From Chrysopilus asiliformis (taxonomy: Eukaryota > Arthropoda > Insecta > Diptera > Rhagionidae): a DNA stretch of 64,000 bases. Made by a program: the position numbers and the translations under genes. Under the pieces are notes generated by a model. The model was not told the DNA's origin. It made no database searches and was given only the letters and a program-made list of their open reading frames with translations. Position 1 is the stretch's first letter, and each line of letters begins with the position of its first letter. The stretch lies in contig OZ035960.1 in NCBI GenBank assembly GCA_964034945.1, positions 83,514,148 to 83,578,147 on the forward strand, read 5' to 3'. This document shows, piece after piece, positions 1 to 64,000 of this stretch.

Positions 1-588
1 GTATCCAAAATGGCGGTTTTTCAAAAATCGCAATTTCGTTTTTCTCGATTTACTCCCAAACTACGCGTTTTTTAGTGGCCTTAAGTATAACAAAACTTGG
101 AGAAAATAAAATTTCCCACACTTTTGTCTTTAGCTATAACTCGATATCTCCACCTGTTATCGAGATAAACCGTTATTTCCAAAAAAAAAACAGTTTTTTG
201 CGATTATCTCGAAAACTAACGGGTTTTTGCTGACTGAATGTATGAAGTGAATTAATGAGAATGGCATTCTGCACAATTTTATCTTTTACCGTTATCCGTT
301 ATCTTTTACCGTTATTGAGATATTTTCATTAATATGTAAAAAATCATATGTTTGCGAATAATTTGCAAACTAACGGTTTTTCGACCAATCAGTTAAAAGA
401 ATAATTAAAGATGTTAACATTTTCTACATTTTTGCCGTTTACCGTAAATTGATATCTTTTACAGTTCTCAAGTTATCTCAAATTTTGTACGTTTTTCTTA
501 GGTTGACAACGCGACAGGGCTCTAGCGTAAATTGCGCAGGGTCGTAGATTTTGTAGAAGAAAGTTTTGTGTTGACCACAACTGATATT
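1..588 (+). repeat. R600 repeat, copy 1 (truncated by window edge)
   Basis: The sequence aligns base for base over long stretches with 36345-36957 and carries the same 'ATCTCGATAACGG'-like A/T-rich phrases. Small indels separate the copies; copy 2 has about 35 extra bases near 36826. A diverged copy in opposite orientation is at 30345-30655. No long open frame. It is probably the body of a non-autonomous element. Confidence 0.8.
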
Positions 589-640
589 TTGAAAGGTAAT
601 TGTGTGACCCTTTGCAGTCTCATATATCAAAGTCACCAGT

Positions 641-1159
641 CCGAAGATATAGGTCCCCAAAGTTAATTTTTTATTCTTACTTTTCGTTAAATGTCATTTT
701 TTTAAAACTTCTCCTCTGATTTTTAGTTTTTTCGTATTTTCTAATTCGCTATATTCTTACCTACAAATCAACCATACAAAATAAGTATGTGTCATTAACG
801 GTTTCCAGTTAAACGGTATTTACAATGCTTACGGTTCCAATTTCTCAAAACGTAGGGTTTATTGGTCAGCAGTCTTACTAATATTTGCTACTCTTGAAAC
901 AAATTTGTTATTCGGAGTCTTGTACCGGAGATTTTGAAGTTAATACAATTGAATCAAACGAAAGTAAGAAATTGTTTGAAGCGCCAATCAATAACGGTTC
1001 ATTATGATGTCTGGTAGTCCTCAATTTTTTTGAAGGACCGTTTTTTTAAGTTTTTTAACCATCTTGTTTCGTGATCATACTGTGGAGGATTTGATAACGT
1101 TTTTGAAGACATATGAAACAAACATAGATAGGTATAGGTTTTAAAATACTTTGATAGAA
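641..1159. other. AT-rich sequence without recognisable feature
   Basis: No credible open frame, tRNA or terminal repeat seen. It probably continues the R600 element or the decayed LINE. Confidence 0.4.
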
Positions 1160-1419
1160 TAGTGGTAACGCTACGTTTACGTCAGATGCAATTGATTTCG
1201 AAAACAAAAGCCGTCAATTGCAATAAGTTTGACGTCCCGTCTAGTATTCAGCGCTGTCAGGTAGTTTTCACCATCATCCAAGGTGTTCCAACTGAGATTG
1301 GAAAGATTGAAGTATTCGAGTACGAACAGCTTGTCATCTGGACCCATGAGATAGTGGGTCAATAACACTGATCGTCAACAGCACTGACAAGGTATCTAAA
1401 GACCACTAATGTATATATC

Positions 1420-1974
1420 GGGTCTTTCAATAAGGACATAACAATTTTGTATTTAAATAAAACACAGAATAATTGAGATATCGGGCTGAAATTTATTCCA
1501 GGTGTAGTGGACATGTTACATTGAAGTATGAAATTCGATGTCGTTCATATGGCCAGCGCGAGCACGTTTGCTGATTGATTCTTTGGAGCCAATTTTCCAC
1601 CACTCTTCCACACATATCGGCCGGAACGTTGGCAATTTCGCGTTCGATATTGTTCCTGAGCTCCTCTAACGTTGTTGGCTTGTTGGCATAAACCAACGAC
1701 TTAACATAACCCAATAAAAAGAAATCCAACGGCGTTAAATCGCATGAGCGAGGTGGCCATTCGACCGGACCATTTCTCGAGATTACATGATTACCGAACT
1801 TCTCCTTCAATAGATCAATTGTTTGACGAGCTGTGTGGCATTGCTCGTTCGTGAACTTCACCATGATAAAAATGTAAACCTTGACTGACGTTTTAGCATT
1901 GCCAGATCATAAAAAAAGTTTTAGGGTGCGTTTTTATTAAAATACAAAATTGTTATGTCCTTATTGAAAGACCC
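1420..1974 (-). mobile_element. Deleted mariner-type element with terminal inverted repeats
   Basis: Inverted repeats of about 42 bp, beginning GGGTCTTTCAATAAGGACAT, lie at 1420-1462 and 1933-1974. The 555-bp element sits inside the LINE endonuclease, because LINE coding resumes on both sides. I do not see a clean TA duplication touching the ends. Confidence 0.8.
1493..1864 (-). pseudogene. Mariner transposase, internally deleted, C-terminal part
   Basis: A 123-residue open frame. It begins like a transposase N terminus (MVKFTNEQ) and jumps straight to CHTARQTIDLL and WPPRSCDLTPLDFFLLGYV, the last acidic block of Tc1/mariner transposases. The helix-turn-helix and first catalytic Asp region are gone, so it cannot be active. 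The in-frame fusion implies one internal deletion. Confidence 0.75.
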
Positions 1975-3387
1975 AAACATTGTCTTCCATTAATATTTTG
2001 ATTCCTATGATTTCTAAGTTCACTGGGAGGACAATAGGTTGGCATCCAAGATTATTTTTGACAGTTATTAGTACACCTCCCGCTCGTTGAAAAAACCTGT
2101 TCCTGGAGGTACGATCAGTGCAGTACACGTTAAAAGTTGATGGGAACAATTTCCGGTTTAAGAAAGAAGCAGTAAGCCAGGTCTCGGTGAGAGCAATAAT
2201 ATCAAATGAGCAGCATAAAGTGTTCAAATAAAAGTTATAGGTCTTAGTACGTAGCCCTCTCACATTTTGATAATAGAGGCCAAATTCTACATTTTTAAGG
2301 ATTTTTACGTTATCTGGTATATCTGATACGATTATTTTTAAATTTGTGTAATATCAAACCTTCAGCCAGAATCCTTGTTAAGTTCATATTTTCTTCAGTT
2401 TACTTGCAATGTAATTGAGAATGTCATCCACGCTGGTAGAATAAGCCAAACGAGATATAAATATTTGTTTGGTAGGAACAACGACCTACAAACCAGCTAG
2501 ATGCCTATTAGCTTTTTGGGTACCCACAGAGCTGTCGAACAGCTGATCCTGTATGACTAGACAAAGGGCCCATCTGTGATTGCGGAGATTTTTGTGGCTG
2601 TTGATGGACAGTTGGTTGTTGTTGTTGTTGTGACGTTGAAGCCGAGTGATGGGGGGAAGGTGGTGATGTAGTCGATAGTTGTTGTTGTGGCTCAGTGTCT
2701 TTGTTTTGGGTATGTTGTTGATGGAACCTTATTTGTTTTGCGTTGGCACGAGTTGTCATTGCTGAAGAATCAGAAGTTTCTTTCTTTGCCGATCATTCGA
2801 TTAAAGAAACTTTTTGGTTTTTTACAAGCAGCGTTAAAGGTGTTGACGCAGCCGACGGGGCATTATTTAGAATTGAATCCATTTCCTTCAAGAATTTGTC
2901 TACATCTAACAATGACTACTCAGATATAATAGAGTTTTCTGAAACTTTTCGTTTTTCAATGCAAACGCTGCAGGCCATTTCCACTTTGTGTTATTGAGTC
3001 GGCTATAACGGCAACGAATCCAGCTCATTTAGCATGATAGCGTCTGTTACAGTTTCCAAAACATTGGATAAAGCGAGTTTTTTTGTAAACGTCCAGGCGA
3101 GGTAGCTCAGAACAGTCACACATTAACACAATTTAAATGTTATTAAATGTTGATTTGAAAGAAAAATAATTTTAAAAGGCGGATCTATTATTATTGCTGT
3201 TTATAGAGAATTTTCCATTTGTCTGAGGGAAGGAGTGGTTCAATTGAATTTTGATATATGGAAGAGTTATATAAAAGCATATTCTTAAAATAGAGCATAT
3301 ACGTAGAACACTTCAAGAACCACGCTAATTCCAGGTTAGCTGTAAGCAAATATCTACAAGTAAAATTTTAGAATTTTTTTAGCAAGG

Positions 3388-3393
3388 TTTATT
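3388..3393 (-). promoter_or_regulatory. Possible poly(A) signal of the MADF gene
   Basis: AATAAA on the minus strand about 220 nt after the stop codon. It is the first canonical hexamer I see downstream; base composition makes chance matches likely. Confidence 0.35.
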
Positions 3394-3613
3394 GTTGGTT
3401 AAAACTTAAAGCATTGACTTGATTTGATTTCTCTCGGACCAGTGCCACCCGCCAGGAATCCTGGTCGCGTACTAGTGTATTCCAATTTCGATAAATCAGA
3501 TAAAATAAGTAAAAATTAAAATAACAATAAATAACAATAAAAAAACAGTTATATTTCTTTTAAAAAAAATAATTCGAAACTGACAATAGTTTTATAAAAA
3601 TCATATAACTTTT

Positions 3614-4020
3614 TCACGTTTCTCGGTCTGATTTCTCACAGATTTCCGATATAGAGAAGAATCTTTGTTCATTTAATTGTAATTCCGTAATTGTGAAATG
3701 ATCATAATTCGATCGGGGATCTGTTTCGTTAATTATCTGGTACGATAGTTCTTTCGAAATATCGTTGATATTTGATTGGGTTAAATCATTTTGCAAGCAT
3801 ATTTGACTGGATTCTATATTCTGAATGATATTTTGTGGTTCATCTACTGCTTCATATTCATTATTATCATCGCCATCAATTTCAATTATTTCTTCTTGAT
3901 TTGAATTGTTTGCCACTTCGGATATTTCGTCGGAAATAATAATTTCATCGTCTTTTTCGGAGTTAATATTAGTTTTCTGATCCAATCTGCAACGTTTTGG
4001 ACTTTCCTGACCGACATACT
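3614..4020 (-). CDS. MADF gene exon 19 (last): acidic C-terminal tail and stop
   Basis: Residues 1127-1261, ending in TGA. A basic patch (SPKRCR) precedes a strongly acidic region with two hydrophobic-then-acidic runs, IIISDE and IIEIDGDD. These resemble SUMO-interacting motifs (inference). No BESS motif is visible. The acceptor is GGTTTTAG after an A-rich stretch. Confidence 0.85.
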
Positions 4021-7000
4021 CTAAAACCATAATTTTTTTTTTCTAATTATTGAAAATTTGTATTTTTAGACAGTTACCTTTGGATCTTTTGCTATTGGTA
4101 TGAAGACTTGGTATGAATTCAATTGGTGTCACATCGTTAGAGTCTTCAATCAAGGACACTAATGTGATGTTATTTAACTGGGTAGAAGATTTCGCTTTAC
4201 AAATATAAGGCTTTAAAAATTCCATGTCTTTTTCAAAAATTGTTTTGCCCTGACCATTTTGAGGCAATTCAGAAAATTTTATGTATTCGTCTTTGAGAGA
4301 TTCCCACAGTTGTTTAACTTCTTCAACTGAAATAAATTAGAAAAAAAAATCAAAAAATATTCAAAAAAAGCGATTTTTGGGTGCTGTTAGAAATAAAATC
4401 GAGACAAATATTTATTTTATTTTTATGCTTTTATCTCGCTTTTATTTCTGATACACAGAGCCCAAAAAATATTTTTTTTAAAATTTTTATTTTATTTTAT
4501 CCTTTTTAGCCATTTTGTATTTGATTAGCATAAAAATGACGTCTGTCTTTTGCCACGCTTATATATACTTTTAAGTCTTCGAATATATATCCTTACCTTT
4601 GAGATACACTTACGGACTTTTTGATTCTAGAATCGAATTTAGCGAACCCAAAAATCCCCAGATGAAATTTTACCCGGAAAATTTGAGATAATTACGTTAT
4701 GTTAACAGGACCTTCTGTTGTCCTTACAGGATTCTTAACATTAGAATTGGACTCAGCGACACCAAAAACCCCCAGATGAGACTTTTTCCGAAAAATTTGA
4801 AGAAAGGACATTCCCTTACCCTTACAGACTTAACGTCAGAATCGAATTCAGCGATCCCAAAACTCCACACAGGCGAACAAATACGAAGGGAAACTAGGTA
4901 AAGCTTTACAAAATTGAATTAAAAACCTGTAATGGACCAAAGGTGACAATAGCTTCTACAATAACAGGGGTGTAGGTACGGCATACTTTTGGGGCTTAGC
5001 TCGCCGGATGTGGGGGGGTTCTTTCCCTGAATTGCAGAAATGGTCATCACAAATAGTGTACCTACACACACATACTCTCTCATATTTTTAAATTTACGTT
5101 AAAAGGATCGGGAAGGGAAATTATCAACCAAAAATCTTTTTATGCTACATTTCGTGCAGCATCCATTATGCTTTTTTGTATCATCCTAAATTCTGTCAAC
5201 CTTTCACAACATCCACCCACCACCAAAAGAAAACACTCAGCAGATCATTTTAAATTTGCTTATAATCATCTTAATTGATTGTAGAATTATACAAAAAAAA
5301 TAACAATTAAATAAATAAATTTTAACCTAACGATCGCATATAAAAATTTTCTAATAATTTTAGATCTTTAATAAATAACAAACAATAAATAATTTTCAAA
5401 AATTTCGTGTTATGAAATCACTTTCTCCACATATAACTTCGCTTAATTTCGAAGAAACGTTATAGGTAAAAATTGGGTGAATTTTATGGATTTGCTAGCA
5501 CAATGTGGGCCCACCTTATTGCGAGAAAATTCTATAGATTTTTTCTTAAAACCAAAACAGGAATTTTATGTGGGTCCAGTTCACAAACGGTAAATTACCA
5601 GAAGATGAAAAAAACGTGTAAAATTTTGAAAATTTTCTAGTATATATACGGCGCGATCGATGAAAATCCAATCGATGAATTCCAAAAAGATTTGTTAAAG
5701 ATGAAATTTATAATGATGTTCAAGATTAAGCGAGATTCGAAATAATTGTAACTTATACGAATAAATGTTGATTTTATAAATTCTTAATAAAAAAAAGAAA
5801 GAACGAAGAGAAAAAAAAAAAATCAAACGAACAGAAAAAAACCGGGAAAGCTGCTCAGGCTCCCGCCGTCTAGGTTAGAGCACACCTTCGTGTTCACCTG
5901 ATGATTTATCAAATTTTAGCTAATCACGCACTTAAATTTTGCTTAATCTAACCTTACTTGAGCAAAAGTTTCCCTAAGGTGATCGAAGTAAAATCCTTTC
6001 GTTGACCAAAGGTCACTTTTCAAACCATGTGGTGAATATTTTCGTCTTTTCCCAGCCAGAAAGAATTTTTGCGAGCAAGATGATTTTTCTTCAATTCCCT
6101 GGTGATTGCATTTCGCCAAATAGCCGTCACAATCGAAAAATGATTAGAAGAAAATCTTCGCAGCCTCAAATGGGAAATTTTCAGATGAGCAAATCTCGAG
6201 CAAATCTTTTCCTGGGCGCTATTTCAAAATAACTTTTATTAACTAAATAAGCGCATTTTTTTTTTATTTTTCTCACCTTTCCCGGGAAAAATAAAACTTA
6301 ACAAAACTAATCATAACTAAACTAGTCACTACATTAAATAAATTTAATATTGTACAACGTTCGAACGTTCTACATTCTAGGATAACTTTAACTATCTGTT
6401 CTTAGAATTCCGGAAATGTGAAACCAAATATGGCCATAGGAAATGCGTCCATATTTTAATTTTACATTTCTGGATTTCCTGTGGTAGAAGATTTCTAACA
6501 TCCGCATTTGTTATCCCTCTATATTTGAGCACTAAAAATACTTCCAATACATTTTAATTACTTGAAGTAATTCTACTTTTGTGTGTAAGTTTGTGTGTTT
6601 GTAAAAATCATGGCGAAGTTGTCAACAAAATACAAAGTAAGTACATCAATTTTCTAAATTTTTCATTAAAATTTATTAATTCCTAATCTTTTATTTCATA
6701 GGATTTTATGATTAAACAATATCGATCCATTTGTGTCGATCAGAAACATCAAGAGAAACGAGAAATAGCCAAATATCCAGATGAAAAAATGTAAACAAAG
6801 GTAAGATCATTGAAAATCGATTAGAGATGCAAATTTTTAAACTAATAAACTTTTTCTTCATTTCAGAAAGCAAAGGAAACAAAAGAAACGATCATCGATT
6901 GCAACAATAACGATCATCAGCAGAAAAAACAAATTGCAGTGCAAGTAATAACTCACAGTAAGTACGTTTAATACTAAGTTCAGACTGACGCAAAATCACG

Positions 7001-10000
7001 TAATTTTGCGAAATGATTTAGATCTTAAACCAAAGTGTTCACACAGAGGTTAGATTTGACATTTCAACTACAGGATTGCTATGAATTTTAGTGTAGGATT
7101 GCTATGAATTTTAGTAATATGATGAATAATACAATTCCAAACATCGATGAAATATGTGCAAACAGAATTAGACACTTTAGACGACAATGGAAATTATCTG
7201 TAATGAAAATAAACAATTATTTTCCATTTCATATCTAATCACATCAAAAACAAGTCAATTTTTTTTCCCCCGCGTAGGTTGTTTACTAATATATCCTTTT
7301 CGCGTGCGGAACACGGCTTCTTTTTCTTATATTTCCATTTTTCCAATGCATCACAAATGTCAAAACTGATGTACTCAAGAGAGCTGAATGAGTGATGCAG
7401 GGTTGAATTCATTGTTTTTGCTTGATTTCGTTCCTAATTTTGTGGAAATTGCATACTTTTAGTGATTTTTGAAAACCGGTTTATGTACTGGAAATCTCGT
7501 GATTTCGAGCAAGATTTCGTTCAAAATTACGAAAATCTTCAAAATTACGTGATTTTGTGTCGGTCTGAACTTAGTATAAGGTTCATATTGTGGGTGATTT
7601 TGTTATGGTTCCCTTTGCGTAAACGATCGTTCGTTCTTGTGGTGGTAAATTTTTGGTGCTTGTTTGTTTGCTATTGAATTTTTATTCGGTTTTATTTTAA
7701 TTAAGAAAGTGGAAATTTAATTGGATGTGAAATATTTTAAGTTTATTCAAATCAAAAAAAGAAAATAGTTTACAATAATTTTACGGACAGACGCAGACGA
7801 AGTTTAAGATAAAAATTCAAATGTATTGTGTTTGTTGTCTATTTTGCATGTATTTGTGATTAAAATGTGTTTTGTTTACATGTTAATTTTTTGACATTTC
7901 GTGTTTTAATAAATTTTACTAATTTTAGGAATCAATGCGAAGTGCGATTGTTCTTGGATACGGATTTTCTGGACTCTAAAGTTTGATGGATGACGTACTC
8001 AACGGACAGACGCAACTAAGAATCAAATCTGATTAAATCGAAGATAAGTGACAATTTACTTAAATGACAGTTTACTTTCTTTCTTTTCAGCGGCGGCATA
8101 AAATAAAGTTCTACCGGAATGAAACTTCACCCGAAAGGATTAATCTGCTCGACAGAAGGACATCCGGAATTTTCTGAGCTGCTCAAAGAGAGAATCCAGT
8201 CGGCCTTGAAATTCTTTCCTACGGACAGACTCAGGAACGGACTCGCGTCAATAGGAGACGTGTTAAGTATTCGACTTCATTTTCAAGGAAAATTTTTAAT
8301 GATACTTTCCATCGTTTCAGGCAACTGCAACAAACCGTTGAGCGAAGCGTGCACGTTCAGAATTATTGTAGGTATAAATGCAAAACAAAAACATGAGACC
8401 AGCTACAATTCGTCGGCTGAGAATTTAAATCATTGTATGAAATATTTTTATTGTAAAACGAAAATATGTCATAATTTGGTCAAGGAGAGAATTAAGGAGA
8501 AGGCGCTAGAACTAGAAAAGACAAGCGAATTCACTAATACTCCAATTGTAGCTTTGCGAAAAGGAAACCGGAAAATAATAAATATAGTGGCCATTATTTT
8601 TTCTTCGCGAATCGAAAAATAGAGTTTCAAGAGGTTTCGATTTGCTCAGGATCGGATGCAACAGTTAATTCGGTATGAATTGATTCGCGAGAGAATCGAA
8701 AACGAAAAGAATTATTCAGAATTTTAATTTATACGTTTCAATTCGCGCATGATTCAAATGCAAAATAATGTTATTTATCCATTCGAGAATCTCGAACTGT
8801 TTCGTACCCTGAGTATTTGTCTTTAAGTAATTCAATAAGCTTTAAAGACTAGCCCCGAAAAACTCAGGAACTGATTCTAATTCAAAATTCGAAAAACCCG
8901 ACAATTTAATTTTCAAGCGACGAATTACTAGGGGGCTTTAGTAAAATCGCATACCTTCACTCACTCACTCATTCATTCATCACTATATCTCCTGAACCAC
9001 TAAACCGATCACCATGGGTATACGCCCACAGATTCGTCTTACCTCGTAGGGGCTCGCAATTGTGGCCGATTTCTGGCACTCACTGGCGATGAACGAAGCC
9101 GGTGGTGGATGGAAGGGGGATTGAATCGACGAACGACGAGATAAGCCGAATCGGAGAAAATGCGTTGTCGTCGTTGTTTTGCCTAAGACGCAAACACTGA
9201 GTAGATTCAAAAAAAATTATATAAGTTGAAAACAGTCTGGTCTATTAGATTAAATTTAAACCATTTTACTTGACTCTTTAACTTAAGGGATTCTTTCTGG
9301 TGGACTTATGTTGGAGCTGAGCCCCCGACAAATATCTGTCCCAAATTTTCGGCCGATCGGTTCCATAGTTTTCACGCGAAAGAGTAACATACCAGAAAAA
9401 CTAAGCTTAGGATTATCCCTTCCCCTTACTCTCCCCACCTTCAGGGCTACTTTTTTGTGTATCTATGTTTGCGGAACCCCCGATGAATATCTATGCAGAA
9501 TTTCAGGTCAATCAGCTCGGTAGTTTTCACGCGAAAGAGTAACATAGAGGAAAAACTATGTTTCAGATTCACCTTACCTCTCACCTTACTCACCCACCAA
9601 CCGGGCTACTTTTCAATAGGTCTGTGCTACAACTCGACACCCAACGAACATCTGTGCCTATGTTGGAACCAGGCCTACAGCGAACAGACAAACAGATCCC
9701 AACGCATTTTTATATATTAATATGATTGTGTAGATATATACTCACCACCCAAATTTAAATTTTGTGCAATTTTAATCCAAGTTTCTGTTGTTTGATGGCC
9801 AAAGTCATCGACATGTTCGTCATCGTATAAGATAGGATTTTCCTTGACGGCATCGATAACAATTTTTGCTCGCCTATCTTGATGTATGGTGCTAATAAAA
9901 TTGTCCACAAGTTCATCTGATTCACGTTTCGCTCCAGTGTCACTTGTAATTGTTGTTTCGGCATGTTGTTGTAAAAATTCCATATCCATGTGAAATTTTG

Positions 10001-13000
10001 AAGCAAAATGCCCATTGGTATTGAGACGTTTGAATGAAAAATAGCTTTTTTTCAAAAGTTCCCAAAGTGATTGAGCTTCAGCACCTTAAAATACAGTAAT
10101 TAAAGAAATTGAGCTTACTTTATATTAGAAATGAGTCTCGAGAATTCTTTTCATCTAACGGCTACACCGAAACCAATATAATTTCTGCACGATTGTTTTC
10201 ATTTAGTAAAAGTTTTAATTATCAATAACCAAAATAAGTGAAATTTACATTAGAGTCATTACAAGCCACTTTAAGACGTTTTCGTTCGTATGAGCTGGAC
10301 AGTAGCAGCGAACGGACGTGGCTGCATTTTGATCGACACAAACCGCACTACAATTTTCGTATTCCGCGACAAAAAAAAAACAAAACAACGAAAAACCGAA
10401 AACCGTCCGCCGCGTGATATAAAAAAAAAAAAAAATAGTGAAGTGCCAGGGCAAAGGGCTTCTTAAGGCCCTTTTTAACACCTTTCCCGGCTAAGTGGAG
10501 CCTCTGCGGGGTGCAGGGTGCAGGAGCGGTTGGCATCTGGTTGCTTAAGGCTTTTGTACTGAGCAACCGTTAACCGTTTCCAGCTCTTTTGTATCCTCGT
10601 ATACTCCACTTGGCTACTGTTTGTGTCCGTGTTGTCGTTTTGTGTTTTTTGTTGGACCGATGCGGGTAAGTCGAAATTCAAAATTTAATTTTTGCAATGT
10701 TCGCGGAATTAGGGAGAACCATCTTTCTGTTTACATCCACCTTTCCCAAAATAAACCAGAGGTACTGGCTTTGGGTGAGACTAAAGTTGATCGTGATTGC
10801 GACCCAGGTCAATTTCAGGTCAATGGGTATCACCTGGAGCCAGTATTTTTTCGTCAAAGGGGTATCGCAATTTATATCCGCAACGATGTGCCTTACTCAC
10901 TTCTTCCTAACTTAGGAAAATGCGCTAATCCAGAATTTAATTTCATCTGGTTAAAGCTCCATATGCGCAAGCACATCTACCTTTGTTTCATTTATCGAAG
11001 CCCTAATTGTTCCACCGAGAACACGTTGGTCGAGTTGGACAAATTGTCTGTCTCCATCGATGCAATTACTGCAACAAACCCTGACGCTGAAATTGTTGTT
11101 GCGGGTGATTTCAACGTCCACAATGATAAGTGGCTTCCTTTCTCTTGCCATCCTGATCCTGTTGGTTTGCACACTGAACTCTTCGCAGAATCAAACTTGT
11201 TGACGCAAATCGTAGACAAACCAACGAGAATTCCAGATATTGCAGGACACACCCCATATCTGTTGGATTTGTTTTTAACTACAAATCCGTCTAAATATAG
11301 CGTTTCTGTCTTGCCTCCCCTGGGAGGATCTGATCACTGTCTGGTAAGCTGTTCATTTTCCACCGAAAGGCCTCCTAAAAATACAATTAAAGCCCCGCGT
11401 AGGACTGTTTGGCATTTTAAAAAAGCCAACTGGGAGAGCTTGAACCAGTATTTTGCAGCTTACAAGTGGTCTGATTGTTTCAGGGAAGGTGACGTTGACG
11501 TTGCGACTGCAAAGGTCACGAACGTAATCACACTTGGTATGAAGTCCTACATACCGTGCAGCTCCATTGTTGCAAGGTGTGACTCCAACACCTGGTTCAC
11601 GAAAGCGTGTCGCGACGCCATCAAAACAAAAAAGACGGCGTTTTCTGAATTTAGGGGAAACCCTAATGAAGAAACTCGCTTGTCGTTTATAAACGCTCGA
11701 AACACCTCTAAGTCTGTACTACGTCGTGCCAAACATGACTTCGACCAAAAGATGAAGCGGAAAATCTTAACCTGTCCGAAAGGGCAAAAATCCTTTTGGT
11801 CAATGGTAAAAGCGGTAAAAAACAATTTCACAAAATCTTCAACACCTCCACTAATCTGTGATAATGAAGTGGTTGTCGATCCCGTTGGCAAGGCGAACGT
11901 TTTAGCCGCGAAATTCGCAGCGAACTCAAGTCTCCCGGAATCCAACCAAGTACCGCCCCAACCCACCATATCGGAGATTGTCTCTCCAAAACTTTCCATC
12001 CGCAAAAGACAAATAGTTAGAATTCTGCAGGAGATTGACGTGAACAAATCTACAGGACCGGATGGCATTCCCCCCCATGTTTTGAAAAAATGTGCCGTCA
12101 CCTTAGCTGGACCTCTTCGCTCCCTATTTTACCTCAGCTTCTCCAAGGGGATCTATCCCTCTTCTTGGAAAGCAGCTAATGTCCAGCCCATTCCCAAAAA
12201 AGGTGACAAATGCGACCCCTCAAATTATAGGCCTATAACTCTGACTTCTGTACTTGCCAAGGTTATGGAAACTTTAATAAATACCAAAATTACAAATTTT
12301 TTAGAGCGCAATAACATAATCAACGATCGCCAATATGGCTTTCGTGCGCGCCGCTCCACAGGCGATCTTTTGGTCTGCTTGACCGAGCGCTGGAGTAAAA
12401 GTCTCCATAATTTTGGCGAATCAAAAACTATAGCGCTGGACATCTCCAAAGCTTTCGACCGTGTTTGGCATAAAGCTTTGATGGCAAAGATACGAGCTAT
12501 CGGTCTAAATCCTGCAATTTCCAAATGGATTGAGAGCTACCTTTCTGATCGTTCAATACAGGTTGTATTGGATGGTTATAAATCTGATCTCTTCAAAATT
12601 AACTCTGGTGTCCCTCAAGGCTCACTTCTGGCTCCTACGCTTTTCTTAATATTTATCAATGATCTACTATCTCTCACACTCAATCCACTTTATTGTTTCG
12701 CTGATGACAGCTCCCTTGACGCATCCTACCATTTCAGTTCACCTGCAGAATCGAACGCCATTGCAGTTCGATCGAAACGCAGTGAGCAAATTAGATCTTT
12801 GAATTCTGATTTAAACACAATTCTGGCTTGGGGCAGAATCAACCGTGTGGAATTCAACGCATCTAAAACCCAATCAATGCTGTTATCGATGAAATGCGAA
12901 AAATCCCCCGAAACGGTCGAATTTATGAGTGAGTCCATTAGTGACTCAAAAAACATCAGAATGTTGGGCATCGAAATAAATGAGAAGCTCCAATGGAGTG

Positions 13001-16000
13001 ATCATATTTTTAAAATAGCAAAGGAAGCATCGCAGTGCCTAGGCTTCCTGGGACGATGCAAAAAATATTTCGCACCAGTCGACGTCCTTAACATTTACAA
13101 GAGCTACATTCGACCGAGACTCGAGTACAATTCGCACATTTGGGCTGGAGCCCCAAAAACTGTCCTCCAACTGCTGGACCGAATCCAAAAACGTGCGATC
13201 CGACTAATTGGAGACAAGTCTTTGACAGATTCATTACCGTCTCTCGAGCATCGTCGCTCTGTTGGAGTACTCAGCATATTCTACAAATATTTCAATGGGA
13301 AATGTTCTACCGAAATTTCCCAACTTATTCCTCCACGGTATATTTTCCCTAGACCCTCTCGTGCAGCTGCACGTGCGCACGACTTCTTCCTTGAGCCTCC
13401 CCGCTTTCGTACAGTAAAGTTTAGGGGTTCCTTCATTCCGCGAACAACAAGACTTTGGAACAATTTACCATCCGATGTATTCCCCCCGGACTATAACCCG
13501 CAGAAGTTCAAGGAAAACATAAATCGGCATCTCCTTTTGTCCTTCCAACCATCCCGAGCTGTGCTTCGGCATTAAAGGGTCTTCCCCTAAGCTCTGGCTG
13601 GATCTATAAAAAAAAAAAAAAAAAAAAAAAAATGAGGGGTACCCTCCCTAATGGTACATTTTTGCCCATTAACGAACTTAGCCTTGCATTTTACGAAAAA
13701 CAAATCTGCGTAAAATTTTAAGTCTAGCTCAGCCCGCAATCCGTGCCACAGACGGACAGACAGACGGACATGCAAAATTCAATTTTTTTTTATCATTCTA
13801 AACACACTGGTGTAATTCATTTTTGTGTGTGATAACGGGATCTTGGCGTTACAAACGGTAAGGCAAATCTAATATAACCTTTGGTTTCACCATACGGGTA
13901 TAAAAAGAGAATTTTTAAAAGAATCTAGTCTAACATGAAAACTGAGACACCGAACTTAAAACGAGTAAACCGGACTTAAAACGATATAAGTTCTGAACTT
14001 ACACCGAGCACCCATCGAACAGGTTGGTCTAAGTTCTGAAGTCAACATTTCAGTCCTGAACTTATACCAGCTTTTTCTTGGTGTAACATTTTGGCAGAAC
14101 AAATTTTCTTATCTAACCCAACTTTTGAGACAGATTGTGAATAAATAAAAATGTCTGATAAATTAAGGATGGAAAATCCTACCACATTAGTAGGACAAGT
14201 CAGGGGAAATTTACCTTGTTGAATGTATCTGTACAAAAGAAATTGTAATAATAAAGTATACTCTGAACTTACACCTAAGTGCTTGTAAAAGGCATTAGAA
14301 TAGCAGGGGTTCCTTGAGGGACTAAATGAGCAAATATATGTTGAGTATGATTAATTCATCCATATATTATAAAGCTTAATCATAAAGGTAATGCTAATGT
14401 CAATGTTATAAGATTTTCTGGTTAACAGTATAAAATTCGGTGTAAGGTCGGTGTACATATCGAACAGAACTAATAATTATGTTTCTTTCGTTTTTTATGT
14501 TGTTGTATGTAATGATAATAGAGGAGTCCCACGATTTATGGCGTTTTTGGTCCCGCCAAATTGCGGTATTTTGCAGCGTATATCAAAACGTTGTACATTG
14601 AGATCGCGTAACTCAAGAGATGTCTGTGATTAAAGTACAGTGGAACCCCGAGGACTATGGGGTGGAATAAAAAGGTCCCTAATTGTTCGGTCGTTAACAA
14701 GAACTTTAACTCTCAGGGATCTGCGAAAAAAATCATAAGAGGAGCGGGTGTGCCTAAATTGCAAGTTATGTAATTCCACAGTAATCTTTTTCTGTAAATG
14801 TCCAAATTTTACGATTCGTTCCTTCAACTACTTACCATTAAACTCAGTTTCGTTGCTCACATTAATCCAGGCAGTTTCTTTTTCTTCAGGAAAATAATAT
14901 GCTAATTCTTCATCGTAAAGAACTGGATATTTTTTAATCGTGTCCACAAGTTTCTCGATATTCTGACGATTATATCCATACGGAATTTTTCTAGTCGTTT
15001 CTTGAATTTCCCGTAAAAAGTTAATTTTTTCTGAAAATTGCCATGGTGGCAAATACCCTTCACATCTTTTTTTACAGTTTTCCCGGATATCATAAATTTG
15101 TTTCAACAATTTCCATTGTTTCTCACATTCACACACTGAAAATAAATCAAAATATTACGTATTTTTCAGTTAATAGATATTAAAGGTTTTTTTCTTGTGA
15201 TTTTTCAGTTTTTCTTGCTTTTAAAATTGGTTAGTGTGGACTTTTGTTTGGGATTTATAATCGGAATTACAAGTTGTAAATGAATTAAGTTCATTTTCGA
15301 TAAATATATAAAAAATATTGTAAAATTGTAAAATCCGTCTAAATATAGCGTTTCTGTCTTGCCTCCCCTGGGAGGATCTGATCACTGTCTGGTAAGCTGT
15401 TCATTTTCCACCGAAAGGCCTCCTAAAAATACAATTAAAGCCCCGCGTAGGACTGTTTGGCATTTTAAAAAAGCCAACTGGGAGAGCTTGAACCAGTATT
15501 TTGCAGCTTACAAGTGGTCTGATTGTTTCAGGGAAGGTGACGTTGACGTTGCGACTGCAAAGGTCACGAACGTAATCACACTTGGTATGAAGTCCTACAT
15601 ACCGTGCAGCTCCATTGTTGCAAGGTGTGACTCCAACACCTGGTTCACGAAAGCGTGTCGCGACGCCATCAAAACAAAAAAGACGGCGTTTTCTGAATTT
15701 AGGGGAAACCCTAATGAAGAAACTCGCTTGTCGTTTATAAACGCTCGAAACACCTCTAAGTCTGTACTACGTCGTGCCAAACATGACTTCGACCAAAAGA
15801 TGAAGCGGAAAATCTTAACCTGTCCGAAAGGGCAAAAATCCTTTTGGTCAATGGTAAAAGCGGTAAAAAACAATTTCACAAAATCTTCAACACCTCCACT
15901 AATCTGTGATAATGAAGTGGTTGTCGATCCCGTTGGCAAGGCGAACGTTTTAGCCGCGAAATTCGCAGCGAACTCAAGTCTCCCGGAATCCAACCAAGTA

Positions 16001-19000
16001 CCGCCCCAACCCACCATATCGGAGATTGTCTCTCCAAAACTTTCCATCCGCAAAAGACAAATAGTTAGAATTCTGCAGGAGATTGACGTGAACAAATCTA
16101 CAGGACCGGATGGCATTCCCCCCCATGTTTTGAAAAAATGTGCCGTCACCTTAGCTGGACCTCTTCGCTCCCTATTTTACCTCAGCTTCTCCAAGGGGAT
16201 CTATCCCTCTTCTTGGAAAGCAGCTAATGTCCAGCCCATTCCCAAAAAAGGTGACAAATGCGACCCCTCAAATTATAGGCCTATAACTCTGACTTCTGTA
16301 CTTGCCAAGGTTATGGAAACTTTAATAAATACCAAAATTACAAATTTTTTAGAGCGCAATAACATAATCAACGATCGCCAATATGGCTTTCGTGCGCGCC
16401 GCTCCACAGGCGATCTTTTGGTCTGCTTGACCGAGCGCTGGAGTAAAAGTCTCCATAATTTTGGCGAATCAAAAACTATAGCGCTGGACATCTCCAAAGC
16501 TTTCGACCGTGTTTGGCATAAAGCTTTGATGGCAAAGATACGAGCTATCGGTCTAAATCCTGCAATTTCCAAATGGATTGAGAGCTACCTTTCTGATCGT
16601 TCAATACAGGTTGTATTGGATGGTTATAAATCTGATCTCTTCAAAATTAACTCTGGTGTCCCTCAAGGCTCACTTCTGGCTCCTACGCTTTTCTTAATAT
16701 TTATCAATGATCTACTATCTCTCACACTCAATCCACTTTATTGTTTCGCTGATGACAGCTCCCTTGACGCATCCTACCATTTCAGTTCACCTGCAGAATC
16801 GAACGCCATTGCAGTTCGATCGAAACGCAGTGAGCAAATTAGATCTTTGAATTCTGATTTAAACACAATTCTGGCTTGGGGCAGAATCAACCGTGTGGAA
16901 TTCAACGCATCTAAAACCCAATCAATGCTGTTATCGATGAAATGCGAAAAATCCCCCGAAACGGTCGAATTTATGAGTGAGTCCATTAGTGACTCAAAAA
17001 ACATCAGAATGTTGGGCATCGAAATAAATGAGAAGCTCCAATGGAGTGATCATATTTTTAAAATAGCAAAGGAAGCATCGCAGTGCCTAGGCTTCCTGGG
17101 ACGATGCAAAAAATATTTCGCACCAGTCGACGTCCTTAACATTTACAAGAGCTACATTCGACCGAGACTCGAGTACAATTCGCACATTTGGGCTGGAGCC
17201 CCAAAAACTGTCCTCCAACTGCTGGACCGAATCCAAAAACGTGCGATCCGACTAATTGGAGACAAGTCTTTGACAGATTCATTACCGTCTCTCGAGCATC
17301 GTCGCTCTGTTGGAGTACTCAGCATATTCTACAAATATTTCAATGGGAAATGTTCTACCGAAATTTCCCAACTTATTCCTCCACGGTATATTTTCCCTAG
17401 ACCCTCTCGTGCAGCTGCACGTGCGCACGACTTCTTCCTTGAGCCTCCCCGCTTTCGTACAGTAAAGTTTAGGGGTTCCTTCATTCCGCGAACAACAAGA
17501 CTTTGGAACAATTTACCATCCGATGTATTCCCCCCGGACTATAACCCGCAGAAGTTCAAGGAAAACATAAATCGGCATCTCCTTTTGTCCTTCCAACCAT
17601 CCCGAGCTGTGCTTCGGCATTAAAGGGTCTTCCCCTAAGCTCTGGCTGGATCTATAAAAAAAAAAAAAAAAAAAAAAAAATGAGGGGTACCCTCCCTAAT
17701 GGTACATTTTTGCCCATTAACGAACTTAGCCTTGCATTTTACGAAAAACAAATCTGCGTAAAATTTTAAGTCTAGCTCAGCCCGCAATCCGTGCCACAGA
17801 CGGACAGACAGACGGACATGCAAAATTCAATTTTTTTTTATCATTCTAAACACACTGGTGTAATTCATTTTTGTGTGTGATAACGGGATCTTGGCGTTAC
17901 AAACGGTAAGGCAAATCTAATATAACCTTTGGTTTCACCATACGGGTATAAAAAGAGAATTTTTAAAAGAATCTAGTCTAACATGAAAACTGAGACACCG
18001 AACTTAAAACGAGTAAACCGGACTTAAAACGATATAAGTTCTGAACTTACACCGAGCACCCATCGAACAGGTTGGTCTAAGTTCTGAAGTCAACATTTCA
18101 GTCCTGAACTTATACCAGCTTTTTCTTGGTGTAACATTTTGGCAGAACAAATTTTCTTATCTAACCCAACTTTTGAGACAGATTGTGAATAAATAAAAAT
18201 GTCTGATAAATTAAGGATGGAAAATCCTACCACATTAGTAGGACAAGTCAGGGGAAATTTACCTTGTTGAATGTATCTGTACAAAAGAAATTGTAATAAT
18301 AAAGTATACTCTGAACTTACACCTAAGTGCTTGTAAAAGGCATTAGAATAGCAGGGGTTCCTTGAGGGACTAAATGAGCAAATATATGTTGAGTATGATT
18401 AATTCATCCATATATTATAAAGCTTAATCATAAAGGTAATGCTAATGTCAATGTTATAAGATTTTCTGGTTAACAGTATAAAATTCGGTGTAAGGTCGGT
18501 GTACATATCGAACAGAACTAATAATTATGTTTCTTTCGTTTTTTATGTTGTTGTATGTAATGATAATAGAGGAGTCCCACGATTTATGGCGTTTTTGGTC
18601 CCGCCAAATTGCGGTATTTTGCAGCGTATATCAAAACGTTGTACATTGAGATCGCGTAACTCAAGAGATGTCTGTGATTAAAGTACAGTGGAACCCCGAG
18701 GACTATGGGGTGGAATAAAAAGGTCCCTAATTGTTCGGTCGTTAACAAGAACTTTAACTCTCAGGGATCTGCGAAAAAAATCATAAGAGGAGCGGGTGTG
18801 CCTAAATTGCAAGTTATGTAATTCCACAGTAATCTTTTTCTGTAAATGTCCAAATTTTACGATTCGTTCCTTCAACTACTTACCATTAAACTCAGTTTCG
18901 TTGCTCACATTAATCCAGGCAGTTTCTTTTTCTTCAGGAAAATAATATGCTAATTCTTCATCGTAAAGAACTGGATATTTTTTAATCGTGTCCACAAGTT

Positions 19001-22000
19001 TCTCGATATTCTGACGATTATATCCATACGGAATTTTTCTAGTCGTTTCTTGAATTTCCCGTAAAAAGTTAATTTTTTCTGAAAATTGCCATGGTGGCAA
19101 ATACCCTTCACATCTTTTTTTACAGTTTTCCCGGATATCATAAATTTGTTTCAACAATTTCCATTGTTTCTCACATTCACACACTGAAAATAAATCAAAA
19201 TATTACGTATTTTTCAGTTAATAGATATTAAAGGTTTTTTTCTTGTGATTTTTCAGTTTTTCTTGCTTTTAAAATTGGTTAGTGTGGACTTTTGTTTGGG
19301 ATTTATAATCGGAATTACAAGTTGTAAATGAATTAAGTTCATTTTCGATAAATATATAAAAAATATTGTAAAATTGTAAAAGAGTAGTTTTTTTTACTTT
19401 AGAGTTTCTAAGATTATTTTGACCATCACCTTTACACCCGTTTACCTTTACACCCGTCCTCGTCCCGCACCACCGCAAGGATTCAACTCAATATCTCTAA
19501 CTTTGTATAATCTAACTATGTAGGAGATGAGATTTGAGGGGATAAGGTGACAGAGGGGAGATACATAAAATCGCCTTCCTGGTTTTGTGCTGAACACAAC
19601 AAAAAATTTACAGTGGCAACAAACCAGATACGTTATCTACAACTTTCTCTTTGGAATGACCAAAATCGGTCAAGCTAATACAGCTAATAGCTGTATTTTT
19701 TTAATGATCCGATCCGAGACCCGGATTGACTCATACAAATTGATATCCCAAGTTTTATCGGGATCATGATCTGATTTGCTTTCTGAGTTAATGGGAAGTA
19801 AAAAATGTGTGTCTCAACTTGCGTTTTTGGTTTCATAGGTGTATGGATATTGAATACTATTTCCATCGCATTAGGGTTATCACCCGAAAAAAACTTAGTG
19901 GCGAGAAAAAGAAGCTATTCTATTCTAGCTGGTAATGACATGGGTTTTGCGATTTTAGAAGTTATTGCCACAGCATACGGTTTACAACATGGCCTAAAAA
20001 CAAATTTGAACCCACAATGATCCACATAAATCTTTTAAGCAGATCATTAAAAATTAAAAAAATACAGCTAATACTTAAAAACAATAGTTTTACCTTTGCG
20101 ATCGACGCTTGCAGCTACTTTTTGCCAGAGAACATTTTTTCGAGTAGTCGGTAAATTGCCATAAGTTAGATCTGGATATAATTTTACATTTCTGATTAAC
20201 GTATCCGTGAGAGAATCTGTCCAATCAATTGTTGAATCTAGGCACGATTGCATAAAGGTCATTACTTTTAGTAACTGTTGCTGTTCTGGCTTTTTATTGT
20301 TGTTCTCTTTTGCAATCATGTAACTCTTACTTAGCTTGAACCAAAGAACTATGCACTGAGTAACTTTGAGGAAAGTGATATGAATAGATATAAAATCTTA
20401 TTTTCTTGATTTTTATTTATTTTCAAAATACCTGGTAAATGTATTCGTTCTGCGATGAAACTCCATATACTTTCCTGGTTGTGAATTCCGACGATTGACT
20501 GCGTTCGTCTTTTTGAAATAATTTTATCATATAGAATTGGATAGTGTTTGATTTCCTCCAATAATTCAAAGGCACTTTGTGGATTTTCTTTGCATATGTT
20601 AATATGGCCAGCGACTGCGGTGTCAGTTGGATTTGCGTATGTACTTTCTGTATCTGCTGTAAGTGCTGAGCGTTCAATACTATAACATTTTAGGAAAGTT
20701 AACTTATGTTCTTATAATGATTTTAATTTACCTCTCTAGTACGACCGGATATAAAAACGCCATTTCCTTAATGACAGCTTGAACATCGACTCCAGGGCCT
20801 AATTCAAATATTGGCACTTCTTTTGTCATTGTTTCAATGTATTTGAATCTTATTTGTTTCCAAAATTCAGCGCATGTCGTACCTATTGATAAACCACATA
20901 AGTTAAGTTTGTTTATTTGGAATGTACACAGCTTTTCACCCTTTATTATCCCCTAGATAAATAAATTTGAACAACACATTTTTCTTAAATTTTTACTGCA
21001 AGATTCATTCTGTATATTAAATCTAATATACCCTATATTATACATCTGTGGTCTATAAGTCGATTTTCATATCAAGCCAAAAATACCTGTCTTTGTATTA
21101 CTAGGCAAAGCCTATATTACTAGATAAAGCATGATAAAGCATATAAAGCATACAGCTTATGAAGCTGAAGGACCTGAATTCGTATATTTCCTTGGTATAC
21201 AGTACAGCTTCTTAAGCTGTGTGCTTCATCATTTATAGCTACACTGACACTACAGTTAAAGTACTTCTTTTGAATTACCTACAAAAAATGTTGCGCAATT
21301 TTTTCTAGTATTTCTCAAACCGGCACGCAAAGTATAGGGCATCAAAATCTGGCGATAAATATTTTATTGATTTTTTGCATCTAATATGATCTAAACAGTT
21401 GTAGTAAGTTAATTTTTGCTGTTAATAATAAATTCATCGGCTGATGTTTTAAAATTTTAAAAATTGATTTATTTTTTGTTACAAATTAAATTGCAGCAGT
21501 GTTACAATAGTTGCGTTTTTTAATGTTCTGAAGCAGTTCAGAACTAGGTTTCCATACAAAATCCTGCACCACCTTTTCATCTCGGACAGGTTTTGGAACA
21601 AAGGGAAATTTTATACGGTAATGTACGGTAATGAAATGCTGCTAACTTCAACGTAATAATTTTGACATTTTATTTTCAATTGAGGGTTTTTTTTTGTTGG
21701 TGGTTAGTAGATCCTGAGTGACAGTTAAATAATTTTAAACATGGGAGTTAGCGAATCGTGAGTACAAAATAAAATTAAAAGTACTTTTTTCAAAGATTTT
21801 GTTTTAAAGTGTACGCCGTATATGGCAGCATAATGAGACTAAAGCGCTGCTCGATTGTTACTCTCGCAGAAAAGAAGAATTTGAAAATCTAAGAAGAAAG
21901 AAATTTGTCTTCCAGAATGTGCTCGAAGAGTTCATTCATTCATTTTAGTCAGTACAAAATAAAACCAAAATAATTAAAGGTGTGGTTTTTTTTTAAATAT

Positions 22001-25000
22001 ATGTTGCTCGAATGACAATTTCGATAGACGCAACGTAAAACGAAACGAATTAACTTCGCATTTTTTAACAGAAGTTTCGGATTTAAATGAATTATTTTCC
22101 CTATATATGTCATAATTTGAAAAAAATCCAACAGTAACGGCCTACTGATGTAACCAACGTGAAGTTATTTGCAATTGAATTCGATGAAATTTCCCATTTA
22201 CTCTGGATCGTTTTTTTAATGTTTTATGTTCTAGAACATTAAAAAAGCGTTCTAGAACGCAACTATTGTTATTGCTTGGTTTCATAACAAAGTCATTTGT
22301 GACAATAACAAAAAAAAGTCATTTTGTGACAATAACAAAACATTGGGCACTTTTTCCACCACTGCTGGATAACCTATTAAATAAATATGTCATTATGTCT
22401 TACGTCTTAGGCACAAGGTCGCTGACAGATACTTAACATATAGATAAAAATGATCCAGGAATTGTGTAACCAACTTTTAATATCGTCCCTTGAGTCTTAT
22501 CATGTATGAAACGCCAAAACGTAGTTTTGAGATAATCGACTTTTAAACTTTGAGGGGAAATTACAGTTCGATAGAGCAGCAGATTTTCGTCGCAGCAATA
22601 TTGTGAGAGTAACGTGATTTTCAAAAATTTCGTTTTCAAAACGACGTTGTATCATCTCAGGTGATGAATAAAAAATCTCAGTATGGAATATGGCACAAGA
22701 TTGCGCTGAAATAAAAGTCCGTTTAACTGTGGATATGAAGCGTAAAATTGATTCTTTTATTTTAATTTCTGTATGACATCCATCCATATTAAAATTAAGA
22801 CCAAATGGGGCGTCTATCCTGTATGGACATTTGTCTGTACCCAAAACTGGGGACGGTACATTACCCTAAACAAATTACCCAATATATGAAAAAGACGTTC
22901 AAAAAACAGGTAACTTTTTTGACTTGAATGGGCGGAGAAAAGGATTAAGAAGAAAAACCAAGTAATACAAAATGAAATACGTTCCTTTTACTTTATTGCC
23001 CATTCTGGATATTTCAACACAAATAGTAAAACGTTATATAACACACCATCCACACCTGCTGGAAACATTAACAGAACTGTTAACAGAAATGTCATTAGAA
23101 AATTTTGTTGTGACGTAGATGGGCTGTTTCTGGCATGACATTTCATTTTCAGAAATGACGTTAAACAGTAAACAATTGAGAGTAGTAAATATGACGATCT
23201 CTGTGATTTCACTTTTTCTTCAAAATTTCCTCACTAAAATGAAATTTGGCTCCAGCTGCTCCCACGATGCCTTTTTCAAATAATTTATTTGTAAAAATTA
23301 CCTTTAAACGGTATTCGTTTATAAAACGGAACGTCTCTCTACGTGAAAAATTACAATCCGCCATTTTAAATTCACGAATGTCAAATTTCCGTTAGCAAAG
23401 ATGTCAGCAAAAACTGTCTGACTTTTCTGTCGTAACAACTGACATTTCAATCTTCACTAGACCTAATATCAGATGTAACAGCGACAGTGACGGCATTCAT
23501 GGCAGGTGTGGATTGCTAGTAAGAAAAAAGTGATATTACGCCTTAATACAGGCAGAGAAGGCAACGCACGAGTTCAGTTCAGAATTGCTTTGTTCCATTG
23601 TCTACCGAAAAAAAACCTACTAGAACTACCGTTGGGGTCAATTCAATAATAAGCCAATCAATAATAAGCCAATTTCCTTTAGTTGTTATTGAAAATGTCT
23701 GAGTACGCTTAGAAAAAACTTTAATAATGTCAATAGATTCCAGCAAAATACAATGAAGAATTTTTAAAGAAACAATGTCAAGAAGTGATAAAGTCCAAAA
23801 ACTATTACGACTAGAATTAGAGAAAAATTTTATCGTTGTGGGGTCAAATTGACCCCAATGGTAGACGGAGGGTTAAGCGGCGACTTTTCGTAAGTATAGG
23901 CGAGAGGAGGGGCCACTGCTTCCCTCACTTCTCTCGCCTATACTTAAGAAAAGTCGCCGCTTAAAGTTGCCGTGTGTAACATAGGCCATTTGCTGCGACA
24001 ACTGAGGGTGGGGTGTGGGGTGCAGCTGTTTAAAAGTGGATGTTTTTTTAATGCAGCTATTATTTAGCTATTTAAAAACATGCACCATCGTTACTAAAAC
24101 CTAACTTTACAATTTCAACTTATGGCCAGGTTTTAGGGATCAATACTTCTCTGCGCGTCAGTTAAATTTTCCTAACTTTTCATTTCTGCCATCGTTATTG
24201 CCATCCCTGTAAGCAATAAATACATGAAAATTACCTTTTACTTTTATATTGCTCCCAATTATATTCCAAGTTTCAGAACAAGCTTGATATATTTCTTTTG
24301 TTGATGTTGTGTGGTTTGAGATTCGCTCATATATAATGGGATATTCTTGTACGGCACGCACAAATTCTCTGCTATTGTTTAACAGCATTTGATAAGCACT
24401 ACTAAAATGATTAAATTAAAAAAGAACATTAAGTTTTTATCCTGAAAATCAAATTCTAATGGTTTTTTTTATTATTGAAATATATATAGTCATTAAATTT
24501 CAATATTTGTACCTAATTATTTCAATTAAACATTTTTAAATAAATTAATAGGCGCGACAGTCAATATAATATAACAGCCAATTAATATACAATAAAAAGT
24601 ATTAAATTGGCTGTTATCAGCGTAAAATAATACTAACTGTTCATAAACCAGAGCAACATAAACGGGATCATTTTTTGCACCTTTGACACAATTTTTTATG
24701 CTTGGTGTAAAATATTAAATTTTGCTAAATATATGAAATAAGCAAAAATAAACCTAGTGAGGTTAGCAATCCGCATATATTTGACAGTTTCGAATAATTT
24801 TTTGTTTAAAATTAAAAACAGTGTTGAAGTGATTACAATCTGTAGTGCTTAGTATTTCAAATTATTTTGTAATTAGTGTAAGCAATTAGAATGATTTCCA
24901 AAAAGACGAAATATAAAAAGTGATAAAATATGAATGAAAATGTGGATATCTTTTGTATTTTTACTATACCCGGGAAAATATGCGTTCATTATTTGGAGCA

Positions 25001-28000
25001 TATAATTTCACGAGGATCACAGCAAAGTATCAACACCCCAATTGTTTTAACAAACTAAGTCTTGATGGTACTGCTAATAAGGTTGACAACTGAATCAAAG
25101 TTTTAGCAATAATTACCTTCTTATACAAAGTACGTAGTACAACTAGTATTGTTTTTTAAAAAGCTTTTATTTAGCTTGCCTTCGTGTCTGTCTGTTTGTC
25201 AGTCAGATTCAATTCTTGCAATCCAATTTTTAGCCTCTTCTACTCATCTGATTGACTTGAAACTTTTCACACATACGTGTGCAAAGTTTCAAGTCAATCA
25301 GATGAGTGAAAGTGGGTAAAAATTCCGACGACAATACAATGTTTTCTCTACTTCGTCCTTGTAAGGATAACGGAAGGACCAGCAAGGAAAACGTGATTAT
25401 CCTTTTCCTCAAATTTTCCGGAAAAAAATCTTATCCCTAATTTAGTTTTAGTGGTGTTTAGGCGATACTCGAAATTTTGTATAACAATATTAGTGCAACA
25501 AATAAAGTAGTATTACGTCTTAGGTTTCTTTCTTGCAAATAGGCCTAACTATCACATTTCAAAATCGTCACAAATTCAATGGTATGTCTCAAATTCAAAG
25601 CAAGGAAAGTAAAAACAATATTTTAAAGCTAGACTTACTCGTCTTTTAAGTTGTTTTCAGATTTTGTAGATAAAACTAATGCCATTTCTTCATAAAATTT
25701 CCATTTAACAAACAAGTGACCGATGCCCTGTTGTTTCATTTCTCGTTCTTGTTGAAGATTTTTATTGTGTTGATCTTTTAAATATTTCCAAAGTAAAATA
25801 CTGTTGTTAACTGAAAAAATTAAGAATTTTATGTTTAATTTTTGTTATATCACGAGGGTTATTCTATTAAAATAAAATTTAATATGATTCTCAAATAATT
25901 TATAATATCTATTATGTCTTTTTCATACATTTGTTGCGACCTAACCTAACTTTATTAAATACACTTTGTATCGTCCTTTCTACGCGTTCTGTTGATCGAT
26001 TGATGGAGATTGGACGAAACATGCAGGAGAGACTAAACGAAACGATGAAAGTTGTCAAAATATTGTTATCTTGGTTTTTCATCCGAATCAAATTTTCATC
26101 CGAATCAAATTTTTATGCACTACATAACTTCCATGTAGCCCACATAGTTTTCTTTCACAATCACCTCTATTCTTGAATGCGGCGTTACGTTTATTTGCTC
26201 GATTAGTGTTCGATCGTAAGCAATCGGTATTCTTGAATACGCAGTATCTATCAACGTTCGATTTGGAATAACGCATTGCAACGCATTCGATTTTTGTTAT
26301 TCTGGAATACGCCGGGAACACTTCTTTGAGGTTAAATCACTCACTTCAAATTCCTCGCGTTTCATTGACGTTTGAATTTGGTGTTTACAAAAATGTAAGG
26401 TAAATATATTATATGTTTAAATGAAAGATTTTAACAGTGATTTCTTAAAATAGGAGTGCAACGAAAAACACTACAACAAGTTTGCATTTTTATACCCGTA
26501 TGGTGAAACCAAAGGGTATATTAACTTTGCCTTACCGTTTGTAACGCCAAGATCCCGTCATCGCACAAAAAAATGAATTACACCAGTGTGTTTAGAATGA
26601 TGAAAAAAGTTGAATTTAGCATGTCCGTCCGTCTATCTGTCCGTCTGTCCGTCTGTCTGTCCGTCTGTCTGTCTGTGGCGCGGATTGCGGGCGCACGGAT
26701 TAAGCTAGAGACTTGAAATTTTGCGCAGATTCGTTTTTCGTAAAATGCAAGGCTAAGTTCGTTAATGGGCAAAAATGGACCATTAGGGGGGGTACCCCCC
26801 ATACGAACGAAAACGGTTTTTGTGAATATCTCAAAAACGGTGCATCTTATCAAAAAAGTGCAAGAACAAAAGTTATTTAGGATATGATTCTACATAAAAC
26901 TTCCATACATCAAAATCCGATTGGAATAAATTTTAAAAATTCTTATTGGAAAGTTTGACTTCAAAGTGGAATTTTGGTACAACTGTTCGAATTTTGATAC
27001 GAATATCACCATACGGGTCTCCAATTGCCAATCTGGCAATCATTGGAGACCCGTATGGTGATATTCGTATCAAAATTCGAACAGTTGTACCAAAATTCCA
27101 CTTTGAAGTCAAACTTTCCAATAAGATTTTTTAAAATTTATTCCTATGGGGGGTACCCCCCCTAATGGTCCATTTTTGCCCGTTAACGAACTTAGCCTCG
27201 CATTTTACGAAAAACGGATCCACGCAATATTTCAAGTCTCTAGCTCAATCCGTGCGCCCGCAATCCGCGCCACAGACAGACGGGCAGACAGACAGACGGA
27301 CAGACAGACAGACGGACAGACAGACAGACGGACAGACAGACAGACGGACGGACATGCAGAAATTAATTATTTTTATCATTCTAAACACACTGGTGTAATT
27401 CATTTTTATGTGTGATGACGGGATCTTGGCGTTACAAACGGTAAGGCAAAGTTAATATACCCTTTGGTTTCACCATACGGGTATAAAAACAATCCGGCCA
27501 TTGCCAAGGGATATACGAGGAAGTCGCCGATAGAGATGAATTTATTGTGGGAGGAAATTCAATATATTCGACCGGAACCGGAAATCTTGTTTGAATCTAC
27601 AAAATTGCAAATAAAAATCGATAAGATTCTTACGCTTCATCGGTTAGGGGAAAGTGGTCACCATTCGTACGCGGGGCACATTCGTACATCGAATATTTTT
27701 CAATCCATAGCTCCAACTCAGAACATGTCCACACATGTTTTTTCTGTATATTAACTCAGCCACGTGTCAGCGAAGTTTGACTTCAATTTCGTTGCAGCGA
27801 GTGGAAAAACCAGGACCTATCTGTTTTTTGGCGCGAAAAATAAATTGGTGCCCTTATTTTCCAGTCGTGATATAATATATTTTTTCACAGTAAGTACAGC
27901 TAACCATATTTTTTTTAGTGAGGAAAAGTGACTAAAAATTAATTTGTTGAATAAAAATCGTGTTTATGTATTACCGTTTTCCAGAAAAGTTACTTATTCA

Positions 28001-31000
28001 GTATTATTTGGTTTGGGGCACATTCGTACAAAAAAAATGGGGCACATTCGTACTAGAACTTTTGGTATGTTAAAATTTCCAATTGATTTGGGCACTTATA
28101 ATGTGAAGTGATGAAAAGGTATTTTTTGTTATTATGAAGTTATTTATTTTTAATTTTTGAATTGTTTTAAGTTTTATGTTTTTTTTAACTTTTTAAATTA
28201 TTTTATGTTATTTACTTAAAAAGACTCAATTTGAAAGATTTTTTCTGCACTTTTTTGCTGAATTTAATAAAGACTGGTTTTTTAACTTTTTATGTTTGAT
28301 TCTTGTTTTATATATGCTTCCCATAGCTTCCCCATGACATGTACGAAAGTGCCCCACTAGGGGGTAGATTCGTACAATTTTCGACTTTCGGCAAAAAGGC
28401 AACTGTTTAATTATTAGTTGATTTTCATATTCTTTTTGATATCTTTGTATTAGCTGGATATCTATAATATCCAGTTAAACGAAATAGACAGTAATTTTAG
28501 CGTTATGCACGACATTACAATCAAAAATACAAAAAGTGTACGAAGGGTGACCACTTTCCCCTAAGTTCATCAAATCTGAAGAGTGTCTTAGAATTTTTTT
28601 TGCTGGCGAACGAATTCAACTCCTCTTGCCTCAATAAATGATACATCAGCGTAGAATCCATGGCTACTGAAGCAAATCACTTCAAACACTTCATTTTTAT
28701 TCAAAAGTAAGAACAAACAATCAAATCAGCTGATGTTTGACAGCGCGTTGCCGTGCGATACTTTATGTACCAAACGCGAAGCTCCCGGCGTATTCCAGAA
28801 TACCAATTGCGTAGCGATTCGAATCGAGCGCGTTAGGTTTTTGCTCCTAACGCCGTATTCAAGAATAGAGGTGAGTGTTTTGAAGCGAAGTGCTGTAGTT
28901 TTTCCAGGATTGATAATTTCTTCAGATTTTTTTCGACAATACTAGGGACATCTTAATCACACACTTCTCACTTTTTGTTCTCAAAAAATATGAGTGTATT
29001 TTCTGTTTTATATCAGCGCGTTCACGGATCGCAACAAATTTGCCAATCTGTGTTATTTTTCTATTATCAATCGTATTTCACAAAGGACATAATACCCTTT
29101 AAGTTATATTTTTTTGACAACAAAAACGAAATAATTTATTGTAATCAATTTTTTAAACTGCAATATTCTAAAGCTTTTCTGCTGGATTAAAAATTTTGAA
29201 TTTTAAGAACAATTTAATTTACCTGGAATACCTAGTCGTTTAGAAATATTACTCCATTCGTTCTTAAGAAACGAAGAAGGTTCTTCTTGTATTAGATTTA
29301 AAAATACAGTGAGATCAACACCCTGAAATAGAAAAAACAAACGTAAATAAACGAATTTGCAACTTAATATGGTTTCTTTCTGTAATTATACAATTGGTTC
29401 TCTGAATAGGAGTTTACACATATTGTGCAATGTTAGACAGTGAGAAAGAAAAGAAAGATAGAAAAAGAAAAAGGACCAACACTAATGACGCAAACTTAAC
29501 GAAACGACATAGACAATAATACGATCACACCAACACCGACGAATATAAAGCTTTTGAGGACCAGCTGACTTGTTCTATACCGCAAGTTATCAATATTGAT
29601 AAAGACAAGATCCAGCTAATCGTTTTATTTAACGTTAGACGAAAATAATTTGTTTTTTCTTGTTTCCTTGTTTGTACGTTTTTTAATTTATTTAGTATCG
29701 TTACTATGTACAAAATTAGTGCAACAAAAGTAAATTTCAGACAGTTTTTTAAATGTTATCAAACATAATCATCGTAAGTAAATTAGTTTTTAATTAATAA
29801 AGTGCATACATAAGGTTTGTAATGTTTTTATATTCTTTTGTATTTGTAGTAAATCTATATCTCCCTGAAGACGACCGAAATCAATCGGTCGAAACGTCGG
29901 AGGAAGAAACTCAATAAAAATTATAAAAAATTTTAATATGGGTTTTAATTTTTAAAGAAGAAAAGATCCAGGCCGCTAAGCCCGAATAAACAATACAATA
30001 ATCAATACTACGGCCGTAAGAAATACAAAAAAAAGTTTACACGGGTTTTAATTTTCCAAAATTTAATTTGGCAAAACCAATAATAATTAACTACTTCAGT
30101 ATTTTTCCTGATTCAAAATCTCCTTTTTGTAAAATAAACTACCCCTAATTGCTAGAGAGGCTAAAATCAGAATTAATTCTGGACATTTTTTTAACAACTT
30201 AAAGGTCCTAAAAATAGAATAAAATAATAACGTGAATAAAGATTTTGGAAGCTGGTCAGCTCCAATAGTGGAAACTTCGGCCTCGATGATGACGAGAGAG
30301 CAGGGACACCCTGCTAAAAATATTAGTTCACACAAAAATATGAATTTTTATTTTACGAAATCTGAAATATCTCGATAACGGTAAAAGATATCGCATAATA
30401 GTAAAAACAAAATTATGGCACACATTATTTTCTTCAATTCATCTCATACATTAAATCACCAAAAACCCGTCATTTTTTGAGATAATCGCAAAAAAAATGA
30501 TTTTTTTAAAATAACGGTGTATCTCGATAACGGACGGAGTTCTTGTAAAAGCAGAGATGTAGAAAATTTTCTTTGTCTCATAAGACTACTGAAAATTGCG
30601 TATTTTCGAAGTAAATAACAAAAAACGAAATTACGATTCCTAAAAAGTCGCACTAAGGCTGCTTGGCAACGAGATTTTGAACATCTTTATGTATATTATG
30701 ATCCTTAGTAGTATTCTAGTATTACAACATGTATAATCATGTTTAAAAAAATAAAAAAAAAATTTTAAAAAAAAAGCTTTTATTAAAAAAGAATGCACTA
30801 AAAAGAAAAAAATAATTTTCTGGACGCTGTGTATCACAAATATAAAAGCTTTTTAAAAGCGAGATAAATTTTTATTTTATTGTTTTATGCTTTATCTCGC
30901 TTTTTAAAAGCTTTTATATTTGTGATACACAGCGTCCAGAAAATTATTTTTTTCTTTTTAGTGCATTCTTTTTTAATAAAAGCTTTTTTTTAAAATTTTT

Positions 31001-31671
31001 TTTTTTATTTTTTTTATTTTGTTCTTTTTAGTCTTCGAATATATATCCTTACATTTGAGATGTCCTTACAGGCTTTTTAACTTGAGAATCGTATTCAGCG
31101 AACCCCAAAACCCGCAGAATATATTTTTTCCCGGAACAATTGAGAAAAAGGATAATCACGTTATCCTTACAGGACCTTCCGTTATCCATACAGACTTTTT
31201 AATGACAGATTCGGATTCAGCGACCCCAAAAACCCCCAGAATATATTTTTTTCCGGAAAATTTGGAGAAAGGTATAATCACGTTATCCTTACAGGACCTT
31301 TCGTTATCCTTGCAGACTTTTTAATGGCAGATTCGGATTTAGCGACCTCAAAAACCCCCAGAATAGATTTTTTTCCGGAAAATTTGGAGAAAAGGATAAT
31401 CACGTTATCCTTACAGGGCCTTCCATTATCCTTACAGACTTTTTAATAACAGATTCGGATTCAGTGACCTCAAAAAACCCCCAGAATAGATTTTTTTTCG
31501 GGAAAATTGGAGAAAAGGATAATCACGTTATCCTTACAGGACCTTCCGTTATCCTTACAAGGACGAAGTAGTGAAAATATTGTATTGTCATCGGACTTAT
31601 ATAAGTGTGCAAAATTTCAAGTCAATCGGACAAGTGGAAGTGGGTCAAAATTGGGTTGCAAGATTTGATCT

Positions 31672-31703
<32 letters not shown>

Positions 31704-34700
31704 CGAAGGCAAGCTAAATAAAAGCTTTTAAAAAACAAATTGTACATACCAGTGCCTCGATATTGTACTGATGTGGACCGGTTTCACTAACTAGAATCAC
31801 TTCATCAGATTCTCCATCATCGGCAATATTTAGAACGATGTCATCTCTAAAATTGAACCACAATGAAAATAGTTGAACAAATTTATATTTCATCATATTT
31901 ACGTGTTTTCCTGTCCTGCTAATAAAAATGATAAGGCTTTATTCAAACGATCGTCTACCTGAGGGTTTGTTCGACACCAGATTCTGTGATTATTTAAATA
32001 GAGGCGCTTAAGTAGATTCCACATAACAAAACACCAGTTTCCTATTAATTATTTAAGAATGTATTATTTTATAAAACTCATAACTTTTGTTCTAATATTA
32101 AGTACTTTTTAGATTTTTTTCAGTTATTTATTTTGAATACGCTCTTTTCCAAGGATAATTCGCCTCATTCCGTAAAATATCGGAGGATGCGAAAATATTT
32201 TAAGAAATCTGTAGCGCACGGGCAAAAAGAGGGCGGGATGGAATACCTAATTTGTATTAAACCTTGGCACTTTAAAGGTAATTAAATTTTTTTTGCATGA
32301 AAATTGTAAATAAAAATTTTGCCTGCGGTGTAATTTTTGTTGTATATCGAAGTAAATATTAAGAAACTTCTTTTAACTAGATATTCACAATCAAAAATTG
32401 AGAAAAACCTCTTCTCTTTGATTGGTCTTTCAAAATTTCCAACCATACACAATATTTAGAAAGAGGGGGACGCCAAATACACGTTTTGGGCTGGGCGCCG
32501 CTTCGCCTTGCGCTGCGGGCCGCAGTTTAATTTATGAGGAATACACATTTACCTATTACCTATTACTAGCCGTGTTAGCCGTCGAGTTTGCTAGCCTTGC
32601 ATTTTAGAATAGAGTTTGCCAGCCTTGCATTTTAGAATAGTTTGAACGGAAAAAGACTACAAAAAAATTTAAAATAAATTGTGTAGATTTCAACTTAAAG
32701 GTATATATTTAGACTCCATACATGTAAAATTCACATGTAAGTCATAGTCAAAAATTTTTGCAGCAAGAATAGCATAAAGTAGGTATAAAAGTCAGAAAAA
32801 TAAAAATAAAATTCAAGTATTGGACTAGACTTCAAACTGGACTTTCAAAGTGAATATGTATGATTCTTTGACTCACTAAATTCATATTCATGTTGATTCA
32901 TGGCCGAGTCTAACTCTGGTGAATCAACTTTGAATTTTGAATCATTTTAGATTTGTTTCTCTGTGAAGCGGACGAATTGCGAATGGTGCGAAAATTTTAT
33001 TTTATAGTTGGTATTTCTAGGGTGAAATTTTTAAATGCGACAAATAAAAATTGTAGGTAATAAGAAGATTGACAGACAGTCGCTAGAATCGGTATTTTTT
33101 TTATAGTTCCAGCCAGAGCTTAGGGGAAGACCCTTTAATGCCGAAGCACAGCTCAGGATGGTCGGAAGGACAAAAGGAGATGTCGGTTTATGTTCTCCTT
33201 GAACTTCTGCGGGTTATAAGCCGGGGGGAACACTTTGGATGATAGATCGTTCCAAAGTCTTGTTGTTCCCGGAATAAAGGAATCCCTAAACTTTACTGTA
33301 CGAAAACGGGGAGGCTCAAGGAAGAAATCGCTGCACGAGAGGGTCTAGGGAAAACATACCGTGGAGGGATAAGTTGGGATTTTAATTTTAATCTTCATGA
33401 TTCAAACGAATCCCAAATGAATCATTCTTTAAGCTGAGTGATTTTGCCCACCACTAGTGGTCACGAAGCGTTATAAAGGTTTAGCACACATGCTTCAAGA
33501 CGTTCAAGCGTATTTTGTGCACTGAAATGTCAACGCTAGCGAAAGGGGCAAAGCGCACTTGTGGTTCCATTATTAAGCAAATAAGAATCAAATGTCATTA
33601 TATATGTAAGTTAAATTTTCTAAAAAAAATATACTATAATGAAATAAATTTAGTTAATAAATATTGTTATATAATTCAACCATATACCAGAGCGCTCAAT
33701 TTGTATTCCAATTCTTGTCCATGTAAATTTATATGAGTTTTCCGAATAAACCTTGTCATCACCGCTGTTATACAAAAATGGACTGTTTTGAACACATTTT
33801 ATTAGTTTAAACAAAAGATTTATCGTGTCGCAATTCACAATATTTAATTTCACTATGTCAGTTTCATTACCCATGGCGACTACTTCAAATCCATTTGGAG
33901 CGTTAGGAAATCTGTAAAAAAAATCATTTAAAAATATTATAATTTAAAGCATACCATAAAAAGACTTACAAATGTTTAATATGGGGCCATAAGAAATGCA
34001 GCCTTTTTTCTTCTTTAGTAAAAGGCAATTCAGGCTTCTCCTGGAGTTGAAATCGTTCTGTTAATGCCTCGACATATTGATTTCGTAAATAAAGCCACTT
34101 TTGAAAACAACTTTTCACTGTCAGATAATAAAAATAAATTATATTTTATATAAAAAAAGTAATATGTGTGCTTTTGGCAAGTACTATAGTTTTAATCACA
34201 CGTTGCTTATTTATTATATTTATATAAGAAAGAAAACATAACACGATTGGAATCAAAATCTAAATCCAAATTTGCTTTTTACGAGTCAATTCAAAAGTAG
34301 CTGAGTATAATGGTAAGATATTTGAACAGTACATGACTTTCTGAAGTAAACAGCATATCACTTTTGAAAGAGATAGCTGTCAAACCAGCTGTCATCTGTC
34401 AAAGTGTGGTAGTCATTGGGGGATTTCCGTTTTTGGCACCAGAGTCATGGCACCGGGGCAATTTGCTATCTGTCAAAAATCAAGTCTGCTACCAAGAGTG
34501 ATGATCTGTGTTCGAGTTTGCCGGAGTGAAGAACTGTCAGAACCTTCATAATGGGAGATTGAAGGTCAATTCTTGGATTAGGTTTTGCTGTTATTCATCA
34601 ATTATTGAAAGAATTTAATGAATATGATGCTGCAGAATTGGGAGCTGAGGATATGGAGATTATTTTAATTATATGAGCTCTGCTATTTAAAGAATCAAAT

Positions 34701-37700
34701 GCTATTGAACCTACAAACAGTGAAAAAATTGTTCGATTTTCTTCGCTCACAGGGTTGAAAAAAATCAACATAGGGGTAATCGAATTAATCGAATTTTAAT
34801 CATGTCGTCTTCTATTTTCAAGAAAATGGGTGATGTGAATAAAAAGATAGCTTTTGCAAAACTGATGTTTTTTAGCTAATGCAGATTGCATACAGACTGC
34901 ATTAGCTAAAAAACATCAGTTTTAGCGAAAGCTATTTTTTTATTCACATCACCCAATATCATATTTTACAATTGATCCAAATTTTCAGTTTGATTTGATT
35001 GATAAATAATTGCCCGTCGAAACTAATTATTTGCTTCTAATTATTTTTGTTCTTTTGTGTTAATATTTTAACAATTGTGTTTTATTAAGAAATAGTTGCC
35101 CTGTTTAAAACTACTTTAATTTTATTTTTATCATTCTTTTGTAGATTTTACAGGGTCTGAAAGTTGAGGTTTTTTCACTACATAAGCAAAATATTTTTTT
35201 TTGTGATTTTTTTAGAAGTTTGATTTCATTTCTATAAAACTATGTTCACATAATTTATGTGGCAATTATATATTACTGGAGATGTGGTAATAAGTTTTAA
35301 AATTAAACTTAAACAAATCGGTTGAAACAAATTTTTCCCAACTAAAATGAAAAATGAGTGGATTCCAAAAATATACAGCATAATGGGTTTACCATCCCCA
35401 CCATTAGATTTTCACCCCATGGAAAAGGTGGAATCCTCGATGGCGGGGAGGGGGATTTTTTCCCACAAAATTGCCCTTATTCGTCCTCATGCGATAATGG
35501 AAATAATTACTACAATATCTGAATCCGTTCTTGAGCTACATCAAACTGTGTGACGACACTTTCGAGCAAATAGTCGTAAAATTGAATACATTAAATCCAG
35601 AATATGATGAATAATTTCAAAAATTGGCAGGAGTCGGGCTTCCTTAATATTTTAATATTAAAATATTAAAACTCTCTTAAAACTCATTCGAAGGGCTCCG
35701 GGAATCAATTAAGTACTTTAGGCTCCGCAACAAACAACCCCCTTCCTCCACCAATTAATTACTTTCTTCTACGGAGTATAATAAAGTATTGTATTCATGA
35801 AAAATTTCGACCTCTTAATTTTGCATAAAAAACATTTCCCGATCACTCCTGAGTCGTTTGGAGTCATATTTAAAAAATGTCTTTCTGTCTGTCTGTCAGT
35901 CTGTCAGTCTGTCAGTCTATCAGTCTATCAGTCTGTCAGTCTGTCAGTCTGTCAGTCTGGCAGTCTGTCAGTCTGTCAGTCTGTCAGTCTGTCAGTCTGT
36001 CAGTCTGTCAGTCTGTCAGTCTGTCAGTCTGTCAGTCTGTCAGTCTGTCAGTCTGTCAGTCTGTCAGTCTGTCAGTCTGTCAGTCTGTCAGTCTGTCAGT
36101 CTGTCAGTCTGTCAGTCTGTCAGTCTGTCAGTCTGTCAGTCTGTCAGTCTGTCAGTCTGTCAGTCTGTCAGTCTGTCAGTCTGTCAGTCTGTCAGTCTGT
36201 CAGTCTGTCAGTCTGTCAGTCTGTCAGTCTGCGTACAAGATTTCTCAAAAACTAATAGAGCTAGCGCCACGAAATTTTATAGGCATGTTGGGTCCTGAAA
36301 TGGGACGATCCTATCAACTTTTGGTGGAAATCCGTTAACCGGAAGTATCCAAAATGGTGGTTTTTCAAAAATCGCGATTTCGTTTTTCTCGATTTACTCC
36401 CAAACTACGCGTTTTTTAGTGGTCTTAAGTATGACAAAACTTGGAGAAAATAAAATTTCCCACACTTTTGTCTTTAGCAATAACTCGATATCTCCACCTG
36501 TTATCGAGATAAACCGGTATTTCCAAAAAAACAGTTTTTTGCGGTTATCTCGAAAACTAACGGGTTTTTGCTGACTGAATGTATGAAGTGAATTAATGAG
36601 AATGGCATTCTGCACAATTTTACCGTTATCCGTTATCTTTTACCGTTATTGAGATATTTTCATTAATATGTAAAAAATCATATGTTTGCGAATAATTTGC
36701 AAACTAACGGTTTTTCGACAAATCAGTTAAAAGAATAATTAAAGATGTTAACATTTTCTACATTTTTGCCATTTACCGTAAATTGATATCTTTTACCGTT
36801 CTCAAGTTATCTCAAATTTTGTACGTTTTTGATATTTTTGAATAAACCAAGAATTGGGAGGTCGTCTTAGGTTGACAACGCGACAGGGCTCTAGCGTAAA
36901 CTGCGCAGGGTCGTAGATTTTGTAGAAGAAAGTTTTGTGTTGACCACAACTGATATTTTTTTTTTTGTTTTTTGGTCATAAGTACAGGGGTGTGAATTTA
37001 GAGCGATATGTTACAGTTGTCTTCAACTGGTTGGGAAGCTTTAAAAAAGAAACTTCTGTGCCAAAAATCTAGGTTCCATCTCCATTGGATAAAACTATAT
37101 TAAAAAAATATCAGTTGTGATCAACAAAAAACTTTCCTCTGCTAGCTGAACGCTTTTTCGAATTATTTAAGATATGTAAAACGGACAGATCGACAGACAG
37201 ATGCATGGACATCTTCATAATTTTCCCTGAAACGGATTTTGTACTGATCAGAAAGTTTCTATCTACCCTCGCTCTCGGGTTGGTCTCCGTCATGAATACA
37301 ATATAATTAAAAAAAATAGTTTGATAAGGGATCGAAAAAAGGTAGATTACTCTATTATTTGACTTTTTCTGGTAAAATGCAAAAAAAGGAAAACTTAGTT
37401 TTGACAGGCCTTTAAAATATTGCAATCAGTTTTGAAGCGCGACAATTATATAGAGCGGGAGCCGTAGAACAAAAAATAACAACGAACAGTTGACGGGACG
37501 AAATATGTTTGAATACCTGGATCTTGATCTAACTAAGAAAAAATTCTTCTACAGCAACCTTGTCAGGTGGTGCTAAATGGGTGACAGATCGCGATAAATG
37601 ACATACGTTTTAGTATTTTGGCAAGAGTTCAGTTTAGCGACAATGACGCTACAGATTTTTGGTGTATAGGGAGGGATAGAGGGAGGCATCCCCTATCCAA

Positions 37701-40700
37701 AATGTGTATTTTTAGCCGTCACTCGCCCCCCTTGCCCCCTCCAGGGGTCCTCAAACTTTGTATGAAACTTTTTTCTGGGGGGTGGTAGGGGGGTGTGTGG
37801 TACCACAAATGAAAGGTAATGAAGAGTACATTCCAATAATATATAGCATGATGGGATTTCCCCCCTCACCCTTCGATTTATACCCCTTTTATACCCCTTC
37901 GTGGGGTAAATCGAAGGGTGAGGGGGGAAATACCATCATGCTATATATTTTTGGAATGTACTCTTCATTACCTTTCATTTGTGGTACCACATACCCCCCT
38001 ACCACCCCCCAGAAAAAAGTTTCATACAAAGTTTGAGGACCCCTGGAGGGGGCAAGGGGGGCGAGTGACGGCTAAAAATACACATTTTGGATAGGGGATG
38101 CCTCCCTCTATCCCTCCCTATACACCAAAAATCTGTAGCGTCATTGTCGCTAAACTGAACTCTTGCCAAAATACTAAAACGTATGTCATTTATCGCGATC
38201 TGTCACCTATTTAGCACCACCTGACAAGGTCGCCGTAGAACATTTTTTTCTTAGTTGGACCAAGATCTAGAGGCTGCAATAAATTTTGTCCCGTTAACTC
38301 CTCGTTTTTTTTTAACAACGAAACCGCGGTATAAAACGCGATCTGTCACCCATTTAGCACCACCTGACAAGGTCGCCGTAGAACATTTTTTTCTTAGTTG
38401 GACCAAGATCTAGATGCTGCAATAAATTTTGTCCCGTTAACTCCTCGTTTTTTTTAACAACGAAACCGCGGTATAAAACGCGATCTGTCACCCATTTAGC
38501 ACCACCTGACAAGGTTGCTGTAGAAGAATTTTTTCTTAGTTAGATCAAGATCCAGGTATTCAAACATATTTCGTCCCGTCAACTGTTCGTTGTTATTTTT
38601 TGTTCTACGGCTCCCGGGCGGAGAGTACGGGCTTAAAATGTTTTTCAGGCGATAAAAAAATACGTGTCGCTTAGTTTTCGGTTTACTATATATAACATAT
38701 CCAAAAATGAGTAAACTTGGCATGGTCGGGTTCGCGGCCTTTCCTTTTGAGTGAATAAATTTCGAACCACGTACTATGTCTATGATGTCAAACCATCAAC
38801 CAGCCAAAGAAATTTGTATGGTGTAGTTACCACGACAACGGCATTGTCGATACTTATTTCTTTCGAAATGAGGACAGATTTCGCGTAATGGTCAATGGAC
38901 ACTGTTATCGGGCAATGTTCATTGATTTTGTATACATTAACAGACTGACAGACAGAAGCATATTTTTGTAGAACGACTCCAATTGATCATGAAAAATGTT
39001 TTTTAGACAAAAGAGGTTGACACTAATACAATATTTTCTATATACTACGTATCTAGTATGAGAAAGTAAAATACGTAAATGTAAATACCTGATATATTTA
39101 GAACATCAGAGATATCTTCCCAGTGTTTTACAGCATGAACAACTAGCGAACGACCGTCGTACAGAGCGGGTATTTTTTTAACTTCCACTATTAAAAAGTT
39201 TTCCTGTAAAATTATTGTAGTTAGTAAAAAATGTAAAAAATATAATTTAACAGTTTTACATCCTTCTCGGTGAATTCATTGCATGATGTTTGCACAGTAG
39301 AACAATCAGCTGCAAACCTGAAAAAAAAATTTTTTTTTTTTAAATATATTCGATAACATTTTTTGGTAAAATTTTACTTTACAGCCGCGGTTCGCTAGGA
39401 CCTTCATATTTGTTCCTAGTTTTTGGAGTCAAATATGTAGGTTCAAAAACCAAAAAAAAAAATTTAGACGCTCAAACATAGGGGAGAGCCGGAAGCCCCC
39501 CAAATTGTTTTCGCGAAAACTAGAAATAGCTATAAATTTTTTAAAAAGTGCGTTAGGTGCTGATGTTTACTTCTGATATTCCCTATAAGTTACATGAATT
39601 ATTACTGTCAATATCGTTATTATTAAAAAAATGTTGTTAGATATATGCCCCTGTGTCGATTAGGAATATTAGATTTTACCTTCATATTTTAATTTTCTCT
39701 TGGAATCTTGGGGTCTTCCGAGATTCCCTGATATTGAGCTGTATAGAATCTTGCGTTTTTACTTCTACTTGTATTATCATATTTATTATTCCTATAGTTA
39801 TTATTGTGTCTTTTACTATTATTGTTGTTATAATCATTGTTATTAGAATTATTATTTCTATTGTTATTGTTAAAATTGTTATTATAATTAAGATTACTGT
39901 TGTTATAGTTATTATTTCGTATATAATTATTAACATTATTTCTGTGTTATTATAATTATATTGCCTTGTGGTCTATTATTTTGGTAACGTTTTTGTTTAT
40001 TTTTGCTTTGGTAAATTTTTTTCTCGCCTAAAGTTTTTTCTACTTCGGTTAAAGAGACTGTAATCGCAATCGTTATTCTGAAGTGGGCTTTAGTGGCCGT
40101 GTTGGATATCGTAATTGCAATCGTTAGTCTGAATTGGGCTTTACTGGTGGTATTGGAGATTTATTTATTTATTAAGATGACCACACAGAGTAAATTTGAT
40201 GTGTAACATTTTTAATAAAATGTTTAATATGTCAAAATAAAATTGAGATTAAAGTGAATGTCGCACATAAATGCGAAACCTATTTCAGACCTAATTGGTA
40301 CTTTAGAACAAAACAGTTCGCGCAAAAACGCGACCTATGCTCAAGGTAATTCGCAAGGCCGCGGTATTTTTAAGGCAACACAAAATTTTTGTCTAAATGG
40401 GTACTGGGCCGATTGTGTCAGAACATTTCGTTCAAAAAAGAGTTTTCACTGGAATATGACAAATTATTTTGAATATTGAGTCAACTTATAGCTCTCAGCA
40501 AGTATAATACTAATATATCGAAAAAGTCCAGCAGGTTCCGTTAAAAATGGAATTTTTGTATTTCTTGTAAATGTTATAAAAAGAAAAGTTAAAAAAAACA
40601 CAAAAACTTGTAATGGAGTTTATTTATATTAAACTCATTTTATACAGCAAGTTGAGTCGACTTGAATGGCAGTCTGCGTATCGCAGGCGAGATTCGAACC

Positions 40701-41266
40701 ACCGATCCCCGGATTAGAGGGTAAGTGCTTTATTATTTGAGCCACACTGGTACGGCAATACCCTTATAAATACAAATCTAGTAAAGTTCAGTAAATTTTT
40801 TTTAAAGCAACATTTTATTTATTTTTTGATATTTTATATAGTCGTCAAATACTCACAATTTTTGGTAGAATGGCCAAAGAAAACTCATATCCTGTGAATA
40901 AGGAAATGCACGACAAATGGGTAGTTTTCTTGTCAAATGCTTCGTATATTCTTGTCTTAACCCTGTCCATTTTACCATACAATATGTAACTGAAAAAATG
41001 TTTTTTAAATATTTGCATTTAATATGATATTGTATTTTCATACCTGATAATTTGGTAATGGTTGCGATTTTGTCCCATATGGCCCTAATATGGCTGATTT
41101 TACCATAATTTTCACATTTTGGGTCATAAATAATTGGATGCAGTCGCACGAGCCCTATCAGTGCAGCATTTTGTGATTTCTACATTAATTTTCCATTTCA
41201 GAGATAGGTCACTATAAAAATTATGAAAATTACCTTTTTTCGGGGATTTGATGTTGAAGCTTCCAT
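3614..41266 (-). CDS. Multi-MADF-domain protein, 20-exon gene (span of coding sequence)
   Basis: Seen: 20 exons joined at readable GT-AG sites give an open frame of 3786 nt (1261 residues plus stop; 1161 without the duplicated exon). Nine MADF domains, or ten with the duplicate, lie in tandem. First-half Trp motifs in order are IWDKI, HWEDI, TWTRI, EWSNI, TWNII, IWSFI, LWQKV, AWINV, TWIKI. Second-half motifs are KWTGLRQEY, KWLYLRNQY, MWNLLKRLY, LWKYLKDQH, FWKQIRFKY, LWFKLSKSY, QWKLLKQIY, LWELLKKSY, LWESLKDEY. Distal motifs include MSFLWPF, LHFLWPH, MAFLYPV, MEFLKPY. Known: MADF is the Myb/SANT-like DNA- or chromatin-binding domain of Adf-1, usually one per protein and often paired with a BESS motif. 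I see no BESS here. Inferred: a nuclear DNA- or chromatin-binding scaffold; the target is unknown. Exon entries below give each part. Confidence 0.88.
4078..4326 (-). CDS. MADF gene exon 18: second half of MADF 9
   Basis: Residues 1044-1126 plus one base. Contains QLWESLKDEYIKF and DMEFLKPYI, then a linker with basic HTNSKRSKG. It lies 5419 bp from exon 17; the donor is AAAG|GTAACT, then a 57-bp intron. Confidence 0.9.
4370..4900. repeat. Family B repeat, diverged copy (hairpin plus 122-bp-type units)
   Basis: 4385-4500 is a diverged inverted-repeat head (TTTTATCTCGCTTTTAT and TCTGATACACAGAG phrases). It is followed by about two units with the family signature (CCTTACAGG, gcgacc...aaaaacccccag). 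Compare 30755-31740. Lies in the intron between exons 17 and 18. Confidence 0.65.
4900..6600. other. Intronic AT-rich sequence
   Basis: Part of the 5.4-kb intron between exons 18 and 17. I see no domain-bearing open frame; the 76-residue frame at 6002 has no visible homology. It holds A-rich stretches and short repeats only. Confidence 0.4.
6610..8622 (+). other. Possible small nested gene, opposite strand to the MADF gene
   Basis: Several splice-like structures line up on the plus strand: ATGGCGAAGTTG... ending AAA|GTAAGT near 6637; an acceptor TTTCATAG near 6702 with donor CAAAG|GTAAGA near 6801; an acceptor TTTCATTTCAG near 6867 with donor ACA|GTAAGT near 6959; and acceptors near 7929 and 8090. 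The first two exons give only 39 codons before a stop, so coding is unproven. It could be a noncoding or decayed gene. Confidence 0.25.
8119..8622 (+). CDS. Unrecognised 167-residue open frame
   Basis: Starts at ATG 8119, just after a good acceptor (TTCTTTTCAG near 8090). The product is Lys/Glu-rich with Cys scattered in the middle. I recognise no domain. A GTGTTAAGT...TTTCAG pair at about 8260-8319 could be a small intron inside it. It may be the last exon of the nested transcript, or chance. Confidence 0.25.
   Translation: MKLHPKGLICSTEGHPEFSELLKERIQSALKFFPTDRLRNGLASIGDVLSIRLHFQGKFLMILSIVSGNCNKPLSEACTFRIIVGINAKQKHETSYNSSAENLNHCMKYFYCKTKICHNLVKERIKEKALELEKTSEFTNTPIVALRKGNRKIINIVAIIFSSRIEK
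8930..9720. repeat. Unclassified interspersed repeat with internal duplication
   Basis: A phrase including TTTTCACGCGAAAGAGTAAC occurs twice (about 9370 and 9525) within duplicated blocks of roughly 170 bp, alongside ACTCACTCACTCATTCATTC. The region ends near TTTTTATATATTAATA. The layout suggests a non-autonomous element with tandem internal units; class not determined. Confidence 0.5.
9746..10084 (-). CDS. MADF gene exon 17: second half of MADF 8 plus first half of MADF 9
   Basis: Residues 931-1043 plus one base (numbering with both exon 16 copies). Contains SLWELLKKSY and DMEFLQQH, a polar linker, then VIDAVKENPILYD and TWIKIAQNL. Ends in phase 1 (GGT G|GTGAGT). Confidence 0.9.
10240..13633 (+). 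mobile_element. LINE A, apparently full-length retrotransposon copy
   Basis: A 5' untranslated region of about 400 bp, one long EN-RT open frame and a poly(A) tail at about 13606-13632. It lies in the intron between exons 16' and 17, antisense to the MADF gene. I see no separate ORF1 upstream, so the 5' end may be incomplete. The 5' boundary is approximate. Confidence 0.75.
10660..13575 (+). CDS. LINE A endonuclease-reverse transcriptase
   Basis: An intact frame of 971 residues from ATG 10660; the frame is open upstream to 10621 but without an ATG. Order: APE-type endonuclease (VRGIREN at the start, LALGETKV, VAGDFNVHNDKW, GGSDH at about 222-226), then reverse transcriptase with NYRPITLTSVLAKVMETLI, ALDISKAFDRVWHKAL, GVPQGSLLAPTLFLIFINDL and the catalytic box CFADDSSL (FADD at about 680-683, a common variant of YADD). 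The C terminus has LWNNLPSDVF. Known: such proteins nick target DNA and copy their own RNA by target-primed reverse transcription. No stops or frameshifts, so it may be active. Clade (Jockey/CR1 group) is a guess. Confidence 0.9.
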   Translation: MRVSRNSKFNFCNVRGIRENHLSVYIHLSQNKPEVLALGETKVDRDCDPGQFQVNGYHLEPVFFRQRGIAIYIRNDVPYSLLPNLGKCANPEFNFIWLKLHMRKHIYLCFIYRSPNCSTENTLVELDKLSVSIDAITATNPDAEIVVAGDFNVHNDKWLPFSCHPDPVGLHTELFAESNLLTQIVDKPTRIPDIAGHTPYLLDLFLTTNPSKYSVSVLPPLGGSDHCLVSCSFSTERPPKNTIKAPRRTVWHFKKANWESLNQYFAAYKWSDCFREGDVDVATAKVTNVITLGMKSYIPCSSIVARCDSNTWFTKACRDAIKTKKTAFSEFRGNPNEETRLSFINARNTSKSVLRRAKHDFDQKMKRKILTCPKGQKSFWSMVKAVKNNFTKSSTPPLICDNEVVVDPVGKANVLAAKFAANSSLPESNQVPPQPTISEIVSPKLSIRKRQIVRILQEIDVNKSTGPDGIPPHVLKKCAVTLAGPLRSLFYLSFSKGIYPSSWKAANVQPIPKKGDKCDPSNYRPITLTSVLAKVMETLINTKITNFLERNNIINDRQYGFRARRSTGDLLVCLTERWSKSLHNFGESKTIALDISKAFDRVWHKALMAKIRAIGLNPAISKWIESYLSDRSIQVVLDGYKSDLFKINSGVPQGSLLAPTLFLIFINDLLSLTLNPLYCFADDSSLDASYHFSSPAESNAIAVRSKRSEQIRSLNSDLNTILAWGRINRVEFNASKTQSMLLSMKCEKSPETVEFMSESISDSKNIRMLGIEINEKLQWSDHIFKIAKEASQCLGFLGRCKKYFAPVDVLNIYKSYIRPRLEYNSHIWAGAPKTVLQLLDRIQKRAIRLIGDKSLTDSLPSLEHRRSVGVLSIFYKYFNGKCSTEISQLIPPRYIFPRPSRAAARAHDFFLEPPRFRTVKFRGSFIPRTTRLWNNLPSDVFPPDYNPQKFKENINRHLLLSFQPSRAVLRH
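13634..13906 (+). repeat. Family A repeat, single arm (unit 1)
   Basis: Starts at GGGGTACCCTCCC right after the LINE A poly(A) and runs through CCATTAACGAACTTAGCC, a CAGACGGACAGACAGACGGA microsatellite, and CGTTTGTAACGCC-type sequence (as GGCGTTACAAACGG), to CCATACGGGTATAAAAA. It matches the right arm of the foldback at 26487-27489. Confidence 0.8.
13920..14460. repeat. Unclassified repeat with CTGAACTTACACC phrases (duplicated at 17968-18508)
   Basis: The motif CTGAACTTACACC or close variants recurs several times in direct and inverted form between the family A arm and exon 16'. Probably a decayed non-autonomous DNA element. No coding potential. Confidence 0.4.
14836..15135 (-). CDS. MADF gene exon 16', duplicate of exon 16
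   Basis: Same sequence as 18884-19183, shifted by 4048 bp, with the same splice sites. Because the exon is 300 nt and symmetrical (1-1), splicing both copies adds 100 residues without changing frame. The join of exon 16 to 16' builds a complete extra MADF (first half of MADF 8 plus second half of MADF 7). Whether both exons are used, or whether the duplication is real, cannot be told from sequence alone. Confidence 0.75.
15333..17681 (+). pseudogene. LINE A, second copy truncated by the duplication breakpoint
   Basis: Identical in translation to the LINE A protein from the residues just before GGSDH onward (open frame to 17623), with the poly(A) run at about 17654-17680. The endonuclease N terminus is absent, so it is not autonomous. 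The truncation comes from the tandem duplication, not from 5'-truncated retrotransposition. Confidence 0.88.
17682..17954 (+). repeat. Family A repeat, single arm (unit 2 duplicate)
   Basis: Same as 13634-13906, carried along by the 4048-bp duplication. Confidence 0.8.
18884..19183 (-). CDS. MADF gene exon 16: second half of MADF 7 plus first half of MADF 8
   Basis: A 300-nt exon, phase 1 at both ends. Contains CEKQWKLLKQIYDIR and KINFLREI, then LVDTIKKYPVLYD and ETAWINV. It lies in unit 2 of the 4048-bp tandem duplication and has a twin at 14836-15135. The acceptor is TATTTTCAG; the donor is AATG|GTAAGT. Confidence 0.9.
19381..20093. other. Intronic sequence between exons 16 and 15
   Basis: A short duplication (TTACCTTTACACCCG, about 19430-19455) and otherwise plain AT-rich intron. 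The open frames here have no visible homology. Confidence 0.4.
20094..20363 (-). CDS. MADF gene exon 15: second half of MADF 6 plus first half of MADF 7
   Basis: Residues 641-730 plus one base. Contains CIVLWFKLSKSY and MTFMQSC, then TLIRNVKLYPDLTY and LWQKVAASV. Here the inter-domain intron seen earlier in the gene is absent, giving a 270-nt exon with phase 1 at both ends. The acceptor CTCAAAG has a weak pyrimidine tract. Confidence 0.88.
20432..20679 (-). CDS. MADF gene exon 14: linker and first half of MADF 6
   Basis: Residues 558-640 plus one base. A linker of about 35 residues precedes LLEEIKHYPILYD and SIWSFIAERI. Ends in phase 1 (CCA G|GTATTT); the next intron is 68 bp. Confidence 0.9.
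20732..20882 (-). CDS. MADF gene exon 13: second half of MADF 5
   Basis: Residues 508-557 plus two bases. Contains CAEFWKQIRFKYIE and EMAFLYPVV. A 52-bp intron separates it from exon 14. Confidence 0.9.
21505..22277. mobile_element. Possible MITE with CAATAGTTGCGTT ends
   Basis: Near 21505 the plus strand reads CAATAGTTGCGTTTTTTAAT, and near 22240-22277 the reverse complement phrases ATTAAAAAAGCG and AACGCAACTATTG appear. No clear target duplication, so boundaries and class are uncertain. Confidence 0.4.
23600..23876. mobile_element. piggyBac-like terminal remnant
   Basis: The right end, read on the minus strand, is TTAACCCTCCGTCTACCATT followed by GGGGTCAATTTGACCCC. TTAA plus CCC and a nearby inverted repeat is the usual piggyBac terminus. 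A partial partner, CTACCGTTGGGGTCAATT, is near 23617. The left TTAA end is not intact. Confidence 0.45.
23873..23964. mobile_element. 84-bp hairpin MITE flanked by TTAA
   Basis: GCGGCGACTTTTC... at 23877 pairs with ...GAAAAGTCGCCGC ending at 23960, with arms of about 36 bases. TTAA occurs on both sides (23873-23876 and 23961-23964), which fits piggyBac-type insertion. The left TTAA is shared with the neighbouring piggyBac-like end. Confidence 0.6.
24235..24401 (-). CDS. MADF gene exon 12: first half of MADF 5
   Basis: Residues 452-507 plus one base. Contains FVRAVQEYPIIYE and CSETWNIIG. The acceptor is CATTTTAG and the exon ends in phase 1 (AAA G|GTAATT). Confidence 0.9.
24572..24618. repeat. 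Short hairpin
   Basis: ATAACAGCCAATT... and ...AATTGGCTGTTAT form an inverted repeat around an A-rich loop. No target duplication noted. Confidence 0.5.
25140..25430. repeat. Family B repeat fragment
   Basis: Starts AAAGCTTTTATTTAGCTTGC, followed by a GTCTGTCTGTTTGTC run and a GATTGACTTGAAACTTT palindrome, and ends in the GTCCTTGTAAGGATAACGG signature. It mirrors the right end of 30755-31740 in the opposite direction. Confidence 0.65.
25639..25810 (-). CDS. MADF gene exon 11: second half of MADF 4
   Basis: Residues 395-451 plus two bases. Contains LLWKYLKDQH. The distal end reads MALVL instead of MxFL, so it is diverged. The acceptor is TTTTTTCAG; the donor is GA|GTAAGT in phase 2. Confidence 0.85.
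26163..26310. mobile_element. Small inverted-repeat element, copy 1
   Basis: CCTCTATTCTTGAATGCGGC at 26163 and ATTCTGGAATACGCCGG near 26299 are mutually related ends. A partner in the opposite orientation lies at about 28783-28875. Possibly two MITE copies, or two ends of one larger element spanning 26163-28875. Confidence 0.45.
26487..27489. mobile_element. Family A foldback, DINE-1-like
   Basis: A 1-kb near-perfect inverted repeat. It starts TTTTTATACCCGTATGGTG and ends in its complement CACCATACGGGTATAAAAA. Each arm carries CGTTTGTAACGCC or its complement, a CCGTCTGTCTGT tetranucleotide-type run, and AACGAACTTAGCC. The axis is near 27030. Inference: the TATACCC...GGGTATA start and the CGTTTGTAAC core recall Drosophila DINE-1/INE-1 (Helitron-related) sequences. 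No gene inside. Confidence 0.8.
27644..28564. mobile_element. 921-bp MITE with 27-bp terminal inverted repeats
   Basis: Ends are TTAGGGGAAAGTGGTCACC plus TTCGTAC, and their complement at 28538-28564. Inside, GGGGCACATTCGTAC occurs several times near both ends, in direct and inverted form. The flanks allow a TA duplication inside TTA/TAA, which would fit a Tc1/pogo-type element (inference). Confidence 0.7.
28783..28875. mobile_element. Small inverted-repeat element, copy 2 (opposite orientation)
   Basis: Reads CCGGCGTATTCCAGAATACC at the start and GCCGTATTCAAGAATAGAGG at the end, the mirror of 26163-26310 with a shorter middle. Confidence 0.45.
28876..29222. other. Intronic sequence before exon 10
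   Basis: AT-rich, with no supported feature between the small inverted-repeat element and the exon 10 donor. Confidence 0.4.
29223..29322 (-). CDS. MADF gene exon 10: first half of MADF 4 (degenerate)
   Basis: Residues 362-394 plus one base. It keeps helix 1 and EWSNISKRLGI but lacks the P-x-L-Y-D motif, reading EEPSSFLKN instead. This is the most shortened first half in the array. It ends in phase 1 like the others. Confidence 0.82.
29865..29900 (+). other. Hammerhead-ribozyme-like motif, probably from a Penelope-like element
   Basis: CTGAAGA is followed by a perfect 7-bp stem (CGACCGA...TCGGTCG) around a six-base loop, then AAACGTC. This has the layout of a hammerhead core (CUGANGA, stem II, GAAA), but with A where U is normal, so activity is doubtful. 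Such motifs sit in the terminal repeats of Penelope-like elements. The surrounding element (about 29700-30060) has no open frame. Confidence 0.45.
30345..30655 (-). repeat. R600 repeat, diverged inverted copy
   Basis: Minus-strand phrases such as TCTCGATAACGG, AAAAACCCGTCATTTTTTGAG and GGTGTATCTCG correspond to those at 100-330 and 36480-36650. Clear but imperfect similarity. Confidence 0.6.
30755..31740. repeat. Family B repeat, most complete intronic copy
   Basis: 30755-31003 is an inverted repeat with arms of about 110 bp (AAGCTTTTA..., TGTATCACAAATATAAAAGC, GGACGCTG) around a short loop. Then about four units of 122 bp each carry ATCACGTTATCCTTACAGG and GATTCGGATT. It ends in (CAGACAGA)n and CGAAGGCAAGCTAAATAAAAG. 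The order hairpin, tandem units, microsatellite, end is shared with other copies. It ends right at the donor of exon 9. Confidence 0.75.
31750..31846 (-). CDS. MADF gene exon 9: acidic linker
   Basis: Residues 329-361, an acidic linker (DDIVLNIADDGESDEVILV) between MADF 3 and 4. Enters in phase 2 and ends in phase 0 (CTG|GTATGT). The intron begins next to a family B repeat boundary. Confidence 0.83.
31903..32041 (-). CDS. MADF gene exon 8: second half of MADF 3
   Basis: Residues 283-328 plus two bases. Contains CFVMWNLLKRLY and LSFLLAGQ, a somewhat divergent end to the domain. The donor is AC|GTAAAT in phase 2, and a 56-bp intron follows. Confidence 0.85.
32042..33094. other. Intron between exons 8 and 7
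   Basis: Contains a tandem pair of about 28 bp (AGCCTTGCATTTTAGAATAG, 32590-32640) after a short GC-rich stretch (32480-32530). No open frame with homology. Confidence 0.45.
33095..33372 (-). pseudogene. LINE A fragment, 3' end only
   Basis: Minus-strand sequence matches 13320-13610 of LINE A, including the GTTCCAAAGTCTTGTTGTTC region and the end of the open frame, with a poly(A) seen as T on the plus strand near 33090. Scattered differences and lost frame. A 5'-truncated older copy. Confidence 0.8.
33688..33911 (-). CDS. MADF gene exon 7: linker and first half of MADF 3
   Basis: Residues 208-282 plus one base. About 30 residues of linker come first, then LIKCVQNSPFLYN and TWTRI. The usual LYD is LYN here. 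It is separated from exon 6 by a 58-bp intron and ends in phase 1. Confidence 0.88.
33970..34117 (-). CDS. MADF gene exon 6: second half of MADF 2
   Basis: Residues 159-207 plus two bases. Contains CFQKWLYLRNQYVEAL and RLHFLWPHIK. The acceptor is CTGACAG; the donor is TT|GTAAGT in phase 2. Confidence 0.9.
34828..34954. repeat. 127-bp near-perfect hairpin
   Basis: Arms of about 58 bases (GGGTGATGTGAATAAAAAGA... and its complement ...CACATCACCC) around ATTGCATACAGA. It lies in the intron between exons 6 and 5. Could be a MITE or, when transcribed, a small-RNA hairpin precursor (inference). No target duplication seen. Confidence 0.7.
35340..35560. repeat. Family C repeat, diverged fragment
   Basis: GAGTGGATTCCAAAAATATA and CAGCATAATGGG correspond to GAGTACATTCCAATAATATA and AGCATGATGGG in the foldback at 37457-38615, with clear divergence. 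Confidence 0.5.
35877..36232. repeat. (CAGTCTGT)n microsatellite, about 44 copies
   Basis: An 8-bp unit repeated over about 356 bp with few changes (TATCAGTC at 35919-35930, one GGCAGTC). It makes long meaningless open frames because no frame has a stop. It sits at the edge of an R600 repeat copy. Confidence 0.95.
36233..36957 (+). repeat. R600 repeat, copy 2 with microsatellite head
   Basis: From the end of the (CAGTCTGT)n array through GCGCCACGAAATTTTATAGG to sequence that matches 1-588. A short inverted pair (GTTGACCACAACTGATATTTTT at 36940 with its complement near 37100) suggests a foldback terminus. Confidence 0.75.
37457..38615. mobile_element. Family C foldback element, 1.16 kb
   Basis: The left arm starts GGGAGCCGTAGAACAAAAAA; the right arm ends in its complement. 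The axis is near 37892, inside CCCTTTTATACCCCTTCG. The arms are GC-rich compared with surroundings (runs of G/C at 37720-37800). The right arm is longer because a block of about 142 bp starting CGATCTGTCACC is repeated (38196, 38339, 38481). No transposase frame and no clear target duplication. Confidence 0.8.
38196..38530. repeat. 142-bp tandem repeat inside the foldback right arm
   Basis: Two full units and a partial one, each with CCACCTGACAAGGT and TTTTTTCTTAGTT. The left arm has only one copy, so expansion followed the fold formation. Confidence 0.75.
39089..39203 (-). CDS. MADF gene exon 5: first half of MADF 2
   Basis: Residues 121-158 plus one base. Contains VEVKKIPALYD and HWEDI. 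Ends in phase 1 (TCA G|GTATTT). The following 4971-bp intron holds the foldback, the (CAGTCTGT)n array and a hairpin. Confidence 0.9.
39260..39317 (-). CDS. MADF gene exon 4: linker between MADF 1 and 2
   Basis: A 58-nt exon encoding a short polar linker (FAADCSTVQTSCNEFTEKD). It enters in phase 2 and leaves in phase 0. Reading continues in frame from exon 3 and into exon 5 across a 56-bp intron. Confidence 0.82.
39740..39960. repeat. Low-complexity ATT-rich tract
   Basis: Degenerate (ATT/GTT)n with no clear unit. It produces Ile/Val-rich false open frames on both strands. Confidence 0.8.
40060..40155. repeat. Short tandem duplication of about 67 bp
   Basis: GTAATCGCAATCGTTATTCTG... is repeated as GTAATTGCAATCGTTAGTCTG... 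with TGGGCTTTA following in both. Confidence 0.6.
40600..40758 (-). mobile_element. tRNA-derived SINE-like sequence
   Basis: The minus strand reads CGTACCAGTGTGGCTCAAAT (A-box-like) and GGTGGTTCGAATCTCGCC (B-box GGTTCGAATC) about 45 nt apart, then an unrelated tail with CAAGTCGACTCAACTTGC. It has tRNA spacing, but the acceptor stem does not fold convincingly, so a SINE is likelier than a tRNA gene. Confidence 0.55.
40857..40989 (-). CDS. MADF gene exon 3: second half of MADF 1
   Basis: Residues 57-100 plus two bases. Contains KWTGLRQEY and the distal motif DMSFLWPFYQK. The acceptor is TTTTTTCAG; the donor is TT|GTGAGT in phase 2. Confidence 0.9.
41044..41179 (-). CDS. MADF gene exon 2: first half of MADF 1
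   Basis: Residues 12-56 plus one base. Contains LVRLHPIIYD and IWDKI, the conserved helix 1 and Trp motifs of MADF. It ends in phase 1 (TCA G|GTATGA) and is separated by only 54 bp from the second half of the domain. Confidence 0.9.
41234..41266 (-). CDS. MADF gene exon 1 (start codon)
   Basis: Eleven codons, MEASTSNPRKK, ending in phase 0 at an AAG|GTAATT donor. The ATG has A at -3. The 54-bp intron that follows ends at ...TGTAG before exon 2. This ATG is preferred because the upstream minus-strand sequence is a pyrimidine tract or TATA-like stretch and not coding sequence. A farther 5' untranslated exon is possible, since TTTTTTTTCAG lies 15 nt upstream. Confidence 0.75.
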
Positions 41267-41276
41267 TATTGCAAAA

Positions 41277-41310
41277 TTTCTGAAAAAAAAACCACAAAAT
41301 TTTTTTTATA
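41277..41310 (-). promoter_or_regulatory. Possible TATA box and initiator of the MADF gene
   Basis: On the minus strand TATAAAAA (41310-41303) lies about 29 nt upstream of TCAG (41283-41280), the usual TATA-to-initiator spacing, and the ATG is 15 nt further on. The same TTTTTTTTCAG could instead be a splice acceptor for an upstream untranslated exon. Sequence alone does not decide. Confidence 0.35.
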
Positions 41311-41344
41311 CTCGTTTGGGCACAATAATTTAACAGCAATGATT

Positions 41345-42634
41345 TTTGTTAAAACATATTCTAAATTATGTATTTGAAAGTATTGGGTGTATTCGCTTTT
41401 GTCTAGTATCAGACTTGGCTACTTTTGCTGCGCAGCATAACGAAAAACTACGCTACCTGCATGCTTCACTCAAGAAAGAAAACTGGCCAAAAAATAGCCG
41501 CAGTATTTTCAAATGTTGCGCAACCTAAAAAGCAGCTACGTGTGAAAACTAAAATTTAAAAGTAGCCGCTTTCAGAAGAAGTTTCATCTGGTCGACATTT
41601 TTACGGCGCTTCTTTGTTAGAACCAGAAGTACCAGCAGAAATCGACACTTTGAACCGGATTTTTCACATTTCAAAACTGATTTCAATTGACATCAAACAC
41701 GATAAAAATAGGTCTTTGGTTTCTTTTCCAGAGTTTTATCGGTTTTATCCAAATATTTTTCAGGTGAAGCGAATACACTTCCTCTCTCAGAAATTTTAAA
41801 TTGCTGTAAGCGAAGGGACTTTAAAAACGAATGCCCATTCGCAAATATTTTTTTTCGTTCATGGATTTCTTAAATATATTTTTAATAGAAATATTTTAAA
41901 TTGCAAATTTCAAATCAGTTTTCTGTTTAAATTATGTGAACATCAATTAAATTGGTAATTTGATGATCATATTTAAAATTTCGCTTAGTATACTTATTCG
42001 ACTAATGTTCACCAGAAGAACGCATGGATCACATCCCTGGAATATAAACATGCAAAAAAAAAAAAAAAATACAACAAACTGCACGTTACATGGGGTCGAA
42101 TCCCGGTCGCGATTTAAATTAGTTTTTTTTTCGGAATATGGAAAGTAATAAATAAATATGTGCATTTGGCGCAAATTGTATTTTTAAATTCGATATAAAA
42201 TAGTTTCAAAAAAGTACTTTAAGCGTGGGACATGGGTATTGAAAAATAAAATAGAACCACTGTACTGTCAAAGTACTTTGAAAAACTACCAGGAAAGCAC
42301 TTTTAAATCACTTTTTCTACAGGGTTGAACTGTCGAACAAAATTGCGAATTTGTACTGCGTAGCAACAAAGCTGCGCAGTATGTGACTACGATTGTAAGT
42401 TTTTGACAGCAAGATTGCATTTGCAGCTGCAGTACAACAGCAGCACAGTAAAAGTCGCCAAATCTGTTACTAGCATTAGTTTCACATTTTTTCGTGACAA
42501 ATTGGTTATAGGATTAAGTAGAAACGTTGATAATTTGAAAATATTATGCAGTTTTGAAACCAAATAAACATAAAATTTTAATTAAAAAAAATATTTTCCG
42601 TGTTTAACTTCACAAAATAACATCAGAGTCAAAT
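41345..42634. other. Sequence upstream of the MADF gene
   Basis: No gene seen. The segment 41850-42130 is related to 43890-44160 (shared GGATTTCTTAAATATATTTT, ATCAATTAAATTGGTAATTT and CACCAGAAGAA phrases). It ends with a B-box-like GGTCGAATCCCGG (42096), which suggests a SINE pair. Confidence 0.5.
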
Positions 42635-43397
42635 GATTACACTCTTGAATGAAAAACGCTGGTATACAAATTTCAGTCAAATTCAAGCCTTTAACGGCTC
42701 TTAATTGATACCGTTTAAACATGTATGCTACGCAGAATCAGCTTTGCTAGATTAAATACTGGGCCTACATTAAATATGACAGAATGGGTGAAGAATATCA
42801 CTCATTTTCGGATTTCAATATCTGAAAATGTATTGAATAAACCTTGGGAAATTGTTCTTTTCTAACTTTAACGTTATCTGATTTGCCTTCAAAATAGTTG
42901 ATCAGGAAATCAATAAACTATTTTTGTTAGAGTTGTAAAACAAATAAAACTTGCCTTCTTTAAAGAGTTTTCTGTTAAAAAACAATTTCACAGCTTAATA
43001 TATTTTATCACGAAAAACAACCAGACTTCATCTCTGCAAGTGTCAAAATTGGAACTAAACAAGTAGAAGTTGGCTACACAATGTTTGTATTGCTAAGAGG
43101 TTGGGTTGTGTTAGTGAAAGTTCTCCCATTGCAAAGAAAACCTAATATAAGTCGAGAGCACCATCTCAGATGAATACGCGATGTATAGGGAATTTGTACA
43201 GCACACAAAGAATCGCGAAAGAGAGACAGCTCTTCGGCCAACTGTATTTTGGTGACATGTGTGTTAGCTCAGCAAACCAATGTTTGAACTTTTTAATTCT
43301 ATGAGAAAATTAGAAAATCACACAACGAATCGTAGTGAGTACAGCGACTATAATTTGTGTGTGGTAAATCATCACTCGAATATGTACTGCTCGAAAC
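42635..43397. repeat. Long direct repeat, copy 1 (left part)
   Basis: Matches 49605-50417, nearly identical from GGTATACAAATTTCAGTC onward; copy 2 has about 55 extra bases after CACTCTTGAATG. Copy 1 is split at CTCGAAAC by the hAT element and resumes at 44868. Confidence 0.88.
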
Positions 43398-44867
43398 CAG
43401 TGATGCTATATCGAGGGGAATTCCCCTTTTTGCGGGGAATTTGACTATAAAAATTGTTAATAGGGGAAAAGGGGAAAACGCTTCAAAACGAGGGGAAACG
43501 ATTTACAACGAGGGGAAAATCTTCGCCTTTCAACTAACTCCGAAATACTTTTAAAAAATTACGGAAAAGTAGAAGTACAAATAATTAAAAACAATTACAA
43601 TCCAATTCCCAGCTTAGGCAAAGGTAAAGAGTGAAGAAAATGTCCTTATTTATGCATTTGTCACTTTATAATGATCTTATTGGAATTGTAAAGTACACAC
43701 AAATCTTTTAAAAGAAAGCACTTTAAAAGGACTTTGGAATGGTCGTTTAACCGATTTTTCAGTGTACTTTTTAACCGCTTTGAAAAAAGCACATTAAAAA
43801 GTACCATTTCTCATGTTATTCAAAGTAATTACTTTAAACTACTTTAAAAGACTTTGATGGAAAGTAGTTTCCATGAAAGTTCATTGACACATATTTTTTG
43901 TTCGTTTTTCGGATTTCTTAAATATATTTTCAATAGAAATATTTTAAATTGCAAATCAGCAGAAGTGCTTTGTTTAAATTATGTAAAAATCAATTAAATT
44001 GGTAATTTCTTGGTCATCTTTAAAATTTGGCTTAATGTTCTAATTTCGACCAATATTCACCAGAAGAATGCATGGGCCAGTGGCAAAGTGCCCGGAGTAC
44101 AAAAATCGAGTTCCGGTTGCGACTTGATTTTGTTTTTTCCATTTTTTGATATTTTTATATTTTTTTAATTCAAAATATGGAAATAATTTTTACCGAATTT
44201 AAGGAGGACAGGATCATTTTAAGCTCAAAAGCAAAGAAACTACCTTAATTTATACATTTGTGACTTGCTTTGATTATTATCCAATTCTGTACCCCAGAGG
44301 TAAGCTGTCGTAACTGCCAAAACCGCGATTTTGGGGTTATTGTTGTAACTACATTGTGGGGACGTATATATTATATCAACTAATATTTTGTTTAAACAAT
44401 GTCCTAAAATAAAATAAACTATAAAAGTTTCAAATAATTACCGAAAATCATACACAATAAAAAGTTTGCAATTCCGAACTAAATGGTTCTCCTGTAAAAT
44501 TTGCAAAATGTCAGTTACGACAGTTTACCTCTGGGGTACAGAATTGTGAATCCCGGCTTCTTTTCATATCTTATTTGACGTTTGGTTGGAGACCCGTGAC
44601 GTTGTTATCGGGAATACAATTACCGAATATTTTGTTAAAGCTTTCCAAAATATAAAATTATTTCCTAATTTGTGCTTTTTTCTCTTAAAAGACTTTAACA
44701 TGAGTCCAGATGACAATAATTTTTGGTTTTAATAAATGAATTCTTTATTTAAAATTCGTTGTTTTTATAGGGGAAAAACGAGGGGAATTTCGTCATTGAA
44801 AAAGGGGAAAAAGGGGGATTTCGTCATTTGGAAAGGGGAATTTCACTAAAGGTACATAGCATCACTG
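43398..44867. mobile_element. Non-autonomous hAT element with exact 8-bp target duplication
   Basis: Terminal inverted repeats are CAGTGATGCTAT and its complement ATAGCATCACTG. The duplicated target CTCGAAAC occupies 43390-43397 and 44868-44875. Subterminal motifs ACGAGGGGAAA repeat near both ends, as expected for transposase sites. 1470 bp with no transposase frame. The related sequence at 50410-50417 holds a single CTCGAAAC and no insert. Confidence 0.92.
44282..44546. mobile_element. 265-bp MITE nested in the hAT element
   Basis: A 35-bp inverted repeat (CAATTCTGTACCCCAGAGG ... GTCGTAACTG) bounds the segment, with one mismatch. No obvious target duplication. Confidence 0.75.
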
Positions 44868-45396
44868 CTCGAAACGTTCATCTTCGAAAATGAAATGTTC
44901 AATTTTGTGTGTACGTGATAAATTTTTCATTTTCTTTTCAATTTTTTTTTAGCAATTAACGTGATTCATATATCTGTTAACACTCAAAAAAAAGCAATAT
45001 TTCCATATTAAAAAGTTTCACTTGGTAATTTGTAGATCTATGATCATTCGAAAATATTTTGAAAAATAGCACCAGTACACCGATTCTGAGCATAATCGAT
45101 ACTTATCGCCATTGGAATGTCGAAAAGAGGGAATTTTTTTTAAAGTTAGGAAATTTTCTTGAAGTTCCGCAGCGATGAAGAATTTTTTACCTGCCCGATG
45201 TGAATTTTATAAGTTGCAATGTTAATGGTATGTGTGTAAATGCATTCTCATTATATTAAATTTGTCATATAGAATTTCTTGACTGAATTTTACCACTTTA
45301 TCATTGGTATTAAGTTTGTACTGAATTTATACTTAATACTATAGCATCAATAAATAATTGAATTGAATTGAATTTATAAGTTGCAAGTGTAATAAG

Positions 45397-45976
45397 CAGG
45401 ATTGGGACTTTAGTACATATGTACCAGATCTAGTACCTTTTCGACTCATTTAGTACCCTAGTACCACAGCCCATGAATCTGGTACCTTTTAATGGTTTAT
45501 ATAAAAAATGATTTTATCTGAATTTATAGCTTCCTTTAAAAAGCCATCACTTTTTTATGTATTAGAAAAAACAGTACTTTTTTAAATGATCCCGCCACAA
45601 CTCTTTAATTAAAGACTACTGAATTCGTCTTATTAAGGGAGATATGAAAATCAATCGTAGGCCATGGAAATATGATTTATATTAGCAATAGCTCAAAATA
45701 CTTCTCGAAATTTAAGTTTTTAGATGGAGTTTATACAAAAATTTAAAATTGAAATAAAAGCAAAAATTTAAAACAAATACATCTAGACAATTTTTATTGG
45801 GTTTTTGGAGTTTTTCTAGAGTATTTTTTGTATTTTTCTTGCCTCCTATGTAATAAGCATAAAAACCGATTTTGGTTGCACGATAGTTAAAAAAAATCTA
45901 GTACCACATTATCTCAATCTAGTACCCTTTTTGGGCAAAAATAGTACCTTTTACACATCCTCAAGTCCCAACCCTG
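45397..45976. mobile_element. hAT-type MITE with AGTACC subterminal repeats
   Basis: Ends CAGGATTGGGACTT and (complement) CAGGGTTGGGACTT. Flanks GTAATAAG and GTAAAAAG match 7 of 8, a likely 8-bp duplication. TAGTACC(C/T)TTT occurs repeatedly near both ends in both orientations. Confidence 0.75.
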
Positions 45977-46079
45977 GTAAAAAGTAACCCAAAAATTCTC
46001 GATTTGACAGCCGCAAATGTGAGAGAAGTGGACAACGAAAAGTACCGCGAAAAACTTTAGATAGTGTTTTTAATAATTT

Positions 46080-46420
46080 ACCAAAGACAATGAATTCCGC
46101 AGTATCCGTTTATTATTACCTTAGGAGGAATCAAATGCGAATAATGAGGCGAAATCTACGGGACGCGTCAGATGCTTTTGCGATATTTATGTGTTTGTGA
46201 GGTTTATAGAAATAAATGGGCTTCCACAGGCACTAGCAGTGGAAATCATTGAAATGTTGACTCCGCACATGCCTAATCAAATTTTAATATCGCCTGCTCT
46301 TGGTGTTTTGTATGCGCTAAACTTCTACGCAAATGCACTGTTATCACTACCTCACAAAGCAAGCGATATCCCTTGGAAATGTCGATAAAAACATTGGAAA
46401 TGTGGAATAGATTTCCAGAC
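46080..46420 (+). pseudogene. Harbinger-type transposase fragment
   Basis: Translation contains MRRNLRDASDAFAIF, then after a stop GLPQALAVEIIEMLTPHMP and SPALGVLYALNFYA. This resembles the N-terminal region before the DDE domain of PIF/Harbinger nucleases (HARBI1 family). Stops and loss of the catalytic region make it dead. Confidence 0.5.
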
Positions 46421-46602
46421 GTCAAACCATTAGTGTTACCCGAGTGAAGGAAATCGCATTGGAAGTCAAACCTGCATTAGTGTGCTGTATCCACCAACAC
46501 AATTAAAAGAAAGTTGAATATGTGCACATAAGTCGCTTGTCGATAATTATCGACAGTTCCCTCAGAATCCCTATACAGAAGCTGATTTCAGATCGACAAT
46601 TA

Positions 46603-46740
46603 AGGCCCGTTTGCGCGTATTATTCTTAAAAAATTAAGTTGTGGTTAGCCTACTTAAACCGTAGAAATTCTTCGACTTAAATTTTTTAAGTTGTACATAA
46701 GTTGCTAAGTTTTGTTGGTGCAAACGGCACTAAGTCGCTA
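46603..46740. mobile_element. Possible Harbinger-type MITE end
   Basis: GCCCGTTTGCGC at 46603 and GTGCAAACGGCAC near 46720 are inverted, with AAAAAATTAAGT and ACTTAAATTTTTTAAG inside. Position beside the transposase fragment is suggestive; class is a guess. Confidence 0.4.
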
Positions 46741-46765
46741 AGAGATAATGCAAATTAATATTTTT

Positions 46766-46960
46766 TTCCCAAAACTCGCTATATACATTTCTAGGCAATA
46801 TTTTATTTTCCAAAACTCGCTATATACATTTCTATGTAGCATTTTTTTAAAAATCTTTCGTTAAATCAAATGTTAGCGTTCTATCTTTCAAAATTTCAAT
46901 TTTGTTCTTAAATCCGATTCCATTTGAAATTTTATCTCTTGTATATAGCGAGTTTTGGAT
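46766..46960. repeat. CAAAACTCGCTATATACATTT repeats
   Basis: The phrase AACTCGCTATATACATTTCT occurs twice directly (46773, 46814), and a complement (TATATAGCGAGTTTTGG) is at about 46938. Possibly the ends of a small element. Confidence 0.5.
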
Positions 46961-47088
46961 ATAGACTAGATGTGATATTTATATGATACACTTTCTCTTA
47001 AGTAGCTTTGTCGCTACTTATATTTTCAAAGCGCTGGAAACTATACAACCTAGGAAGATGAAATTTTACCACCTTGTATACTTTTGGC

Positions 47089-48010
47089 TAGTGCTGTGAC
47101 ATCGAAAGAAAAACATCGATGTCAAAACATGGTTGCAACAAAAACATCGATACTTGAATTGCGTCTCAGTTTTGAAATACATTGCACATTGATTCGATAA
47201 ACTGTCAAAAATCGGACAATATTACATTGAAATGCATTGCGATCAATAAATGCAATATTTTCCCGAAAGAATGTTCCGGTGTTTCGATATACGGCCTAAA
47301 TTTTTGGAACCAATCTCGGACGTATATCGAGGTATGGGTGTATTCTTAAAATATCGATGTTTTTTCAATAAATAAAGAACGTTTAAAAGTGAATTAATGA
47401 AAATAGTTTTAACGAAAATCTTGACTCTGTATTAAAATAAAACTACCGCAACCTAGTCCAAACCCCAATATTTATTATGCACACTGTGGAAAACAGAAGT
47501 TTGTCAATGTGGTCCCCTAACAAGAAACTTCGTTTACTGCTCACAATGTTTCCTGTCGCGGAAAATAGCCTTTCAGATGGCACGGATGTAAAAAAAAATC
47601 ACAATAAACTTCTAACTAAAAAGTTATTATAAAAATTTTGTCACACACAAGCCAACACTATCACTTATTTGAAACAAGTGCGACGTGCGTGACAGACTAC
47701 AAACTGAAACAGAGTCTAAATCTATCCTAACAACAACAACGTAAGGTGACATTTAACCATTTCAATTTAGCATACAATGCGGACCGCAGGTTTTTACTTT
47801 GGGCATGGGCATACAACTGTGCGATATCGCCCAAGCAATGATTTTTTAACACACACGGAACAACCGTGGTATGCAATCGCAGCGTGTATTCCTGGCTTAA
47901 GATGTGGATGGATACTAAATATCGGACACGAAACATCGATGTTATAAAAACATCGGAAAGAAAACATCGATGTTTTGGGAAAAAACATCGATGTCGATGT
48001 CACAGCATTA
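47089..48010. mobile_element. Non-autonomous hAT element with ACATCGATGT subterminal motifs
   Basis: Ends TAGTGCTGTGACATCGA and (complement) TAATGCTGTGACATCGA. Flanks CTTTTGGC and CTTTCGGC match 7 of 8, a likely 8-bp target duplication. AAACATCGATGT is repeated near both ends (two on the left, four or more on the right). 922 bp without transposase. Confidence 0.82.
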
Positions 48011-48039
48011 CTTTCGGCGATAATACAATATTTTCACTA

Positions 48040-48390
48040 CTTTGCCCTTGTAAGGATAACGAAGGGTCTGCCAAGATATTGAAATTTCCCGGAAAAAATC
48101 TTATCTAGGGGTTTTGGGGGTCGCTTTATCCGATAATCTTATAGAAGTCTGTAAGGATAACGGAAGGTCTTGTAGGGATAACGTGGTTATCCTTTTCGGC
48201 AAATTCTTTTGGGAAAAAGCAGGTGTCTGTCTCGTAGAGACGGCCAGAAGACGTGGATCCGCCTACAACGATCGCCAATAGATATTTTGGCAATTATTGA
48301 AAATCCGTATGGTGATTTAAATGAACGGCGAACAGTTGTATCAAAATTCCACTTTGAAGTCAAACTTTTCAATAAGATTTATTAAAATTT
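48040..48390. repeat. Family B and family A fragments joined
   Basis: 48040-48210 carries the family B signature (CTTGTAAGGATAACG, GGAAAAAATCTTATC). 48290-48390 carries a family A core (CAAAATTCCACTTTGAAGTC). Both are also found side by side elsewhere, so insertion or exchange between them is common. Confidence 0.6.
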
Positions 48391-49604
48391 TTTCTAGTCT
48401 CGTTCAAATTAGTTATATATATAATGACGAAGGTTTTACATTTTACATTTTATGACTATTTCATCGATTCTACTACTATTTTTCGGCCGATTTACTACGA
48501 TTTCGAAAATCAAAAATCACAACCCTGGACAGCTGGGAGCGAAATATCGTTCTCTCAGTAGTAAAATACATACTTATATGTGTCAGTGCATCATACCCAA
48601 CAGCCATCGCTCGAGGCTTTCATTCATTTTATGCGAGGCGCGAGGCCCACAAACCGTTTTGATTGAACAAGAAGCGAAAACTTGAATAGAAATCATTTTC
48701 GTTCCCAAGAACGAGAGTCGGAAACCACAGCAAACGCTTTTGCCGTTAAGAACGAAACTTTTAAGAGCGAAAAGAACGAAATAACATGACATTCAATACA
48801 TCAGATTCAATCAATACACACAAAGGAGGAGCATAAAAAGAGTATAAATGTGAAATCTGTACTACAAGCAGCAAACACAGCATAACAGCGGCAGTAAAAA
48901 TTTTGATTTTGCTCTTTAAAAAAAAACATAGTTTAACATAACAAAATACCCTAAACAATGCTTTAATGTAGGCCGGATCTTATAACACAGTTTCTGTTCG
49001 GATATCACCACAAACTATCGAGTATCATCGATTGCAAATTTGTTATCATGGCAGCAAGCCGATTTTCTAATTTGTACCCCCATAACCAAAATCCAAGACG
49101 TATCCACGTCAAAAAATATATGGAGGTTTTTCTGAATTCGATTTTGAAGTCAAAAGTCCGCAAGGATATTTCAATACAAAAAAATACACTTCTTTAAAAT
49201 TCGCTGAAGCATATTTCCTCACTTGCGACAGGTTCATGAAACAAATTAAGCAATGAAAATCCTGACAGGAATGTCTGAAAAAAATGCTATCCGTTCCTTA
49301 AAATATTTGTTCAAGTTCAAACGTTTCATCATCTTTCCAGAGAACTCGTTCTAGCCAACATGATTTAACGAGTATGAAGTCGAATGAACTCAGCAGAACA
49401 AAAAATAGATTACTCACACATATGTTGCTTCTGCGTTGAATGAATGCCTGCGCGAGTATAGACTTACACGTACAGTATAAGCTGTATGCTAAAACACACA
49501 CAGTTGTTTATGTATTCCACACAGTTTTTTATGAAGTTCACATTGGCTGGTTTTGTTTGCATTGGCTCAAAAGTGTGGAAATACGGCTCTTTGCCCACGT
49601 CTGG
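48391..49604. other. No supported feature
   Basis: AT-rich, short open frames without homology. CACAACCCTGGACAG near 48520 and CAGGGTTGTG at 57751 are related phrases, perhaps from one MITE family. Confidence 0.4.
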
Positions 49605-50446
49605 ATTGCACTCTTGAATGGAGACACTTTTTCAATACTAGCACAAGTGCACGTAAACTACCAACCGAGCTGTAAAACGCGGGTATACAAATTTCAGTCA
49701 AATTCAAGCCATTACGGCTTTTAATTGATACCGTTTAAACATGTATGCTACGCAGAATCAGCTTTGCTAGATTAAATACTGGGCCTACATTAAATATGAC
49801 AGAATGGGTGAAGAATATCACTCATTTTCGGATTTCAATATCTGAAAATGTATTGAATAAACCTTTGGAAATTGTTCTTTTCTAACTTTAACGTTATCTG
49901 ATTTGCCTTCAAAATAGTTGATCAGGAAATCAATAAACTATTTTTGTTAGAGTTGTAAAACAAATAAAACTTGCCTTCTTTAAAGAGTTTTCTGTTAAAA
50001 AACAATTTCACAGCTTAATATATTTTATCACGAAAAACAACCAGACTTCATCTCTGCAAGTGTCAAAATTGGAACTAAACAAGTAGAAGTTGGCTACACA
50101 ATGTTTGTATTGCTAAGAGGTTGGGTTGTGTTAGTGAAAGTTCTCCCATTGCAAAGAAAACCTAATATAAGTCGAGAGCACCATCTCAGATGAATACGCG
50201 ATGTATAGGGAATTTGTACAGCACACAAAGAATCGCGAAAGAGAGACAGCTCTTCGGCCAACTGTATTTTGGTGACATGTGTGTTAGCTCAGCAAACCAA
50301 TGTTTGAACTTTTTAATTCTATGAGAAAATTAGAAAATCACACAACGAATCGTAGTGAGTACAGCGACTATAATTTGTGTGTGGTAAATCATCACTCGAA
50401 TATGTACTGCTCGAAACGTTCATCTTCGAAAATGAACTGTTGAAAT
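49605..50446. repeat. Long direct repeat, copy 2
   Basis: About 750 bp nearly identical to 42635-43397 plus 44868-44910, at an offset near 7020. It lacks the hAT insertion, so it shows the empty site. No TG...CA ends or primer-binding site seen. Confidence 0.88.
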
Positions 50447-50454
50447 TTACTTCA

Positions 50455-50680
50455 TTTAGGAGTTTTGGGAGTCGCTTTGTATGATAATTTTATATAAGTC
50501 TGTAAGAATACAGGAAGGTCTTGCAGACATATCCTTTTCAGCAAACTCTTTTGGCAAAAAATCTTCTGGAGATTTTTATGGTAGCTGAATCCGATTCTGA
50601 AGTCAAAAAGTCCGTAAGGATATTTGAAACGCAAGGATATATATTCGAAGACTAAAAAGTATAAAATAAAAATTATTTAA
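50455..50680. repeat. Family B repeat fragment
   Basis: About one and a half diverged units (GGAGTTTTGGGAGTCGC, GTCTGTAAG, ATATATTCGAAGACTAAAAAG), adjoining direct repeat copy 2. Confidence 0.6.
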
Positions 50681-51574
50681 AACATAAGAAAAGCCACAAT
50701 TGCCAGTGGCCAATCGTCAAATCTTTATTTAAAAAATCCATTTGTGTCCGATTGGATTTTGATATATGGAACGGTTATGTAAAATCATATTCTAAACATA
50801 TTTTGCCTTAATAAATTTTTCAATATGACACCGATTTCGAGAAAATTGCAAAAAACTGTTTCATTTGTGGGAAGGAATATTTTCAAGTCTCTCAAGTCTC
50901 TATCTCAAGTTATGGTGTTCACGGACATACATGCTGAAATCAAAATCTTTTGTCATCCCTAACACCCTGGTGTAATTTTTTTGTATGCGATGATTGGTTC
51001 GATGTGTGTGTACTGGATTTCTTGTGCAGTAACGAGGATTTGCGCTTATCCGATACTCCTTTAAAGCAAAACCTGAGCACTTATGCGGAACCCTTTTTAC
51101 TGCACGAATTTGGGTACTTATCAGAATTTGGATTTCAGAAAATTGTGCATTTACTTTTTAGGATTGTGACATCACAACATAATTGCACTGATTTCTACCC
51201 TTTCCAGTGGAATATAAAGTTACATATACACGATCACACGATCGAGAAAATATAACAAAATAAATTATTTAATAAAAAATTAACAGGAAAAAAGCACTTG
51301 AGCACTTATTCGAGGGAAAATATATGACAGAGAAACCTAATGAAGACTATTTTTCGTGCAGTAATAGGGAGTTTGCTCTTAAGCGGGTTGCAGTTAAGTG
51401 ATAACTATTGTGTGGAATTCTTAAAAATGTGCACGGAATTACTGTTGCACTTAATGGGCTCTCTGCATTGCCAGGATATTTTAGTTGCGATAAAAATGTG
51501 TTACAAATAGAAAGAGACAGATAGCTGTAATTGTCAATGGGAAAGACAGAATACGGGCACGAGTCTTTATAGTA

Positions 51575-54500
51575 ATGTGTGCGGTGCGTTCATCTTTCCC
51601 ATCTAGAAGAGTAGAAGTTCCTGTGCCTAACGTTTTGGAATTTTTATGTATATCTACAAATATTGCTTCAAGGCTTATCTACGTCGTCATTTTCTATATC
51701 CCGCCGTCTTCAGCAACAATAATTTATCAATCATTTTGTGACGCGATTGATTTCGTTGACAACCTAATGGATCCCGAAGATGACATTTTGATTTTTGGTG
51801 ACTTCAACCTTCCTCTTGTGACATGGTCACCATCTGATGATGACGATTTCCTGATCCCAAACACATCATGCCAATCAACTGCAGAGTTCTTAGATGATCT
51901 TTATTCCAAAAATCTCTGCCAAGTGAACCATGTGACTAATGTAAATGGGCGAATTCTGGATTTGGTGTTCTCATCTGATGCCTCATCTACTACAATTTAT
52001 TCTTGTGATTCTCCGATGTTTCCTGTTGTTGGACATCATCCGGCGATTTCTTGTTTTTTTAATACTGACTATATTAGTTCAAATAATTTTTCTAACTCTA
52101 AATTTCAATTTAATTTTCAAAAGGCAAATTTTTCAGATATGTCTAATCTTTTCAATAATTGTTCCTGGTTCGATGTTCTTAATGAAGTTGATGTTGATCA
52201 GTCCACGTTTTACTTTTATCAATATGTCTTCAATGTTTTCGCGGTTACAGTACCGTATACGTGCTTAAAAAATCAATCAGTGCATCCTATTTGGTTTAAT
52301 TCGGAAATATGTCACGTAATTTAAAAACCAAATGCTTGAAACTTTATTTTTACTCAAAATCAGACTATGACTTTCAGAATTATTTGCATGCCAAAAAAGA
52401 GTTCTTGATGGCAGCTAATGCCTCTTATCAGATATATGTATCAAATATTCGAAAGAATCTCAAATCTGATCCTAAATCTTTTCGGAGCTTCGTTAACAGT
52501 AAGAGGAAAGTCAATGATTATCCAATATCGTTATTTTTAAACAATATTAAGAGTTCTGACACGGATATTATCTGCAATCTTTTTGCAGACTTTTTTCAGT
52601 CTGCTTTTTGTGATTCAAACTGTGATATAGCCCAGTGGGGATTTAGAGCTTACTGAATCGATTACGTAATCGGAAAAAGTAATGACCACTGATTACTCGT
52701 CCAGTTACCACATCGATTACTTTTACTTAGGAATGTCCGCGAAAAGTAAGGCCTTACTAGCAACTTTACATGTAAGCACTTTATTCATGCATTACAAGTA
52801 TGCACTTATCATTTAAAAAAAATATAATTCTTCAACAAATTATAAATATATTTTCTTACGTATTATTAAATGTTGAAAAACTTTTGCTCACCCCGCGATT
52901 CGAACCCGAGATCCCTGGGTTTGAAGTCCACTCGCAAACGCATACGGCCACCGAAGTCAATTAACAATGCGAGTTAAAACGTGAATGGTTTCTATCTCGT
53001 GTTTCAAGGCATTACTTTTTCCCATACATCCCATTACGTTTGTAAGGGCTAAGAATTTTTTTCACTGAACAATTACTTCTTCCCTTACAACTCATTACAT
53101 TTGTAAGAACTTACAATTCTCTTCGATGAAAGCATCGATTATCCCGTAAGTGATAGCAAATTTCTGACTGAGACATTACTTTATGCTTTACAAGCCGTTA
53201 CATTTGTAAGTTCTTACGGTTTTCTTCGAAGAAATAACCGATTATCAAGTAAGGGATGACAAAAGTTCCCATTGGGAGATTATACGTATTTTAAATACTT
53301 AAAAAATATTCCTTTGACGACTTTAACTATGAAGGATTTATTTCTTGACGAATGTGATATTATTGACAGTATTAAGACACTAGATAGTAAATTTTCATGT
53401 GGACCTGATGGCGTTCCTTCTGTTGTTTTAAAAAATTGTGACATTAATTTAAGTCGCCCTTTAGCGCATTTATTCAATTTATCAATACGATCTGGAATTT
53501 TCCCTTCGATATTGAAATCATCCTATATTATTCCTCTTTTCAAAAAAGGAAATCGAGAAGATATCTCAAATTACAGACCAATCGCGAAACTGTCCTGTAT
53601 TCCAAAACTCTTTGAGGCTATGATTTGTTCGCGTTTAAACTTCCATGTAAAATCGATTATTAATCCTTTTCAACATGGTTTTGTAAAAAAAAGATCTACT
53701 GAAACTAATTTAACTGAATTTACCACTTTCTGTCAAACTAACATTGAAGATGGGCTACAAGTGGACTGTGTTTACACTGATTTCACTAAAGCCTTCGACA
53801 GATTATCACATGATGTTTTATTATACAAACTCTCTGTTCTTGGTTTCCCGGCACTATTTATTAGGTGGATTAAATCATATCTCAATGGTCGGGTACAGAA
53901 TGTATTATTTCGTAATTCTTTTTCTAAGCCAATTTTGAACCGATCGGGAGTACCACAAGGAAGCCATCTTGGTCCTCTACTATTTATTTTATTTATAAAC
54001 GACATCGACTTAGTATTTCTCTACAGTAGTATTTTAATTTATGCTGACGATATGAAAATTTATAGAACTGTGTGTAATACGCTTGACCATAGCCTTTTAA
54101 TGATTGACCTGCATAATTTTTGTGTATGGTGCGATAAAAATTGTATGGTCTTAAATGTTAGTAAGTGTTCCATTCTTAGTTTTAGCAGAAAAAAAGATAT
54201 TCTATTTTTTGACTATTCCCTTGATGGGAGTATTTTATCTAGAATTAATATAATTAAGGATCTTGGTGTACTCTTTGACTTTCGCCTTACTTTCGTGGAC
54301 CACATTAATCATATGGTGAGTCGAGCCAATTCAACTCTTGGGTTTGTAAAAAGATGGTGCAAAGAATTTTTTGACCCTTTTATTACTAAATTGTTATACT
54401 TTTGTTTCGTTCGTCCTATTTTGGAGTATTGTTCTATTGTTTGGGACCCATTTTATTCTATTCATGCGGATAGAATTGAAAGTGTCCAAAAAAAGTTTTT

Positions 54501-54855
54501 GCGATTTGCCCTTAATAAATTGCCTTGGGAAAACTCCTTAATTCTCCCCCCTTATGCCAGTAGATTAAGGCTACTTGATTTAAAATCGCTAAAAGAGCGT
54601 AGGCAAAATTTTAAAATATGCTTTGTATTTAAATTACTGGCGGGGTTGGTTAGCTCCCCTCACCTATTGTCCAAAATTAATATAATGGCACCTACTAGAA
54701 TGCTCAGAAACTCTGATTTTTTAAGTATTCGTCACCACCGTACGAATTACGGTTTAAATGAACCAGTATCGTCTATGTCGCGTTCATTTAACTCTATGTA
54801 TTATAATATTGATTTTTGTGTTAGCTTAGAATCTCTGAAAGCTTTGTTAAAATAA
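51575..54855 (+). pseudogene. LINE B (5'-truncated EN-RT), frameshifted and interrupted
   Basis: 51575-52320: endonuclease C-terminal half (DILIFGDFNLPLVTW, RILDLVFSSD, VGHHPAISC). A one-base frameshift occurs near 52315. 52309-52648 is linker and is then broken by an insertion up to about 53265. 53272-54855: reverse transcriptase with NYRPIAKLSCIPKLFEAMI, YTDFTKAFDRLSHDVL, GVPQGSHLGPLLFILFINDI and YADD at 54040-54051. The 3' end has AATTAAATAAATAAAG near 55005. Not active. Known function as for LINE A, but a different family. Confidence 0.85.
52640..53268. mobile_element. Insertion in LINE B with a tRNA-like segment
   Basis: Ends CCCAGTGGGGA and (complement) TCCCAATGGGAA. The interior has repeated CATTACRTTTGTAAG blocks (53033, 53097, 53199). 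Minus strand 52958-52880 has CTCGGGTTCGAATCGCGG (B-box) after GGACTTCAAACCC. Looks like a DNA element that carries or ended beside a tRNA-derived sequence. The target duplication is unclear (GATATA / GATTATA). Confidence 0.5.
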
Positions 54856-55258
54856 TTTTTTTTTGTAATAGTTTTTTTTTTGTTTTCCTTTTTTGCTCAT
54901 ATTATTGAACATATGTATAAATATATATATTTTTTTTTCTCTTTTTGTTTTTAAAAAATTGTATTACTCGCTTAAATAGTCAGTTTTTGTTGACGAAATG
55001 TAATTAAATAAATAAAGTTTTATAGGATAAAATCATAGGAATTTAAACCGTATTCCATGTCCAAAACATTCTATTTGCATCTCCGAATCACATATCTGTA
55101 TGTCCTCTAATATCTCAAATTTCCTACCTGTAAATATGGTTATTATTATTATTATAGTCTGTATACCAAAACATGTAATAAATATAAATACCTTCGTTGT
55201 TATTCATTGTATTGTAAGTTTTGAAACTGCATTTGTCAAAATCAGACAGATTTTGACT

Positions 55259-55380
55259 ACTTTTGTACTTTATTTTATAGGAAGCGTACGTCAGTTCAAA
55301 TACATCTACCAAAGCGACACCTGGCGACGAACGCTTCCTATAAAATAAACTACAAAAGCGACATCTGACGACGTACGCTT
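55259..55380. mobile_element. Small foldback element
   Basis: TTTATTTTATAGGAAGCGT at 55270 and ACGCTTCCTATAAAATAAA at 55331 are inverted, with CTGGCGACGAACGC and CTGACGACGTACGC variants beside them. Confidence 0.6.
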
Positions 55381-55505
55381 TTTTTTGTCCTCTTTCTTTA
55401 TTACCAAGCCTTTGTTATATAAGTGTGTCTCTACATTTTATCGCAACTAAAATATCCTGGCAATGGGGAGAGCCCTTAAAGGGGTTGTGCATTTATCCAG
55501 GGATA

Positions 55506-55766
55506 AAACTAGAGTGTGGCCATCGTGAAACCAATGTCCGTTGAAATTTTCAAATTGTTCATTAAAGTTTTAAAATTTTTTGGACATTATCACAAATTTG
55601 AGCAACAAATACTTTAATTGATTAATTTAAGTACATTTTTTCTGGATTAAGGGCTTAAAAAGTTTTAAACATAATAAATTATTTAAAAAAAAACTGAAAA
55701 CCATTTTCGAAAATTTTCTAACCGGCTTATTTCGTAAACGGTCTTCCGATGTCCATACTCTAGTTT
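55506..55766. mobile_element. 261-bp MITE with TA target duplication
   Basis: Ends AAACTAGAGTGTGGCCATCG and (complement) AAACTAGAGTATGGACATCG, each flanked by TA (55504-55505 and 55767-55768). Tc1/mariner type by these features. No coding. Confidence 0.75.
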
Positions 55767-55770
55767 TATA

Positions 55771-57318
55771 TAGTTACTCTAGTGGTTAATAGTTATAAAT
55801 CACAGTGGCGGCAGTGGGGTTTCGCGCTACTCCAACGCCATAATTTAGAATTTTATCAAAATATGCAACTTAACCCGTTCGGTACATGTTTTTTTTCTAT
55901 GGGGGTTATTTATTTTGAAAACCTGAAATATTACTGGGAAAATGTGTTTTGTACCTTGTAGTGGATTTTGAAAGATTAAAAGATTAGAAAACTTGTTTTT
56001 TAATTTTTTTTTATACTCAGTTTTTTTAGATAGGTTAGTTTTTTATACTCTATATCCTAAATTGAGTTCCAAAGATCGAACTAAAAGTGGTCTCAGCGTG
56101 GCATTAAAATTTTTGTCTGCGGCGCACTTTTTTGTGTATTATTTTAACAACCCGATGCTGATAATCGTGTCGTTTTCGACAAGAGTCATGTTGTTGTTTG
56201 TGTTTTTCTACCAACAGAAACACGTAAAACTGCTAGCAGAATCGGGGTGTAAATAATATTCCGAAATCTGCAAAAAATAGTTAGAATTCCTCCCAATGTT
56301 AACGTTTTACCATAGAAAAATATACTTACATAGAAGGTTTGCAAGGAACAAACTTTTTGAAATATTTCCCCTACAATTAGGGGAAAATCTTGCTATCTCT
56401 TTTTTGCAGCGCAAATAATAGCCTCCCGCGACTCATTTGGGAAAGAACGAGAAAAATATACAACCTTTGTAAATTGTTGAAATCCAACATTGCCACATTA
56501 ATATTTAGTACAACGGAAAAAATATATTTTCGCAACGATTAAGTGAAGTTCATTTTTAGCGGGCTTATCTAATAGGACCAATATATTAACAATGTCTGAT
56601 TGATTATTTTTTAACCCTGTGAAGTCTGTTCCATATAAACATAATGTTTATGATGAAAAAATGCGAAATTTAAAAAAAAACTCTTGTTTGTTATAGGCTA
56701 ATGTCTTGATTAATTAATTAATTAATTAATTAATTAAGAAATTCGGTAAAATAGCAGGGATGGAAAACATTATCGTAACATAACGAAAGAACGAAACAAT
56801 TTTCGGGCTTTTTCTTCAAAATTACGTTATAACGTTATAGAAATTCAATTCCAATAACGAAAAACGAAAAAAAAATGATTTCGTTTTTTCGTTATTTATT
56901 TGTTTTTGCCACAAAAGTTCATCAAGTATAACCTCACAGACCTACAACTTGCATTAAGTTTAATTAAAAATATTGGAGTAGTATTTTTAATCGTATTTTC
57001 ATTCTAAATCGGATTTTGCTTTGGCCCGATTCCCTCTATTTCGGGAGATACGAAAAAAGAAATCTTTCAAGCAACTTTTTTTGGTATCGAAAATATTTTC
57101 TTTTTAGTAATTCCAGAAGTAGAGTGAATTTCGCGAAAGCTAAGTGCGACTCAGAATCAGCGACGTCAAAATAGCTTAAATTCTATATCTTTTATATTGA
57201 CGAAAATGTCGTTTTTTTATAATAAACAGTCATCTGGCAATGTCATCGATTTGACATTTCTAGTTTGTTTATTATTGAAAGCCGCTAATAGTTTGTTATT
57301 GTTGAAAGCCGTCTTTCA
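55771..57318. other. AT-rich intergenic sequence
   Basis: No supported gene. CAGGGATGGAAAACATTATC near 56755 looks like a hAT-type end, and an ATAACG-rich stretch follows to 56900, but I found no partner end. GAAAGCCGCTAATAGTTTG is partly duplicated at 57280-57310. Confidence 0.4.
56711..56740. repeat. (TTAA)n run
   Basis: ATTAATTAATTAATTAAT, about seven units. Confidence 0.85.
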
Positions 57319-57627
57319 CAAGCGTCCAATGAGATGAATGTTTTCGTGCTGAAAGTGCTTCTCGCAAATCCGAAAAGACCTAATGTTGTTGATTTTGGTA
57401 ACCTCTTCCTGGTCGATGCCAAAAATCCATTCGACGTCTTGGAAATTGCAATCAGCAAGCATGAAGAAAAAATGTTTTCATACCTGGTTTCAGAGTCTGG
57501 AAATTTGAAAAATGTTAAATTTGGTGCCGTCCATGTACTATTTCCGCATTTTGTGACCACACACAGGAAAAATACTGCATTGCACAACACAAATAACAAC
57601 ACAAACAAATTAACACACGCGAAATGA
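57319..57627 (-). pseudogene. THAP-domain fragment with frameshift
   Basis: One minus-strand frame gives CVVTKCGNS (first Cys pair), NLTFFKFPDSETRYEN. A second frame then gives QDVEWIFGIDQEEV and FRICEKHFQHENI (Cys-x-x-His). Together these cover the C2CH zinc-binding pattern of THAP domains, but they need a frame change near 57470. Known: THAP domains bind DNA and occur in P-element-type transposases and cellular regulators. Either source is possible; a small unseen intron is an alternative to a frameshift. Confidence 0.5.
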
Positions 57628-58180
57628 AATGACATTTGACAAATCAAAACAAAACATCCCCTTGCTCCGCCGCTCCCCTTGCCAGCTATTTTTAAACTAG
57701 ATGGCAAAGGGGCTCGGGGGCAAGGGAAAATGTTTAATACTAATTTCAGGGTTGTGTTAAAATTTTAGTACAATAATATATTTAGAACAACATGGTTAAA
57801 GTAAAAATTAACAGAAAATTTCACTACGATTCATTTATTTATTTATTTATTTATATTTCCACACACAAAAGGCAAAATGCCTTATACAAAGGTGTTCAGC
57901 TTAAATAATTACAAGAGAAAAAAAAAATAATAATATTAAATACATTATTAAAAAAAGTTCAATTTATACACCGTACTTAGAGATTTATATATACATATAC
58001 ATTGAAAAATAAATTAATTGAATAAACAAAACCACAATCCATAAAAAAAAACCAAAAAACCAACCATACTCAAAAATAATTGCCAATTTAAAAAAAATAT
58101 AAAAAAAGCCAAAAATTAAATGGTAGAAATCAACAGCGTTAAGAAGCAGTTGAACATCAACGAAGGATTCAGATGAAATA

Positions 58181-60499
58181 TCATTCAGGTGGTCTACCTA
58201 ACTCAAAATAGATTTTTTTTTTGAAAAGACTCATTCTAGTTACCTTTTTAAGATCTGGGGATAGTTCATTCCACAATTTAATAGCTCTGACAAAAAACGA
58301 CTTATCCATAAAGCTATGACAATACTTTGGGACCCGCATAAAACAGACTCTAGTAGAGTTAAGAAAAGAAATGTAATCACGTAAGTAACTAGGTAATCCC
58401 GAACAAACTATCTTATGTAGGAAAATGACACAGCGAATATTAAAAAATGTGAAAATATCACACCCAAGAAAATCTAGAACGTACTGAGATACATGATCAT
58501 ACTTTTTTAGCCTATAAATGAATCTAATAACACTATTAAAACACTTCTTAAGACGATTTAAATTAATGAGGGTACTACCTGAAAAAATTTCACAGCCATA
58601 ACTAAAAATAGGTAAAATCAAAGCATTAACAAGCCTTTTTTTAACATTAGTTGGTAAGTATAAGTTAGTTGAATTTAAACGACTTATCACACCAAAAGTC
58701 TTTTTAATAATCAGACTCACATGATTCTCCCAACAAAGTGTTTCGTCCAAAATTATTCCAAGGTTATTTACTTTTTTTTGATACGGAATGACAGTTTGAT
58801 TAAGTATAACCGGGCTTAAATAGCTCGAGATGGGCTTACGATAGAAGGCAATAGCTTGCGACTTAGTAGGATTGATCAAAATTTTATTTTCAACAGCCCA
58901 GAGGTTTAAACTACACAAGTCCCTATTAATTTCATCAATACAAATGTCTTTCGAGTTTAAGTTGCCTATGTGCAAAAATTGAAGGTCATCTGCAAAAATA
59001 TGAATTTTGCCAAACTTTATTGAACTGGAAACATCATTTATAAACATCAAAAAAAGTATTGGACCAAGAATGGATCCCTGCGGTACACCATTGGTTAAGG
59101 ATTTAAATGGCGATATGCACTGCCCAATTTTAACTGATTGGCATCTATCACTAAGATAGGACTTGATAAAATTATAAGCTGAGAAATAAAATTTGAACTG
59201 AGAAACTAGTTTGCGAAGCAATAGTGAGTGATCAACGCTATCGAAAGCTTTGCGAAAATCAATTAGGGCTAGAACAGCAAATTTATTGTCATCTAAAGCT
59301 TGCCGTACCATTTCAGAAATGTCAATAACGGTTGCTGTAGTGCTATGTCCGTCTCTAAAACCTGACTGAGTCAGACAGAGTAAATTATACAACTTCAAAT
59401 GTGAAACTATTTGTCTTTTTATGATGCTTTCTAAAATTTTTGATAAGCATGGTAAAATACTAATAGGTCTATAATCACTCACTGACTTTGGTAGGTGAAT
59501 TTTTGGTAGAGGAGAAACGATTGCCTTTTTCCATGACTTAGGACACAGAGATTGCGTAATACAGGTGTTAATAATATGCAGGAGAACTTTATCAATCACT
59601 GGAAGAATTAATTTCACAAATTTAAGTGGAATTTCATCAATTCCAGCAGCATTTGACTTGATCATAAAAATTGTTTCATAAAGTTCACACATGTCGACAT
59701 TTCGAAAACTAAGACCTGTTTCTCCAATATCACTAGTGTTAAATTCTAAAGAACGAAGTTCTGTGGGCGACGAGGCAAAAAAATCATTCATAACCTCTGG
59801 CGAGAAAGTACAAGTAGAAACATTAGATTTAATAGCTCCAACTACTCTTAGTCTATTCCAAAAAGTACCAGACGAGTTGTCTAATGAAAAAAATTTTTCC
59901 GAGTATCTTATTTTAGAGTCACGAATTAATCTATTAACTCGATTTCTTGCTTTACAGAAAACCCTCCAATTATCCTTAGTCCTATTCCGTTTATAGACAT
60001 TATATGTAAAATTTCGATATTGCCTTGCGGAAGCAATCTCACTATTAAACCATGGCGAAGATATACTTGCTCTATAAAATTTAGGCTTTGGTGGAAAATA
60101 TTTATCATGAAGATATATGAGCAACGAAGTGAACGTATCAACTTTTGTATTTAAATCCGGAATACCAAAAATGTCATCAAAAAGTGTAGCTCCTTCTACG
60201 AATAAACCTTGAGCATTAAATTTAATGTAGTTTCTATAAGTACCACTCCCAATTTCAGTATCAGAAACACCAATAGGAATTTCAATAGTACCTAATGAAG
60301 GCATGTCTTGAAATGCCAGAACACCATTCGGTTTTTTGAAATACATGATTATACACATTACTGCTAACAAAAAAATCAAGTAATGACTGTGAGTGATGAT
60401 GAGGATCGAAGTGAGTTGGTGAAGAATTGCAAGGATCAACATTAATTGTGAGTCCAAATTGATCGAAAAAAGACGAACAACTATGAAACTTGTTAGCAT
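58181..60499 (-). pseudogene. LINE C reverse transcriptase frame
   Basis: Overlaps the endonuclease frame by 218 bp; the true protein enters it near 60300. Contains VSDYRPISILPCLSKILESI, LIDFRKAFDSVDHSLLLRKL, GVPQGSILGPILFLMFINDV and IFADDLQF (FADD near 58985-58996), with LWNELSPDLKK at the C terminus. No internal stop in this frame, so the copy is only lightly damaged. Confidence 0.85.
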
Positions 60500-61022
60500 C
60501 CAAAAGATTGCAATTAAAGTCGCCCGACAATATGATTTTTGGGTATTTTGCGCTTAATTCAAAAAGAACGCCAGTTAAACATTCATACCGACCTCTCGGA
60601 CTGTAAATTACCCCTAAAAGAAAAGATGATTTACCTAAAAGGAATTCAACAAATAGAAATTCCACTTCATCCAAAGTATCCCCTAAAATTACTCGAACCT
60701 TTAATTTATTAGAGACAAAAAGCGCAATCCCTCCTCCTCTTGAAAAAAGACGGTCCTGCCTAAAAATATTAAACCCAGGGATTTTTATAGAACTATCTAA
60801 GACACTAGGTTTCAGCCATGTTTCATAAATTGCAATAACCTCATGTTTTCCACTATTAATCACATTAATTAATTCATCCCATTTAGCTGTTCGTAGAGTA
60901 GGACGAATGCTTTGAACATTAATGTGGCCCAATTTAAGGGTTCGATATCGAACAGAGTCAGAGTCCATTTCAACTGCTTCGAGATCAACCGAGCTAACCA
61001 TTACAAAAACAAATAATAGCAC
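60282..61022 (-). pseudogene. LINE C endonuclease frame
   Basis: Contains LGHINVQSIRPTLRTAKWDE, AIYETWLKPSV, SRGGGIALFV, KIILSGDFNCNLLDANKF and LLDFFVSS. The catalytic SDH motif reads GISRH, just before the stop at 60282. The frame must switch to that of the reverse transcriptase at about 60290-60310. Confidence 0.8.
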
Positions 61023-61140
61023 AAGTAATAAATAGTAAAGTATGAGTATGGCTTCGTTGAATTGTGGTATTAAAAATAATATGCTTGAAAACTAACTTAA
61101 CATATTTGATATTAAATACTAGATTTAAATGCATTTTAAA

Positions 61141-61172
61141 TCTATATATATAAAAATGGATGTTTGTCTGTT

Positions 61173-61203
<31 letters not shown>

Positions 61204-61310
61204 TTGTTTGAGATTACAAAACTCAAAAACTACTGGACCGATTTTTACGCGGTTTTTTGCAAAATGATCTGCGTTTCCAGGAGCAGGTTTTTAGCTATGT
61301 AGATTTTCAA
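61141..61310. repeat. Head of a repeat element: TATATA start, TGTCTGTC run
   Basis: TCTATATATATAAAAATGG, then (TGTT/TGTC)TGTC repeats at 61160-61205, then ACTCAAAAACTACTGGACCG. A second version of the ACTACTGGACCG module is at 62500-62650, after the tandem array, so the array is bracketed by like sequences. Confidence 0.65.
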
Positions 61311-62470
61311 AATTCGAAACGGAAGGTCCTGTAAGGATAATGAAAATATCCTTTTTCCCATTTCTCCCCGGAAAAATTTGCATTATAGGGTTTTTGGGGT
61401 CGCTGATCACGAATCCGGTATTAGATTTTCAAAATTCGAAACGAAAGATCCTGTAAGGATAATGAAAATATCCTTTTTCCCATTTCTCCCCGGAAAAATT
61501 TGCATTAAGGGGTTTTTGGGGTCGCTGATCACGGCTCTGCTGTTGGAATTTTAAAATTCGTAACGGAAGGTCCTGTAAGGATAACGAAAATATCCTTTTT
61601 TCCATTTTTCCCCGGAAAAATTTACATTATAGGGTTTTTGGGGTCGGTAATCACGAATCCGGTATTAAATTTTCAAAATTCGAAACGGAAGGTCCTGTAA
61701 GGATAATGAAAATATCCTTTTTCCCATTTTTCCCCGGAAAAATTTGCATTATAGGGTTTTTGGGGTCGGTAATCACGAATCCGGTATTAAATTTTCAAAA
61801 TTCGAAACGGAAGGTCCTGTAAGGATAATGAAAATATCCTTTTTCCCATTTCTCCCCGGAAAAATTGGCATTATAGGGTTTTTGGGGTCGCTGATCACGA
61901 ATCCGGTATTAGATTTTCAAAATTCGAAACGAAAGATCCTGTAAGGATAATGAAAATATCCTTTTTCCCATTTCTCCCCGGAAAAATTTGCATTATGGGG
62001 TTTTGGGGTCGCTGATCACGGCTCTGCTGTTGGAATTTTAAAATTCGTAACGGAAGGTCCTGTAAGGATAACGAAAATATCCTTTTTTCCATTTTTACCG
62101 GGGAAAATCTGCAATATGGGGTTTTTGGGATCGCTGATCACGATTTCGGTATTAGATTTTCAAAGTTCCAAACAGAAGGTCCTGTAAGGATAAATATCCT
62201 TTTTCCCGTTTTTCCTCGGAAAAATCGGCATAAGGGGGTTTTTGGGGTCGCTGATCACGAATCCAGTATTAGATTTTGAAAAATTCGAAACGGGAGGTCC
62301 TGTAAGGATACCGCAAATGTCCTTTTTCCCGTTTTTCCCGAAAAAATTGGTATTAAGGGGTTTTCAGGGTCGCTGATTACGAATCCGGCGTTTCAGTTTC
62401 AATAACACTAACGAAAGGTCCTGTAAGAATTACGTTGATTTTCAAGTTTTTTTAAGTTGGTTTTTTGGCA
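61310..62470. repeat. 122-bp minisatellite, about ten units (family B)
   Basis: GGTCCTGTAAGGATAA recurs at a spacing of 122 bp (61323, 61445, 61567, 61689, 61811, 61933, 62054, 62176, then about 62295 and 62415). Each unit also has TCCCCGGAAAAATT, GGGTTTTTGGGGTCGCTGAT and ACGAATCCGG. Units alternate between two subtypes (GGATTAGAT-like and GCTCTGCTGTTGGAAT). The last two units are more diverged. Confidence 0.92.
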
Positions 62471-62659
62471 TTCTAAATTCATGTGTAAGAAAATGGATGT
62501 TGGTATAGATGTATGTATGAGATTAATAGACTCAAAAACTACTGGACCGTTTTTGAGTCTAGATTAATAGACTCAAAAACTACTGGATCATTTTCCCAAA
62601 ATGATCCGCGTTCTCAGGAGCAGCTTTTTCGCTATCGAAATAGAGCGTAAAGATCATGC

Positions 62660-63870
62660 ACAACATTGGAACAAAATAAAGTGAATTATAAGGAAAAAAA
62701 TAACAAAAACCCAAACTTAAAAATTTTCAAAATATTCATATGGCCAAAAAGTACTCCAGAGGGTTGCTAGAACCCAGTAAGGGATACCAAAGCAGAAAAA
62801 CAACTGAATTAGCAAATAATAGACGGTACTAGGTGCCGGTAAAAAGATTAGAAATGGACTGAGTAGTCCTAGACCAAAAAATGATAAAGGTTCTACCTGA
62901 AGATAAGTGATTACGTGAGTCACCCCCAGTCAGTACTGATCCCTAATTAATTACTTATTACTGATCACTAATTGGGGTTTAATTGCACCCATAATTCCTA
63001 GGACTTAATTTATTGTCTTTATTACTATTGGATTTACCCAAAAATATCCTTGATTAACTATTTTATAATCGCCATATGTTGCAGGTAAATTTTTAAGTCG
63101 GAGCAATAAAATAATGTTATTAATCTGGGTTTATAATTTCCCTTATCTAAAAATACCAATTAAATTTTTTTTATTGGTTTCTCTTAATAAGTTTTTACCA
63201 AAATAAAAAACAATTTTTAGTCCTCAAATATATTTAAAATAAATAAAACTATAATTTACAATTCAGTCAAAATCAGTTTTGTCTGGTAAAAAAAATAGCT
63301 CCAACCATGATTTTAATATTGTTTACTATTATTAGTTTGGTATTGTTACTATTATTAGTATTGTTTACTGTATTTTCCGCGTACATTTCCGCAACATCCC
63401 ATATGGTTTTTTAGGTGTCAAAATGTGTCCTCTATCAGGTAAAAAAGATTTAAGCTTAACGTCGCTTAGCGGCCATTGTTGATTTTCAACATTTATACAA
63501 TTTTTTTATGAAAAATTATGTAGTTTACAAAATATATCACAACTAAGCCCAAAATCAACATATGTGGTTCCTTTTTTCCCCATTTTAAAGCTAATTCTAA
63601 TAGTTTGTAAGTTTAGGTGGAAATATAAGGAAATGGTAACTTTTTAAAGTTCATAAAAAATATTGAAAATCAATAAATCTATTTCGAGTTTTGTTTTTGG
63701 ACATTTGAAGTACCATTATTTGATAAAATATCGAATAACTTCAAACGGTTCTACAGCACCTACAATCTATCGTTTTGACAAATTTAAAAGTCACATTTTT
63801 TAAATTATGTCCGCTCACAAGACCTATTGGCCGCATAGTGCCCCGTTTTCCCGACAATAAATTATAAACA
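62660..63870. other. AT-rich sequence without supported gene
   Basis: ATTATTAGT-type low-complexity tract at 63320-63370. No open frame with homology. Confidence 0.45.
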
Positions 63871-64000
63871 GGACATTTGTGTTATCCTTACAGGACCTTC
63901 CGTTTCGAATTTTGAAATTCCAACGCCAGATTCGTAATCAGCGACCCCGAAAACCTCATATTGTCAATTTTTCCGGAAAGACTTGGAAAAAGGATATTTG
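63870..64000. repeat. Family B unit at the window edge
   Basis: TGTTATCCTTACAGGACCTT, GTAATCAGCGACCCCGAAAA and TTTTTCCGGAAAG are one unit in the opposite orientation to 61310-62470. It continues past the window. Confidence 0.7.

Follow-up and report, generated by a model that had tools for sequence, protein, structure and literature searches.

A gene model encoding a tandem array of MADF domains, the Myb/SANT-like DNA- and chromatin-binding domains that often occur singly in a protein, lies on the minus strand of the window, meaning the whole stretch of 64,000 nucleotides analysed here (C1:83514148-83578147 of a 429-Mb genome in 42 contigs). Read from 41266 down to 3614, 20 exons join into a single frame of 3786 nt encoding 1261 amino acids, with a sole, terminal stop and with GT-AG ends at all 19 introns, which exactly rebuilds the phase-keeping model of the original prediction (Table 1). 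Stop triplets make up 0.0576 of the sense-strand triplets over the gene span, so that about 67 would be expected per 1160 codons where none was observed; as the exons were chosen for their openness, this count is merely a guide. The least certain exon is exon 4, top-ranked among several candidates and followed by a weak donor (GTAAAA), and a further 5' exon is possible, an acceptor-like TTTCAG lying directly upstream of the ATG. The 54-nt intron within MADF 1 (40990-41043) holds no in-frame stop, and its retention would insert 18 residues in the domain. Rfam and tRNA scans gave no match.

Table 1. Positions in the window of the exons of the MADF array gene and of associated features.
Feature	Position	Strand	Content
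Exon 1	41234..41266	-	ATG at 41266, phase 0 out
Exon 2	41044..41179	-	MADF 1 front half
Exon 3	40857..40989	-	MADF 1 back half, phase-2 donor
Exon 4	39260..39317	-	Linker
Exon 5	39089..39203	-	MADF 2 front half
Exon 6	33970..34117	-	MADF 2 back half, phase-2 donor
Exon 7	33688..33911	-	Linker and MADF 3 front half
Exon 8	31903..32041	-	MADF 3 back half, phase-2 donor
Exon 9	31750..31846	-	Acidic linker
Exon 10	29223..29322	-	MADF 4 front half, the lowest-scoring front half
Exon 11	25639..25810	-	MADF 4 back half, phase-2 donor
Exon 12	24235..24401	-	MADF 5 front half
Exon 13	20732..20882	-	MADF 5 back half, phase-2 donor
Exon 14	20432..20679	-	Linker and MADF 6 front half
Exon 15	20094..20363	-	MADF 6 back half and MADF 7 front half, phase 1-1
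Exon 16	18884..19183	-	MADF 7 back half and MADF 8 front half, phase 1-1
Exon 17	14836..15135	-	Identical copy of exon 16, source of the tenth MADF
Exon 18	9746..10084	-	Last-but-one MADF back half and last MADF front half, phase 1-1
Exon 19	4078..4326	-	Last MADF back half and start of tail
Exon 20	3614..4020	-	Acidic tail, stop codon
AATAAA polyadenylation-type signal	3388..3393	-	221 nt beyond the stop codon
Tandem duplication, copy 1	11283..15333		Unit of 4048 bp
Tandem duplication, copy 2	15331..19381		Unit of 4048 bp
LINE-type frame	10549..13575	+	Endonuclease and reverse transcriptase; in intron 17, 3' part within the duplication

A search of the joined protein against Pfam with hmmscan, the check suggested with the original prediction, matched PF10545 in nine stretches when exon 17 was left out (E 5.1e-56, 187.4 bits for a cut-off of 22) and in ten when it was included (E 7e-65). 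Excised singly, domains 1, 2, 7, 8 and 9 (five of nine) exceed the 22-bit cut-off, and the other four (3, 4, 5 and 6) lie just below it, at 20.1-21.6 bits. Both tryptophan motifs, Trp-x-x-(I/V) and W-x-x-(L/I)-(R/K/S), are present in the same order in all nine array domains, as had been claimed, and the distal FL motif, previously attributed to most of them, is found in seven, with LV in domain 4 and FM in domain 6. Pairwise identity among the array domains is as low as 12-31%, yet one proline and the two tryptophans are invariant, and the array is therefore taken as old, exon 17 excepted. Searched against the six frames of the window, a nine-domain profile recovers the exons; everything else exceeds E 0.2 apart from one weak plus-strand match to a back half (24105-24209, E 0.0077), which we regard as chance. 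The best match to a solved structure was a GT-1 trihelix at E 0.08, and structure prediction on domain 1 with its 54-nt intron retained, the one complete domain found readable directly from the DNA, was unusable (pLDDT 46.6).

The net charges of domains 1 to 9 are +9, 0, +4, 0, -1, +4, +3, -4 and -7, domain 1 having a pI of 9.75. The array ends in an acidic C-terminal tail of 176 residues (pI 4.2) that matches no Pfam family at E up to 10, and BESS, C2H2 zinc finger, ADD and transposase families are absent among the eight families listed at that threshold for the whole protein.

The number of domains depends on an exact tandem duplication. Its two copies are identical at all 4051 compared bases and overlap by 3 bp at their junction, and within the 4,048-bp unit lie exon 16/17, intron sequence and the 3' portion of a LINE-type frame. 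When 1,031 bp including exon 17 were searched against the genome, full-length matches occurred at the two tandem copies only; the 28 other matches were short (about 43-109 bp) and all fell outside exon 17. The MADF count is thus ten as assembled and nine distinct. The ambiguity was already present in the original prediction of nine or ten domains, which missed the exact duplication as its cause. The duplication would be either a very recent event or an assembly doubling of the stretch.

Continuity of the array across its introns

Each of exons 15, 16, 17 and 18 completes one MADF with its back half and then opens the following MADF with its front half, so that domain 6 and all domains after it are locked together and cannot form separate genes. 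Further upstream, domain 2 is joined to domain 3 by an intron of 58 nt, domain 3 to its linker by one of 56 nt and domain 5 to domain 6 by one of 52 nt, lengths that leave no room for a gene end plus a new promoter. Junctions 1/2, 3/4 and 4/5 are supported by the agreement of phases and splice sites. The earlier reading of a single gene with a MADF array of this size is thus well supported by the sequence, through bridging exons, introns of 52-58 nt and matching phases.

A division of the exons over two or three adjacent genes, with boundaries between domains 1/2, 3/4 or 4/5, appears improbable. Each of these junctions does hold an intron of 1.2-2.4 kb, exon 12 carries an in-frame Met ahead of domain 5, and retention of the phase-2 introns brings a stop directly after a complete domain at five junctions out of five. 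These stops, however, arise by construction from the combination of phase 2 with a near-consensus donor and hence do not constitute independent evidence; moreover, phases agree across every junction, exons 4, 5, 9 and 10 lack a Met from which a gene could begin at domain 2 or at domain 4, and the remaining junctions are spanned by exons or by the short introns. It is very improbable that the locus is a decayed pseudogene whose frame survived by chance: the gene is known from genomic sequence alone and a retroelement frame sits in its intron 17, but 1261 codons free of internal stops, consensus ends at every intron and a tryptophan pair retained in each of the nine domains argue against decay. 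Within a single gene, retained phase-2 introns would allow clean shorter protein forms.

Intron anatomy of the array and of PIF/Harbinger-type loci

All nine distinct domains are interrupted by a phase-1 intron that falls at one shared codon (column 55 of their alignment), 11 residues past the first invariant tryptophan and 7 ahead of the second. A phase-2 intron follows the domain 6 residues past the FL motif in four of five cases (exons 3, 6, 8 and 13), domain 4 being the different one. Exons 15-19 are all phase 1-1, and duplicating any one of exons 15-18 therefore adds a whole in-frame domain.

A genome search with PF10545 gave at least 150 matches over the cut-off (150 scored of 1779 first-look candidates, all 150 passing), and such a search detects exons rather than genes and is biased towards uncut domains. 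We nevertheless identified seven loci of the same genome (L016, L017, L018, L022, L023, L024 and L026) where a MADF is cut at the codon and phase of the array, by introns of 51-54 nt. They represent seven of the ten genome matches spanning 303-309 nt, a length with room for a short intron (all ten were fetched), and seven of 32 fetched MADF places, a sample partly selected by length. The intron pattern was applied in a strict form to all loci and in a relaxed form to nine; the three other matches of 303-309 nt (L019, L020 and L021) did not show it. A candidate eighth locus, L008, was excluded, its match being 258 nt long and containing a TGA. The idea that only the array has the intra-domain intron, encouraged by an initial genome list that favoured uncut domains, is refuted by these cut transposon-type MADFs.

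DDE_Tnp_4, a PIF/Harbinger-type transposase family, is present at all seven cut loci. A phase-2 donor (GTAAGT or GTAAGA) lies 7 residues past the FL motif in four of them (L018, L022, L023 and L024), and none was seen after the MADF in L016, L017 and L026. Two pairs are near-copies at different chromosomal places, L023/L024 (compared as L001/L002) and L016/L017 (MADF only), as is expected of mobile elements. Other loci have an uncut MADF, for example L005, which also has DDE_Tnp_4. The array thus resembles PIF/Harbinger-type gene 2 in its MADF, in the same-codon phase-1 intron (seven of seven) and in the phase-2 donor after the MADF (four of seven), and it fits gene 2 by the same-codon cut when this trait, defined in the present analysis, is taken as the criterion. 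The elements differ in having one MADF, a nearby DDE_Tnp_4 and in part near-copies, whereas nine or ten MADFs make up the array, which was found in one copy and with no transposase within 30 kb. Frames with uncut MADFs also occur in clusters, four in about 9 kb (G000 C2:40999808-41008971) and three in about 7 kb (C1:2744692-2751772), which could be tandem genes or repeats.

A tree was computed from 33 MADF sequences, namely nine from the array, five cut and 19 uncut, omitting L028 (identical), L017 and L024 (near-copies), L006 and L008 (stops) and L019-L021. The 19 uncut MADFs fall on one side of a branch (support 84/66; 85% of 200 bootstrap trees), with the array and the cut elements opposite. 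Of the 200 bootstrap trees, 18% unite the array domains in one group and 0% do so for the cut elements; constraining either set to one clade was not rejected (p-AU 0.484 for the array, 0.174 for the cut elements). Six array rows have long branches, for which the tree program warns of false joins, and a large divergence separates the array domains from the sampled elements. The tree, weak alone, is consistent with the intron evidence.

Copy number and surroundings

Searched against the genome, domains 6-9 gave six matches from 13 candidates and domains 1-5, linkers included, 12 matches from 15 candidates, all of them inside the array gene. The gene is thus single-copy at the sensitivity of these searches, which detect close relatives and likewise leave the distant transposon MADFs unlisted. 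The array profiles detected no further MADF at E 0.1 in the 30 kb flanking the window at each end. With five transposase queries, tblastn found no DDE_Tnp_4 transposase at E 0.01 in the window and 30 kb each side; all five control loci were matched by the same queries. Protein database searches returned no homologue for the nine-domain protein at E 0.001 (7996 candidates scored), nor for the nine-domain alignment (106 candidates) or the exon-18 frame (2 candidates) at E 0.01, results that are uninformative on rarity, and a scan of viral contigs revealed no relative.

About 4.8 kb past the array stop codon lies a 5-aminolevulinate synthase frame with ALAS presequence and aminotransferase domains (L040:7301-8791), a possible synteny anchor for array orthologues. 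On the other side, about 23-29 kb upstream of exon 1, a Helitron-type open frame of 1705 residues combines Helitron_like_N with a PIF1 helicase (L043:772-5886). The window also contains two more LINE-type elements, at 51494-54855 (+) and 58181-61091 (-), in which the frames for endonuclease and reverse transcriptase lie in separate pieces, and a direct repeat of about 700 bp (42701-43397 and about 49721-50417, offset 7020). A short tandem repeat at 35785-36338 reads SLSVCQSV in three frames, and the same repeat in L045 gives open frames that reach about 1,650 residues.

Origin and function of the array

In insects, MADF proteins form a large class of chromatin and transcription factors that evolves fast, and 55 MADF genes are reported in Drosophila melanogaster (PMC10573801). 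The original statement of a single MADF in characterised MADF proteins is incomplete, as four are described for HMR (PMC8412352), three for dADD1 (PMC10671109, PMC4249797) and two for Mzfp1 (PMC11229372). Four is the most found in one protein in the accessible parts of the published accounts examined, and longer arrays may be in subscription papers or animal protein databases; neither an array of the present size nor the shared two-intron cassette was found in the same material.

Drosophila HMR is like the array in having several MADFs of mixed charge in one protein (PMC8412352) and is set apart by domain count, four against nine distinct or ten assembled. Drosophila dADD1-b/c also has tandem MADFs, and an intron-retaining dADD1 transcript is predicted to shorten them (PMC4249797, PMC10671109); its three MADFs are accompanied by an N-terminal ADD, whereas no ADD-type family is among the eight listed for the array at E up to 10. 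Mzfp1 and its paralogues likewise have tandem MADFs of opposite charge (PMC11229372), but two of them joined to a C2H2 zinc finger cluster, which the array lacks among its eight listed families. MADF-BESS proteins such as Stonewall and CP60 share the MADF and add a C-terminal BESS, for which the array has no match. Host MADF genes derived from PIF elements are on record (PMC9710019, PMC10027918). Those co-domesticated in Anopheles and Lepidoptera, whose PIF origin may be likened to that proposed for the array, adjoin a domesticated transposase, and arrays go unmentioned in the accessible part of that account (PMC9710019); the array has no transposase within 30 kb.

With slightly better than even confidence, we favour the reading that this is a single-copy host gene of nine MADFs (ten if the duplication is real) and an acidic tail, grown from a transposon-type two-exon cassette and acting as a multivalent chromatin scaffold. 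The repeating cassette would consist of a front half, a phase-1 intron, a back half and a phase-2 intron, an organisation that PIF/Harbinger-type elements of the same genome still carry, and the array would have grown by repeated in-frame duplication of it. Descent from such a cassette is suggested by the common intron anatomy, and the direction from transposon to host by the literature; the shared intron may instead be older than both array and elements, with capture from host to transposon. DNA binding has been ascribed to basic MADFs, and the binding of basic proteins, histones among them, to acidic MADFs (PMC5982830, reporting Maheshwari 2008), the third MADF of HMR, predicted acidic, is reported to mediate protein contacts (PMC8412352), and recruitment of the acetyltransferase KAT2B by the PIF-derived ADF-1L is reported to depend on the MADF (PMC11893794). 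From this reasoning and the domain charges we infer that the array probably functions as a multivalent scaffold, where basic domains 1, 3, 6 and 7 would grip DNA, neutral or acidic domains (2, 4 and 5, and most strongly 8 and 9) would grip chromatin proteins, and the tail would recruit partners. Overall, the front would be mainly DNA-gripping and the back chromatin-protein-gripping.

Other functions can be imagined for the same architecture. The MADFs may have lost DNA binding, the array then acting purely through protein-protein contacts as an HMR-like scaffold or adaptor; we hold this to be rather unlikely, though it has points in its favour, since five of nine domains are neutral or acidic, down to -4 and -7 in the last two, HMR offers the precedent of its third MADF (PMC8412352), and the MADF pair of Mzfp1 is reported to have failed to bind the DNA tested (PMC11229372). 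The basic character of domains 1, 3, 6 and 7, above all of the strongly charged first, speaks against it. Diverged transposon MADFs might also have been kept by the host for genome defence, as a reader or decoy that binds PIF/Harbinger ends or captures transposases. The intron anatomy common to PIF/Harbinger-type MADF genes, the many MADFs of this genome (at least 150 over the cut-off among 150 scored of 1779 first-look candidates) and the reported cooperation of the MADF proteins of PIF elements with transposase (PMC9710019) fit such a role, which we nonetheless judge unlikely, the array domains being far diverged from the sampled elements. Slightly less likely still, a captured PIF/Harbinger MADF cassette could have grown exon by exon into a reader of nine or ten modules, whose diverged MADFs would work like a zinc-finger array and recognise distinct transposon families or their transposases, with modules still being gained (exon 16/17).

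The intron anatomy common to the array and to PIF/Harbinger-type elements, absent from the original prediction and found in this follow-up, bears on the family in several ways. Exon cuts matching those of related jumping genes suggest that the array grew from a captured transposon gene, and the shared double-intron anatomy could mark PIF/Harbinger ancestry independently of fast-changing sequence. Single-exon duplication of phase 1-1 exons offers a simple and testable route of array growth, with exon 16/17 as a candidate event (no difference in 4051 bases). Most descriptions of MADF proteins give them one to four of these domains. An array of nine with mixed charge would be a natural test of the role of valency and charge in binding DNA versus protein.
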